In this document: piece after piece, positions 1 to 64,000 of the stretch
Numbering within the stretch: position 1 is the first letter of the stretch
Layout of the letters: the number at the start of each line of letters is the position of its first letter
Origin: Bryoerythrophyllum caledonicum
Taxonomy: Eukaryota; Streptophyta; Bryopsida; Pottiales; Pottiaceae
Assembly: GCA_963971425.1 (NCBI GenBank)
Contig: OZ020523.1
Coordinates: 14,442,867 to 14,506,866, forward strand
Reading direction: 5' to 3'
Length of the DNA stretch: 64,000 nucleotides
The notes under the pieces: model-generated
Seen by the model: only the letters and a program-made list of their open reading frames with translations
The model's database searches: none
Told to the model about the DNA's origin: nothing
Program-made: the position numbers and the translations under genes

Positions 1-84
1 TTTTACATATAGACCTATTCCTACTAAAGTTGATACATTATTGTCTACCTTAAAGTCTTGGGTCCTGAAAATCTTTTGCAATGG

Positions 85-195
85 TCTTGGAATCATTCCC
101 AAGGTCCTTGGAATCGTTTCCAAGGTACTAGGAATCTTTCCCGAAGGCTTGAGAATCTATTCCAAGTCCTCTGAATCATTTCAAAGGCAATGGTC
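85..195. repeat. Degenerate tandem repeat, unit about 21-23 bp (array 1)
   Basis: Imperfect tandem copies of a unit like GGAATCATTCCCAAGGTCC lie just upstream of the first HECT-gene exon that I can see. The same kind of unit recurs at 1705-1810 and 7045-7190, so this is a dispersed repeat rather than a single local slippage event. Confidence 0.7.
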
Positions 196-315
196 TCTCT
201 TGAACAACAGCTAAATTCATCAAAAACATTGCATTTAAAATGAAGTATTGTTAGGAATAAAAAAAGCTTGACAAATTTGAAGACATGCTAATTTTACAAA
301 AATATTTGCTTACAG

Positions 316-2904
316 CTCCAGTTCAGCTGCTCCTCCAATTGCATGCAATTCTGGACGCCTAGCTCTCCCAGCTCCTACTCAAAGTGGAGTTCCACCAACT
401 GCTCAAGAGACAAGGTAAGAGTTCCACCAACCACTTCCAATAAGTTTTTTTTTTATTTGTATGTCTTTCACTATCATAAGACAAATTCATTTACAAAACC
501 TACTAAATGTAATCATGTTATGCTTCTTACAGTGTTGCTGGAATTGCAAGTTCATCTACGAGCTGGAGTGCTCCTGTACCCACACCTCCCACACCTGGAC
601 GCACATCAACATTTATTGACATTAGCGGACAAGTGTACATCAACAGCGAGAGTCGTTTAGACTACCTATCAGAATTATGGGTAGAAGCGGAGAAAGCATA
701 CTACACAGCTCTGGAGAGAAGAAATTGTAATGCTCACCAAGTCGTCGACAGTGATCCACATAGCCGATTGTTCTGGCGAGCCATCCAAGAATTGGAGACA
801 ACAGTGTTACAGGGAGCTGAAAAGCAGCAACCAGAGATCGAGTCCATCACAAGACAACTCATGAAGTGCAGAAACAATCGCATGGGACTAACATGTCCAG
901 AGAGTGATTTGGTGAAATTCACAGAAGAAGATACTGTGCGGGAGATAGCAATGTATACGGCTGCAGACATCAGGAGGGAATTTGAGTCTAATGCTAGACC
1001 GTTCTGGAGAGAATGGGAAGAATTCGGACGGTTAGTTCACTTACTTCCAGGTGATGCACTTTGCAAGGAGCACTCCCTCTTGATTTTGCAAACCTATGGT
1101 GAACAAGGCACAGAGCACATTAACATGTTAGATGAAGTATATAACCTTCCTTCTAACAAGAGAATCAGCAAGAGTTTGTTGAGGTTAATGTGCGAATCAA
1201 GAAATGGAAGAATGAACGAAAACCTTGGGGAGGAAGATCTTATTCAGAAAAGGGAAGCAGTGGAGGCAGCACTATTGGCATTCCAGAGATACTACATTGA
1301 GAAGAAAGTGTTCTTCCCTTTCAAATTCTTCTGCGACTCTTCATCCTTGGTACCTGAAGAAATCATTAAGGTAAATTGTAGAATCACTTAGAAAATATAA
1401 TGTCAACAACAGTTGACAAAAATGATATACTAAAAACAATGTTTGTACTTGAATTCAGGTGCATCAAGGAAAGGAATACAAGGCTTTCTGTGAGAAATGG
1501 AACGATGTAGTTCTGGAGAACAAAGCCTGCTACAACGTGAAGATCAAATTCGTCCACAAGAGCGGGATAAAAGAGAAGCAAACAATTGATGTGGATGGAT
1601 TAAGAAACGCTTGGCTTACCTCATGTTGGAAGCAGTTTGTCTCCTATCAGTTTGTAAGTCCCCACCATCTGAACCTACAATTCAACACTGAAACATGATT
1701 TCAGAGAATATTTCTTAGGGTCCAGGGAATATTTCTTAGGGTTTAGGGAATATTTTCCAGGGTACAAGGAATCATCCCTGAGGTCCAAGGAATCATTCCG
1801 GAGGTCCCAGTCATTTGTCTAAAATCTATTTCAAATTAGAAGATTTGAACAAATCAAGTACTGAATACAATTTGTGCTATGGACAGAATTACAGCGAGAT
1901 TTTCGAGTATCCAAACAATCGGGAAGGAACGATTCTACACCCATTAAAAGATGGAGATATCATCGCACCTAAGAGACAACTTGATGTGGTATGTATTACT
2001 TATGTTCAATTTGAATATTTCAATATTCAAACTTCATTGCTGAATATATTTACTGAATTTCAAATCAATGCAGGCACGCATGCTGGGACACCTGATCTGG
2101 AGTATCGCATTCAATAACTCGGAGGTTAATCGCCCATTCACATTTTCTACGCTGCTCATGATGTGTGACATGGTTCCTAAGGATTTATCAAGTATTGACC
2201 GACAGTTACGATGGTCATTGGAGAGGGACTTTCGATTATGCTTCCCCACAAAATGGAATATCCTGAAACAACTAAGGAAGTCGTATGAAGAGGCATCAGC
2301 ACTAGTCACTCACCTTTGTGAGGAGGAGATAGACGACAGCCTAGGTTGGTCATTTCAGAACTTCGTGATCGATGAAGGCAACTGGAGCTCCGAGGTTGAA
2401 GGGAAGATCGGTGCAATCATCTGGACACATTTGTTCAAAGACAGGGCGTTAGTGGGTGCAGCATTGAGAGAAGGATTCTTCATGAGCGTGGAGACAGCTC
2501 CAATTTCGCCAGTGGAGAAAGCTAATTTTCTAGCAGACTTGGCTCTACTAAACCCTGAGTGTTTGAAGATCATTTTTTCAGGGGCCTGCTCTGTGGATGC
2601 TACAGAGTTCATGAAGGTTGTTCACTTCAGGGCGTCTATTGCACATCAACAACAAGTATGGTTTGAAACAGCCGTTCATAGCATGACTAACATGGAGAGG
2701 ACAAGATTGGCTGTTTTTATTACAGGGAAAGAGTACTTCAGCAATGCAAACATCACAGTTGAGTTATTGGCTAGAGACGACGAACCTTGTGTACAAGCGA
2801 GCATGTGCTTCACCACCCTTCTTCTGCCGCCATACAAATCCCTGCAAAGTATGTTGCGGAAAATCAACATCTCAACTATGGACACTAGTTATGGACGCCC
2901 ATAG
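316..2904 (+). CDS. HECT-type E3 ubiquitin ligase-like gene, 3' part (5' end not seen)
   Basis: Exons that can be read are 316-414, 533-1370, 1459-1653, about 1840-1988 and 2074-2904, with GT/AG borders. The first visible exons encode a Ser/Pro/Thr-rich linker. The body then shows HECT N-lobe features (GKEYKAFCEKW, then IDVDGLRNAWL). The C-terminus has the C-lobe pattern ASMCFTTLLLPPYKS followed by a short tail, which places the presumed thioester cysteine close to the end as in HECT ligases. In this family that cysteine takes ubiquitin from an E2 and passes it to a substrate. The sequence is divergent from the usual plant UPL proteins, and the upstream part probably lies outside the window. 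The junction between exons 3 and 4 does not keep frame with the best canonical sites (donor after 1653, acceptor before 1840). An alternative donor near 1650 with an acceptor before 1811 does keep frame. So this is either an unusual splice or a decaying gene. HECT assignment is fairly sure; activity is unknown. Confidence 0.65.
1705..1810. repeat. Degenerate tandem repeat inside HECT intron 3 (array 2)
   Basis: Four or five imperfect units of about 21-23 bp (AGGGAATATTTCTTAGGGT grading into GGAATCATCCCTGAGGTCC) fill most of the intron between exons 3 and 4. They resemble the units at 85-195 and 7045-7190. Confidence 0.7.
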
Positions 2905-3626
2905 AATTTGATATTTTCATACAACATAGAGTTAGATGAGTTGTTGGATAGCTCTCAAACTACAACTCTATGATTTTTCTCTAAATGCTATGTTAAAAGA
3001 TGTCATGATGTGAACAATAAATTTTGGTATAGAACAGCAGAGTTCAAAGGATACCGACCGGGTTGCGTCTTTCTCAACCCAAGGACTGAAGACCAGAAAA
3101 ATTCGAATACGATGTCGCCCGTGAGCTTTACCGTGAAAGTTTTTAACTGCAACATGATAATTGCTATCAATCTCGACTGTATGGAATTTTTCATTGTATA
3201 GAATCAGCTCAAAGGAGACTAATATTCATCTTGGTTGATCTCATGTGCAAACTCTCACTTCACTCCCAAGGACAACTAAAACTACCTTGAATTGAGTTTA
3301 AAGACCACCGAGCTCTTCTATGATCAAACAACTATAATAAAAGAAAACCACCAAGCTCTTCCATACCCAATCCAACAACTCTAATACAAAAACAATCAGC
3401 TCTTCTACCAATCCAATAACTATATAGAGTAAGAAACAGTACCACAATAAATCAGAAGAGGAGGAACCTTCAAACTCTAGAAACACAGGCTCCACAAGCT
3501 CTCCAATCAATCCAATACCCATATGGAGCTAAAAAAACGGTACCACAATAGACCAAAAGAGGAGGTATCTTCAAGCTCCAGAAACACAGATTTTCCACAA
3601 CAAATGAGGTGATGAGAAGAACCAAC
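2905..3626. other. Gene-free stretch with a 101-bp tandem duplication
   Basis: No coding region is supported here. A segment at 3436-3489 (GTACCACAAT, then AGAGGAGG, then AGAAACACAG) is repeated at 3537-3590, a period of 101 bp. A small inverted repeat, CATAGAGTT / AACTCTATG, lies at about 2926-2972, just past the HECT stop codon. Confidence 0.5.
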
Positions 3627-3975
3627 CTGGATAAGTAACAGTAGTGCCATTTAGGGCCTGTGAGACACTAGTGTACCGAACACTCCAGGTGGACTGATTC
3701 TTGGCCTCAACCAGCTGTGTCTGGGCGAGGAACGTGTAGAAGCTGCGAATGGAGTAGAGAGGATTAATTGTGGTGAGGGGCTCCAGCAGCTCGAAGGTGC
3801 CCTTGGTGTTGGACAGGACCTCGAATAGCATGGTTAGGCGCAGGAATGGATTCGGGTCAGTCTGGCGCGGCAGCTTGTACACGATGATCTTCACTTTTGA
3901 GTCAAAGGTGGTCGTCGTGGGAAAGATGGTGGCGTCTAATGGCGCGAACTGACCGTCTGTGAAGATCACTATCAC
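3627..3975 (-). pseudogene. Isolated exon of a von Willebrand A (alpha-2/delta or CACHD-like) protein
   Basis: A 349-bp open exon with a good acceptor (TTTTCTTGCACAG before 3975) and a donor (CAG/GTTGGT after 3627) encodes the second half of a VWA domain. It begins VIVIFTDGQ, the strand and loop typical of the fold. It continues through a region with YSIRSFYTFLAQTQL and STWSVRYTSVS, which resembles the part after the VWA core in calcium-channel alpha-2/delta and VWA-plus-Cache proteins. I find no start, no metal-binding DxSxS exon and no later exon nearby. The exon is therefore a fragment, in the same orientation as the DA1-like and DnaJ fragments next to it. Family assignment is moderate; that it is a fragment is more certain. 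Confidence 0.55.
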
Positions 3976-4477
3976 CTGTGCAAGAAAATTAGAACTGTTC
4001 TTTGTATAGCGAGGCAAAGATACCATGATTATTGTACTTTTTTTTCAATTTTAATTAGTAATGTCTACACTTAATAGCTAAAAATATCTATAGTCAGCTC
4101 AAAGACAAAAAAATATTTTGTGAAGTCGCCCAAAGTTTTAATGAACTTCTCTTTACTGAACTAATGTTTTAGATTGTGATTTAATTTTTGCTGTTATAAA
4201 GTTTATGATTCTTAACCCTGCTCACTCCTCACTCTTAATAGCCATTAAATCATTGGAAGAGCTTGGTGGTGAATCCTTATTGGTGGTCTCTAAACCAAGG
4301 CAAAGCAGTTACAGTGAGAGTAAAGAAAGAGTTTGCACAAAGTCAATCATGAATACTAGTCGCTTTTCTCTAATAGAGAGCTATTCACGGGTGGATTTCA
4401 CTATGAGAAAAAGTGGGCGTATCTTACTCAATTTTGGGTGATTTTAGAACGAACTGTAGTGTGTTATGTTACTCACC
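3976..4477. other. Spacer between two captured gene fragments
   Basis: AT-rich sequence with no supported exon. In particular the DA1 segment that should follow the HExxH exon (FRTLSQDVEEGICQ) cannot be found on either strand. Confidence 0.5.
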
Positions 4478-5446
4478 GTCAAGGCGGATCCGAGCGTGCA
4501 TCAATTTGTGCGCTAGTGGATCGTGTTAATAATCTGCACGCTCTGCATGCCCAAATGACACATAAAATGCTGGTCAGATTTTAATGTAGAAGTTTGAGAA
4601 CGTGGTGTAAACTAATTTACGCTTGCCAAGATGCATGTTAAGAAAGGGCTACCAAGGAAAACACTGCCAATAAATGTATTTTTCTGGGAGCAAAGCATTG
4701 TTGACATACAAGCATGATCTCAAAACAAAATACATACCTGGGTAATCCTAAAAGAACAAGAATTGTTGTCACCTTGCAATGGCGTGGCATTTTCCGCATT
4801 TCTGCCATAGGGCAGCCGCTATGAATACCTGCGTTGTATATTTGTTCCAAAAATCATCCAGATTAATAAAAGGAGTAGGTAATGCAGGCCCTTCGCTTAA
4901 ATTAACTAGTTCAAGAAAAGGGTAAATGACAGTTGCAAAAGCATGACAGGAAACATCACATTAGAAGAATTCCTACAACATTTCATCAAAATGGAAAAAA
5001 TTATTAAAAAGTAGAAGTCCGGTTTTCTTACAGGAAGGATATGTTGTTCTGACAAAGAAAGACCTCGCATTTTTGGAGCGTGAGTGTGTCCCTGCATAGT
5101 GTTCGCTAGATCAAAGTCCAAGCTGCATAAAAGGAACCAGAACTGAGAAACGGATATTAAGGTCTAAACTATAAATCCTGATTTGAACAAAAGAGAGTTC
5201 ACATCAAAGTGGAAGAACTTCTTACATCTTTCTCAACTTCATGGGCGTTGTTGAGGGCCTCTTGCTCCACCAAAAGCATGGGTACTTCTTGTTCAATAGG
5301 CATTCCCAGGGTCACTCTGTAGTATTTCAGTATGTCAAGGTATAGAGGCTGGCAATCCTTGGTCGCCATCACTGCATCCTTCAAGCTCCTGTAGCACTTG
5401 CCACACACCTTCCTTCCATCCTTCAAGCTCTTGTACTGTTCATCAA
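4478..5446 (-). pseudogene. DA1: DA1-like LIM peptidase, partial pseudogene
   Basis: Four exons can be read on the minus strand: 5446-5226, 5091-5032, 4828-4738 and 4533-4478. They encode, in order, PVDEQYKSLKDGRKVC...CQPLYLDILKYY...EQEVPMLLVEQEALN, then APKMRGLSLSEQHIL, then CKVTTILVLLGLPR, then LLTRS...LAHKLMHA. These match the conserved C-terminal domain of plant DA1/DAR proteins, growth-limiting peptidases activated by ubiquitination, in the right order. The phase-2 junction GLPR/LLT is also kept. The ubiquitin-interacting and LIM parts and everything after the peptidase motif are missing. In the last exon a 2-base loss shifts the frame just before the zinc motif, and the motif reads HKLMH instead of HEMMH, so the catalytic glutamate is lost. 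It is certainly not an active peptidase. Confidence 0.8.
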
Positions 5447-5475
5447 CTGGTTGCAAAATCATCAAAAAAAAACTC

Positions 5476-5494
5476 CCCATCTAAACCCTAAACC
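5476..5494. other. Telomere-like junction between DnaJ and DA1 fragments
   Basis: The sequence CTAAACCCTAAACC lies directly between the end of the DnaJ zinc-finger exon (5494) and the start of DA1-like sequence. Two plant telomere units at a junction of unrelated genes look like filler DNA from end joining, or could be chance. Confidence 0.4.
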
Positions 5495-6144
5495 TGCACC
5501 ACCTTCTGGCCCTTGCAGGCTTGCACTGCCCTTACACTTACCTTCTCGCTGATGGTCTCGCCTGAGCCGCAGCAGTCAGAGCAAACATGTTGAATCTCTT
5601 GAATCATGTTGAGGCCCAGCTGCCAGATGGACACCTTCACGCCTGAACCCTGACACCCTGCGCACCAACTCGATGCACCCGTCTTCAATCTTTTCCTGGA
5701 CAATTAATTACATTGGAACCTTAGGAGCTGGAAAGTTTTCCACAGTGCAATCCACCTCACGTTTCACTTAAGGATTGGTAATGACCACATGAACTTCTTC
5801 TAATGCATTTGGAATGCACGTTCTTATCCCATGCATGCAAGACTGCGGAAACACGCTCAGCACCCAGTTCCTAATCAATCACGCACCATTGCACATCTCG
5901 CACACCCCCCATCACAACAACCAAAAACACAGACACACACATGAACGTCCGTATCCCCGAAAAACCACGCGGATCCGCGATGCCGCACCTGCGAAAGGGT
6001 TGCCGCCACCCTCGAAGAAAGACTCGAAAATGTCGAATGGATTGTGCGAGGCACCGCCTTGAGAGCGTCCTCCCCATACTGATCGTAAATCTCCCTCTTC
6101 TCGGGATCACTCAGCACTTCGTACTCCTGGGCGAGCTCCTTGAA
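5494..6144 (-). pseudogene. DnaJ (type I J-protein) fragment: end of J domain, G/F region and zinc finger
   Basis: Exon 6144-5989 encodes FKELAQEYEVLSDPEKREIY and YGEDALK, helices III-IV of a J domain. After a one-base shift it encodes GGASHNPFDIFESFF, the G/F segment of plant cytosolic DnaJ (J2/J3 type). Exon 5695-5494 encodes part of the cysteine-rich zinc finger (CAGCQGSGVKV, then QHVCSDCCGSGETISEK) up to KGQKVVQ. The exon with the HPD motif, the stretch linking G/F to the zinc finger, and the client-binding C-terminus are all absent. The zinc-finger exon also starts with a frame slip. The intact family stimulates Hsp70 ATPase; this copy cannot. It is co-oriented with and immediately followed by the DA1-like fragment. 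Confidence 0.8.
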
Positions 6145-7044
6145 CTACGCACACCAAACAATTCACGCCCCATCGATCAACATAACATACCTACACCGCC
6201 TTCTCCATGACGACAAGGGGAAATCAGTAGATCCAGCGACGACCACCCCCCAGTGAACATAAAAACGACGTCTTTCAGAACAAGAGAGACTTCACCCGCC
6301 AATCTCGATTAAAAGCGGAGCACAAATCCGATAGGGCCACAGGAGGCACCAATTCAACACATCCGCGACGCAGAAGCGGGACGCATGAGCAAAGCTACAT
6401 AAACATGACGAATCTACATAAACCATGACGACACTACATAAACCAATACAAACCACAACACATCAACAGACCTTTCAGATCTCGCTCCACCGATCCAACT
6501 TAACCATGCATTGAAGCAGAACTCGAGCAAAGAGAGAGCATGCTAGGGTTAAGACCGACAACAACGCAAACGCATCTAACAGACCTTTCAAATCTCGCTC
6601 CACCAATCGAACTTCACCGTGCATTAAAGCAAAACTTGCGCAGAGAGAGACATAGCACGCTAGGGTTAAGACCGACAACAACGAAAACGCATCTAACACA
6701 TAAAGACGGAGGTGGAGACGCAACTGATGTCCACTGCCGCAGCCTGCAACGTAGAGAGTGAAACTTAGAGAGTGAGGAGTGCGGCAAGAGAGCGAAGAGT
6801 GTGGCGCTGGAATGCGGTGAGAGGATGCGGCCCAAAGCTCAGGGTTTGGGGTGCAGTCCTCACCTGAAACAGATGGGCGGAGACGATGAACTCACACGAA
6901 CGGTATAGATGGATCGTCGGGCAGTGTAGATGAATCGCCGGGCAGATGGGATGTATTTTGGTAGAAATCTAATGTTGTACCCATACGAATACAAGCTGAT
7001 ACCCTCTTGAAATATAATAACCAGCTAATATCCGCTTGTGGGAT
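6145..7044. other. Gene-free stretch upstream of the DnaJ fragment with a 113-bp tandem duplication
   Basis: The block from 6468 (AGACCTTTCAGATCTCGCTC to GGGTTAAGACCGACAAC) is repeated from 6581 to about 6695, a period of 113 bp with several mismatches. Near 6908-6950 two short copies of GTAGATGRATCG and CGGGCAG follow. No exon is supported; it could be promoter or leader sequence dragged along with the DnaJ fragment. Confidence 0.5.
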
Positions 7045-7190
7045 AGAATCTTCTCAGTGTTCATCGAATCTTTCCCGGGGTACATAACATCTTCACAAGG
7101 TACATTGAATCTTTTCCGTGGTATAAAGCATCTTTCCCAGGGTATAGAGAATGTTACCGGGGGTAACGGGAATCTTCCCCAGGATACCAA
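7045..7190. repeat. Degenerate tandem repeat, unit about 23 bp (array 3)
   Basis: Six or so imperfect units such as GAATCTTTCCCGGGGTACAT run in tandem. Spacing and wording (GAATC, TTTCCC, GGGTA) match the arrays at 85-195 and 1705-1810. Confidence 0.7.
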
Positions 7191-8372
7191 GAAACGTCAA
7201 TTCCTAGCCTTTTTGGCATTCCATATCCAGCTGCCCACCGTCACGACCCTGAGGTCAACTCTCTTAATCCCAGGCACTGTCCCCGATTGCACCGCGTGTC
7301 GTCGCCCTTGAGGCCGTGAAGTCCACCCCAGTTACGGGTCCCACCAGAAAAGCAAGTGGTTGGGCCGATGACCCCAGTCCCAATTCGCAGGAATGAAGGC
7401 CATCTTTTCGGATGAGAACTCAAATGCACAACTCCTGGATGAATAATCGGGATTTCTCACTCAGGGAGCAACCTGCTTCTCCCGAAACAGCTTCTCTCAC
7501 AGAACATGAACATGAGCTCTTCTCTCACACTCACAATTCCAATACCACTAGAACTAGTACTAACACAAATTTAATTAGTAACCCACTCATTCTCTACTCT
7601 TCCCAATTTTGCAAAAACTATTTTGATACAACAATGGTAAGAAATAATGAAGAATGAGGGGTCTTTGTCAAGTGAATCACATGTGTTTTTCACAAGAAGT
7701 CAAGCGACACGCACTCCACAAGGGGAGAATCAACGAGTGCAACTAAAGTAGAGAATGCGGAGCTTTCACTAATGATAAACCATCACTTTACAAGCAAAGA
7801 ACTCACTAATCACTCTCTAACCTTACTCACAAAGCTTGACTTGACAAAGACGTCAAGTCAAGGACAAGTGAGGCGCTATACGCACACACGCGGAACCCTA
7901 AGTGGATGAAACTCATCCACGGATGAATAGGGTGCGCCGCCATATGTCCCTAAACACACGTAGATTAGTAACAAACTAATCTATGGTAAAACTACGATAT
8001 GGAGAAGCCCTCGACGCCACGTCCCGTGACAGCTCGCCCCTCGCCGCTCACAAGATAGCAATCCTGTACAAAGAGTAAGTGTAATGCGTGCTCTAAGCTC
8101 AATATTCACATGTGCACTACACTAAACATCCTATTTAGTGTAGTCTACACTAATACAAACCCTTACACTAAATGTAAGAATCACAATTACTGTAATGACA
8201 CAACATTACACTAAATGTGAAACATTACACTATATGTGAATGGTAGTAAAAATTGGAATTTTCCTTTTTTACTTGTGCACAATTAGTGTATGAAAAAGCT
8301 TGCTGCACTGAATGAAAAACAACACTATTCAAAGGAGCATAAGTCACTCAAAAAGGACTAAAATTACAGTCA
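7191..8372. other. Gene-free stretch with TTACACTAAATGT repeats
   Basis: No coding region is supported. Between about 8110 and 8245 the words ACACTAAA, TTTAGTGT and TTACACTAAATGT recur in both orientations and form several short overlapping inverted repeats. The rest shows nothing I recognise. Confidence 0.4.
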
Positions 8373-8423
8373 TGAGATGTTTTTTGACATCTACATTTTC
8401 TGTAGATGTCAAAAAACAACTCA
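8373..8423. repeat. Strong 23-bp inverted repeat with a 5-base loop
   Basis: The arm at 8373-8395 (TGAGATGTTTTTTGACATCTACA as two overlapping words) pairs with 8401-8423 with a single mismatch around the loop TTTTC. It would form a stable hairpin in DNA or RNA. It could be the core of a small MITE or a small-RNA hairpin; nothing decides this from sequence alone. Confidence 0.7.
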
Positions 8424-8643
8424 TATGTTTAATTTGAAGAAAATCTGATTAAGTTATGGGCATTCAAAGATTTTGGTCATGTAAATTAAACAAAGTGGCA
8501 AAAATGAAGGAATATTTGTATAAAAAATACTAAAATCATAAGTTTGAAGATATGAAATATATTTAATATAATAGGGGTAAAAAATAAATTTGTTAGGAAA
8601 ATAAAAGTAGAATTGCAAATTCATGTAAAAATGAACTCTTTCA

Positions 8644-10093
8644 TTAATTTGCCATAGGCAAATTTGGGACTTGTTGTCCTTCAAAGTAAGGACGATATTT
8701 TGCAATAATTTCCCGAAGGTGGGGAAATAGTTTCTCAATAGTCCAAGTGCCATCTAAACCTAATGATAAACCGCATCTAATCATGACTTTTCGGGCATAT
8801 GAAATATGTTGAGAATCAACCATGCCGTTTACATCATCTACGGCATTTGCTGCTAATTGAAGAAAAAATTGCTTACCCGGATTTTGAAGCTTCGCCTACC
8901 ACTGACCGTCACGACGTGGAGTATTTTGCCATGCATTCGCTTCGAAAAGTTTGGTTTTTTTGCATCCCAACGCTTCGTCCATGCGTCTTTAATTTTTGGA
9001 ATAATAAATGTGTTGGCGGGTTGGCAAAGGTGAGTCACACAAGGAGGTAACTATTTTATAACGGTTCTTTTTACCGCTGAATTGGCCGCCAACCGAGGGG
9101 TTACATTGTGGGCCATACAATTGTCCACCCACACGTATTTTATATGATTGTGGATGTCCAGTTGGTAAGCCCTAGCTTCCTCAAAAATTGTGGAAACAAG
9201 GATTGGTCCATCCATCCTTTGGGCCCCGTACGGTAACTAACACCCGGAATAGAATCGTCCAAACCTCTAATTGGATAATTACTGTTTGGGTTAGAAAATA
9301 TCAACATTGGTGCCTCTATTATTGCTCTACAGCCCTCGAAAATCCTAACCACTATGGTCATTGCCTCCCCGCCAGCAACAACATTCACGTACTTCACGTA
9401 AGTATCTCCACGAAGGCCAAGGGTTTTACCATTGTCAACATTAATGGAAAAGTGAGTTTCATCCAAATTTTCCATCAAATTTTCATCAAATTCGCCCGAA
9501 AGAAACCCACGGTGTAAAATGTCTAAATGGAAAGTTGTATTCATTTCAATGTGTGCTTCTTTTTCCGGACTACAAGTTAGACGGCCTCTTTGTGACAATA
9601 AAACCATACTACAGGCATCCATAAAATGGGAAATCCATACGTTTGTTATTTTCTGTGTTAAAATAACATTATCCTTAGGGTCGGTTGATTGGGAGTTGTA
9701 AGGTGAATCCATCGATAAAATAATAGAAAGGGCCAGTTCTATAAGGATGGCGGGAGAGGATTTTATCCCGGAGGTGCGGTAAACTTCAAATGATTGCAGC
9801 AGCTTTGGATATAGCCATTGCATCCAAAGCGAACAGCAAGGCCCCTGCCCTGCGACGGCTTTGGTGAGAATCCACTTTCGGGTGCCCATGGTGCTACGCG
9901 TGATTTCGGCGGATTCGGGGTGCGAGCTGTTTTCTATAGGGAGGATGTTGTCGCGTAGGCTCCACCGACGGCTAGCGCGGACGAGGTTCGTTTGATGTTG
10001 GCAGCGGAAATGCTCTGGAAATGCTCTGATGGCGCGGCTGGTGAGTCCAGAAGTGCCATGGAGCGCGTGGTCCTCCACCATCCATGCCACCAC
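8644..10093 (-). pseudogene. Decayed DDE transposase (Tc1/pogo-like DDE_1 type)
   Basis: A 317-residue open segment (10093-9140) starts with a helix-turn-helix-like region (FPEHFRCQHQTNLVRASRRW). It then shows NLDETHFSINVDNGKTLGLR, which carries the first acidic residue, and VSYRTGPKGWMD. The match continues in other frames: VWVDNCMAHNVTPRL (second Asp), LPPCVTHLCQPANTFIIPKI, then NPGKQFFLQLAANAVDDVN, SYARKVMIRCGLSL and PYFEGQQVPNLPMAN before a stop near 8644. Two frame shifts (near 9140 and 8960) and two in-frame TAG codons (near 9050 and 8890) interrupt it. The residue expected to be the third acid is Asn (QPAN). It is a dead copy of about 480 codons. I could not find terminal inverted repeats. 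The superfamily call is tentative; that it is a DDE transposase is firm. Confidence 0.75.
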
Positions 10094-11480
10094 GGTCCGT
10101 CGTATTTGGATGGTGGCAACTTGCTGAACCGCTTGACAACTCGGGGTAGGAGTGGATGATTCCGTCCCTATGCAGACGAAGAACGGGAGTTACATCTGTG
10201 ATTTCTACTCGACTCGTGCAAATGAATGAACTTCGTGGATGAATTTCATACCTGGGGGTGGTTGGGGCATTGTCTGTTTGGTGGTGTCGTCTTCAGCAGT
10301 TTGCGGACGAAGGTCACGATGGTCCATGGTGAGCGTAGGCGATGACAGACGATGACGAGGCGTGGATGTGGATGGTGGAGGACCACCCGTGGATTGGTAG
10401 TGTCGCTAGTGGGGGCCTCGGAGCTGTGGACGCTATAGGCCGTGGACGTGGTGTCGCTGGTAGTGACGCGTAGATTCGTGGTGACGTGTTGGCCGTCAAC
10501 CGCACCTTTCTATAAGGTATGTGTCGTAGTCCAGTAGTTCGTATTTCTTAAAATTAACCAAAATTAACCTTAAGAAAGCCCCACCTAACCGGATTAGTTC
10601 CAGGGATTTCTATCGTGCGTTAAACAATTTACTTCTAAACACAAAGCCATTTCAAAATACCTTAGCACATCCCGGAGAATGGCTTCCCGGGCATTTTCAT
10701 GACCAACAAATAGCAACCGACTTGTTTAGTTTAAACTCCGTTGAGCGTCGGAGTAGATTTCCGGTGAGTTTTTATAGTGCCCGGAAAATCACTACCCTCC
10801 GTTCTCGCAGTCCAGAGGCCATCAAAAATCCACAAGCTAAACTACCCTTAGATTTAGACAAAAGGTTGTAGTTAGTTTCCCCGGGTTTCACAATCTCCCG
10901 GAAGGCTACCCCGGGGAGGTTTTCCCGGAAAAGCCTTCCCGGTGAATAGGTCACACAAACCCGGGTTTCCCACCACAACCACACCTAATGAATCAAAGCA
11001 AAAATAATGTAAGAATCATAACAAGCTAGTGTCATACAAACAAAATGAGCAAGACTTCCTTCTACGGGGATTATGGAGCCTCATCCGCCGCAAGGGTAGA
11101 AACCTTAGAATACTCTAAGATAAGGCTTAACCGGCACCTCTACCGGCGTACCAAGAGTGGGGATATCACCCCTCCTCTCCTACCAATCCAAGCACTTCCC
11201 ACTTAAGGAACGCTATCATTAATAGCGGTGGGTTTTCCCGGATCCCGGATCCGGTGAAAACAACCCTTCCCGGTCCCGGACCGGTCTCTAGGGTTTGAAG
11301 TAGGTCCCGGACCTCCCTTCACCTATTCTAACTTAGATGCCCTACACCCTCCAAAAGCCTCGGGCTCACAACATACACTAGCAAGTCACAACTTCACATC
11401 ACCTAGGCAAAGACACACTAGGAGGACTCACCTCTTTCTATCTTCACTTGCAACAAACTCTACAAAAGTCAAGACAACAT
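10094..11480. other. Gene-free stretch; right part is CCGGG-rich transposon-like DNA
   Basis: From about 10560 the sequence is sprinkled with CCCGG and CCGGG words (for example near 10885-10945 and 11235-11290). It has the same character as the unknown open reading frame downstream, suggesting one element. No exon is supported. Confidence 0.35.
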
Positions 11481-11484
11481 ATCA

Positions 11485-11775
11485 ATGAAGACACAAAGAA
11501 AAGAAAGAAGACACAAGGATACATATAAGGACACCAAAGACATGAGCAAAGACATAAACATAAGCAAAGACACAAAGAGGGAGAGTGAAGATACAAAGAA
11601 GGAGTGTAAAGACACAAAAACACAAGCAAAGACACAAAGAGGGAATGAAGATACAAAGAAGGAGTGTAAAGACACAAAAACACAAGCAAAGACACAAAGA
11701 GGGAATGAAGATACAAAGAAGGAGTGTAAAGACACAAAAACACAAGCAAAGACACAAAGAGGGAATGAATTAAAA
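11485..11775. repeat. 60-bp minisatellite, three near-perfect copies plus degenerate units
   Basis: The unit containing AGATACAAAGAAGGAGTG and CAAGCAAAGACACAAAGA repeats exactly every 60 bp from 11581 to 11760. The copies at 11641 and 11701 are identical, and a partial fourth follows. Decayed units extend left to about 11485. Open frames across it on both strands are a by-product of the repeat. Confidence 0.9.
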
Positions 11776-12162
11776 AGAGCACCAAGCCCCCCTTAAGTAC
11801 ACCAAGGCCACTCACTAAACTACGAAAACCTAGATCCACAAATCATGGAAAAAAGAATCTAGATCCTATAATCTAGGGTGGCCTAGTCACCGGGACACCG
11901 GGAAATCCCGGTTTCCCTTCCCGGTAACCATATCCTCAACAATAAGAGGAAAATGGAAGAATTCACTTAAGTGGCAATGACCGGGTGCACAATAGGGCCC
12001 CATCGACATCATTACTCTCACTTAGTTCAATCAACCACCTTCCAAAATCTTCCCACCAATGGTAGGAAAATTACATAACAAAACATAACATTTAACAAAA
12101 AAAACATAACGAAACATAACATGACATAACCAGTAGCATTGAAACATAGACTTCCGGTAAGT

Positions 12163-13350
12163 CTAGTCGGAGAAATAATAAACATCCTCCTCTTCCTCCG
12201 ATATAGGAGAGACCGGGAGGCTGTCCCGGAAAAGCTTGTTGTCACCGCATCCCGGTGGTTGATAAACCACCATCCAAAGCTCCTTAGGCTTGTTCTCCGT
12301 AATGTGAGTATCATTCCTCAACTCTTCAAGTATAACCTTCGAAGACTCCCCCAAAGAGGAAGAAGGGTGTCCCGGGACTTTCCCGGTGGAATTTCCCGGA
12401 AGCCCTTTTTGCCTCTTGTAAACTCTTGCCTCCAAACCTTTGGAGGACAATGAGCCTACTTCACTAATAGAATAATTTGGAGGAGAATTACCTTCCTCCG
12501 AAGAGGATGATTGTTGAGGAACATACTTCCTCTTGTCTTGCACAAGATCCCGATGTTGAGCCCGGACAAGACCCGCGGGTGGACCTCCGGTAATGACCTC
12601 CTTTCCTTCCACATACATCTCCGTGAGTTTGGCCATGGTCTTGCTTGTCTTCTCTTGGGCCTCCTTCGCTGTTTTGAGGTCCGTCATAGCCTTCGATAAT
12701 TTCCGATGTATTTCCCGGGAAGCGGCCACGATGTCCCGGTTGTCCTCCACTTCAAAAATTCCCCGGAGCACCCGGAGAAGACTTCTAGTTTCAAAGAGCT
12801 CGTTTTCTAAATCATTCACCTTGCGAGCACACTTGTTTAAGGTGTCTCTTAAAGTGGATGATCCAGAAGAACGGGGAGACTCCTCCGGTGTAGGCTGGAG
12901 CGGCCGGGAAGACTCCCCGGGAAGAAGTAAAGGAGAGGTCGTCGGTGAGTTTACCGGTAGAGTCACCCGGGAGGTTTTCCCGGGAAAAGCTCCTTGAGAT
13001 AATGAGGCTAGCCTCCAAATGTTTTTCTCTTCCTCCTCTAAGCATTCAAAATGCTCGTAAAGGTGAAATAGGTATGGCGTGAGGAAAACTTTCGTATTCT
13101 CACCTTCTTGAATGGCACGAATTTGAGGTGTTAATACTTCTTGAAGAAGAAGTGTCCAATCCGGAGAGGAGACGTCGAAATAAGCTTGCACATAAGCCGT
13201 TGCCAACCTCACCGGGATTCGCTCGTTCCGGTTGGGATGGAAAATCGAGTTTAAAAACTCAATCACCCTTCTCAACCTTAAATCGATGAAACATGAGCTA
13301 TGATATCCCTCGGAGGAATCATAGCTCCGAGAGGTGTAAGAATCTAGCAA
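12163..13350 (-). CDS. Unknown 395-residue protein in transposon-like DNA (fossil, probably retroelement-related)
   Basis: An open frame encodes a protein whose first 120 residues are folded-looking (LRLRRVIEFLNSIFHPNRNE, VRLATAYVQAYFDV, LFHLYEHFECLEEEE). A Ser/Pro-rich linker follows, then a likely coiled coil (LNKCARKVNDLENELFETRS to about KTAKEAQEKTSKTMAKL), and a Ser-rich acidic tail ending EEEEDVYYFSD. The first part is reminiscent of the accessory or gag-like proteins that plant transposons carry, but I cannot name the family. Repeated CCCGGG-type words run through coding and flanking DNA alike. The upstream sequence (13640-14230) looks like a leader or terminal repeat. I treat it as a fossil element, probably broken at a few points. 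No reverse transcriptase or transposase is visible nearby. Confidence 0.4.
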   Translation of the reverse strand: MLDSYTSRSYDSSEGYHSSCFIDLRLRRVIEFLNSIFHPNRNERIPVRLATAYVQAYFDVSSPDWTLLLQEVLTPQIRAIQEGENTKVFLTPYLFHLYEHFECLEEEEKNIWRLASLSQGAFPGKTSRVTLPVNSPTTSPLLLPGESSRPLQPTPEESPRSSGSSTLRDTLNKCARKVNDLENELFETRSLLRVLRGIFEVEDNRDIVAASREIHRKLSKAMTDLKTAKEAQEKTSKTMAKLTEMYVEGKEVITGGPPAGLVRAQHRDLVQDKRKYVPQQSSSSEEGNSPPNYSISEVGSLSSKGLEARVYKRQKGLPGNSTGKVPGHPSSSLGESSKVILEELRNDTHITENKPKELWMVVYQPPGCGDNKLFRDSLPVSPISEEEEDVYYFSD

Positions 13351-13422
13351 TACCTTGTTATTTCTCGGCTTCCAAGCCTCCCGGTTTTCGAATGAGTAGA
13401 CCTTCCTCCATTTCCTTCGAGT

Positions 13423-13635
13423 CTATACCCGAGGCTTGGCCCGGTAAGCTCCTCGGGAAGTCCCGGGTGATGCCAATTCTTCCACTACTCCACCTCCCGC
13501 CAACTTCCAAGGCTTCTCGTATAATCCTCCACACCCCATCCGAATGAGATCCTCTTCAAGTTGCCTTCCTTCTTCCGTCCCTTCCCGCTTATTGGGATCC
13601 ACTTTCAACAACTTGAAAGTAGCCGGTAGAGCCAT
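13423..13635 (-). CDS. Small open frame upstream of the unknown element protein
   Basis: A 70-residue open frame (MALPATFKLLKVDPNKREG...) begins at an ATG shortly after a long non-coding leader and lies on the same strand as the 395-residue frame. It probably belongs to the same fossil element. Function unknown. Confidence 0.3.
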   Translation of the reverse strand: MALPATFKLLKVDPNKREGTEEGRQLEEDLIRMGCGGLYEKPWKLAGGGVVEELASPGTSRGAYRAKPRV

Positions 13636-14305
13636 GTTGTCCCGGGAAATTCACCGGGACACCTATGTCTCAAAAATGCTACTTGACTTACACAAAAACA
13701 ACACTTAAGTACAACACCCCTTTTGAAGTAAAGAGGTTTCTCAAGGGTTTACCGGTGACCACCGGGAGACCGGGACGAACTTAGAATTTGTGCAAGACAA
13801 AGTCATGTAAAATTTGCATAACTCTTCTCACAAATCCAAACAATCACAAGCCTTCTTACAAAAGAAGAGAAACAACAATAGAAGTGAGAGTAGGAGTTTT
13901 TATGACAAACAAGGAGATTTTACAAACAAGCAATTGTACAACTAGAAGTTGCACATACACAAAAGATGAAATTTACAAGGTGGAGGCACTTTGCTTACAA
14001 AGATTCAAGTGCCTTGGAGTTGCTTCCGCCACTCCTAGTCTCTTTGCGCTTCTCGCACTCTTACAACCTTCAAACCCCAAAAACCCTAATCTAAAATAGA
14101 TTTAGGTTTTTGGATTTTCTTCCGTCTTCTTCTTCCTTCAAGCTCCAAGCTCCACCAAGGTTTTTAAGATTCAAACCCTAACTCTAAATCTCTCAAAACT
14201 TAGTTTCCTCACTTCTAAAATTTAAAGACACAAAAGAGGAAATCCTTCCTCTTGTAATTGTGCAAGCCTCTTTACTCACAAACCCACCAATTGTATCTAC
14301 CCTAG
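13636..14305. other. Leader-like or terminal-repeat-like DNA left of the assembly gap
   Basis: AT-rich, no exon supported. Read on the minus strand it runs into the ATG at 13635, so it is probably the 5' untranslated or terminal-repeat part of the element to its left. The gap cuts it off. Confidence 0.35.
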
Positions 14306-14505
14306 NNNNNNNNNNNNNNNNNNNNNNNNNNNNNNNNNNNNNNNNNNNNNNNNNNNNNNNNNNNNNNNNNNNNNNNNNNNNNNNNNNNNNNNNNNNNNNN
14401 NNNNNNNNNNNNNNNNNNNNNNNNNNNNNNNNNNNNNNNNNNNNNNNNNNNNNNNNNNNNNNNNNNNNNNNNNNNNNNNNNNNNNNNNNNNNNNNNNNNN
14501 NNNNN
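14306..14505. other. Assembly gap (200 N)
   Basis: Exactly 200 N, the conventional length for a gap of unknown size. It removes the C-terminal half of the acyltransferase gene to its right. Confidence 0.99.
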
Positions 14506-15311
14506 CTGGGCGCCCGGGGAGATGGTGGTGGACTGGAAGGGGTTCCGCGTGGAGGGCGACGGGCGCGGCTGCACGAGCTCGCGGCGGTGATCGGGGAGGA
14601 GGGAGATTTCAAGCCCGCGCGCGATCTCAGACCACGACCTCATGAAGTGCAGCCCGGCTTGGCCGTCCGCCGCGCCGTGCGCCCAGTTCACGGCTAGTGC
14701 GATGCCGCCGCATTTGAACTCCGTCACCTGCACACGCGTTTTGTCGGTGTGGTGAATGGTTTGAGAGATGGAAGAGATGGAGCTTCAAGAGAGTGACCTA
14801 GACTTCATACCTGCACAATGAGCGTGGGCAGCCCGCCTTCCAGCTGCGGCAACACGGGGTAATCCGTGATCCCCGCCGCGACCAACCCCGACAACGCCGG
14901 CTGCGGCTGGAAATCCTCGGTCCGGATCTCCGCGAGCTCCACGTCAACGCTCGCCACCGTGAACACAGCCCCCGCATCATCGCAATGGATCCGCGGCGGC
15001 CCTTCTCCCCTCACCAGCCGCCCCGCCAGCGGATAAAACACCACCAGCGTCTCCGCCAACGCCTCCTGCAAGTGCCGCACCAGCGCCTCCAGCGACCCAA
15101 ACCGGTGCCGCGGGTAAGTGCACAGCACAGGCGTGTAGAACGTCATAAACATCATATCGAGCCGCGAGAGCGACAACCACTCGCGCGAGACATCCGTCGC
15201 CGTCGCCGGCTTGACGAAACTCGTGCGCACGCTCTGGAGCGGCTTCCCTTGCAACCTGTCCTCCGCCACGACATGGCTGTCGTACCGCTCCTGCTTCGGC
15301 TCCGACCCCAT
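14506..15311 (-). CDS. BAHD (HXXXD-type) acyltransferase, N-terminal half
   Basis: Exon 1 (15311-14811, 167 codons) starts MGSEPKQERY and contains LSRLDMMFMTFYTPVLCTYP and LAETLVVFYPLAGRLV, hallmarks of BAHD acyl-CoA transferases. These move acyl groups such as hydroxycinnamoyl from CoA to alcohols or amines in the cytosol. After an 83-bp phase-0 intron located at ...LIVQ/V..., the usual intron site of the family, exon 2 (14727-14506) reads VTEFKCGGIALAVNWAHGAADG. This includes the catalytic His and Asp of HXXXD (HGAAD). The frame then runs into the assembly gap, so the DFGWG motif and the rest are not seen. An in-frame ATG 18 bases further upstream (15329) is a less likely start. The protein resembles shikimate/quinate hydroxycinnamoyl transferases and alkyl ferulate-type enzymes; the substrate cannot be told. 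Confidence 0.85.
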
Positions 15312-15329
15312 CGCAAATCTCACTCTCAA

Positions 15330-17101
15330 CTTCTCAAGACGTCACTCAACTTCTTCTAGTGGCTCCCTCGACTACATCCCCAGCTGCGAACCCCAACTTC
15401 ACCAACTCCGCATCTCGTAATCTAGCACCTGCAACATACAACCCACTTGCTAGATACCTCGCAAGCTCCAGTTGTTAGAACCTTCTAAAACTACCGATCT
15501 CGTCTTCTACCTTCGAAGCTGACAGACTGCAGCTGCAACCAGATGCCGCCGCGATCACAGTCTCATCGATATCTAGCCAAATTTAGGAGAACAGCAAACA
15601 AAGATGTGCATGTGACATCGAGCTAAGATTATGACCTAAGATTATGACCTAAGATTATCGAGCTAAGATTATGACCTAAGATTATCAAGCTAAGATTATG
15701 ACCTAATATTATCAAGCTAAGATTATGAGCTAAGACATGAGGCAGTCAAAAGTGAGACGCTCTGGGAGACTCTCACATGTGGGTGCTGTTATGAGGTGAT
15801 TCTGGGTCCTCCGACTTTGTGGAAGAGCATTATGGGGCATAATTGGGCGTGCTCTCATTACAGTGCTTGTGTGGTCTGGAGCACGAACTGATTCTGGTGC
15901 AGACCAAGATCTGCGCAACAGTTGTTTGAGGTTGCTGAGACGTGGATGTGGAAATGAGCACATGTTACAACCTTTATACAGTACAGTACGGTCAGCTCCT
16001 TTTACAATAGCATTTGTTCCAACAGCCATGACAGGTGGTTGTGGCAGCATGTTCTTGTGGTTGATACAAGGGGTGGATTTGGTAGATGATGGTAAATTTT
16101 GGTAAGACAAATAGGGTTGTTGTAGAGGGGAGCTGGCTCTGACACTCGACTTGAGTTGTTGTAGAGGGAGCTGATCTTTATGATACTAACAATCAAGGCT
16201 ATTGTGATAGGGAATCGGCTGTTGCACTGAATGGATATTTAAACAAATTGGGTTGTTGTAGAGGGAGTTGGTTGTATGTCATTTGTACTAAAGACTCGGG
16301 TCTTTGGTAATCCTCAATTGCAGGAGAAACGAGACGGTTTTTCAATGCACAAGTTCATCAAAGCGGTATGAAAGGGTTGAGTTGTTTGTGAAATGAGGCA
16401 AGTTACCCTTACCTCTTTTTTAATCATTTATATGTTTTGTTTACTATTTTATTAATATCATTGGCAATAACTCTAAGTATCTCTAATTAGATTTAAGGAG
16501 GAAAAAGGCAGCTAAGATTTATGGTACAGTATGACCTCTCAAATTATTTCTTGGCGTATCTTTGAAGGGAAAAGAATTACTAATTTTTTAGAGATGACTA
16601 GTGTCATGCCATGTTCTAGGAAATGACAAGATTACTTGCATTTTAGTGCGTTTTTTGAGTTTCAGATTAATGCTAGTTTGCAATAGTTCTATGTACTTTG
16701 TAGCCAAAATTGGATAGGTATTGGCTTTTTATTTACATATGCCACTATTTTGGGCATTCTCCATCCATAGACATCCATTTTCTAATGAAAGTTGGGGATG
16801 GAACAAATTCTTTTGGTACAAAATAGAGCAAAAAATAGGATTTTAAAAAATCAAGGAAGCCATTTGGCTCCATACCAACTTCAAGACGTGTATGCATCGG
16901 TAAAGCTTACTTTATTTTCGTAACCATAAATAGCAATTCGCTTTCGATAAATCTAATTCTAGTTCTCTTTGAATGCACCAAAGCCTACGCAGAAGGAACT
17001 GCAAACTAAAGATTGAAACCTAATCCTAACACATTGCCAAATGTTAACAAGTTAAAGTTCAGAGTAAGAAAACTTGCCCTAAAGCAACCTGCCTTTCTTT
17101 T
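15330..17101. other. Intergenic stretch with two short repeat clusters
   Basis: At 15621-15740 the words GAGCTAAGATTATGACC and CTAAGATTAT alternate in a 13/27-bp tandem pattern. At about 16110-16270 the phrase GTTGTTGTAGAGGGAGCTG occurs three times. No coding region is supported. Confidence 0.5.
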
Positions 17102-19766
17102 CTATGATGGAACCCCGGCTGTTTTCATGTAGCTATCAGCTGCCTGTGCAACAGAATTGATGGTAACTGGCACACCCTTTCCCATCTGCAAGAGAAAGAT
17201 GCAAAGACAAGACCCCTGATAAGAACTCGGCCCATGAAAAACATTATCGAAAATGCAAGACCAGAAGAACATGTGCTAAAGCAACACACAAATAGGAATT
17301 AGGGAAACTTCAAAACTAGTGCAGAGGATCTTTGGTGAAAGGAAGACTAACCGTGGAAGTAAGAGTGAAACTATTGAGATACCCAACATACCGAGAAGCT
17401 GCAGAAATCAGCAAACCATCAAGTCAGATCACGATAGAAAAAAAACGACTAGAAACGAACTCATTGTGAAAACTGCACCCAATGTAGATTGTTTATACAT
17501 AAAGAACAATGTGAACTCACTTTTTTTCAAACCCACAGGCTTAGCTCCTAAGAGTGCTCCAACAAAGGCAGATATATTTTGCATCAGCGCTTCATCAGTG
17601 AAGTTCACCTACAATACAGAAAGATCGTTAGAAGACTGACACTTATGCTGTCCACTCCAATGAAATAATCTCGCCTAATATTATTACCTCTCCAACTGAC
17701 ACAACTGGTGTATCGGTGAAAAAAGAAAACCTTCACATCAACTTCAAAATATCGGTCAACAAAGGCAAAGTGGCGAACGTACTTTTCCAAGACCAACGTG
17801 CACAATGCCCGACTTGTCAGCTCGAAAATCTACACGACCTTGCTTCGCGGCTTTAACGGCATCTCCAACTTGATTAGTCACAGTGCCCACCTGAAAAACC
17901 ACACATCAGAGCAGCGGTGAATGCCGAACCTTAAACACAATGTTCAAAATAAGTTGAATAAGGCAAGGACGAGGACGAAGAAGTACTTTAGGATTAGGCA
18001 TGAGTCCTCGAGGCCCCAAAATACGTGCAACCTGCGAACGAAGAGCCAAAACCAGAGCGTTAGAAGAGTTCAGACCAGTGCAAAGATGGTGAACATCATC
18101 GAAAATCCCTCCACGCAAACACCAATTATACACACAAACCTTTCCTAGTCGGGGCATAAAAGATGGAGTTGCTATGCATTTATCAAAGTCCAACTTCCCG
18201 CCACCTGCACCATTCCTCCAAGATTAAAAACGAGTAAAGTGTAATGCTCCAGGCGCACCATCTACGAGGATAATCAACCATTTCATAACATGCTGAACCA
18301 TAAAACAGTCATAAGTATAGACAGAAATTGAGGGGTGGAACTTACTGTCTTTGATGCGATCCACAAGGTCGTCCGCACCGACCACATCTGCACCGGCAGC
18401 ACGAGCCTCCTGAGCTTCATTTCCTTCAGCAAATACAGCCACTCTCACCACCTGATAACATATAAGATTAGCTTTGTAAATAAATCAAGTGCAACGAATG
18501 AATCCAAAACGACTTGCTACTTTACAATAAGAAAAAGGCTAGAACTGAACAGTAGACAAAAGTACACATAACATCAACTCAAACTGATTTCCACTCAAAA
18601 GAGAATTACACACCTTGCCACTGCCGTTAGGAAGAGTTGCAGCTCCACGAACCATCTGCATATCACTTTCTGTGAGTAATACATCGTAGTAACATCTAAA
18701 ATCCTGATCCGTCATCTTCTCTACCATGCCAAACAAGTTAAAAGATCTGAAATGCGGCATCCCATGTCATATCTAACTCTAAAATGAATGTATGTAAGAA
18801 ACGTTATTGACCAAACCACAGCTAATAACCTCATCTTCTCGGATTGGTGTTTTCGAATTATTATCACCCAAATGTCGTTTGAAAGTAAAGAACTAAGGAG
18901 CAAAACAAGAACTATGTACCTGGTCACTTCTTTTTGGGTCGATCCCCAAACGAACATGAGCTTCAACAGTCTCGGTAAATCTGGCTTTCGCATTTGCCTG
19001 GCAACCATAACATATATAAGCATTCATACACTACCTGATGATTGTTTTGTGGCTTATTCTCCAAAATGAATGCTACAGTCTATTTAGTGCCCATAGTGCA
19101 ACAGTTCAGATTCTCAAAAGATTATGCCAAGTGTTCTCACACACCAAATTGCACAAAATAGAATAAATAACATGACATGAACCTTAAAAACCCTAAAAAA
19201 CATACACGGCCTATGCATATCTTGTAGCGAATTCTCTAAAATGGAACAATGTAATGCCACAGTAGCAGTTCAGATTCTCCAAAGAATTATGCCAGGTGCT
19301 CTCACACATAAACTTCAACAAAAACAACTGAAACCAATCCCACACCAAGAATTTAAGAAAGCAGCACCTTCACGAGGCGAATTGCCTCGGCGATCAGCTG
19401 CGGCTCCTGGCGAGTGTTCTTCTGCGCCTTCACCAGCCTCGGAAACGGAATCACGGGCTTCACCTTCTCCGGCACCACCGGGACGCGGTTCACCTCCTCG
19501 AGCGCCTCGGGGGACAAATCCTCCGGCAGATTCGCCACGCGCGGCTTCGACGCCACCAGCGCGTCGCCGGACTCGATTATCGAGGCCGAAACCATCACGT
19601 CGTCCAACGTCGCCACATTGGCCGGAGACAGCCCCGGCGCAGGTTCCGCAGTAGTCGCATCAGAGGTGGTGTCGGAGCTGAACGGGAAGGCAGAGGAGCC
19701 GAGAGGCCGAAATGAGGACGCGTAATTGAAGAGGGAGAGACGCCGCAACGCCATACGAGAGGCCAT
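17102..19766 (-). CDS. Organellar (probably mitochondrial) 50S ribosomal protein L1
   Basis: Ten exons join in frame to 353 codons: 19766-19368, 18997-18920, 18655-18614, 18451-18346, 18204-18140, 18031-17987, 17890-17783, 17608-17521, 17398-17352 and 17185-17102, all with GT/AG borders. The start [17 protein letters not shown] is Arg/Ser-rich with no acidic residue, as in a mitochondrial presequence. The L1 fold follows: [125 protein letters not shown]1 binds 23S rRNA at the stalk by the E site. The ending STMGKG...[11 protein letters not shown] is like the plant mitochondrial version rather than the plastid one. All phases agree, so the gene looks intact. A telo-box lies about 190 bp upstream. 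Confidence 0.93.
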
Positions 19767-19955
19767 TGCGAAAAAAACTCCCTGGTGAAGCAATTTTCTG
19801 GTTTCACGTCTCCAGTGAAGCTCCGGCCGAGGTTCCAAAAAGGATTACTGAGAGTAGGCGCAATGAAGGTCCAAAAGCAGAGTCGATCGCGTGTGGCGAT
19901 GGCGATGGCGATGCGCCATGAGCGTGGAAACGGTGCGAGGTCGGGGATGAGTCGA

Positions 19956-19975
19956 GGTTTAGGGTTTAGGGTTTA
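19956..19975 (-). promoter_or_regulatory. Telo-box in the promoter of the L1 gene
   Basis: GGTTTAGGGTTTAGGGTTTA, read on the gene's strand as repeated AAACCCTAA, lies about 190 bp upstream of the L1 start codon. Telo-boxes are common in promoters of plant ribosomal protein genes, where they help coordinate expression in dividing cells. The position makes a functional role likely. Confidence 0.6.
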
Positions 19976-19979
19976 AGGG

Positions 19980-22008
19980 AAGTTTGTGTCCACAAAGGCG
20001 ACAGTGAACCTAAAGCGGACATCCTCTACTGAGGGCGCAGATTTTCGATGCTGTTGGTTTAGTGTACAGTGTCAGTTATGGGTATCGGAAGAGCCTCAGC
20101 GCGAAGAGGATGAATATTAAACCGTCACTGAACCTAAACCCGCTGTTGCAAAAGATCCTTTTTAAGGGTTGAAATATTTAAAAGATGGAATAAGCGAAGG
20201 AAAATATTACTTTATTAGCATTAATATCAAGGTTGATATGTATAAGTTATTATATATTATTTTAATCCACAAGATACGCAATTTACATGAAGGTTGATGA
20301 TTTGAATTTATTTTCTATTAACTCAATATTACAAGGTATGTCAATTGCATTAAGGTACAAATAGGGTTTTTAAGAAGAAAAAAATTGATGAAAACTATAA
20401 ACTAATGTAGTGAAGAGATCATTCATCCCCTTGGATTTGAAGTAGGCAACTTTATCCTAGAATACAAGTAAAATAAGAAATCTTGAAGATGTTTTACTTC
20501 TTTTGGAAATGTTGCTCTTTATATTTCTTATTTAGTCCCATATGTTTGGAGGGGAAATATCCCTTAGTACAATATTTTGATCTAATAGTGTTGAATAATT
20601 CCTTTTAATTTTCTTTTTTTCATTTTGGTGCAGATAGATCATAAAACATGGGCCTGGTTGATTAATACCAAAATACCTCAATAAAATAAAGTAAAATAAA
20701 ATGGGACTTTGAACCTTTGCAAATAGAAATATAAGCTTACTATGTGTAATTAATCTAGTTCGATATTTCTGAGACAAATTTCCTACTTTCAATTGGAAAT
20801 TAATTTGGCCCTTTCATAGAAGTTTTTAGAGCTTTGTTTGAGGTGTAATGACATATTGCAATAGATACTTTTCTCCAAATGGATTCTTAAGAGTTGAGAT
20901 ATTTAATAACTAATCCGTTTATTTTAAACTTTAGAACAAAGCCGCCTAAATCAAATGCATGTCCACGTAGAATTAGAAGTAGAAGTGGCAACAACCAATT
21001 GTTTTATTGAAGACAGAAGTGGCATACATTTTTTTTCAATTTAGCACTCTAATAAAGAAAATAATGTATGGTAAATTTTGGGTACATCAACATAATTTAT
21101 CAAAATTGTTGCGATGCAACTTATTCCTTCTTCTAATCATGACATTGCCAACAAAACTGCTTTGGACATGTTAAGAAATGAAAGAAGGATGTAGGTTGTA
21201 TGAAAATTTGATAAGCTGAAGCTATAAACTTTAGTTAAAGAGAGATGAGGAATAGTAGGATTGAACACATATCACATTTCAAACACAAGAAATATGTTTA
21301 CAAGGAAAATATCATATTTGTACAAAATTGTAACAAAATTTTTATCTTTTAATTTATATTAATATAGTTTTAAAAAATCAGGATTCTTCCCAAGGTTTTT
21401 TCTCCTTGCACTTATAGTTGTGATGATGATTTGAGTGGATACATGTTACATGGATTTGTTGTCTAAAGTATATAACGACCAACATCCGCTACTTAGGACT
21501 CCCCGTTGATCATATAGTAACAATATGGCAATATGGCAACCGCCGTCAATGAAATTTTGGCGATGTAAAATCATAAATTTTCCACTTTTGGGGGAATATT
21601 ATTTGTTGGATTTATTTTTTTGGCCTTTTGGCTCCAATTCACAGAAAAAACAAAAAAAACAAAAAAACGAAAAAAACAAAAAAAACAAAAGCAAAAAAGC
21701 TGATGGGCAACATGGCAGAGTGTACTGTACATTCTCATGAGGAGAATGTAATTCTTGAATGAAATTGCCTGCACCGTCACTCTCATCTCACTGATTACGG
21801 ATGAGTGATTGTTGGACCAAAGCTGGCACAAGAGAGAAGGACAATCAAAAAGTTAGAAAAAAACTGCTGGCTCTTATCCAGATGTTCATTGTCTTCTTCC
21901 AAGGTTTTCCATCAAAGGTTTTGATATGGGGAATATTTCCAGGATAAGGTTCCCACTAAATAATAATGGTACTAGACTTGATTGAAAACAAATGGCTACA
22001 AATTGTTT
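19980..22008. other. AT-rich intergenic stretch
   Basis: No exon, RNA gene or clear element is supported. An A-rich run with regular AAAAAAAC spacing lies at about 21648-21700. Confidence 0.4.
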
Positions 22009-22562
22009 TTAACCCTGAAAGCCACTGATTTATAGCACCCAAACTCATTGAAAACTGCCAGTTTCAATGCATTCAACGCAGAATGAAAGTCAACATAATT
22101 TTTACTTATCTAATCCTAGGATCTTGTACTACGATTGTAGAAGTGTGTGGTAAATTTTTTGTTCGGTTTGGCTACAAGGATTGAAAGATATTAGCCTTTG
22201 AAATTCAAAAATCTGTACAGTAGATGCAAATATTTACATTTTCTTTCCAAGAGGATTTTTTCTTTTTCTTAATGGACAAAAATTCAAATTTTCATTGAAT
22301 TTAGAATTCATTAAAGTATTGCTACTTATTTGTTATATGTCACACCAAACTGTTGCACTATCTGTATATGTTAGTGAAAAAAATTGTAACTTTTAAACTA
22401 TAAGTTGGATTTGTACCCATAAATAAACAAATGTCTACGGGAAGCTAATAAAAAGTTGCCCATTCATTAAAAAATCTCAAAAATTCATGCCTAACTTTGA
22501 AATTGTGAACCTTATCCAAACTCAAAATGTCCTCCAAGGGGCATTGGGCCTTTAGGGGTTAC
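22009..22562. mobile_element. TTAA-flanked non-autonomous transposon, copy 1
   Basis: Starts TTAA/CCCTGAAAGCC and ends GGGCCTTTAGGGG/TTAC, the terminal inverted repeat of the family with one base of the right TTAA changed. The interior resembles the copy at 31617-32434. Confidence 0.65.
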
Positions 22563-22684
22563 TACAACAATTTCTTTTGTAGAATTAGGATTAAATGAAT
22601 TTGAATCACTTTTAGTTTTATACAATAGATTCATATTGCACTACATACACCATGTATCGATATTGACTTTTTTACCTAAGTATT

Positions 22685-22896
22685 TTAATTCCTAAAGGAC
22701 CACGGCATTTGAGAGGAATCTCTACTCCTTTGAATTAAAATTGTGAAGATGAACATTTTGAGAATGCAACCATGGGATTTTCTTCTAAACCAACATGAGA
22801 TGATGTGGTAATTTTTTTGTAATCTTGACCATACATGTTGGAGTCAAAGTTAAAAAAATTGTCCCTCAAATGGACAATTCATCCTTTAGGGGTTAA
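22685..22896. mobile_element. TTAA-flanked non-autonomous transposon, copy 2 (short, 212 bp)
   Basis: TTAA/TTCCTAAAGGACCAC on the left and ATCCTTTAGGGG/TTAA on the right. Both TTAA sites are intact. The short length suggests an internally deleted copy. Confidence 0.75.
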
Positions 22897-24512
22897 TAAT
22901 ACTATTTGAGGGCACAAATCATTCCATTGATATGAAATTCAACTTACTGATAACTACTTGCTTATGTATTTAACTTTGTCGAATACAAAAACTGCTAAAT
23001 TTTAATAAATTATTTGTATTCTACAGCGTAATATACGTCCATGTATATATGGTTTGTAACACCTAGGTGATACCCGTTGTGTCCGAATCAATGTGGATTG
23101 AAAAGAATAATTAATTGAAACCCGACCAATGGCTATGGTAATAACTTGTTTTACTAGACTCCTTCTGGAATTGCAAAAGGTAACTTTTGGTTGTATTTAA
23201 AGCTGAAGACAAGGAATGTTGAGGAAAAAAAGTCGGCAAACGCGCAAACCGCTAAAAAACAACATCGACAACGAAGAAGATAGAAATATAGAAGAAAACG
23301 TCGCAATTCGAGGAACAAGCTCATCGTCCTCGTCCCCGTCTCGTCGTCGTCGTCGCTGTCGCTGGTCGTCCTGCGCGAAACCAGGCTTCTCTTTGCTCGC
23401 TCCTCATCCTTCGCCTTCGCCGCAGCATCTTGCGCAGGCGAAGATCCTTGGACTCCATTTTTCTGAGCTCGATGTGGTCTAGGCTGCCGTCGCGTTTGAC
23501 TGCTTTCGCATCCATGGCGCCTGCAGCTGGTTCGGTTTAGCAGGGCCTGGATCGCTTTCTTTTGGAGTTGGAGTTGGAGTCGACGATCTGATTGACGTGA
23601 TCATGATGATCGGCTCGAGGAGCTAGGTGTTCGGGTGAGTGTTCTGACTGTGTTGTTCGTTTTGGTTTTTAGGAATTTGAGTCGCGGGGGATGTTGTGGT
23701 AGGGTTTAGTTTCTGGTTGCGGGATTCTATTGTTCTTGTTCGGAAGCTAGGCTAGTTGCGGTGGAGAATAATGCGTGTTTGGTCGATGAGCTGGTGCTTT
23801 TGTTCGCGGTTGTTGGAGTGAATATTCTGATTAATGTTATTGTTCTGGTTTTTAGGATCGTTTTGGTTTTGGTGGCCTAATTTTAATACTGGTTCCGCGA
23901 TCGGTTGGTAGGGTTGACTGTTAGGTCGTCTCATTGCGGAGTTTTGTTTTGTTGATTGGATAAGATCTATCTGTAGTAGAAAAGTGCGTGGTTGATTAAG
24001 TGTAGGTCGATGAGGCGGATGGCTTGTTATAAGTGATGGTATTTATTTTATTGCTCGCGGTGTTGTATGCTGTGTAGGTGAGTGTTTTGACTGTGTTTTG
24101 ACTGTGTAGGTGAGTGTTTTGACTGTGTTATTGTTTGGCCGTTGATGGTTTGTTGGAAGGGATGGTATTTAAATTTGTTTTTAGCAGTGCGTGAAGAAGA
24201 GGAAGAATATGTGGTAGTTTGTGGAGGCGTATCCTGATGCTTCGTTAAGTATGGAGTGGGATGTGAGATTCGCCTCTGTTTCTTGGTTTAGGAATGATCC
24301 TTTTTCAGATAAATGCGTGTTTGATTGAGCAGAGCTCGATGAGGTTGATGGTTTGTTAGAAGCGATGGTATTCGTTTTTGTTTGTATGAAGAGGAGGAAT
24401 ATATCCTGGTGCATTGTTATGTATGGAGTGGGATGTGGGAATCTGGTTTAGGGGTGGTTTGAAATGCTAAGGTTTGGGGAATTGACAGGGCGAGCGGTGG
24501 TGTGATTCCAAG
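22897..24512 (+). other. Upstream region and 5' leader of the glycosyltransferase-like gene
   Basis: From about 23300 the sequence becomes GC-rich and gene-like, with CGTCGTCGTC repeats. A good donor (TTCGG/GTGAGT after 23634) and acceptor (TTGACAG before 24489) suggest an untranslated intron of about 850 bp just upstream of the ATG at 24513. The intron holds near-repeats of GTAGGTGAGTGTTTTGACTG around 24075-24130. Confidence 0.45.
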
Positions 24513-25388
24513 ATGCAGGAGCGCGGGCGGCCAGTGATGAAAATCCGGGTGAAAATCTCGCTCGTGATCCTGCTGTGCGTGGTGTCGTTCGGGGGCCTGC
24601 TGCTGGAGTATCGCGGGGTGTTCGTGCAGAAGTACACGCAAGATCACGGAAGTACACAGAATTTGGTGGACAACGTGAGCTTCGACGGCGTGGTGCTGAG
24701 CATGAAGAGCGAGCGGTACGAGCACACGCGTAGCGTGCTCACGGGTCTGGGCATCAAGGTGGAGCAGAAGGTGCCGCCGTCGTACAGTTCCAAGGAGGTG
24801 GAGCAGGGGCTGGAGCGCTTCGTGGGCTCGCGCGTCTTCCACACGCCGCCCTTCCTCAAGGTGTGGTCCAACCGCATGGCGTTCATCGACGCACTGGAGG
24901 AGTTCGTGCAGGACACCAACTGCACGTCCGCGTCGTGGCGCTTCTTCTTCGAGGACGACATCGCCATCCACCCCAACGTCACCTCCGCCAGAGCGCGCGT
25001 CCTGCTCACCAAGGGCGTCGAGCTGGCGGACAAGGACGGTTTCATGTTCCTGGGCATCTGTGGCCCGCATTGCGCCGAGGACTTTGTCCTCATGGACAAC
25101 GAAGTCCAGGCCGCTCGCTGCGCAGGGACGTGCGCTCACGCCTTCGGTTTCCAGCGCTGGATGGCCGCCCAGTTCCTCACCGAGATGAGCGGCCTCTCTC
25201 TCACAGGCGTGGAGGGCCCTATTGTGCTCAGCTTCTACTTTGACCGCTACATGTACGAGTACGCCAAACAGGTGCAAAAGGTTTGGGTCGTGGGCAGCAA
25301 CCTCAAGAGCCCTGTGCAAACGGTGTTCGACCACTTCGGCCTCCTCTTCCAAGACCGAGCCCTGTATCCATCCACCATCGGCAAGTAG
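24513..25388 (+). CDS. Type II membrane glycosyltransferase-like protein (GT25-like), 291 aa
   Basis: The intronless coding region starts MQERGRPVMKIRVKIS, with a single membrane segment at about residues 11-31 (ISLVILLCVVSFGGLLLEY). This topology puts the rest in the Golgi or ER lumen. The lumenal part begins FDGVVLSMKSERYEHTRSVL, like the first strand of LPS-type glycosyltransferases. At about residues 144-151 it carries FFFEDDIAIHP, the acidic ExD/DD motif expected to hold a metal-bound sugar nucleotide. Cysteines cluster in GICGPHCAED and ARCAGTCAHAFGF, and the end reads FDHFGLLFQDRALYPSTIG. Length is short for a full GT domain plus stem but plausible. I do not recognise a named plant gene; the GT25-like call rests on motif pattern only. 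Strong GC bias at third positions produces long shadow frames, which I ignored. Confidence 0.6.
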   Translation: MQERGRPVMKIRVKISLVILLCVVSFGGLLLEYRGVFVQKYTQDHGSTQNLVDNVSFDGVVLSMKSERYEHTRSVLTGLGIKVEQKVPPSYSSKEVEQGLERFVGSRVFHTPPFLKVWSNRMAFIDALEEFVQDTNCTSASWRFFFEDDIAIHPNVTSARARVLLTKGVELADKDGFMFLGICGPHCAEDFVLMDNEVQAARCAGTCAHAFGFQRWMAAQFLTEMSGLSLTGVEGPIVLSFYFDRYMYEYAKQVQKVWVVGSNLKSPVQTVFDHFGLLFQDRALYPSTIGK

Positions 25389-25432
25389 AGGCCAAACCCT
25401 CACCAAAACCATACTTCATTTCGAAAGCTGTA

Positions 25433-25990
25433 CAGTACATCGGTTTCGGACGCATCATCCTCAAGTGAATTACTTAACCCTGGTCTCATGAGTTGAGTTT
25501 GTGTAGCTTACAAGGGATTCCAGACAAGTTCATAATAGCTTCAAGTGGTGATTTTATGTTTTGGGCCTTGGTCTGTCAACTAGCACATCAGGGCAGGAAG
25601 CAGTGTATTCTGTTGTAAAGTACAGGACCCTACGACCGACCTTTCAACCAGTGAGCATTACAGGTTAGGACATTTTTTGTTTGTTTTCAGCAGTATTTGA
25701 TAAAAATTGATTACGGTACATTGGTTTTGCAGTATCAGACGCATCATCCTCAAGTAAAACCCTGGTCTTATGAGTTGAGTTTGTGTAGTTTAGAAGAGAT
25801 TTCAGACAGATTTTCAATAGCTTCAAGTGGTGATTTTTTGCGTTGGGCCTTGGTCTGTCACCAGCACATCACGGCAGGAAGCAGTGTATTGTGTTGTACA
25901 GGACGTCACGACCGACCTTTCAACCAGTGAGCATTACAGGTGAGAACATTTTTTGTTTGTGAATTAGCAATATTTGTGATGATAAAAATT
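25433..25990 (+). repeat. 289-bp tandem duplication in the presumed 3' untranslated region
   Basis: The segment starting near GGACGCATCATCCTCAAG (25449) recurs at 25738 with a period of 289 bp. It is readable through GCTTCAAGTGGTGATTTT, GGGCCTTGGTCTGTCA and ACCAGTGAGCATTACAGGT in both copies. Divergence of about ten percent makes it an old duplication. Confidence 0.8.
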
Positions 25991-27228
25991 GATACAGATT
26001 GAGACCCGAAGTTTGTGTTGTGAACAAGTGTAATCCTTTCCCTTTCTTCATAGAGGTGAAGTGATTACATATTTTTTCACTGGAATTGTCCATTTTTTAA
26101 GGTCCCTACGTACGGGTCAGATTTGTATGGTATTACTTGGGATTAGTCAGTTGTCTATGAAATGTTGAAATTCTGAGAAAAAACCTGCTTTCCTAGACGC
26201 AATTTCCACTGATTTATGGACAATCGTTACAGGATAATGAGAATGTGGAGTACTTGTTCTTCGGGATACAACAGAATATGATTGGTCTAGTTGTACTCTT
26301 TTATTCATTCAAACCATTCAATTTAGGCCCTAGATTATCATTTGATAAATGTTACAGTGTAAACCGGAGATATGTGTTCATTTTACAAGTCTTTCGGATA
26401 ATATGTAGTTGTAAACTGAATTGGGGCTGCTTTTTATTTCATTTTTAGAAAGACCAATTGCTCGTATTAAAGGGTTAAATCTTTGCCTGCCATTGGTTGA
26501 ACATTCAAATTAGTCCAGATTCTTTTGCATCAAGTTTAGGGGTCAATGGATTTTATTAAATTTTTAGGCCAGAAAAATGTCTAGAAAAATGTATGATCTT
26601 AATCCCTAAAAACCACCCAAAACTACTCATTTTAGAAAAATGTATGATCTTAATCCCTAAAAGCCACCCAAAACTACTCATTTTAGTGCAAAGAGTGGAA
26701 TAGTTAAATAAGGTTCTTATTTTCATCTCGAACCATAAAATCATAACTCATACTAATAATCTTCACAAACTTTAATAATCTTTGACATATGGATTAATCA
26801 ATTATAGAGTTCAAAGTGTAGGAAAATGGTTTTCTTATATGCTTTTCAAGGGTCGGCATACTTCAATGTCCGTTAGTGTTAGATTTTTTGTTATAAAAGT
26901 TATAAATTTTTATGCCATGATGATGTACGTGATGTTAATTCCTTATTTTAGAGAGGTATAGGAGAAGTGAAGCATTTTCAAATAAATTAACCATTCAATG
27001 TCAGTAGGTGTCACTGGTGGCTACAATATTCTACACGTATAGTGTTGTATTTGAACGAGATAAGTTTTGGATATTGAAATGACCTCAAAATGAAAGATGT
27101 TGGTTGAAACATCTTTATTCCAAAGTGTAAGTCTTGCTAAACTTTAAACGGAGTAAAATACAAGTCTATATATTTGATTTATGACTGAAGTTTTAAGGTT
27201 CACCAATTATCGTGCGACATTTTCATTT
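25991..27228. other. AT-rich intergenic stretch
   Basis: A short direct repeat (AAAATGTATGATCTTAATCCCTAAA at 26576 and 26637, written here as overlapping words) is the only clear structure. No exon is supported. Confidence 0.4.
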
Positions 27229-27348
27229 TAAATCCTTAAAATCGTTGACAATTTCACACCCATAACACTTCAAAACCTCTAGCTTAAGTGCAATGAGTAA
27301 GGAAGGTTACGAAAACTTCTATTTCTAGTTTCAAATGTAGGATCCTAA

Positions 27349-28295
27349 TTATCCCCTAAATTACCAAGCCAGTTTCAACCTAAAATACTTCAAAACTACC
27401 CGTCTCAATGCAATGAGTAAAGAAGAAAACAAAAAGTATAATATCTAGATAAAAGTGTAGAATCTTAATAAGGACTTATTAAGTAACGTACTCACAAAAT
27501 TTCATAAACTTTGACCGGACGGATTGAAAGATTATAGTGTTTGAAGTACAAAAAAGGGTTCATTTTCTTCCCTGCGTTTAGTCAATTAGCAAACTTTGAC
27601 TTCACTTGGTGTCCAATTTTGCACTACACAAGGTCTAAATTCATTACCACCATGTTATGTATGATATTAGTTTCTTGTACGCCAATTTTTAGAGGTAAAC
27701 AAAGGGTGTAGCATATTCAATAAAATTGTGCAAGGAGTGGAGGTTCAAAAATTGACAATTCACGAATATTTTTTTGTGAACTTAATATGATTAAGATCGA
27801 TAATCCGAATGGTCAATAAAAAAATTTACACCACATAATCTTGTGGAGAAAATTAAAAGTAAAAAACACGAAGATCTCAAAGTTTCATGTGGAAAGGAAG
27901 AAGATTTTTTGGTACCTTGCTGGACAATGTACGACAATGTGTGAAAATGTTTGGCTTGGATTAATATGCTATTTTTCACTAAAAAAATAGATTTTTTGAC
28001 AATTTGGAAGGAAATAATACTATTTGCTATTATTAAAAATCTCACATTCAATAGAGTGTCCTAGCAAAAGTTTTTGGAGTTGCTCGATGTGCCGGCTCTC
28101 CCCATTTGAACTTCAAAACCCTATAATTTTTTCTTTAAATGTCGGATTGAGGGAAAAAATGGACTCACACAAAGCTTTTAGTAGTCTCCATCTACATTTA
28201 AATTTTCAAAAAATAATAGAATAAATTGAAGCGGGAGGAACCTACCCGAACCTTCAAGAGTCCCCTTACTGGACTCTTACTAATTTAGGAATTAA
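27349..28295 (-). mobile_element. TTAA-family element, nested copy (about 950 bp)
   Basis: Left end TTAT/CCCCTAAATTACCAAG, right end TAATTTAGGAA/TTAA. Reads as the full-length family sequence in reverse. It sits within a family copy at a TTAA of the host element (GATCCTAATTAAGAC in uninterrupted form). Confidence 0.65.
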
Positions 28296-28425
28296 GACTT
28301 ATAAAGTAACATACTCACAAAACTTTATAAACTTTGACAACACAGATCAAAAGATTACAGTGTTTGAAGTTGAAAATTGTTCAACTTCTTCCTTGCATTG
28401 AGTGGATAGCAAACTTTGACTTCAT

Positions 28426-28738
28426 TTAACTTTTTAAGGCCGAACAACCATATATGGGTCATTTTGGGACAAGAAGCTTCGTAGCAAGTGCTTTAGGCCA
28501 CCTCAAAGGAAAAAATACACCATAGTTTAGAGGTGGAGGAAGATAGACCTCTATTGAGACCATCGCCACGACAATTGGTGCAAGCATCAGCAAGCTATGA
28601 TGATTTCCGTGAAGTGCGTTTGTAGATTTTTGTGTTGAAATGTACCTAGTGTCTAGATGTCATTACACATGATCTAAAACACTTGTAGATTTTCATAGTC
28701 CAAAAAAGTTCATCAACCTTAAAGGGTTAATGTCAAAT
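28426..28738. mobile_element. TTAA-flanked element of a related subfamily (CCCTTTAAGG ends)
   Basis: TTAA/CTTTTTAAGGCCG on the left and CAACCTTAAAGGG/TTAA on the right. The surrounding family sequence (CTTTGACTTCA...TGTCAAATTTTTGCA) is contiguous without it, showing a clean insertion at TTAA. Confidence 0.65.
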
Positions 28739-29230
28739 TTTTGCACTGCACAAGGTCTAAATTTATTACCATCATGTTAAGCAAGATATAAGTTCCTTGT
28801 ACAACAATTTTAGAGATTGAAAAGGGGTTTAGCATATTCAGAACATTTGCAGAGGGAGGAGGTATAAAAATTGTCGATTCACCTTTGATTTTAATGTGGA
28901 CTTGATATGCTTTGAAATAACAATCTGAATGGTCAATGATAATCCAAAGATTTACACCACATATTTTTGTGGAAAAGTAGTAAGTAAAATCTATAAAGAT
29001 CTCTAAATTTTATGTAGGAATGAAAAATAAATTTGGTACCTTGTTCAAAAATGTGTAAAAAATGCTTGACTTCGGTTGAAATGTTATTTTCCACTAAAGA
29101 CAAAGTCTTTTTGAAAATATTAAAGAAAAATGAATAATGCTACTTGCTAGAATTGAATATCTCACACTCAATAGAGTATGCTAGCAAAAGCTCCTGGAGT
29201 TGCATTAAATAGGTGAAAAAACTTTCTCGT

Positions 29231-31616
29231 CTTGAAATGAAAGTTTCACACTAAGGAAAGTTGTATTTAACAATCTCAAATAACATGATGTTACTTGCTT
29301 ATACTGAAAATCACATATTAAATGGAAGGTTGTAGCAAAAAAATTGCAATTGCCCAAAGTACCCGTCCTGGACAATTATTTTAAAATATGACATAATTTT
29401 TTTTTATAGGTCCAATGAGAATTTAAATCATATTCCCCCTTAGCTCATATCTTCTTACATCTATGTACAAAATTATAAGTATTGGTGATACAAATTGCAA
29501 CAATGGGAACATGCTCAAGATTTGCGGAAACCTACCACATTGTTTGAAACATTATTTGAATCTAAAGCATTATTTCAATATCGGTTCTGTAATATTCCTC
29601 ATCCATTAGAATTTATAATGCCAAATTTTATCACATTGGGTTTGTAATGTTACAAATCCATTCTATGATGCCACAAATTTCTATAAAATCTAGGATGTGG
29701 CATAATAGAAGCTTCTTGGAAATGTAATCTTTCCACATCCGACTTTGTATTGAAGTAAAGTTTAAGATATTATAAGTGCAATTTGATGGACCCTAGGCAA
29801 CTCCAATGTTTTGCTACAACATTCCATATAGATTCAAAATTGGATGTACGGATAGAAAGTACTATTCTCATCGAGATTATAAAGAAAACCACATCTTTGG
29901 TGCAAAAATTTCATTATAATTCAAGTCAAACATTTTCACATGATATCAAACAAGGTGTACAAGTACCGGAGAACAAGTTAAGCATGATGGTGTAAAATTT
30001 AGACCTTGTGCAATGCAAACATTTGACACCAAGTGAAGCCAAAGCCTGGTATTTCTCTCAATACGAAGACGAAACAAGTATATTCTTCACTTCAAACACT
30101 ATAATCTTCTAACCTTTAAGATCAAAGTTTATGAAAACTTTCAAAGTTTATGAAAGCTTATTTGTTAGTCAATATAAAGATCATGTGTTTAAGAACTTGA
30201 ATAAAATTCTTCTATCTCATTCTTGCTCATGGTACTAGTATAGGCAATTTGAAGGTATTTTCAGTCACAAAAATTTAAGAATTAATAGTGTATTGCTCAA
30301 AGTCCTCCCTAGATAGGAAAGAAAGGAAGAACACAAGGTAAAATCTACATGCTACAGCAAAAGGGCATGAGGAATTTGATGCTTCTTTTATCTACACCAA
30401 TGAAATACATGAGTAGCAATGGCAAGCAATGCTCTTGGGCCCTACCCAATGCATGCTAAAGCTCCCCCATAGTACCCCAAGTTCTCAAACAACTAATCAG
30501 TACATCGTTCACTGCATATACTATGGACCAAACTATTTCAAAATACCTGCATAATTCCAGTAAACGCAAATTACACTCGCCCACCTCAAATTATAGTGGT
30601 CCTCCTGAATCCACATCAAATCATGTACCTCAGAAAATAGTAAGGGATATTTCAAAACTAATGTGGATGGATGGAGAGGTGGCGGTGAGGTGACACTGAG
30701 CAGAGTGGACACATGTTGAAATGTGCCCACATTCATTTTGTTCCAAAACCAAAATTGATGTGGTCCACAACATTTTCCAACCACGGTACCAAAGCATCCG
30801 CACTATATTCAACATTTAGTGAAGTTCCCGAAGACATCTACCCAGTCAAGTTACCCCGTCAACGTGAAGCTAGTTACCAACATAAGATCATGAAATAGGA
30901 GGTGACATACGGCGACATAAATGAGAAACAAATTTACCCGGGCCTCTTCGTGGAAAACGGCTGGGTTTGCAAAGTGGATCATGCGCTGCAGGCTGCCATG
31001 ATGCCTTTGCATGTGCAAAGGCCTTCGCGCATGTTACCCATTCTTTATATTATTCATTGGAAAGAGGCCGACATTTCCTACACAAGAGGACCCTGGCTTA
31101 CTGTTCACTAAGGGGCTGCCCCTTCACAACCTCTTCACATCTCAACACATGTAGTTTCAAAACAAATAGATATAATACCACATTACCATTACAACAACAA
31201 AAAAAGGAGTAATATTGGTCTTTCGACTGGCCCAAGGTAGCGCATGTTGTTTTATTATCTCATGTGCTTGATGATTTGTTTACCGACGTAATAATGGGAG
31301 ACAAAGTCCCAAAATTGTAGGAGATAATTTTATTGGATTTTATTATGTGACATATCAAAACTTGAATGCTAATATAATATTATTATTTTGAATAGTTTGT
31401 TAACTCCATTAAGGAAATTTCATATTCATACTGCTATTCACATATTCCATTTTAAGTTTTTTTAAAAATCTTTAATATCATACATACTAAATTAATGAAT
31501 TCATGAAAATATTTTTTTTGTAAAATTCATCAATGACTGTGTTCTATTACTCTGGAGCAAAGATGATGCATGACATGAGATAGATTTTTAAAGATGTAAA
31601 CAACTTATATAAACTA
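29231..31616. other. AT-rich intergenic stretch with decayed repeat sequence
   Basis: Parts near 29960-30180 read as decayed TTAA-family sequence (GACCTTGTGCAATGCAAA, ACTTCAAACACTATAATC). A stretch near 30410-30500 resembles 46440-46520. No coding region is supported. Confidence 0.4.
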
Positions 31617-32434
31617 TTATCCCTATAGACCCAAGGCATTTTAGCACCCAAACTCACCAAAAACCGCCAGTCTCAATGCATTCAACACAAAATGCAAACA
31701 AATCGAGTTTTTACATATGTAACCAAAGGATCTTGTACTTGGATTGTACAAGTGTATGTGGTAAAAATTTGTTCAGCTTTACTGCACGGATTGAAAGATA
31801 TCAGCCTTTGAAGTGAGACATGAACTCTTCTTGAGGTCATACTAAACACCTTCAACAAACTTTGACCCCCTTCTATGGTATTTTTTTGCACTATGGTTTA
31901 AGATTTTCAAATTTTAACTTGAAAAGGATCTTGTTAGGCACATATGCACCAAAATTTAGAAGTAAAAGAAGGGTATAAGATGTCCTTAAAAATCTTGCAA
32001 TGCAACTATGTGCAAAGAATCAACAATACCCTGCAACTTTAGCATATATCATATCCTTTTCATATTTTTGAAAAATCATAAAATCGTACTGTAGATGCAA
32101 AGATATCCAATTTCTTTTCAAGAGGATTTAAAAAAAAAATTAAACGGAAAAAATTGAATTTGTATTGAATTTAGAGTAATTGAAGTATTGCTACACTATT
32201 TGTAATATGTCACGCTAAATGTCTGTACTATTTGTATATGTTACAAAAAAGAAATTGTAACTTTTGAATCATGAATCACATTTCTACCTAGAAAAATTAT
32301 GTCTACAGGAAGCTAATAAAAAGTTCCCCATTCTATTAAAAAATCCCAAAAATCATGCCTAAATTTGAGAACGTCCAGTATACTATCCAAACTCAAAATG
32401 TTCCCCCAATGGACGTTGGGCCTACAAGGGTTAA
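31617..32434. mobile_element. TTAA-flanked non-autonomous transposon, about 815 bp
   Basis: Left end TTAT/CCCTATAGACCCAAGGC, right end GGGCCTACAAGGG/TTAA. The interior matches copy 1 (22009-22562) in wording and order, including AATGTCTACAGGAAGCTAAT-type sequence near the right end. Confidence 0.6.
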
Positions 32435-32445
32435 CATGAGTTCGT

Positions 32446-33360
32446 TTAACCCCTAAAGGACCAAGTGTTAAAAATGGGCTTTTTGAAAGTTTGATCAGGT
32501 TGCTATGGTGTCAATTTCCAACATCCTTCTTTGAAATTTTTATTGTAGAAGGGCATTTCAAAGACCTTACTTAGTGGGAGAACAAGTTTTTATTTTAAAT
32601 TGGACATTTGATGAAAAAGTTATAGGATTCTGAATTTCAAATGGGGAGAGCGGGCACCTTAGGCACCTCCAAAAACTTTTACACTCTATTGAATGTGAGA
32701 TTTTCAATACTTGCAAGTAATGTTATTTTCCTTCGAATCGTCAAAAAAAGTTTTTGTCTTTAGTGAAAAATAGCATTTTCACCCATTGTCACACATTGTC
32801 GGGCAAAGGTACAAAAAACTTCACCTTTCCACATAAAACTTAGAGATCTTCACATTTGTTACTTTTTATTTTTTCCACAAAGATATGTGGTGTAAACCTT
32901 CTTATTGACCAGTCGGATTATCAATCTAAAACATATTTAGTTCACAAAAAATTAGAGCGTGAATTGGCAAATTTGAACCTCAGTTCCTTGCACAATTGTT
33001 TTGAATATGCTACAACCCTCTTCTACCTCTGAAAATTGGTATAAAAGGAACTTATATCATGCTTAACATGATGGAAATGGATTTGGACCTTGTGTAGTGC
33101 AAAAATTTGACACCAAGTGAAGTCAAAGTCTTCTAATCCACTGAATGCAGGGAAGAAAATGAACCAATTTGCTTGACTTCAAACACTATAATCTTTCAAT
33201 CTGTGTGATCAAAGTTTACGAAATTTTGTGAGTATGTTACTTAGTAAGTCTTAAATGAGATCCTACATGAAAGTATTGTTTCCTTCTTTATTCAGTGCAC
33301 TATAATCCAACAATTTTGAAGTGTTTTTGTGTGAAACTGTCATGGTACCTAAGGGGTTAA
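32446..33360 (+). mobile_element. TTAA-family element, best-preserved copy (915 bp)
   Basis: TTAA/CCCCTAAAGGACCAAG on the left and CATGGTACCTAAGGGG/TTAA on the right. Both TTAA sites are intact, and the terminal inverted repeat of about 14 bp has two mismatches. The interior contains no open frame of note. This copy is a good reference for the family. Confidence 0.8.
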
Positions 33361-34605
33361 TGAAATGTCAAATGAAATCATAAAAAGACTAATGTCAAAG
33401 CCATTCTTTTACCGAATAATAAATCTATTGCATGCATTGCATGTTGATTGACTGATGACGGATGTAATATATGCATGTAGTATATACTATTGGATTCATA
33501 ACACCTAAGAGACCTACAAGCACACATATTACTTTTGCCATGCATGTACTTTATCAAATTTGGGGACGCATCTAAAAAACAAGATTCTTATTCACTATTT
33601 ATTGGAGAAAGTTGGTGTTGTGGTCCATGTCTGATTAAACCCAAATCCCAAGTTTGAATCAAATGGCTGCATGTTAGTGAAGCTGGTTTTTGGTGCTTCA
33701 ACTCGTCACGGTTAAAGGTCCCCCTCGGTCTTAAGTCCCCATCCTTGCATGCCACTCAATACCTTGAATTTATTACAGCAAAACAAACTTTCACGTCAAT
33801 CTGTGGTCCTTGTTTGCTAGCATTAATTGAAAGTAAAAAAGAACAGAAAAAGTAAGGGCCATTCAAGGTGTGGATGACAATTACCGCTTCAGGATTGAGC
33901 ACTTGTGCAAAAGTGTGAGAAAAGCCGAATTCCTTGACTTCTCGTCCAAGCTAATAACTCGTATGAACATGTTAACATAAACACAACATTCCTCTCCAGT
34001 TCGGTGGGGAGAGGTTTTTGAACACTGGGGCTTAGCGCTACCAATGATTTAAGACTTTTTCTTGGGGGAGCAATAATGAATGTGAACTTTGTAGGGGGAG
34101 GCGCACTACTTTTCAAATTTGACTTTTTGACGAAAGTGAATAATTGGTGTGAAATTATTTACATGGGTCACTACCTAGCGATCTCGTATGATGCAGCAAA
34201 AGCGCTCACCTTATGTTCATTTGCTTGCTATAACTTTGCTATAACATCGAATAGCTTCTCGGGTTTTCATTCAAAACAATGCCATGTAGCATTTACAATG
34301 CATCAGGAAGGTTCTGGATTCAATATTCCTTCGCACAAACTGATCTTCTGTATTTGGTGTAGTCTTAAAAAGCAGATTTGCAAATCTTTTGCCGTTAAAA
34401 TGATGACTTTGAATTTCTTCAGTTCAAAGGTGTTTGTCAGTGGAGTTAAAAATACTGCTAGCATGTCTGCTCTTGGATTGCACATTGACCCAAGCATATC
34501 AGGATTTTTGATATTTTCCTTGACCAATTCCTATTGGAAAATTTGTAAGCATAAAAAATAGTGGGCTTGTTATTGTTGTACATCCTTTCAGATTTATACA
34601 GTGAA
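33361..34605. other. AT-rich intergenic stretch
   Basis: An open frame of 161 codons at 34076-34561 has no recognisable domain, ordinary AT-rich composition and no exon-like context, so I do not call it a gene. The last five bases (GTGAA, 34601-34605) are the target duplication of the copia element that follows. Confidence 0.45.
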
Positions 34606-34886
34606 TGTTGAGATAGCCTAAAATAGCCTAGCTACTCTTACTTAAACTCCCGGGTCCACTGTAGTTAGGCGGTATTTATGAGACTTACCTACCTAATTAG
34701 AGTAGGTAAGTAAACTTACCTACCTAATTATGGCAGTCTTGATTACATCGCCCACTACTGAATTAGGTGGCTGATTGGCTATTAATGCCACCTAACCACC
34801 TCTTAAGTATATAAGAGCTGACCTCACCCGGTCAGAGCTCTCTTTCATGTGGACATGGTGGTGTTGTATATTGTCCTCTCCTAACA
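34606..34886 (+). repeat. 5' LTR of the Ty1/copia element (281 bp)
   Basis: Begins TGTTGAGATAGCC and ends CTCTCCTAACA, the usual TG...CA limits. It matches the 3' LTR over its full length with about one mismatch. AAGTATATAAGAGC near 34805 is a likely TATA box. Confidence 0.95.
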
Positions 34887-35077
34887 CGTTATCAGCACTG
34901 TATAGCTCATATTCCTAGAAAGCACAATTCGTTTCACTGTTCATTTTTCTGACACACTCCGAATCTGCACTACAGTTGTTTAGACAGAAGACTTTATTAC
35001 CAAGAGATTGAGCGGCCGGAGTGACGTCAGCTTTTTAGGAATCCCCCACTAGAGCCATAGGCACACACCACCTCGCG

Positions 35078-38000
35078 ATGGCGACGGTGATAAAACCAAG
35101 AGAGACACGAACCACCCCACTTTTCTTCGACCCACTTGAGGCAGACGGCTCGAATTACCTTAATTGGTACGTCGATATGAAGACCTACTTGAGCGCGGAG
35201 GAGCTGATCGTCACGTTGGAGGGAGAGCCCGAGGCGGAGATACCAGCCACCTACAAGTGGCAGACGCTTCTCATCATCCGGCGACACATCGATGCGTCCC
35301 TGCGTCAACAATACATACAGGTTGAAGATCCGGCGGTACTCTGGTCAGCATTGGAAGCGCGCTTCAAGCATGAGGAAACGATTTTCCTCCCCCAAGCCCG
35401 CAGCGACTGGCTCAGTCTGCGCGTACTGGATTTTCCGAATTTCATCGCGTTCAACTCCGAACTACACCGCATCGTCGCGCAGCTTCGCCTCTGCGGCGAC
35501 ACGGTTACCGACGTCGACTTAATCGATAAGACCCTCTCAACTTTTCCCCCCGCATGTGCTATTCTAGCTCAGCAGTACCGTAACATGCGATTTACACAAC
35601 ATTCGGAGCTTATGTCATATTTGCTTTTAGCTGAAAAGCAGCAGCAGATGCTCCTTAAAAACGCCGAGGCGCGACCTGCGAAGGAGGTTCACACAAGCGA
35701 AGTAAAGGAGAGCGGCAAGCAGCCCAACTCGACGACGCCGTCGAAGTCGACAAACCCCAGGCGAGAAACCCACAGCGCGGAGGCTCCCAGGCGACGATCC
35801 CGAGGCGATTGGCGCCCCCCACGTCGTGATCAACAGCAATCAGACAAGAACCCGAGGTACACACATCGACCCGATAAGTCGACAAGTACATCAGGGAGTG
35901 GATCGCGAGGGTCATGTCACAAGTGTGGTCGTCCAGGGCACTTTCTTAAGGATTGTCGAGCGTCACAATATATCGTCGACATGTATAGAGAGTTAAAGTC
36001 CTTAAGGGAAGGAAAGAGAGAAACCCATACTCTCGATGCCCCCTCCCTTACGCTAAACGATGTCGACCCAGAAAACTATATGGTACAGTTTGGGTCACAA
36101 CCTAGCAAAGCGAGAGTTGCTTTGTTAGACAGTGCGTCCACTCACACCATTCTCCAAGACCCGGCGTTCTTTGAGTTCAGAACTAGGAACGAGCCGTGGC
36201 AAACTTGTGATATAATCACCATCGCAGGCAAGCGGACCTTTAAATTCCGCGAGGGCCGGGCAAACATAGTCTTGCCCGGGGGAGCCCCCCTCACCTGCAA
36301 GAGGGCAATGTATGTCCCGGATGCCCCCCGGAGTCTGATCAGCTACCGGGATTTACGGGCCAATCAAATCCACGTTTCTACCGCGGTAGGAATTGATGAT
36401 GAGGTCCTCGAGCTACAGCAAGGCGAGAGACTCCTTGCCACCGCACACGCGGGAGCCACCGGCCTGTACGAGCTGCCCCTTGTTGGCGCTGTACCTAGCC
36501 CCGCTCGTAAGAGTGAGGAAGAGGATGGCGGACGTAGATCCCCATGCCTACCCCTGAAAGGGGTGCCGATGTCCTTTTTGACAACCAGCACGAAGGCTGA
36601 TGTTTGGCATCGCCGGCTGGGGCACCCTGGGACGACCATGATGAGAAAAATGGTCCCGACCTTAGTCGGTCACGACCTCTGCACACGGGACGCGGAGCGC
36701 GTAGAGGAGTGCGCGGCGTGTATACAAGGCAAGCTCATCCGCCAGCCGTCGCGATGGACGCTCCCGACAGAAATGCCCGCCCCGCTGCATCGGCTCCACG
36801 GTGACATATGTGGGCCGATCAACCCAAAATCAGGTCAGTTCCAGTACTTCTTTGTCTTGGTCGACGCATCGGGTAGACATGCTGAGGTTTCCCTGCTCAC
36901 AACCCGTAACATGGTTTTTCCTAAAACCCTAGCTATGATTATCCGGTTTAGAACCCATTTTCCCGATAATCAGATTTGTTTTCTTAGGATGGACAACGCC
37001 TTAGAGTTCAAATCACAAGCTTTTGAGGATTTTTGCACCGCAACTGGTATATCACTCACATATTCAGCCCCTTACGAGCACTCACAAAACGGACTAGCAG
37101 AAGCCTATATCAAAAAGATCCAACTGATCGTTAGGCCCCTCCTAATACACGCTAGCTTAGCACCTGAGTTCTGGGGTCACGCCGTCTTACACGCGGCCGT
37201 CCTGCTGCGCCTAAGACCCACACTATTACTCACACAGTCACCCCTCGAGATGGCGTCCGGTCGGACACCGAACGTAGCCCACCTCCGCACCTTTGGCTGC
37301 GAAGTGTGGATCCCAGCCCCCGAACCCCAACAGAAAACCATCACCCCTCATAGAAATCGAGGGATTTACCTTGGTTATGATTCCCCCAGTGTTATTAGAT
37401 ATAAACTGATCAATAGAGATGATATTCACAAAGCTCGGTTCCAGAATTGTAAGTTCATAGAAACTAGATTCCCGAGTGCCCAAACCAAAACCAAACATAG
37501 CAATCTAAACTTTAGATCACCAGAAACCTTGACCCTGAATCCAGATCCTCGTACGGCGTTAACCGACTCAGAAGTTAGAAAGATTTTAAATCTCCAGAAC
37601 CTCGCCGAGAAGATCCCAGATGGCTTCTACTCCGGTCCCCGGATAGTTCGTAGCCCGGTCCCCGGATCAGGAAATCCCGCATCAGAACCCGTTAAGAAAC
37701 GGAAACTAAACCATACACCCCGTTCCCGGGCACCCACAGTATTAAACACCGAACTAGAACAGCCCTGGGACGACGTAGAAATGTTTTTGTCAAGTCTTGC
37801 GACCCTGGACTCAGATCCCCTTACATTAAAACAGGCCCAAAAGAGTGACGAATGGCCCCAGTGGGAAAAAGCCATAGAAGCAGAATATAGTTCCCTTAGA
37901 AAACGAGGAGTTTTCGGACCACTAGTGACCAATCTGCTAGATAAACCAATTGGACACAAGCTAATATTTACACGCAAACGAAACGACCTAGGGGAAGTCA

Positions 38001-39424
38001 TCAGATTTAAAGTAAGATTAGTCGCCCAGGGTTTCACCCAAAAACCCGGCATAGACTTCGAACAAACTTACTCCCCCGTTATGGATAGTACATCCTTCCG
38101 CTACCTTCTAAGCTTAGCCGTCCAGCTTTCCTTAGAAACCCGCTTGCTCGACGTGGTGACAGCATACTTATACGGCGACCTAGACGCCGAAATCCATATC
38201 CAGCCCCCTCCCGGATTTCTCCCCGATCAGACCAAGCCTATCCCTGGAAAATATTCTGGTCTCAAGATCAGAAAGGCACTTTATGGCTTGAAACAAGCCG
38301 GCCGAGCTTGGTATCACCATCTCAAAACCTACCTACTGTCGCAGGGATTTACAAATGACCCCGCACTTCCGTGCATATTTGTCCTCAGAGACACGACGGG
38401 TTTTGTAATTCTTGCAGTTTATGTGGATGATTTAAATTCAATAGGCACCGTAGCGCTTAGCGCACGAGTTGAAAAGTTACTCACAGACAAATTTGAGATG
38501 AAAGTGCTAGGCCGTACTTCATTTTGTCTTGGCCTGCAAATTCAACACTATCCAGATGGAAGCATCCTTCTACATCAGCAGACCTACGTGAAGAAGCTTT
38601 TGCTGCTCTTCAACATGGCCGACGCCAACGCGCTGTCCGCCCCAATGATCGGGAAAAGTCGCACCGACGAGGACCCTTATCGGCCAGCAGAAGAGGAGGA
38701 AGAGGAAGTGGATCGGCCCAAGTATTTAGCAGTTGTTGGAGCGCTACTCTATTTGGCGACCAACACCAGACCCGATATCTCCTTCGCCGTCAGCGTGCTT
38801 GCTCGCCACAATCAAAAGCCAACCGATAGACACTGGCGAGGAGTTAAGCATCTCCTACGGTATCTGCGAGGGACGACAGACCTCGGCCTCCACTTCCACA
38901 AAACCAAGTCCAGCGCCATCACCGGCTATGCCGACGCCGGATTCAAGACGGATCCAGCCACGGGCAAATCTCAGACAGGCTACGTATTCATCAAGAACGG
39001 AGCGCCGATATCCTGGCGATCAACCAAACAGACGATCACGGCCACATCAACCAACCACGCGGAGTTAGTCGCATTTCACGAAGCATCCCGCGAAGCGGTT
39101 TGGATCCGCACAATGCACTACACCATCTTCAAGATGAGCGGTATTTCACACCAGGAGGAGCCGATCACTTTATTTGAAGACAATGCAGCTTGTATTGAAC
39201 AGGTTTCTTCTGGATTTATTAAGGCCGACCGTGTCAAGCATATCAGCCCTCATCTATTCAGTTACACACAAGATCTAATCGAAACACGGCAAATTCAAGC
39301 AAAGAAGATTGCTTCAGCAGAAAATATTGCGGACGTACTTACGAAGGCTCTACCCGCACATCAACACCGCAAGCTGATCAAAGCAGCTGGCATGCGGACC
39401 CTCACGGAGTTAGCAAGCGAATAA
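35078..39424 (+). CDS. Copia gag-pol polyprotein (1448 residues)
   Basis: A single frame holds the copia order of domains. A gag region of the UBN2/retrotran-gag type occupies about residues 15-210. A CCHC zinc knuckle follows (CHKCGRPGHFLKDC, about 280-293). The aspartic protease is at about 349 (LLDSAS), and the gag-pre-integrase motif is at about 510 (WHRRLGH). The integrase core spans about 570-760. The reverse transcriptase with YVDD lies at about 1114, and the RNase H-like domain at about 1281 onward (GYADAGF). Integrase before reverse transcriptase is diagnostic of Ty1/copia. It is treated as a fossil copy that looks whole. Confidence 0.95.
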   Translation: MATVIKPRETRTTPLFFDPLEADGSNYLNWYVDMKTYLSAEELIVTLEGEPEAEIPATYKWQTLLIIRRHIDASLRQQYIQVEDPAVLWSALEARFKHEETIFLPQARSDWLSLRVLDFPNFIAFNSELHRIVAQLRLCGDTVTDVDLIDKTLSTFPPACAILAQQYRNMRFTQHSELMSYLLLAEKQQQMLLKNAEARPAKEVHTSEVKESGKQPNSTTPSKSTNPRRETHSAEAPRRRSRGDWRPPRRDQQQSDKNPRYTHRPDKSTSTSGSGSRGSCHKCGRPGHFLKDCRASQYIVDMYRELKSLREGKRETHTLDAPSLTLNDVDPENYMVQFGSQPSKARVALLDSASTHTILQDPAFFEFRTRNEPWQTCDIITIAGKRTFKFREGRANIVLPGGAPLTCKRAMYVPDAPRSLISYRDLRANQIHVSTAVGIDDEVLELQQGERLLATAHAGATGLYELPLVGAVPSPARKSEEEDGGRRSPCLPLKGVPMSFLTTSTKADVWHRRLGHPGTTMMRKMVPTLVGHDLCTRDAERVEECAACIQGKLIRQPSRWTLPTEMPAPLHRLHGDICGPINPKSGQFQYFFVLVDASGRHAEVSLLTTRNMVFPKTLAMIIRFRTHFPDNQICFLRMDNALEFKSQAFEDFCTATGISLTYSAPYEHSQNGLAEAYIKKIQLIVRPLLIHASLAPEFWGHAVLHAAVLLRLRPTLLLTQSPLEMASGRTPNVAHLRTFGCEVWIPAPEPQQKTITPHRNRGIYLGYDSPSVIRYKLINRDDIHKARFQNCKFIETRFPSAQTKTKHSNLNFRSPETLTLNPDPRTALTDSEVRKILNLQNLAEKIPDGFYSGPRIVRSPVPGSGNPASEPVKKRKLNHTPRSRAPTVLNTELEQPWDDVEMFLSSLATLDSDPLTLKQAQKSDEWPQWEKAIEAEYSSLRKRGVFGPLVTNLLDKPIGHKLIFTRKRNDLGEVIRFKVRLVAQGFTQKPGIDFEQTYSPVMDSTSFRYLLSLAVQLSLETRLLDVVTAYLYGDLDAEIHIQPPPGFLPDQTKPIPGKYSGLKIRKALYGLKQAGRAWYHHLKTYLLSQGFTNDPALPCIFVLRDTTGFVILAVYVDDLNSIGTVALSARVEKLLTDKFEMKVLGRTSFCLGLQIQHYPDGSILLHQQTYVKKLLLLFNMADANALSAPMIGKSRTDEDPYRPAEEEEEEVDRPKYLAVVGALLYLATNTRPDISFAVSVLARHNQKPTDRHWRGVKHLLRYLRGTTDLGLHFHKTKSSAITGYADAGFKTDPATGKSQTGYVFIKNGAPISWRSTKQTITATSTNHAELVAFHEASREAVWIRTMHYTIFKMSGISHQEEPITLFEDNAACIEQVSSGFIKADRVKHISPHLFSYTQDLIETRQIQAKKIASAENIADVLTKALPAHQHRKLIKAAGMRTLTELASE

Positions 39425-39492
39425 AGATTTTACTCTTTTTCTGCATTTTTACCGCAGTTTTTTAACGAGAAAATCATTTATTCGAGGAGGAG

Positions 39493-39773
39493 TGTTGAGA
39501 TAGCCTAAAATAGCCTAGCTACTCTTACTTAAACTCCCGGGTCCACTGTAGTTAGGCGGTATTTATGAGACTTACCTACCTAATTAGAGTAGGTAAGTAA
39601 ACTTACCTACCTAATTATGGCAGTCTTGATTACATCACCCACTACTGAATTAGGTGGCTGATTGGCTATTAATGCCACCTAACCACCTCTTAAGTATATA
39701 AGAGCTGACCTCACCCGGTCAGAGCTCTCTTTCATGTGGACATGGTGGTGTTGTATATTGTCCTCTCCTAACA
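39493..39773 (+). repeat. 3' LTR of the Ty1/copia element (281 bp)
   Basis: Same length and limits as the 5' LTR, directly followed by the GTGAA target duplication. Confidence 0.95.
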
Positions 39774-39929
39774 GTGAAAATGAGATTTGGTGTCATTCAT
39801 TCACAATGTAGTAAATAACAAGAAAGGGTCTTGTTCTCCACTTAATGTGGTAAATAATAACTACCATCGTGGGGAGGATGGAGTTTTCAAGTGCACACAT
39901 CTGCAATGCAATTAGCTTGCACGGGGGAC

Positions 39930-40833
39930 TGTTAAGGTTTGGGCAGGTTCCTATGGTGTCAACTTATAACATTCCTCTTTGAAATTTCTATTATAGATGG
40001 ACTTTGCTATGAGTCCAATTCTTACTTGAATCCGACAATTTATGAAAAAATTGTGGGGATTTGAATTCTAAATGGGGAGACTGGGCATGTTCGGCAACTC
40101 CAAAAACTTTTACCAGGACAATCTATTGAATGTGAGATTATCAATTCTAGCAAATGATATCATTTCCTTTCATATTGTCAAAAATCTCTTGTCATAATTG
40201 GAAAACAACAGAATAATCTAAGTCAAACATTTTTGCACATTGTCACACTTTGTTGGGCAAGGTACCAAAAAAACTTCTTCTTTTCCCTATAAAACCTAGA
40301 TATCTACATATTTCTTACATATTGTTTTTTCTACTTCAAGATGTGGTGTAAAACTTCTTAAAGACCATTTGGATTATCATTCTAAAACATATTTGGTTCA
40401 AAAAAAGATAAAATGTGAATTGGCAAATTTTGAACCTCCACTATTTGCACATTTGTTATAAATACGCTACACCCCCTCCTCTACATCTAAAAGTTGGTGT
40501 ACAAGGAAATAACGTCATGATTAATATGATGGTAATGTTTTTAGACCTTGTGTAGTGCAAAAATTTGACCCCAGGTGTAGTCAAAGTCTGTTGATCCACT
40601 CAAAGCAGGGAAGAAAAAGAACGGATTATTCTACTTCAAACACTATAATCTTTCAATCCGTGCGGTCAAAAGTTTATTGAATTTTTGTGAGGACGTTAAC
40701 ACAAAAGTCGTAATTTAGATCCTACGAATAGATGTAGAAATGAAAGGTTTTGATTACCTCATTACTCATTGTACAAGAACGAGCAGTTTTGAAGTGTTTT
40801 TGGGGTCAAAAGCCTTGGGCTCTTCCGGGTTAA
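39930..40833 (+). mobile_element. TTAA-family element, left end degraded
   Basis: Family sequence in forward orientation from about 39935 (GTTTGGGCAGGTTCCTATGG) to GGCTCTTCCGGG/TTAA at 40830-40833. The left terminal CCCC is not recognisable. It abuts the next copy, sharing one TTAA. Confidence 0.6.
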
Positions 40834-42703
40834 CCCCTAAATTTCCAAGAGTCCCCTCGGGGGACTCTAGAAGGTTTGGGCATGTACCTCCTGTGTCAAT
40901 TTATTACATTATTTTTTGAAATTTTATAGTAGATGGACATTACTAAAAGCTTTGTGTGAGTCCAATTTTTTCCTAAATCCGACATTTAATGAAGAAGTTA
41001 TAGGGTTTTGAAGTTCAAATGTGGAGAGCGGGCACTTTGGGCAATTCCAAAAACTTTTGCTAAGACAGTCTATTGAATGTGAGATTTTTAGTACTTGCTA
41101 ATAGTATTATTTCCTTTCAAATTGTCAAAAAAATCTCTTGTCTTTAGTGGAAAAAGCATATAAATCCAAGTCAAACAATTTTACACATTGTTGCACATTG
41201 TTGGGCAAGGTACCAAACTTCTTCATTTTCACCTAAGACTTTGAGATCATCATATTTTATTTTATTTTAAATTCCCGCAGCATTATGTGGTGTGAATCTT
41301 CTTATTGACCATTTGGATTCTCACTCTAAAACATACTAAGATCACAAAAAAATATAGCGCAAATTGACAATTTTTGAACCTCCACTCCTTGCACAATTTT
41401 TTGGAATATGCTACACCTTTTTTCTACCTCTTAAAATTGGAGTGCAAAGAACCAATATCATGCTTAACATGATCGAACTGAATTTGGACCTTGTGTAGTG
41501 CAAAGTTTGACACCAAGTGAAGTCAAAGTCTATTGATCCATGAAACGTAGGAAAAAAAATGGACCCTTTTCTCTACTTCAAACACAATAATATTACAATC
41601 CGTGCGGTCAAACTTTATGAAAATTTTGTATGTAAGTTACTTAACCCCTAAAGGACCACGACCACTTTCGCTCTAAAACCAGTCCAAAACTGCCACTGTC
41701 AAAAAGAGACATGCAAATCACATTTTCAAGTGAATTTTTGACTTTCAACCGTAAGATCTTAAAATAGACTTCCATATAAACATGCCATCAAATTTTGGTT
41801 GTAATCCACCGCACGGATTGATAGATTTTAGTGTTGAAAGTCAAAACAATGGTTCATTTTCATCCCTGCGTTGAGTAGATCAGCTAACTTTGACTTCATA
41901 TTGTATCAAATTTTTGCATTGTACAAGGTCTAAATCTTTTACCATTGTCTTAAGGATGATGTTATTTCCCAACACATCAATTTTTAGAGGTAAAAAAGGG
42001 ATGTAGCATATTCAAAACAAGTGTGCAAGGAGTGGAGGTTCAAAAATTGCCATTTCACGTTTTATTTTTTGTGAACTACGTATGTATTTAAATGATAATC
42101 CAAACGGTCAATAAGAAGGTTTTCACCACATATTGTTGTTGAAAAAATAAAAAGTGAAAAATATGAAGATCTCTAGGTTTTATGTAGAAAAGATGAAGTT
42201 TTTTCCCCCGTTACCCGACAATGTGTGAAAATGCTTGACTTGGAATAAAATGCCTTTTTACACTAAAGACAAGATTTTTTAAAAAATCAATCTAAAGATG
42301 GAAATCTTCTTTACATGTGTGAAAAATCTCAATGTCAATAGAAACTTTTGTCAAAAAATTTGGAGGTGCCCAAAGTCCCACTTTTGGCTTTAAGTGGTAC
42401 TAACTTTCAAACCACAAATCCAAAAAAAAATTATGTATGTATCTCCACGAAGCTTTTATCAGATCCTATCTTGAAACAAAAATTCAATTTAAAAGGATTT
42501 TTCTTCGAATTGTAGATACATGCCCAAAATCCAAAATGACCCCGGGGGGACGTTTGGTCCTTTAGGGGTTAATAAGTCTTGATTGAGATCCTATGGTTAA
42601 AACTAGAAGTAAATTTTTTTTGTTTTGTCCTTATTCATTGCACTTTAGCAAGCAATTTTGAAGTGAATTTGGTTTGAAATTGTCAAAGAAATTTAGGGGT
42701 TAA
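40830..42703 (+). mobile_element. TTAA-family element split by a nested copy
   Basis: TTAA/CCCCTAAATTTCCAAG on the left and AAATTTAGGGG/TTAA at 42700-42703. The element is interrupted at GTTAC/TTAA, where a second copy (41641-42572) sits, and continues with TAAGTCTTGATTGAG. Other copies of the family read GTTACTTAATAAGTC without interruption. Confidence 0.75.
41641..42572 (-). mobile_element. TTAA-family element nested in the 40830-42703 copy
   Basis: TTAA/CCCCTAAAGGACCACG on the left, GGTCCTTTAGGGG/TTAA on the right, 932 bp, reversed relative to the host copy. The target TTAA is present once in uninterrupted family members and twice here, which is direct evidence of a TTAA target-site duplication. 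Confidence 0.85.
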
Positions 42704-43309
42704 GTCGCCCACCCATTTTCTCCATCGTTTTGAGGTGAAATTTGTTAAAAAAAATTGAATAGATTCTTATTTTTTGAATGCAACTATTCAAACAACACAA
42801 GGCTTGTCAAATCCATTGAGGAAAGCAAGAAGGGTTTGACCAAGGGCTCTGGGTCTAATCGGACCCATAGCATATTAGCTCTTGGAATTCACTCAATGTC
42901 ATTTGAGTCCCGAAGTGGCTTAAGTGATCGGAATTGGGTGCCTCTACCTTAGTAATTTTGAAACGAACAGGCAAAAACGATTTCCTGATACTTTCAGATA
43001 TCGTTATTGTGGGACCTGGACCCCAAAGTGAGGCCCTAGGCTGGGCGATGCAAATGAGGCACCCAATGGAACTGTGGAGAGAAAGTAGCAGTGGTGTCCG
43101 AAGTGCCCTGAACCACCATGTGACCTAAAGCCCCTTGAAAGAACTTACACCCCATGATTGTACCCAGAGAAAGCCCCTTGTATTGATGCTTCACTTGTCT
43201 ACACAGTAACTAACTAAGTGGTCCCCCCCCCTTGGCTCATTTGGGGTCTAAACCCCCCAACAAGTGAGCCATGTTCTCGAGTCCTACATTCTCTCTCAAA
43301 ATTACTTTC
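42704..43309. other. Intergenic stretch
   Basis: No exon or element is supported. The composition is nearer to single-copy DNA than the flanking repeats. Confidence 0.35.
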
Positions 43310-44105
43310 TCTCCCAAAGCATTTTCACACCAAAAACACTTCAGAACTGCTTGTTCTAGTGCATGAGTGAAGAGGGAAACAAATTTTTTATTTCTACATC
43401 TAACAGTAGGATCTCCATTAAGACTTATTAATTAACGTCATCACAAAAATTCATAGACTTTGATCACACAGATTGAAAGATTATAGTGTTTGAAGTGCAA
43501 AAAAACTATTCATGTTAGAGCTGACTCACAAACTTTGAATTCACTTGGTGTCAAGTTTTTGCACTACACAAAGGTCTAAATCCATTACCATCATGTTACG
43601 TACAATGTTATTCGCTTGTACACCTTTTTCGAGAGGTCGAAAAGGTGTGTATAACATTCAAAACAATTGTGCAAGGATTGGAGGTTCACAAATTGCCAAA
43701 TAATCCAAATGGTCACTAAGAATGTTCACACCACATCCTACAGTAGAACAAATAAAAAGCAAAAAAATCTAAGTTTTATGTCAAAAAAAGGTAATTTTTT
43801 TGGTGCCCTACCCGACAATGTGGAGAAAGGTTTAATTTTGGGTTAATGTGTTGGATTTCACTTAAAACACAAAATGTTTTTTGAGAATAATATTTTGCGC
43901 TGTTATTGAAAAGATCACCCCTTGATAGAGTGTTCAAGCAAAAGTTTGTGGAGTTACCAGACGTGCCCGCTCTCCCCACTTAAAAAATTCAAAACCCTAT
44001 AACTTTTTCACGAAGTGTCGGATTTAGGAAAAAATTACACCCACGAAAACCTAACAGTAGAGGGATGTGACACCAAACCTTCAGGAGTGTCCTTTAGGGA
44101 TTAAC
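43310..44105 (-). mobile_element. TTAA-family element, reverse orientation
   Basis: Reads as reversed family sequence from TTTTCACACCAAAAACACTTC to GTGTCCTTTAGGGA/TTAA (44102-44105). The left terminus is decayed. Confidence 0.6.
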
Positions 44106-44957
44106 GGCTTCAGGTCATTTGGTGGGGCTTGAGGAAAATGGGCTGCATTTTCTTTTTCCCAAAGTGAAAAGCACAAGGCGAAAGGGACAAAAAAAAAGGG
44201 GGGGGGAGTCGCGGCAGGCATGCATTGGGCGGGGGCCGGCGTCCGCGGGACTGGGGCGACCAGTCGGAGGGGTGAGTAGAAGCATTTAAAATGAAAAGAA
44301 GGGGGGGCGGTGGGCACCATCATGGGGACGCGTTCTAATAATACCGGCCACGTGTGGGCCCCGTTGAAAAGCACATGGCCCTCCCCAGGATTAGGGGGCC
44401 GGCCCCCTCCCGCACCGAGGCGGGCCCCCACGAGCGGCGACTCGGCTGCTGCGTCGTCGGCGTCTGTGCCCCCTGCCCTGCCTTTCAAACGGAGGTGGGT
44501 CGGATCCCACCTCCCCCTCAACTGTATTGACTCCCTCCCAACCACCCTTCCGAGTCGGGGGGAGGCACCGGTCATGACTGCCAGTTTCATGTTGCTCTTT
44601 TCGGAAAGCCCGGGGCTCAGTTTTTACTGTGAAGACGAAATGGAGGAGAGGATTGCAATTCAAAATTCGTTTTGTTTTTATTGCCAAAAAATAAAATAAA
44701 ATACTAAAATAAAAATGGAGGAGAGGAGATTGGTTGTAGGAACCGAGGTTTTTTTCAGAATTGGATGGATGTAATTTTTTTATTTTTTTATTTTTGTTTG
44801 TTTGAACGATTTACATGAAGAAGAACTCAGGTCCCTGGATTTTTATTTTTTTAAATATTTTTTTTAAGTCGCGGTTATGCGAACGACTTTCATGTTTACA
44901 TGGAAGAAAGTAACATTTGAAATTGAAATGGATTAGAGTTTTCGTGAGGGTTCCTTT
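44106..44957. other. GC-rich island between two TTAA elements, no gene recognised
   Basis: Between 44190 and 44600 the sequence is GC-rich with long G or C runs, and open frames exist on both strands, but none shows a domain, splice context or codon pattern that I can defend. It could be a remnant of a gene end or another element. Confidence 0.35.
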
Positions 44958-46362
44958 TTAACCCCTATGGATCAAGTGTCAAAAATGGGCTTTTTGAAAG
45001 TTTAGTCACGTTCCTATGGTGTCAAATTACTCTTTGAAGTTTTTATTGTAGAAGGGCATTACCAAGAACAATCCCCCCCTAAAATTGGACATTTGATGAA
45101 AAAGTTATAGGGCTTTGAATCTTGAATGGGGAGAGTGGTCACCTCAGGCACCTCCAAAAACTTTTGCTAGGACACTTTATTGAATGTGAGATTTTCAATA
45201 CTCGCAAGCAATACTATTTCCCTTCATGATGTCAGAAAAAAATTATTGTCTGTAGTGAAAAATAGTATATTCACCCAAGTCAAACATTGTCACATATTTT
45301 CAGGTAAGGTACCAAAAAAACTTCTTCCTTTCTACATAAAACTTAGAGATCTTCATATTTTTTTACTTTTAATTTTTTTCCACACTGATATGTGGTGTAA
45401 ACCTTCTTATTGACCATTCGGATTATCAATCTAAAACATATTAAGTTCACGAAAAAATAAAGCGTGAATTGGCAACTTTTGAACCTCCACTTTTTGCAAA
45501 ATTGTTTTGAATATGCTACACTGCTCCATTACCTCTAAAAATTGGTGTAGGAAGAACTAAGAGGCGCTTTACACTATGGACCATGAGGATTGACCAAGAG
45601 AAATCATTTATTTTCATGGTCACGGCTCTTGGTCTAGAGCCGGGACCATGAAAAATGAAAAATTGTTTTTTGAGTGTCTTGGTCATTTCTCATAGTATAA
45701 AGTGGATTTGGACCAGGACTAGTATGGGCTCATTTTTTTAATGTATATATACAAATCCGGGAAAATTCATTCAAAAATAATAATTAAAATAAATTTCAGC
45801 CAATCATTGATTTCCGTCGAGTCGACCTATTTGCCTCGACCCAACGGAAAACTTGTTGGACCAAGACACATTATCCACTCGGCAAAAAATAGCATACTTA
45901 GGTAACCTCGACCTCCGTGGTCAATCTCCTTTTTTCAGGGTAGTATAAAGCGAACTCGGACCGAGACAACTTCCTCAGGCAATCATAGGTTTTAGAGGGT
46001 CGTGGTCAATCTCCATGGTCCGTAGTGTAAAGCGCCCCTAACATCATACATAACAAAATGGTAATGGATTTAGACCTTGTGTAGTACAAATTGGACACCA
46101 AATGATGTCAAAGTTTGTTGATCCATTGAACGCAGGGAAGGAAATGAACCATTTGCTTGACTTCGAACACTATAATCTTTCAATCCGTCCGGTCAAAGTT
46201 CATAAATTTTTGTGAGTATTTGCATGATAAGTCGTAATTGAGATCCTACGGTCAAAACTTGAAGAAGAAGTTTACTTCTTTTTCTTCTTTATTTAGTGCA
46301 CTAGAATCCAACAATTTTGAAGTGTTTTTGTTGTGAAACTGTCACAATACCGTAGGGATTAA
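44958..46362 (+). mobile_element. TTAA-family element carrying a Harbinger-like MITE
   Basis: TTAA/CCCCTATGGATCAAG on the left and AATACCGTAGGGA/TTAA at 46359-46362. It is interrupted at 45561-46038 by an unrelated MITE. Without that insertion it would be about 925 bp, the usual full length of the family. Confidence 0.7.
45561..46038. mobile_element. PIF/Harbinger-like MITE (478 bp) with TAA target duplication
   Basis: The left end GAGGCGCTTTACACTATGG and the right end CCGTAGTGTAAAGCGCCCC form inverted repeats extending about 34 bp (to GGATTGACC / GGTCAATCTCC) with few mismatches. The 3-bp TAA on both sides (45558-45560, 46039-46041) is the duplication typical of PIF/Harbinger. The interior carries further inverted words (CATGGTC, GACCATG). 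No coding capacity. Confidence 0.8.
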
Positions 46363-47789
46363 GAGGAAATAATTGAAAAGTCATGGTGAGATTTAAATAT
46401 AACAAGAAAGATAGTATGAGGACTTTCATGCTTCCTTTTCTGCACCAATGAAATGCAATCAATGCTCTTGCATAATGCACACCAAAGCCCCCCCCCGTCA
46501 TACTCTAAGTTCTCAAAGAAAGAGTTTGCTCATGATTTCCACGCACATTTCTCAAGCCAAGTCATCTAGTCCATGTGGTCCCTATTACTAACACAAGGCC
46601 ATAAAGTACTCGTGACATGCAAGGTGACCGAATTTCACGCTCGGGGAAATCTCAATTATTTTTCATCTTTAGAATTTTTCTTGAATTTCTCCATATGAAA
46701 GATAACGATTGGATACCTGGTGAAGTTGAAACCTAGACACAAGACCCTCTCTTGTTGCAATACCCTTTTGCGGCGCACCTGGAAAAGGTTTTGTAGAGGG
46801 ACTTGGTATGGGGACATAGCAATAGGACTAGGTCTTGCACCGGGACAAGGTCTCGTGGAGTGCCCTTGTCCCATGGGGCACAACAAGTATCTACACTTGT
46901 GTTTAACATAAATATCTTACAATAGAGCCACAACATTATGGTAGACCAAGGAATAGACCTAATTTTGTGATGGAATTTATCAAAAAGTACCCAAGGTTGA
47001 CAAGACAATGGCTAAGGAAACTCAAGGTTGCAAGGGGAGTAACTTCTCTAACAAAAATTGCAGAAAATTTGGTCGTGTAAGCTGCATTTAGAGATTGGGG
47101 TTGGGGCGCAATCCCCTTCACATGGCTCCTGATTTCCCTACACCCACCACAAAGCCCTTTGCATACGGTTGAGGCCCAAGTTTAGGATCCATCAAGGATG
47201 CTCTCAGTATCTGTACCATCAAGAGATGCAGCTTCAAAGCACAATTATTCAAATATTATTGATCAACTACACTAATCTGGAGTAAAGGTTGGCGCAAAGA
47301 TATTGTAAGGTTGAACCTCTTTTTTCAATTCCAATTGCTACACCTTTCTCACATAATGTAATCAGCTCGATGAAAAACAATGTGGAAAATCCAGTGAAAT
47401 ACGAATTGTGCAAGTGATCATGCTACTGGATAGTTTTGATCAATGGCACAGTCCTATGCATGTGTCACTACTGTAGCTAGTTAGAGCAAAACATTTCATT
47501 TATTTTCACCAAAGAACGCACAGGTCTAAGGTATAGATCATGATATTAGTAATCAAAAGCAACATGATTCAACTTTTTACAACCCAGTTCATAATGCCGG
47601 AGCATGCATGATTCCAAGATAAAGTTGAGGTGTGGAAACACTCTATGACGAACTCCACAGTTCCAAAGCATGACAACCTAGTTATTTTGACCAACTACAC
47701 GCGGTTCTAAAGCACAACCACTCAACATGGCAAAACCAAATCCATGCATGTCCACAATAACATGGTCAGATCATCCTCCTCTTCCTAAA
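46363..47789. other. Intergenic stretch
   Basis: 46440-46520 resembles 30410-30500. I see no exon, RNA gene or further element. Confidence 0.35.
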
Positions 47790-48383
47790 TTAACCGGAAA
47801 GGACCAAGTGTCCAGAATGGCAATTTGAATGCTTGGTCAGGTTCCTATGATGTCAATTTCTAACATTCCTCTTTGAAATATTTATTGTAGAAGGGCATTA
47901 CAAAAACCTCAGTGAAAGAACAATTCTTTTCTAAATTGGACATTTAATGAAAAAGTTGTAGGGTTTTCAATTTCTTTCGGGGATAACGGGCACGTTGGGT
48001 GCCTCCAGAAACTTTTGCTAGGACACTCTTTTGAATGTGAGATTTTCAAAAATGGCAGATAATATCATTTAATTTCAAACTGTCAAAAATAACTTCATGT
48101 CTTTAGTTTTAAAAAACAGCATACTACCCAAGTCAAACATTTTCACACATTGTCGGGCAAGGGGGAATTTTGTTTTCTTGCACTTCAAACGCTATAATCT
48201 TCAAATCTGTGCGGTGGATTGCATCAAAAAAATTATGGTATGTTCATATAGAAGTCTACTTTAAGATCTTTTGGTTAAAAATGCAAAATTTTACTCAAAA
48301 ATATGATTTTCATGCCTCTATATGGTGGTGGTCGTTTTGGACTCATTTTTCCCTCTAAAATGCTTTGGTCCTTTAGGGGTTAA
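47790..48383. mobile_element. Chimeric TTAA-family element (594 bp)
   Basis: The left part (from TTAA/CCGGAAAGGACCAAG) follows the forward family sequence as far as TTGTCGGGCAAG. The right part, ending CTTTGGTCCTTTAGGGG/TTAA, follows the left end of the other subfamily in reverse (compare 41641 onwards). It looks like a recombinant of two subfamilies with intact ends. Confidence 0.65.
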
Positions 48384-48701
48384 ATTAGTCTTCTTTGAGT
48401 CCAAAATTTAACCCATGTGTATATTGCCTACGTGTTAGCTCAAATATATGATGAATTTTGACTAATTGCACAGATTGGCCCTATGCAACTCTCATATATT
48501 TCTAAGAGGTGAGCATGTATGGATCCAAAGTAAAATACAACCTTGTATTGATTGACAAGCAACAATGGCTGTCAAAAATCAGCAAGCCAAGCATATCTAG
48601 ATGTGAGCAAACCATTTGAAAGTAGAACTCCACAGACCTAAGCAATGTAATTGTAGATAGAGCTCTTACATTTAAATAAGAAAATTTATTTCAGCGTTTG
48701 A

Positions 48702-50125
48702 TAACCCTTTAAGGACAAGTGACCATTTTGGGTTGTTTTAAGCACGTTAACCTCTACAAGAGAGCCCTCGAGAACACCTCCAAGGAAAACCTGAGACAAA
48801 TTTAGAGGTAGAGCAAGAGGAGCATCTACCACGACCTAACAACCAATTATCATACATAAGACATTTATGAGATGCATCTACACACAATGTGGGGTTTTTT
48901 TCATCCATGGGGGACATTTCCATCTATACTTCGACCAAATTTTGGTTGCCCAAGGTGGAATGTCAACCTCATTGCCCCTCGGGAGGAAGAACATCGATGT
49001 TGAGGATAAGGTTATCTCCTCCCCGTTTCCTTGCCCATTCTCTAAGTCACGTTCCCTTGCCTATTCTTTTAGCCCCCTTTAAGCTCCAAACCGTGATAGT
49101 CACCAATAAACCTATAATCCTAAATCTTGATCACAAAACCCTAAATTCTAATAATTGGTCGTTAGGAGAACAAAGATAGGATGACCTCATCCATTGCCTC
49201 CGGGGCCAAAGAGGGGTCATTCAACCCTGGTCATCTTGGTTTCTCCAAAGGTTATTCCTTAAAGATAAGTGGAGGACCATATATACGTCACGTATTCAAC
49301 TCTTTACATACAAAAAAATGTACTAAAATTTAACAAGACATACATCTCTAGAGTGAAGATTCTTCAACTAAAGTCTTTCATGTGGAGGTCATTTCAATAT
49401 CTCAACCCGATTTAGCGGTGGAACAAACAGACACTTTATCCACTCCGGCCCCCTTTCTCAAGGACCGGAGTTCTTCTTCTCAACCCTATTTTGCTCAAAT
49501 ACAACACCACACATGTAGAATACAGGACCATTTTGCAACTTCTCAAGCATGTAATAGGTGCAAATGATCCAAATTCGAAATGCCATATGTCATTACATCT
49601 GGCTCAACACAAAACACAAACTTTTGTAACTATTGTATACATCAATTCTCACACCTTATATGTCAAATGCCCCCCAAAAAAACATCATGCTGCAACCCAA
49701 ATGTGGCCTCTCAAACCTGGAAGGGTTCAACCACAATTTGTGCACGAACGATCTAAATAAAAATTGTCATTAGATTCAACCCAACAAAAATACAAACTTT
49801 TGTACTGTACACATCATTCTAGTTTAGAAACCCCCCAACACGCACCAATTATCCCTTTTTAACACAACGGTTCAGACACAAAGGGTATCACCTAGGTATC
49901 ACACGAGTATTGCCAAGATATTACAAGGATATGACCTTGGCATTACACGAGTATCACCTCAGACAAATATTTTTTATTGGACACCCTCCGTTTGGAATGA
50001 ATTATGGACGAACCCGACCAACGTGTAGGGTATACACAAATTCTCACACCTTACATGTCAAATACACGAAATAAAAAACATCACGTTGCAACCCAAGTGT
50101 GGCTTCTCGGGCCTTAAAGGGTTAA
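48702..50125. mobile_element. Cluster of CCCTTTAAGG-type TTAA elements
   Basis: Starts ATAACCCTTTAAGGACAAG at 48702. There are right-end-like sequences at 49726-49736 (CCTGGAAGGG/TTCA) and 50112-50125 (GGCCTTAAAGGG/TTAA). Segments of about 100 bp before each of these two ends are near-duplicates (49641-49740 and 50030-50137). Limits of the single copies are uncertain. Confidence 0.45.
49410..49480. repeat. Solo piece of the foldback repeat seen at 59288-59737
   Basis: GGTGGAACAAACAGACACTTTATCCACTCCGGCCCC and ACCGGAGTTCTTCTTCT (overlapping words) match the right end of the long hairpin near 59680-59737. Confidence 0.6.
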
Positions 50126-51201
50126 GCCACAATTTGAAGAGAGAAATGGGGGCGGGCCACCGAATTTACCATTTACCCCGGGCCCCGAATTACACTGTTC
50201 GCCCGCATGACCGGGCCGGGCCCCACCCCGCGCGGGCGGGAGGGCTCGAAACCCGCGCCGGGCCCGCGCTACCTGAACGTAGACAGGTTTGGTAGGCTCG
50301 GAGTTCGGGGCGCGCGAGGTTCGCTGCACCTACCCGGCTCTCCCAACCCCGTCACCCCCCGCGCTCTACCCCCGCGCCTAGATCCCGCCCCCGCACTCGT
50401 AGATCCGAGGTCGCGGCTTTCGCCACCCCGTGATAATGCCTCCGCCTACAACCCACGACGAGCCCACCCACTCTCATGTTGGCCGCTGTGTGGGTGTCGG
50501 GCAAGTTGTGCTCTCCTCCGTCGCGTCCATCTCTTCGCGCCCGCCCTCGCCGCCCTCGCCTCGACCTCCTCTCTGCCATGTACGTGCACTCGCAGCTTCT
50601 CTCTCGCTTTGCATTCTCGTCGCTCGGTTTCCGTCTCTGAAGGGGCGGCCGTCTTTTTGTGGTGGGAGCGCTCCCCCCCCCTTTTTTTTTGGGTTGTGAA
50701 TCTTGGGTTTTGGTTACTATCATCGGTTGTGTTGGGGGTGTGAAGTTCGGTTTGCGTCTTGGATGGGGCGGACGACTGTTTGGTGAGAGTGTGAATCTTG
50801 GGTTTTGTTTGGGTTTTATCGGGTGGAGTGGGAGGTTCTTCAAAGGGATCTGGTTCTTGGGGATGTTTTGGTAGGTTTTGAGGTGTGAAGGTTATGTGGT
50901 TTTGAATGGGGAGAGATCTTGCATTTTGGGTGGGATGTGTGTGGCTGGACTGGTTTGTGTGGAGGAGTGTGCTTGAGGAGGATAGTTACGTCTTCGGTGA
51001 TGTGTGTTATGGAGGAGAGCTTATGACGTTTTTCGTGGAGTGATGTCGAGTATGTGATGTTTCTGCGGAGTGATGGTTGGTGTGTTTGTGTGTGTGAGGA
51101 TGAAGTGGGATTGACTCTCTTCTGTTCATTGTGCAGGTGACACTAGCCTGGGATATTAATCATACAGCTTGAAGCTTACTCTGGTTGTGCGTTTCGACGA
51201 G
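50126..51201 (+). other. Upstream region and 5' leader of the DUF1635 gene
   Basis: A GC-rich block (50150-50560) grades into T/G-rich leader. A donor after 50870 (TTTTG/GTAGG) and an acceptor at 51136 (CATTGTGCAG) suggest an untranslated intron of about 265 bp. Open frames in the GC-rich block show no domain and are probably non-coding. Confidence 0.45.
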
Positions 51202-53029
51202 ATGTGTGATTTTAGATCTCGTAAGAGATTGCATGAGGCTGACTCGTTCTTGGACAGTGCACTGTTGCCGCTGAGTAGCGGGATGGATGAGTCTGGTTCG
51301 TTGTTTCACCATGGCGAGGTGGGGATGGGCAACTCGAGTTCTATGATGAGTTCTGATCTTTGCCCGGGCTCGACAATGGAGGTGAACATGACGGACTATG
51401 CTGTGGTTATGTGGGTGGATGTGGGGGTGGTGGTTTGGTGTTGAGTTTGTGAGCTGGTGTGGTTTGCAGACGTCGGACGAGCTCAGGCAGCTGTTGATTT
51501 GCGCGACATTTGAGCTGGAGACTGCGCGCGATGCGGCGAGTGCGCAGGGAAAGCTTCATGAGGCGCGCGTCCGGCATCTGGAGGAGCTCTTGCGGAAGAC
51601 CACGCGGGAGCGAGACGAAGCCCGGGAGCAGTGTCACCAGCTTCAAGGACGGCTGTCTCGATCCCCGAGCAGGAACGGGTCAGCGCTCGTCGACAACAAC
51701 ACGGTGAATGCGGCAGTGGAAGCGGACTTGCAGCAGAAGCAGATCCTGGAGGAGCTTCAGAAACACTTGGAGCTTCAGGAACATTCCATGTCCTCTCCCC
51801 ATATCCAAATGGTACAGCCGCATCAAGACCAGCATATGGAGGACAACGCCCATGTGCACCATCTCTCGCCGCCGCATTCTCAGATCATCCGACATGATGA
51901 CATGAATCATCTCAACGCGCAATCCCCGGACTCCCACTCGAGCCTGCACCCGTCGTCGCAAATGCAGTCCCCGGAGAATCACTACAACATGAGCGGACTC
52001 CACCACGTCTCTTCGTCATCAGATCTGCATCAAATGGAGGCACAGCTGGAGCGGCAAAGCAGTGTTCACTTCAACAGCATCAACGGCAGCAACCTCAACG
52101 GGCAGTTGGAGCAGGAGTCGGATCGTCTTCTCTCTCACGTGCAGCAGCTGAGCGAGCACAAATCTCTTCACCACCACGTCGTCCAGAAGTCTCTTCCACC
52201 CATCTCAGTGAAGCGCAACTGCGACTCGCCCAGCAGGTCCACCGTCATCCAGCAGCACCAAGACTCACCATCCAACCTCTCCGTTCGTCGTCACCGCGAG
52301 ACTCCGCTCGCACTTTCGGGGCTGAACCACCGCGACTCTCCGCAACAACAACACCACCGCGACTCACCCACGGTGATGCAGCACCGCGACTCGCCCTCAA
52401 CCAGGTCCTTCATCCAGCGCAGAGAATCCCCCTGCATCTCCATGTCTGTGATGCAGCATCCGGCATGGCAAGCAGTGCCCGGCGAGAGCAACTCCCCGTA
52501 CTCCTCCCCGGGGTTGTGCTCACCGCCTCTCTCCAACCTCCCGTCTGTCAACCTCCACAGCGGCTCAGCGGTGGCGTCTCTCCTCAGCCCTCTGGACCGG
52601 TTCCAGAGCCTCGGCGTCTCCAGCCCCATGCATCTCTCCTCCCGGCCAGTGCACCTCCCGGAACCGCCCGAATCCGACCTCCAAGTGATGCTGAAGTCCC
52701 TTCCCGAGAAGGGAAAGCTCCTCCAAGCAGTGATGCAGGCCGGTCCACTCCTACAGACCCTCCTCGTCGCAGGTCCTCTCCCCCAGTGGCGTCACCCGCC
52801 TCCCGCGCTCGACACCCTCGACATCCCGCGTGTGTCCATGTCTTCCTCGCCCTCGGGCAACATGCTGGACATGTACCAGCAGGAGCGTCACCTGGCGCAC
52901 CACCTCTCGCTCCCCCGGACCACCATGTCGACGGGCGCCGCCTCCGGCCGACAGAGCCTCGTGCGCGTTAACAGCATGGGCCACCTTGGCCCGTTCAACC
53001 AGCCTCTCAAGTACGCCAAGATTCATTGA
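51202..53029 (+). CDS. DUF1635 family protein, 579 aa
   Basis: Exon 1 (51202-51381, 60 codons, start MCDFRSRKRLHEAD) joins in phase 0 to exon 2 (51470-53029). The exon 2 start TSDELRQLLICATFELETAR to REQCHQLQGRL is the conserved coiled coil of plant DUF1635 proteins. The C-terminal block LPEKGKLLQAVMQAGPLLQT followed by GPLPQWRHPPP is the second conserved part of the family. Between them lies a long low-complexity region rich in His, Gln and Ser, including repeated RDSP/RESP/RETP words (about residues 285-360). This makes the protein much longer than typical seed-plant members. The biochemical role of the family is not established; the basic start KRLHE and coiled coil suggest a nuclear or scaffold protein. 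GT/AG borders and codon bias support the model. I rejected an in-frame non-ATG extension upstream. Confidence 0.88.
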
Positions 53030-54013
53030 CAACCTCCTTTTGTACACTACTTCGACCCCAGCCTTGCGCTCGGCGTGTTGGATCATCTTCACCATGAAGA
53101 GTCGTCGTCGACCCCCGTGAGCTCCTACCTGGCGTGTTGGATCATTGCCACAGTCGACCCCAGGCAAGCTCACTCGGCGCGTTGAACCCTCTTCTCTCTC
53201 TAGGCACGAAATTTTGCGTATTTTTTTTTATCGTTCGTTTTGGCCTAGTAAATGTAGTGAATATCTGATTAGCCAACCCCGGCTCCTCCACAGCCAGGTG
53301 CGTTGCGCTTTTTGACTAGTTTGTATTATCAACCCCCTTCCCTCACCAGGTCGTCCATACTCCCTTGGAAAGCACTTGCGCACTCGGATTGTTGTGGTGA
53401 TTAGCAGTCTCTACACGTACAAACTTAGTATCAGTTAGCGTAGACAGGAAACTCCCCCTAGTCATTGTAGCTAGCTCTCTTGGATTTGCTCACAATGGTG
53501 TCTTGTCGACACCGCAGCCCAGCGTCAGCAACCAACTCCAGAGGTTGTGGACATGATTGTTTGTGGCGGAGCTTCGCATTACTTGAAAAACTCTCTTATC
53601 AATGAAAATATTATGAAATTTTTACGAGACAGTACCTCTCTTATTGGTTTTGGATGGTGTGTCGGAATAGTCTTTGTTTTCCTGAATCGATGCACCTTGC
53701 ATTCTCCGTGTCTGCTGTGTTATCTGCACTTCTCTCGAGTGAGTAACTTGGGTGGTGGAAAACTGAGACGGTTCTTTGAGTCTCATAGACTATTGGGAAA
53801 GAGAAGAACATTCGTGGAGCGGTTGTGTAGACTACTCTCCTCCTCGCAAAGTCCAAAAACCTTCTTTTTAGGAGGGATACACGCACTACTTTTCCATTGC
53901 CAATGAACAGTTCTGCATGAAATGGTGGTGGCCACTACACTGAATATTGTTTAATGGTTCTTTTAATGATTTGAAAGTGCTATAACTTTTCACTTTTGAT
54001 GTTCTTTTCTACT
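53030..54013. other. 3' region of the DUF1635 gene and following intergenic DNA
   Basis: GGCGTGTTGGATCAT occurs at 53074 and 53131, a short duplication in the likely 3' untranslated region. No further exon is supported. Confidence 0.4.
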
Positions 54014-54237
54014 GAACGTACTTAGGATACTTAGAGAGGGTGAACGTACTTAGGATACTTAGAGAGGGTGAACGTACTTAGGATACTTAGAGAGGGTGAA
54101 CGTACTTAGGATACTTAGAGAGGGTGAACGTACTTAGGATACTTAGAGAGGGTGAACGTACTTAGGATACTTAGAGAGGGTGAACGTACTTAGGATACTT
54201 AGAGAGGGTGAACGTACTTAGGATACTTAGAGAGGGT
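54014..54237. repeat. 28-bp minisatellite, 8 identical copies
   Basis: The unit GAACGTACTTAGGATACTTA followed by GAGAGGGT is repeated exactly eight times (224 bp) with no mismatch that I can see. Confidence 0.97.
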
Positions 54238-57049
54238 GATCATTGTCAACATGGTTGGTAAAAATATGCACTTCGAGTATAAAGTTATAGCATTGTATAG
54301 TGTGCCTACACTAAACATGAAATTTAGAGTAGTGGTGGTCACTAGGTATGAAATGGTGGCAATGGCTTGGAACATGGGTGGAGTTTAGTGGAGGTTTTCA
54401 AACGCCACACCAATGGGCAAAGTGGATGCAAAGTGCCATGAGTGTTCCCTAGAGCAGGTGATTTCGACGTTTGAAAAAATACCGGCACATCCAAAAAAAG
54501 GGGTTTTCACTAGAGAATGGCGTCAAAATACAAGCATGGAAAGCAAGCATGCCAAACATGTTGACTGACAACAATAGGTGGAGGTGAGCTGGTCGTAGCA
54601 CATAGAAGCTGTAGAAAAGGTACGGAGCTGATCGAACAATGCTATAGAATCGCAATGAGTAGTGTGCGGGACACGTAAGTGTGGCAAATAATATGCGGGC
54701 TGGTTTGGTGGCTCTACTCTATGGATGCGGCTTGGAAATCGTTGCATGTTCCAGTAAGTCACCCCCCACTACTTTTCTTGCCAGGCTCCGCAACATGAGG
54801 ATGCTCTAAGATCATACTCAAGCTAGACTCTGAACCACGAGGGCCAATTGTAGGCTAGTAACGGTCACCCCATCTCAAGGGATCCATTATCATAGCTCCA
54901 ATAATTTCGGGCTCTCCAAATTATGCCTCTTATTTGCCAAATTTTAGACTCTTTAGAGCCCTTGAAGTTACTCGCTAATGATAATTAATTAGTCAACGAG
55001 ACGCCGCTGCTCAATCGCACCTAGTCAACCATACTCCCTCAACTTCTTGGTCATGGCACTTCTCTCTAGTACGCTAGACACGGAGGCTGATGTGTCACCT
55101 TTCCAGGCTTGGGGTTGGGGTTGTTTACCTTGCACCTAGCTCATAACTTTGCCTTTTGGCTCTTCTCATCCCGGTTCAGGGCATGGGTTGAAGATGCTCT
55201 AACTACATAAATACCTAGCTAACCTACCAGTAAACCTTGGTGGTATACGAAGTCCATGGAATACTTGGGCGTCATAAGGTGGGATGTTGTATTCCATTGC
55301 TGTTGCATTCGTCAGAGTGTTATATAGATGAATCACATGTTCAATTATCCTTACGTCTAAGGTAAGGCCCTCATAACCAACCAAAATCCATAGCCAACGC
55401 CTATAAAATTGGGGTATATCCAATCCTCTTCCATCCCATTACCACCAACTCATCTCCAAATGGAGGTTTGCTATTAGTCAGGACCCTTACTTTTGGTCGT
55501 TGGTTACGGGGGGTACCTATTGCTGGCCACCCACTAACCATGGCTGCACAACTTAAAAATTCATAACTAATTCAATTTCCATCGAAAAAATATAAAATCA
55601 CTTGGGTTGGAATTGTAATTCTATTGGCTATCACTGAAAAATAATAGAGTAATTATCTCCTCTCTCCATATATGCACATTCCTTAACTTGTCGGTTTTAG
55701 GGGGGCTTACCTTACTTCAGTGGCAGCTACCTCCCTTGCCATTCCATTAATCGTATCGGGTACGGTATACTGCTCTCATTCATGTTGTTCAAATCGTCTG
55801 ATGGCCATCTCTGCCACACCATGATTTGCTTGCTCACTATTCTTTTCATCTCTAATAAAAATTGATCTACACAGCTGAGAAAGCAAAACCCTGGTGTGTG
55901 CAATATCACATCCTACCCATAGTCTTACTACGACACATGAGACGTTGCCTTCATCTTCTGAGGTGCTTGTATGCCATTGCTCTGCTTTTTTCAACCATGA
56001 AGAGGCCATCCAGTGGTAACACTTGCATGGCACATGCCTTCACCCTTTGAGGCCCAACGTCCATTTTTGGGTTTAAAGCTATTAATTTTTTTCCTTATTC
56101 TGTATAAAATCTCCAAAAATCATGCTATAATTTGAGATTAAGGACTCAATCCAATCTAAGGACAATTGTTCTTCAGGCATCAAGAAGAAGCATGAACCTT
56201 TGTTTTGACGGTTTGGATCCTCAATTTACAATGTAATGAAGTTATTAAGAATCAAAATGTATTTTGATCTCCCTCCAGTGCGTAGTCTATTTGAGAATGT
56301 TGTACTCTTCCACCTCTCAGAATTAGTGTTCAAGAACCTAAAATCATGTATCCTATGATAGTGTAAAGTTTAGAAATTTTGTAAAGTAAACTTCTAACAC
56401 CAAGCAAAGTCAAAGCCAAGTGATCTTTTAAAGTAGGATAGGAAAAATGATCCTATCTTTTAACTTAGAAGACTACATCTTCCAATTTTTGAGATCAATT
56501 ATTTTGAATATTTGTATGCATGTCTTTATAGTAATATAGCGTAAGATCTTATGGTTCGAGATGGGAATAAGATTTTTTTTTTTTGTGTATCAATTAGCTA
56601 AATCTGGAAAATTCAATGAATTCTTGACTTCGTACTGAATGCATTATCGGGAGATCTCGGGTTGAATTACACTAGAATCATCTAGAGATTTCTCAAATCA
56701 TTTGGAGATGTGATCAACGGTCTTTATTTCCGGACTTTGCATAGTCCAAATTTTGTTAAATGCCACCTTCTATTTTGCTCATTTATCCAAAACATGCAAT
56801 TAATATTTTTTTGGTGAAAAGTAGTCAAGGATATGTACTATTAAGCTAAATTTATCAAAGTTAGCATAACTGTCTAAATTTTTGTCTCCGCATAAATTGC
56901 TTAAGGTAGGATTATAACTCCTCCTGATTGTCCAGTCTTTCTTTTTTATTAGGTGTAATCCTCTCTCAGTGAAGCCATGTGGATAATTTCAAAAGCCTTG
57001 GTGATGCCACGTGAAGGGACCATGGGGACTTAACCATGGATTGCCCATG
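54238..57049. other. Intergenic stretch with decayed TTAA-family sequence
   Basis: Near 56041 CACCCTTTGAGGCCCAACG resembles a left end of the family followed by decayed interior. A 74-codon minus-strand frame at 55199-55423 has a protein-like look (NTLTNATAMEYNIPPYDAQV) but no family that I recognise and no exon context. Nothing else is supported. Confidence 0.35.
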
Positions 57050-57562
57050 CATGGTTTTAGAATGATAATCCAAACAGTCAACAAGGAGGTTTACACCACA
57101 TCTTGTAGTAGAAAAAATAAAAATTGAAAACTATGAAGATCCCTAAGTTTTATTTGGAAAAAAAAGAAGTTTTTCTGGTACCTTGCCCAACAATGCATGA
57201 CAATCTCTGAAATTGTTTGCCTTGGGTTAATGTGCTATTTTTTTGCTAAATACAAAAAATGTTTTTTTGACAATATGATAGAAAGTAATACCACTTGCCA
57301 TTATTGAAAATCTCACATTTAGTAGAGTGTTTTAGAAAAACCTTTTGGAGTTTGCCTGACGTGCTTGCTCTCCGCATTTGAAATTCAAAACCCTACAACT
57401 TTTTCATTAAATGCCACATTTAGGAAAAAATTATACTGACAAGAAGCTTACAGTAATGTCCATCTCCAGTAAAAAAAATATTTCAAAGAGGAATGTTATA
57501 GATTGATACCTAGCAAACCTTGAAGAGTCCCCTCAGGGAATTCTTGGGCCTACAGGGGTGAA
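57050..57562 (-). mobile_element. TTAA-family element, truncated, reverse orientation
   Basis: From GAATGATAATCCAAAC to GGGCCTACAGGGG/TGAA (57559-57562) it reads as the second half of the reversed family sequence. The left half is missing and one base of the right TTAA is changed. Confidence 0.6.
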
Positions 57563-59287
57563 TGGCGAGGGCCCCCACAAAGCTCATTTTTCTCCGCATA
57601 TTATTTAGGGAGGTTCTAGAAGCTTTTGTGGGAGGTCTCATGCCAAAATTGGGGCATGAGGTCCTAATTCTTCCGGGGACCCCACCATGGTAAGTTTGAA
57701 CACTAATAGGGGTATTTACTTTGGAAGGACCCTATTACCATAAAAATAGGGGCATTTTTCTCCAACCCCAGCCCTCCCCTGAAAGCTCGTGACACTTTTA
57801 TAACAACTTCCCGGGTAAGTCACAGATGTAGATGCTGTGACATCGAAACTGCTCTTGCAACCAACGATTCCTGACCTGGCTAATTTCAGCCGCAGTGCTT
57901 CAAGAAAAACCGGACTATTATTTATACACTGTTAAAAATAATGTTATGGGAATGCTAATCAACATAATAAGTACCTGGCCACCTTTTTTAAACGATATCC
58001 ATGGGTTTCACATAAGTATATCATATAGGTGTATGCCAGATATTGCAGGATATGGCCTAGGTATCTCCACACACTATATGTGCTTGAATAGCTTACTTAA
58101 CTACTTCAAAGTGCAGGTTGAAGCATATACACTAATTTCCAAAAACTAATTCTGGGATCTCTACTTGCAACCTCCCCAAGTGTTGTTGAGACTAAAGCCA
58201 GCACACATGGCCCTAGACTAGGACCTGGACCCCCTTCAGTTCGTGGGACTGAACCCATCTCGTCACCCGGGTCTCAATCCCAGATCCCAATGACCAGACG
58301 GGGGTCGAAATCCAGCCAACATGGTGGTGGTGGGAAGTGGAGAGAGCCAATCAACTTGAATATTCCATCCGGTGTGGTCAAAGAAGCGTGACGACGCAGG
58401 TGGTGGTGCCAGTGGTGGGGACTGACGGAGTCCTCGTGACGTCCGTGGGCGCCAACCCGGGCCTTGATGACTGGGAGGAGGACCGTGGTCACGGGAATCC
58501 CAGGAGCGCCCATTGCCTGCTCGCCACCGCCGCAGCAGCACGCTGTGCGTGGGCAGAGCCGCTGTCGGACGCCCCTCCCTCGCTCCCTCTCGCTTCCACT
58601 CAGCTCTCGACGTCGTGATCGCCTCAGTTTCACGAGTTCATTGCCTGTGTTGCACGACGATGTTACACCAGATTCGACTGATTATCGCCCGAGTGCTGGT
58701 GTACTCTTTGTATCAAATGTGTGAATTGAGAACTCTCCCAGAACTCTTGTGTTGTTCTGCAACGATCCCAAAATAAGTTTCTGATAATTGGAGATGAAAG
58801 TGACGACTGATATGAGCAATTTTGAAGTGTTTTTGATGAGAAATAAGAAAAAGTGCTAATAATTGAGAAAAATATACGACCTTATCTGTAAGAGGTTTTT
58901 ATAGAGATTGCAAAAATTCTCAACATGTGATTCTCATTCACCGAATTTATTCAAGATTCCAAAGCAATCTCTAACCATGTCCAAAACATTTGATTTTTAA
59001 TTATTTTCATGAATAAATCCAAAACTGCCAAGTTGAGAGTTGTGATTCTTCGTTTTGCCAATTACAAGGTGACAAATAAGTCTATTATTGATCTGTGCCA
59101 TAAATAGAATCGGATGATGATCATTCCATATTTAGACATACAAAGAGTTACAAGATAGGTACTAATTGGCTTTGGGAGAGAAAGAATGGATAGGTTAGTG
59201 TTAGCCAAAACAAATTTAGGTGCATGATTAGACTAGATTCATATATTAACACAAACCTCCTAACACAAAGTTCAAACATACCTAGAA
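57563..59287. other. Intergenic stretch with a GC-rich block at 58200-58650
   Basis: The GC-rich block has open frames on both strands, none with a recognisable domain or consistent splice context. The part at 59196-59280 resembles the centre of the foldback element that follows. Confidence 0.35.
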
Positions 59288-59737
59288 GAAGAAGAAGAAG
59301 AAGAAGAACTCTGGTCCCGAAGGGCCGGCTTGAATAAAGTGTTTGTTTGTTCCACCACTAAGTTCATGTTCATCGGAGAAAAAAACATATCCATATTGCA
59401 TTCACTGATCTAGAGTTCATCTCCTTCTTTTTTAGATGCAAAGTGAAAGTCAACCAATTGTAAGGTCTATTGGCACTCAATGTTAAAATAGTGTTAGCAA
59501 GATGAACTTTGGTATAGCTTTAAACTAGATTCATTTGCTAACACCCCTTCTAACACCAAGTGCAAATAGATCCTACGATTGGTTGTCATCTCTTTGCACC
59601 AAAAAAGGAGATGAACCTTAGACTAGTGAATGTACTATGTATGGGTATGTTTGGTCTGGTGAACATAAGTTTAGTGGTGGAATGAATAGACACTTTATTC
59701 ACTCCGGCCCCTTAAGAACCGGAGTTCTTCTTCTTCT
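59288..59737. repeat. Long foldback (hairpin) element, arms about 210 bp
   Basis: The left arm 59288-59500 and the right arm 59536-59737 are inverted copies. Matching words include GAAGAAGAAGAACTC, GGGCCGG, GAATAAAGTGT, TTCCACCACTAA, AACATA, GGTTCATCTCCTT, CAACCAAT and GTGTTAGCAA. The loop is about 35 bases. This could be a foldback MITE and, if transcribed, a source of small RNAs. Confidence 0.8.
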
Positions 59738-59749
59738 ATACTACACTAC

Positions 59750-60304
59750 GGGCCACTTCACACCAAATGCCCGAGTCCAGAGTCCGTCGGTTTCCTCCAA
59801 TGAGATTGCTTGAATGGCCAAAGTCCGGCCTGTCGGCCTTCACACCAAAGGCCAAAGTCCAAAGGCCGTCGTCTTCCAATGTGCCTACAGGACAATACTT
59901 TTGGAGAGTTTTGGCGCCAAGGCGACAGACCCCCGAGCAAAACTCAGGTCGCCATTTTTAGTAGACCCAAACTTCCTTCAAGAGTCCGTCGATTATTTCA
60001 AAAAATAATCAAAATGTGACAAGATTTGGACTCTGAGATGAAAGAGGCCAAACTTTTTGGCTGATTCTTTCGGCTAATTTTTTTTGCTTATTTTTTGGCT
60101 GATTTTTTTTTACTAAATTTTTTTGGCATAATGATATGGGATTTGGACTTTGGACTTGGGCTTTGGGGCTTCACACCACAACCGCCCAAAGGCTTCAATA
60201 TATATATTTGATGTTTTTTTAATCCAAAAGTTTGGACTCTCGCCATAGTTTGGGCAGAAATTTTGACGGGCGGACTCTTGACTCGGCCCACTGTGAAGCG
60301 GCCC
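59750..60304. mobile_element. Harbinger-like MITE candidate (555 bp)
   Basis: The left end GGGCCACTTCACACC and the right end CACTGTGAAGCGGCCC form inverted repeats. Flanking triplets are TAC and TAA, close to but not an exact duplication. The interior repeats CCAAAGTCC and GGCCTTCACACCAAA. The ends are similar in style to the MITE at 45561-46038. Confidence 0.55.
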
Positions 60305-60790
60305 TAAACATCATTTTTAGTGTAGTGCCCAAGGAGATGGCAATTAGTTCCCACCTATCGGGCGAAAAACTGGTGCCACGTCAAGCGAATTGCTTGCACG
60401 CAAAAATAGACCAACTGCTTTCACTTTTGAAGCTTCAACCGAGGAGGATTCAACCAGTCTCTTCATTGGCCAACGAACCGATGAACCCACTGATCTCACA
60501 CTTACACATACAGCTCCGCGACAATCTTTTTATATAAAAACCTGGCCGACTCGACACGCCGATCTCGTGAGCGTCTAGACTGGTTCGTCGTCATGATCTA
60601 GACTGGATGCGATTCGTCACTGCAGGCGCGGATCATGTGATCGCACACAACAACAGCAGCCGCACATGCTCGCAGATGAGAGAGAAAACAGTCGCGCATC
60701 ACAGGAAACGTTTCTAGTCCGAGAGCGGATCAGTCTGCGATCCGAGAAGCGTTTCGAGGTCACTCCTCGTTTTCGGGGTGTGTGGATAGA
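60305..60790 (+). other. Promoter and 5' leader region of the ROD1/PDCT-like gene
   Basis: No exon other than the probable leader is supported. A TATA-like TTTTATATAAA at 60528-60538 lies about 255 bp before the start codon and is a reasonable promoter element. Confidence 0.45.
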
Positions 60791-61864
60791 ATGTGTGAGG
60801 GGGCGACGAGGAGGGGGAGTTCCAAGCACGGGAGGATTGAGGGGAAGGAGGCGATGAGGAGAGGAGGAGGAGGAGGAGGAGGAGGGAAGCAGCAGTTTGG
60901 GTTGGGGTCGCCGGCGTTTCTCACGTGGCGGCCGGCGAAGGCGTGGCGGGTGGTGCGCGCGCACCCGCTGCTGGTGCTGCTGGCCGTCAGCTTCGTGGTG
61001 GTTATCCCCATCGAGTACACGGTGAAGATGGTGGCGCCGGGGCAGGAGCCCTTCGACGCCGGGTTCGTGCTCACGGAGCGTCTCTACCAGTTCCTCAAGC
61101 TGCGCCCCACCCTCAACCACATCCTCGCCGCCGCCAACACGGTATGTACAAGTGTTTTCCTCGATAGTTGGAGAGGGAATTAGGGTTTAAGCTAGTTTTT
61201 CTCTTCTCGAAATGCTCGAGGAATAAGCTTTTTGTCGCAGAAGAGATGAGTTCTCGAAGCTCCAGAAGTTGAATGTTGGGCGCAATTGGTAGGGTTTTCA
61301 ACTCCTGCCATTGGGCGTTGTTCTTGAACGCTTCCCTTGGGTTTTTGCAGGCGCTGGTGGTGTTCCAGATCGCGTACATCGCGTGGGTGTGGGCCGTGGA
61401 AGGCCGCTTCCGCCCCACGCTCGCCTCGTTCTTCATGTACGGCAGCCGCGGCCTCTTGGGCTACTCCACGCAACTCCCAGTCCCCCAGGTAATCTCACGG
61501 CGAGGATTCTTACAATCTCTCGGAGACGGTTCACGTGAATTGACTGGGTTCGGGTTTGGTTTGGCAGGATTTCTTGGGATCCAAGGTTGATTTTCCCGTG
61601 GGCGACGCGTCGTTCTTCCTCTTCTTCTCGGGGCACGTGGGCGCGTCGCTCATCACGTCGCTGGACCTGAGGCGCGTGCACAAGGTGCGCGGCGCGGCCC
61701 TGATCGACGCCATGAATGTGCTGCAGACTGTGCGCTTGCTGGCCACGAGAGGCCACTACACCATCGACCTCGCGGCCGGCGCTGTTGCGGGCTGGGCGTG
61801 TTATCATCTCGCGGAGCTGTACGAGGAGAAGATGAAGCCCGCACTCATGGACGCACACTCGTGA
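60791..61864 (+). CDS. ROD1: Phosphatidylcholine:diacylglycerol cholinephosphotransferase-like (ROD1/PDCT)
   Basis: Three exons (60791-61141, 61351-61488, 61568-61864) join in phase 0 to 261 residues. After a Gly-rich start comes AFLTWRPAKAWRVVRAHPLL with a membrane segment LLVLLAVSFVVVIPIEYTV. Then come YQFLKLRPTLNHILAAANT and ALVVFQIAYIAWVWAVEGRF. The last exon holds the lipid phosphate phosphatase/sphingomyelin synthase-type active site: FFLFFSGHVGASLITSLD and LLATRGHYTIDLAAG, giving the His, His and Asp needed for phosphocholine head-group exchange. ROD1 works in the ER membrane, swapping the head group between phosphatidylcholine and diacylglycerol and so moving polyunsaturated acyl chains toward storage oil. 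The exon borders, conserved motifs and usual length (about 260-300) indicate an intact gene. The poly-Gly run comes from a GGA repeat at 60860-60890. Start chosen at the first in-frame ATG. Confidence 0.9.
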
Positions 61865-62407
61865 GAAAAAAAACACTTCCTCACCTCCTCACAAATCTAG
61901 AAATCGTAAATTCTACCTTCACAGAAAAACCATGATCTCTCCTCTTCAGCCTGATCAGTTTTCTTTTCATGATGGGATGCACCACACAGATTCATTTAAC
62001 TCTTCCATCAAGAGGTCTTTAGCGATGGCCATCTCCTTCTACCTTGTTAGAATCCATGATCTCTCCACTTCTGTCTGAGGAGGTGCTTTTTTCCACGATG
62101 GGGAAGTCTAGGTTTTAGGGTCAACTAAACCCTAAACCCTAAAGCCCTAAACCTAGGTTGACTTTCCCCACAGACGAGCCCTGGAACATTCTAGGATAGG
62201 TTTCTCTTGCTCTATCTTCCTGGCCATCTCCTTTCTAGGATTTATGGTCTTTCCATCACGAAGTGGGAAGGTTTCAGCTAGAAATGGAACTCTTTCATCA
62301 AGGTCTGTAACATTGATTGATGTTTTTTTTTTATACAAGTTTACAAGGCGATGGTGGAACTCTTTCATCAAGGTCTGATTGATGCTTCTTTTCCACAAGT
62401 TAACCCT
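61865..62407. other. 3' region of the ROD1-like gene with a telomere-like inverted repeat
   Basis: At 62108-62160 CTAGGTTTTAGGG...AAACCCTAAACCCTAAAG...CCCTAAACCTAG forms an inverted repeat containing telomere-type words. CGATGGTGGAACTCTTTCATC near 62350 echoes sequence near 62280. No exon is supported. Confidence 0.45.
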
Positions 62408-63744
62408 TTAACCCCTGAAAGCCCAAGGCATTTTCCCTCATGAAACATTCCAAAACTGCCATCCTCAATAAGTGGCAACGAAATCTAACACTAAAGTCTA
62501 ACTGTAGACCTTTAACCGTACGATCTTAAAATAGGCATGTATATGAACTTACAGTTTAGATTTGGTTGCAATCCGTTGTATTGATGTGAAGATTATAGCG
62601 TTTGAAGTGCAAAGAAAAGTATTTTTCCCCCCTTGCCTGGCAAGGTCAGCCTACTTTGACTAGGCATATCTTCTAGTTTTTACATTGAATTGTGATCAAA
62701 TCTTTTACCAATATGACTTATATGTTGTTAGCTATTTGTGTGCAAAGTTTGAGGTCAATTTGAGGGGTAATAGATGTGGAAATATATACTTTAGTGAAAG
62801 GGGGTACAAAATGATAACAATTACTACATAAGTGATATTAAATTGTTTGTTTCATACAAGTTGTTGCATATGAGAATCCTAGTGGTGGAAACTGTCAATT
62901 TATTTGTTTTCACTAATTTTAGAAAAAGAAACGACTACAAAAAGTAAAGTCCATAATTTTCATGAATGTATGGAATAAATAAAGCATTATGGGTAAGGGC
63001 AGTGCTTGAAATTGAGGACACTTCACAAAATAAAGGGCCACGTCATTCATCTACTCCACTTGAAGTGAGGGTCTTCATGGGTTAGACTTGAATACAAGAA
63101 GAATCTTCAAAGCATTCAATAAAAATGAAATAAACAAATCTTCTTTATTTGACCTACACGGGCCCGCGGTGCTATAAAGGCGGTCGGTAGAATTGTTTTA
63201 TATTTTTTTTTAAATGATTATAAAAAATTTACAAAGAAAGGAAAAAGAATTGGCCACCCGCCGTCGACAGCCCCCGCAGCTGGAGAGAAAAAAAAATTAA
63301 ATTTAAAAAAAATCTCGGTGGGCCCGCTTTTGGTGCGGGATGCTGACGGACCGGCTGACGGCTAGTTGTTTGCTGTTGTTTAAAATTATTTTAATATTTT
63401 TTTTTAATAAATTTCAAAGCTTTTTCCCCTTGGACTTTGTACATAGAAGTCTGGACTCCTTTCCTCGCCCTTTCTGTCCCAAAATTCAGCCCCATTTTTC
63501 ATTGCATTGGTTGACATGGCTGCCCCTATAGTCTAGACTCCCCATTTTGATTTTTGACCTTTGAAGGCTAATAACTTTTGAATCAAAAGTCCAAAATCAT
63601 TTTTGAAAAGTTTTCCGTATAGATCTCATCAAGGACAATGCAGTGTAAAATTTTCATAAGAATCAGAGTATTTTTTCCACTCAAAGGTACATGCCCATAA
63701 TCCAAATCATACGCCCCACGTACACTTGGGCTCTTAGGGGTTAA
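62408..63744. mobile_element. TTAA-family element, long copy (about 1.34 kb)
   Basis: TTAA/CCCCTGAAAGCCCAAGGC on the left and GGGCTCTTAGGGG/TTAA on the right. The two ends match the ends of the 41641-42572 copy. The middle (about 62780-63540) differs and includes a GC-rich block, so it may hold an insertion. Confidence 0.6.
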
Positions 63745-63857
63745 GGACCAGGCTCGGAGCGACCATGAGTGGAACGTACTTGTTTCCTTGATGACGGACC
63801 GTAGCATCTACAACCCTTGTAGATTCCGCCCATGGTCACTCTAGGCCTCGTCCTTAA
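63741..63857. mobile_element. Second TTAA-flanked MITE family (109 bp)
   Basis: TTAA/GGACCAGGCTCGGAGCG...CCATGAGTGG on the left and CCGCCCATGGTCACTC...GGCCTCGTCC/TTAA on the right form an inverted repeat of about 28 bp with mismatches. It shares its left TTAA with the preceding element. Confidence 0.65.
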
Positions 63858-64000
63858 AGGGTTAATGAGGCGATTGTTGCAGAAGAGCATTACTTTTGGT
63901 ATGTTGTAGCGTTTGTTGAGAGAGTTTTATTTGGTTTATGGTTTAGAGTGTAGGGTTTTACCTTGTGAATGGCTGCTTGATATGATTTTGGTTCCAATAT
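63858..64000. other. Window end, nothing recognised
   Basis: AT-rich sequence with no supported exon or element. Confidence 0.3.

Follow-up and report, generated by a model that had tools for sequence, protein, structure and literature searches.

The transposon superfamily piggyBac, which is best known from animals and is a main tool for engineering their genomes, is characterized by TTAA target duplication, CC...GG ends and a C-terminal cysteine-rich motif. Kolobok and Sola3 elements also use TTAA, and the Tourist and Stowaway MITEs of plants are short, non-coding, repeated sequences in T/A-rich targets. The available part of one source likewise gives piggyBac 4-bp duplications and CC..GG termini (PMC10045372). 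In accounts of land-plant genomes, piggyBac is rarely mentioned. The remark in the original prediction that no well-described large family is known from land plants agrees with a 2022 review of land-plant transposons, the available sections of which name six TIR superfamilies and do not contain the word piggyBac (PMC9033089), but it needs qualification, as the accessible text of two other papers lists PiggyBac-labelled MITEs for plants (PMC10004981) and, in a table for C-fern, piggyBac-labelled repeats of 1,230 copies and 122 kb (PMC6890710). PMC8729191, searched for the term, nowhere mentions piggyBac, and the available portion of PMC10619864 has 'piggybacking' only; earlier plant reports may exist in subscription papers, preprints or Repbase. 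The plant repeats of PMC10004981 and PMC6890710 share the superfamily label with the family described here; in the parts of those papers available they appear as items in lists, with neither a transposase gene nor empty sites, whereas here complete transposase-bearing elements and empty sites occur in one genome.

Short TTAA-flanked copies in the window

The window, the whole 64-kb stretch of Bryoerythrophyllum caledonicum DNA that was analysed, is rich in copies of one short family (Table 1). With 11 copies as blast queries (six from the window and five from other genome loci), the family covered 12,425 of the 64,000 bases in 19 merged stretches, and the same search of the window with reversed queries gave zero matches. 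The end repeat TTAACCCCTAAAGGACCA occurred with at most three mismatches at 14 places in the window, against a mean of 0.03 and a maximum of 1 in 100 order-1 Markov shuffles, and exactly at four places, against none in the shuffles. On the shuffles and the empty reversed-query search, chance was rejected as an explanation. The window is also denser in the family than the genome average, with four exact 18-mers where the genome total of 5,530 predicts about 0.8.

The four copies named in the original prediction (22685-22896, 32446-33360, 41641-42572 and 47790-48383) are present with TTAA on either side, and the slight change at the left end of the last is borne out, as it starts TTAACCGG. Shared ends apply less strictly than proposed: the family has CCCC-type ends, but the left end of 22685-22896 reads TTAA-TTCC, and the right end of 32446-33360, although flanked by TTAA, is CCCCTTAGGTACCA with three mismatches. 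Copies do lie in both orientations, as seen for the type represented at 32446 (plus strand) and at 28295-27349 (minus strand). Because the longest stop-to-stop frame is 52-89 aa in the seven copies tested, these copies are non-coding, as had been claimed.

Table 1. Copies of the short family in the window, with their ends, flanks and matches to the ends of transposase-bearing elements.
Copy	Coordinates	Strand	Ends, flanks and structure	Match to transposase-element ends
Short piggyBac-type non-autonomous copy, 554 bp	22009..22562	.	left TTAACCCTGAAAG, right CCCCTAAAGGCCCA; right flank TTAC, not TTAA	right end matches L032 3' end, 0/200 shuffles as good
Short copy, 212 bp	22685..22896	.	TTAA both sides; left TTCCTAAAGGACCA, right CCCCTAAAGGATGA	subterminal bases: no match to any end examined
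b-type copy	27349..28295	-	uninterrupted homologue; empty TTAA site of the 41641-42572 insertion	
b-type copy, 915 bp	32446..33360	+	TTAA both sides; ends CCCCTAAAGGACCA / CCCCTTAGGTACCA	left subterminal: L032 3' end; right: no match among ends examined
b-type copy, left-truncated	39934..40833	+	TTAA at 40830-40833 common with neighbour	
b-type copy interrupted by c-type 41641-42572	40830..42703	+	TTAA at both outer ends	
c-type copy, 932 bp	41641..42572	+	exact CCCCTAAAGGACCA both ends, TTAA both sides; sits in TTAA of b-type copy 40830..42703	
Diverged family copy	43314..44104	-	end TCCCTAAAGGACAC within TTAA	no subterminal match among ends examined
b-type copy, two pieces (44958-45580, 46038-46362)	44958..46362	+		left end matches L032 3' end, 0/200 shuffles as good
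Copy, 594 bp	47790..48383	+	TTAA both sides; left altered CCGGAAAGGACCAA, right exact CCCCTAAAGGACCA	
b-type fragment, truncated	57051..57562	-		
Copy, 1,337 bp	62408..63744	.	TTAA both sides; ends CCCCTGAAAGCCCA / CCCCTAAGAGCCCA	left: L037 3' end; right: L046 5' end

TTAA target duplication

Exact copies of the family's terminal 14-mer number 6,476 across the genome of 437 Mb, and 5,530 of them lie directly inside TTAA. Among the 946 outside it, 367 differ just at the outer T or the inner A, leaving a remainder of 579. Two pairs of filled and empty sites, in each of which one TTAA becomes two, were also found. One pair compares locus L029 with the transposase-element loci L031 and L032; the other lies within the window, where the filled site of 41641-42572 is matched by the empty one in 27349-28295, and it sets the length of the duplication at 4 bp. 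The proposal that the flanks are exactly TTAA throughout the genome is upheld for 5,530 of the 6,476 exact ends and by two empty sites with a single TTAA, but not for the 946 ends outside TTAA.

MITEs of the Stowaway type (Tc1/mariner) or the Tourist type (PIF/Harbinger) that duplicate TA or TWA and prefer TTAA as their target would also fit short non-coding repeats in a plant, as TA and TTA/TAA are contained within TTAA and such MITEs are among those described for angiosperms in the available text of PMC10004981. However, conservation of the outer T is nearly equal to that of the inner A (changed in 225 and 142 cases, respectively, with the other three TTAA bases kept, against 5,530 intact), which a 2- or 3-bp duplication would not predict. 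Because of this similar conservation and the two filled/empty pairs, a TA or TWA duplication is strongly disfavoured; the base counts and the empty site in the window speak against both the TA duplication of Tc1/mariner and Stowaway and the 3-bp TWA duplication of PIF/Harbinger and Tourist. Tourist and Stowaway resemble the present family in being short, non-coding and repeated in T/A-rich targets in plants, but they have 3- and 2-bp duplications, respectively, and other transposases, whereas here the duplication is the 4-bp TTAA and the matching complete elements encode a piggyBac transposase. We therefore regard an origin as Stowaway- or Tourist-like MITEs as highly improbable. The TTAA duplication of the original prediction, for which a TA or TWA duplication had been named as the refuting outcome, stands on the genome counts and the empty sites.

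Transposase-bearing elements and their ends

The transposase was predicted to lie elsewhere, and the same genome indeed holds 120 matches to DDE_Tnp_1_7 (PF13843; best E 6.2e-81), so that a genome lacking the transposase is ruled out. The predicted protein matches the PDB entries 6x67 (E 1.4e-28) and 9c0f (E 1.5e-24), which we take to be the piggyBac of Trichoplusia ni and the piggyBat of Myotis. In L032, three aspartates align with those of 6x67 that are presumably catalytic. At 13 of 21 loci the three catalytic aspartate motifs and the cysteine-rich motif lie in one open frame, and 18 of the 21 have the C-terminal cysteine-rich motif, the pattern scanned for being, we assume, that of the piggyBac C-terminal cysteine-rich domain; in four transposase frames, Pfam zinc-finger models gave no match at E 0.01, and DDE_Tnp_1_7 was the only Pfam domain found. 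A 527-aa frame of L041 (6289-7869) considered as a 2-oxoglutarate dioxygenase is left unassigned, as Pfam gave no match and the PDB hit was weak and unrelated (E 0.24).

Ten of 20 loci were recognized as holding complete elements, some 4-6.6 kb long, whose ends read TTAA-CCC(C/T)T, although the TTAA counts for transposase elements are not independent because TTAA formed part of the search; for the pairs L035/L040 and L039/L042, alignment alone places the element boundaries at TTAA. Both these elements and the window copies have CCC...GGG ends within TTAA, as piggyBac does. Three elements (L031, L032 and L033) are 99.35-99.85% alike across 5.7-5.9 kb, and their flanks differ wherever both are readable. 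Such near-identical copies at differing sites suggest recent movement; judged from its assembly, the plant carries complete, recently copied piggyBac elements with an intact predicted transposase reading frame. They resemble piggyBac and piggyBat in a transposase aligned over about 400 residues (the alignment with the three aspartates of 6x67), a C-terminal cysteine-rich motif, TTAA duplication and CC...GG ends. In contrast, the frames here are 813 aa (L032) and 1,059 aa (L046) from stop to stop, against chains of 594 and 578 aa, and the land-plant host, the element length and the very many short non-autonomous copies are also unlike the animal systems.

The short copies share more than their termini with these elements. 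Eleven of 16 window ends, which are not independent as several come from related b-type copies, show homology to transposase-element ends that extends past base 14 and is equalled by no more than 2 of 200 shuffles, and all 11 best partners fall within one transposase clade of nine rows. The other five, including those at 33360 (right end of 32446-33360) and 44104, show no match beyond base 14. The end of L036 at 1159 could belong to an adjoining short b-type copy; when it was left out of the partner ends, the matches of 27349 and 33360 were lost and the score of 42703 fell from 60 to 16, which 2 of 200 shuffles equalled and which was still counted. The 28295-side end, which matched the L038 5' end but does not start CCCC, was not included among the 16. 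No transposase element among the 21 loci has CCCCTAAAGGACCA at both ends; L037 alone has it at one end (3', exact), and its 5' end was not found in a further 4 kb of upstream DNA. The anticipated transposase gene with the same terminal repeats is thus matched in the kind of ends and in subterminal homology, but not in CCCCTAAAGGACCA at both ends.

The missing double-ended partner among the 21 loci would be compatible with movement of the short elements by another TTAA-duplicating superfamily, Kolobok or Sola3, to whose ends those of the piggyBac elements bear a mere likeness; a table in the available part of PMC9033089 gives Sola1 for the moss Physcomitrella. There is very little chance of this, as the homology passes base 14 into the piggyBac subterminal region at 11 of 16 ends and the four transposase frames give DDE_Tnp_1_7 alone in Pfam. 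A partner from another superfamily, the second refuting outcome named in the original prediction, did not turn up in the analysis, whose genome search was for the piggyBac transposase. The transposase loci might also come from a contaminating organism, since the assembly contains two different bryophyte-like plastid genomes and some of the loci sit on small contigs such as C749, C384, C854 and C162. However, near-identical copies occur on chromosome-sized contigs (L032 on C3, 38 Mb; L033 on C9, 27 Mb), copies of the short family are nested inside and lie beside transposase elements, and the window itself bears plant genes on a 25-Mb contig, making contamination a very unlikely source.

Proposed mobilization and a probable land-plant piggyBac lineage

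The piggyBac-like reading of the window is supported by the TTAA duplication, by DDE_Tnp_1_7 in like-ended elements and by subterminal homology, and the window copies are almost certainly non-autonomous (MITE-like) piggyBac elements, moved by transposase from piggyBac elements elsewhere in the genome. The transposase of these elements would bind the short copies at their CCCCTAAA-type ends and in the neighbouring subterminal DNA, cut the copies out and insert them into TTAA, which would thereby be doubled. Some inserts would land in the TTAA of older copies, giving the nested, abutting cluster at 39934-42703. The basis in sequence is the TTAA duplication with its empty sites, the predicted transposase frames, the like-ended elements and the common subterminal DNA; beyond this, we infer that the short copies are mobilized in trans and excised seamlessly and that the system is active at present.

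The kind of element is already known, and the host group is the unusual part. This land plant probably harbours a piggyBac lineage of its own that has diversified and can still move. The lineage would comprise at least two deep transposase clades, with CCCC and with CCCT ends, several autonomous copies that are intact and nearly identical, and some ten thousand or more short passengers. In effect, it would give land plants an additional TIR superfamily, one that seed-free plants have kept. With intact, recently copied plant piggyBac elements and thousands of passengers, algal inheritance versus horizontal transfer becomes testable, as do the loss of the superfamily in other land plants and the use of a plant-adapted piggyBac transposase as a tool in plants.

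Short elements of the window and their target site

The window (C11:14,442,867-14,506,866 of a 437-Mb assembly in 894 contigs) had been predicted to carry non-coding, TTAA-flanked, piggyBac-like elements. The four copies named in that prediction were confirmed with TTAA at both sides, although some of its end sequences need small corrections. The 18-mer TTAACCCCTAAAGGACCA (up to 3 mismatches) occurs at 14 places in the window, against a mean of 0.03 in 100 shuffles, and family DNA occupies 12,425 of the 64,000 bases in 19 stretches, whereas the reversed control covered none. Coding capacity is lacking, as predicted: the longest stop-to-stop frame in the seven copies tested is 89 amino acids. 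Some copies adjoin or nest via a common TTAA, and older copies apparently provide insertion sites for newer ones. A probable and probably young retrotransposon also lies amid the short elements, because one uninterrupted reading frame of 1,461 amino acids resembles, by eye, a Ty1/copia polyprotein.

Coordinates of features in the window and at other loci
Feature	Coordinates	Strand	Observation
Short copy	window 22685-22896		
Short copy	window 32446-33360		
c-type copy	window 41641-42572		inside b-type copy
Short copy	window 47790-48383		
b-type copy	window 40830-42703		interrupted
Uninterrupted copy	window 27349-28295		empty site
Adjoining or nested copies	window 39934-42703		common TTAA
Adjoining candidate ends	window 62400-62415		TTAACCCTTTAACCCC at 62400; two ends adjoining each other
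Probable retrotransposon	window 35039-39424	+	one open frame
Downstream frame	L041 6289-7869	+	527 amino acids
DUF7869 frame	L034 5362-6651	+	430 amino acids
psaA/psaB-like stretch	G000:C572:355-2466		39 stops in best match

Genome-wide, the 14-mer CCCCTAAAGGACCA occurs 6,476 times (3,254 + 3,222; reversed control, 2), and 5,530 of these exact ends (85.4%) lie directly inside TTAA. Among the 946 without TTAA, only the outermost T is altered at 225 places and only the innermost A at 142, which leaves 579 beyond these single changes. A TA or TTA duplication with a longer element end could in principle be read instead of TTAA, and is conceivable because the element's first base is C, but it predicts a much freer outer position than the 225 against 142 changes observed.

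Empty sites were compared with filled ones. At the transposase loci L031 and L032, a CCCCTAAAGTCGAAA-ended copy of 0.89 kb lies between two TTAA, whereas their empty homologue L029 reads GGGTGCCCAATATAG-TTAA-CAAGAAATCATTGTC with a single TTAA; this comparison alone allows 4 to 6 bp, because the bases adjoining TTAA equal the element's own end bases. The second filled site is the c-type copy within the b-type copy. After the c-type copy and one TTAA had been removed by script, the b-type copy aligned with the uninterrupted copy at 81% identity over 941 columns. In the uninterrupted copy the empty site is GTTAC-TTAA-TAAGT with a single TTAA; the copy at 32446 has TTAG at the corresponding place. 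Because the bases adjoining TTAA here differ from the element's ends, the duplication in this pair is 4 bp. Thus two filled/empty pairs agree, both empty sites being paralogous rather than orthologous.

Exact ends number 4 in the window against 0.8 at the genome average, about five times the density. Scaling the window's roughly 12-15 copies down accordingly suggests somewhere around ten to twenty thousand genome-wide, a rough figure rather than a count.

Transposase genes and their elements

The transposase, placed elsewhere in the genome by the original prediction, was found there: PF13843 (DDE_Tnp_1_7) gave at least 120 matches (best E 6.2e-81), a lower bound because 116 of 305 candidates were scored, with two matches each at a few loci. 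None of the 120 matches listed falls within the window. PF13843 had no match in 14 control genomes, a weak control if these are prokaryotes, as the one named, Synechococcus, is. DDE_Tnp_1_7 was the only domain in a Pfam scan of four transposase frames (L032, L034, L041 and L047). The L032 frame matched the structures of T. ni piggyBac (6x67, E 1.4e-28) and piggyBat (9c0f, E 1.5e-24), and three of its aspartates aligned to 6x67 are presumably the catalytic ones. Using patterns that we took to represent the aspartate and cysteine-rich motifs, we found a single open frame holding the cysteine-rich motif along with all three aspartate motifs at 13 of the 21 loci L029-L048 and L053 (L031-L035, L037, L038, L040, L041, L046-L048 and L053), a count that includes near-copies (L031-L033 of one another; L035 and L040 likewise); at eight loci the set was not complete in one open frame.

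Two further frames accompany these genes. Downstream of the transposase, in DNA common to L041 and L043, lies a frame whose last part had seemed 2-oxoglutarate dioxygenase-like, a likeness that the database matches did not back (Pfam, none; PDB, one weak unrelated match). The DUF7869 frame starts at the 3' end of the CCCT-ended piggyBac element of L034, lies mostly outside it and is probably a different mobile element.

The transposase lies between opposed TTAA-CCC(C/T)T ends at 10 of 20 loci (L032, L034, L035, L036 with two candidate left ends, L038, L039, L040, L042, L047 and L048), a count that is not independent of TTAA, which was part of the query. L046 has CCC(C/T)T-type ends with one TTAA altered to CTAA. 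The alignment of L035 with L040, 97.2% over 4,944 columns, halts at TTAA on both sides, as does that of L039 with L042, and these boundaries are independent of the end search. Being 99.35-99.85% alike over 5.7-5.9 kb, with flanks that differ wherever both are readable, L031, L032 and L033 appear to have moved recently.

Probable partnership of the short elements with one transposase clade

In a tree of 20 transposase domains, CCCC-ended and CCCT-ended loci stand apart with support of 100/100; L036 may sit on a long branch, and the CCCC label of six loci, L030 and L044 as well as others with their own ends only partly seen, rests on the available ends. Bases 15-100 of 16 window ends were compared with 21 transposase-element ends over 200 shuffles. 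For 11 of the 16, at most 2 shuffles matched the best score, and all 11 had their best partners among L032, L037, L038 and L046, within one nine-row clade; the 16 ends are not independent tests, because several come from related b-type copies. The other five (22896, 22685, 27349, 33360 and 44104) had no such match to the 21 ends. Sixty random draws from the first 21 kb of the window, a count within which N-containing draws were skipped, gave no score of 22 or more; the matching end 42703 scored 16, below that value. The left end of the c-type copy resembles the L037 3' end and its right end the L046 and L038 5' ends, with equal score, so that the two ends match different members of the clade. 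The L037 3' end is exact CCCCTAAAGGACCA; the 5' end of this element was searched for and not found, and therefore no exact double-ended CCCCTAAAGGACCA partner was seen among the 21 loci.

The piggyBac reading thus stands: the short elements are piggyBac MITEs. They were most likely moved by transposases of the L032/L037/L046 clade.

Host sequences and significance

The window, on a 25-Mb contig, carries genes for a BAHD-type transferase and a DUF1635 protein and an AtPDCT1/2 fragment. Dynein heavy-chain sequences gave 10 matches on six large contigs; their presence makes the host likely a seed-free plant with swimming sperm, as we know of no such genes in flowering plants. Complete psaA and psaB lie on two contigs, C894 and C821, and the best solved relatives, for the three of these four proteins that were used as queries, were 8htu, 6l35 and 7ksq (psaB), which we take to be Physcomitrium entries. 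The plastid stretches of C894 and C821 are 88.9% identical over 4.4 kb; because they differ, there may be two bryophytes in the sample, or one plastid may be foreign. The stretches of C821 (L050 and L052) and those of C894 (L049 and L051) are both bryophyte-like, with GC of about 36% and 32%. C821 proteins have serine in place of leucine or phenylalanine, which may reflect unedited RNA-editing sites. The degenerate psaA/psaB-like stretch on C572 is perhaps a decayed plastid insert.

The piggyBac MITE kind is already known: PiggyBac is one of seven angiosperm MITE superfamilies in the part of a review available (PMC10004981), and the C-fern repeat table has 1,230 PiggyBac copies in 122 kb (PMC6890710, in part). 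A 2022 review of land-plant transposons gives plant TIR elements as six superfamilies (its table names Tc1-Mariner, hAT, Sola, MuDR-Foldback, PIF-Harbinger and CACTA), and piggyBac is unmentioned in the available portion of its text (PMC9033089). Among the titles and abstract starts of the matches listed, from published papers open without subscription, we noticed none that describes land-plant piggyBac elements complete with transposase. For a land plant, a large piggyBac population that has been mobile recently is unusual, and it deserves reporting.
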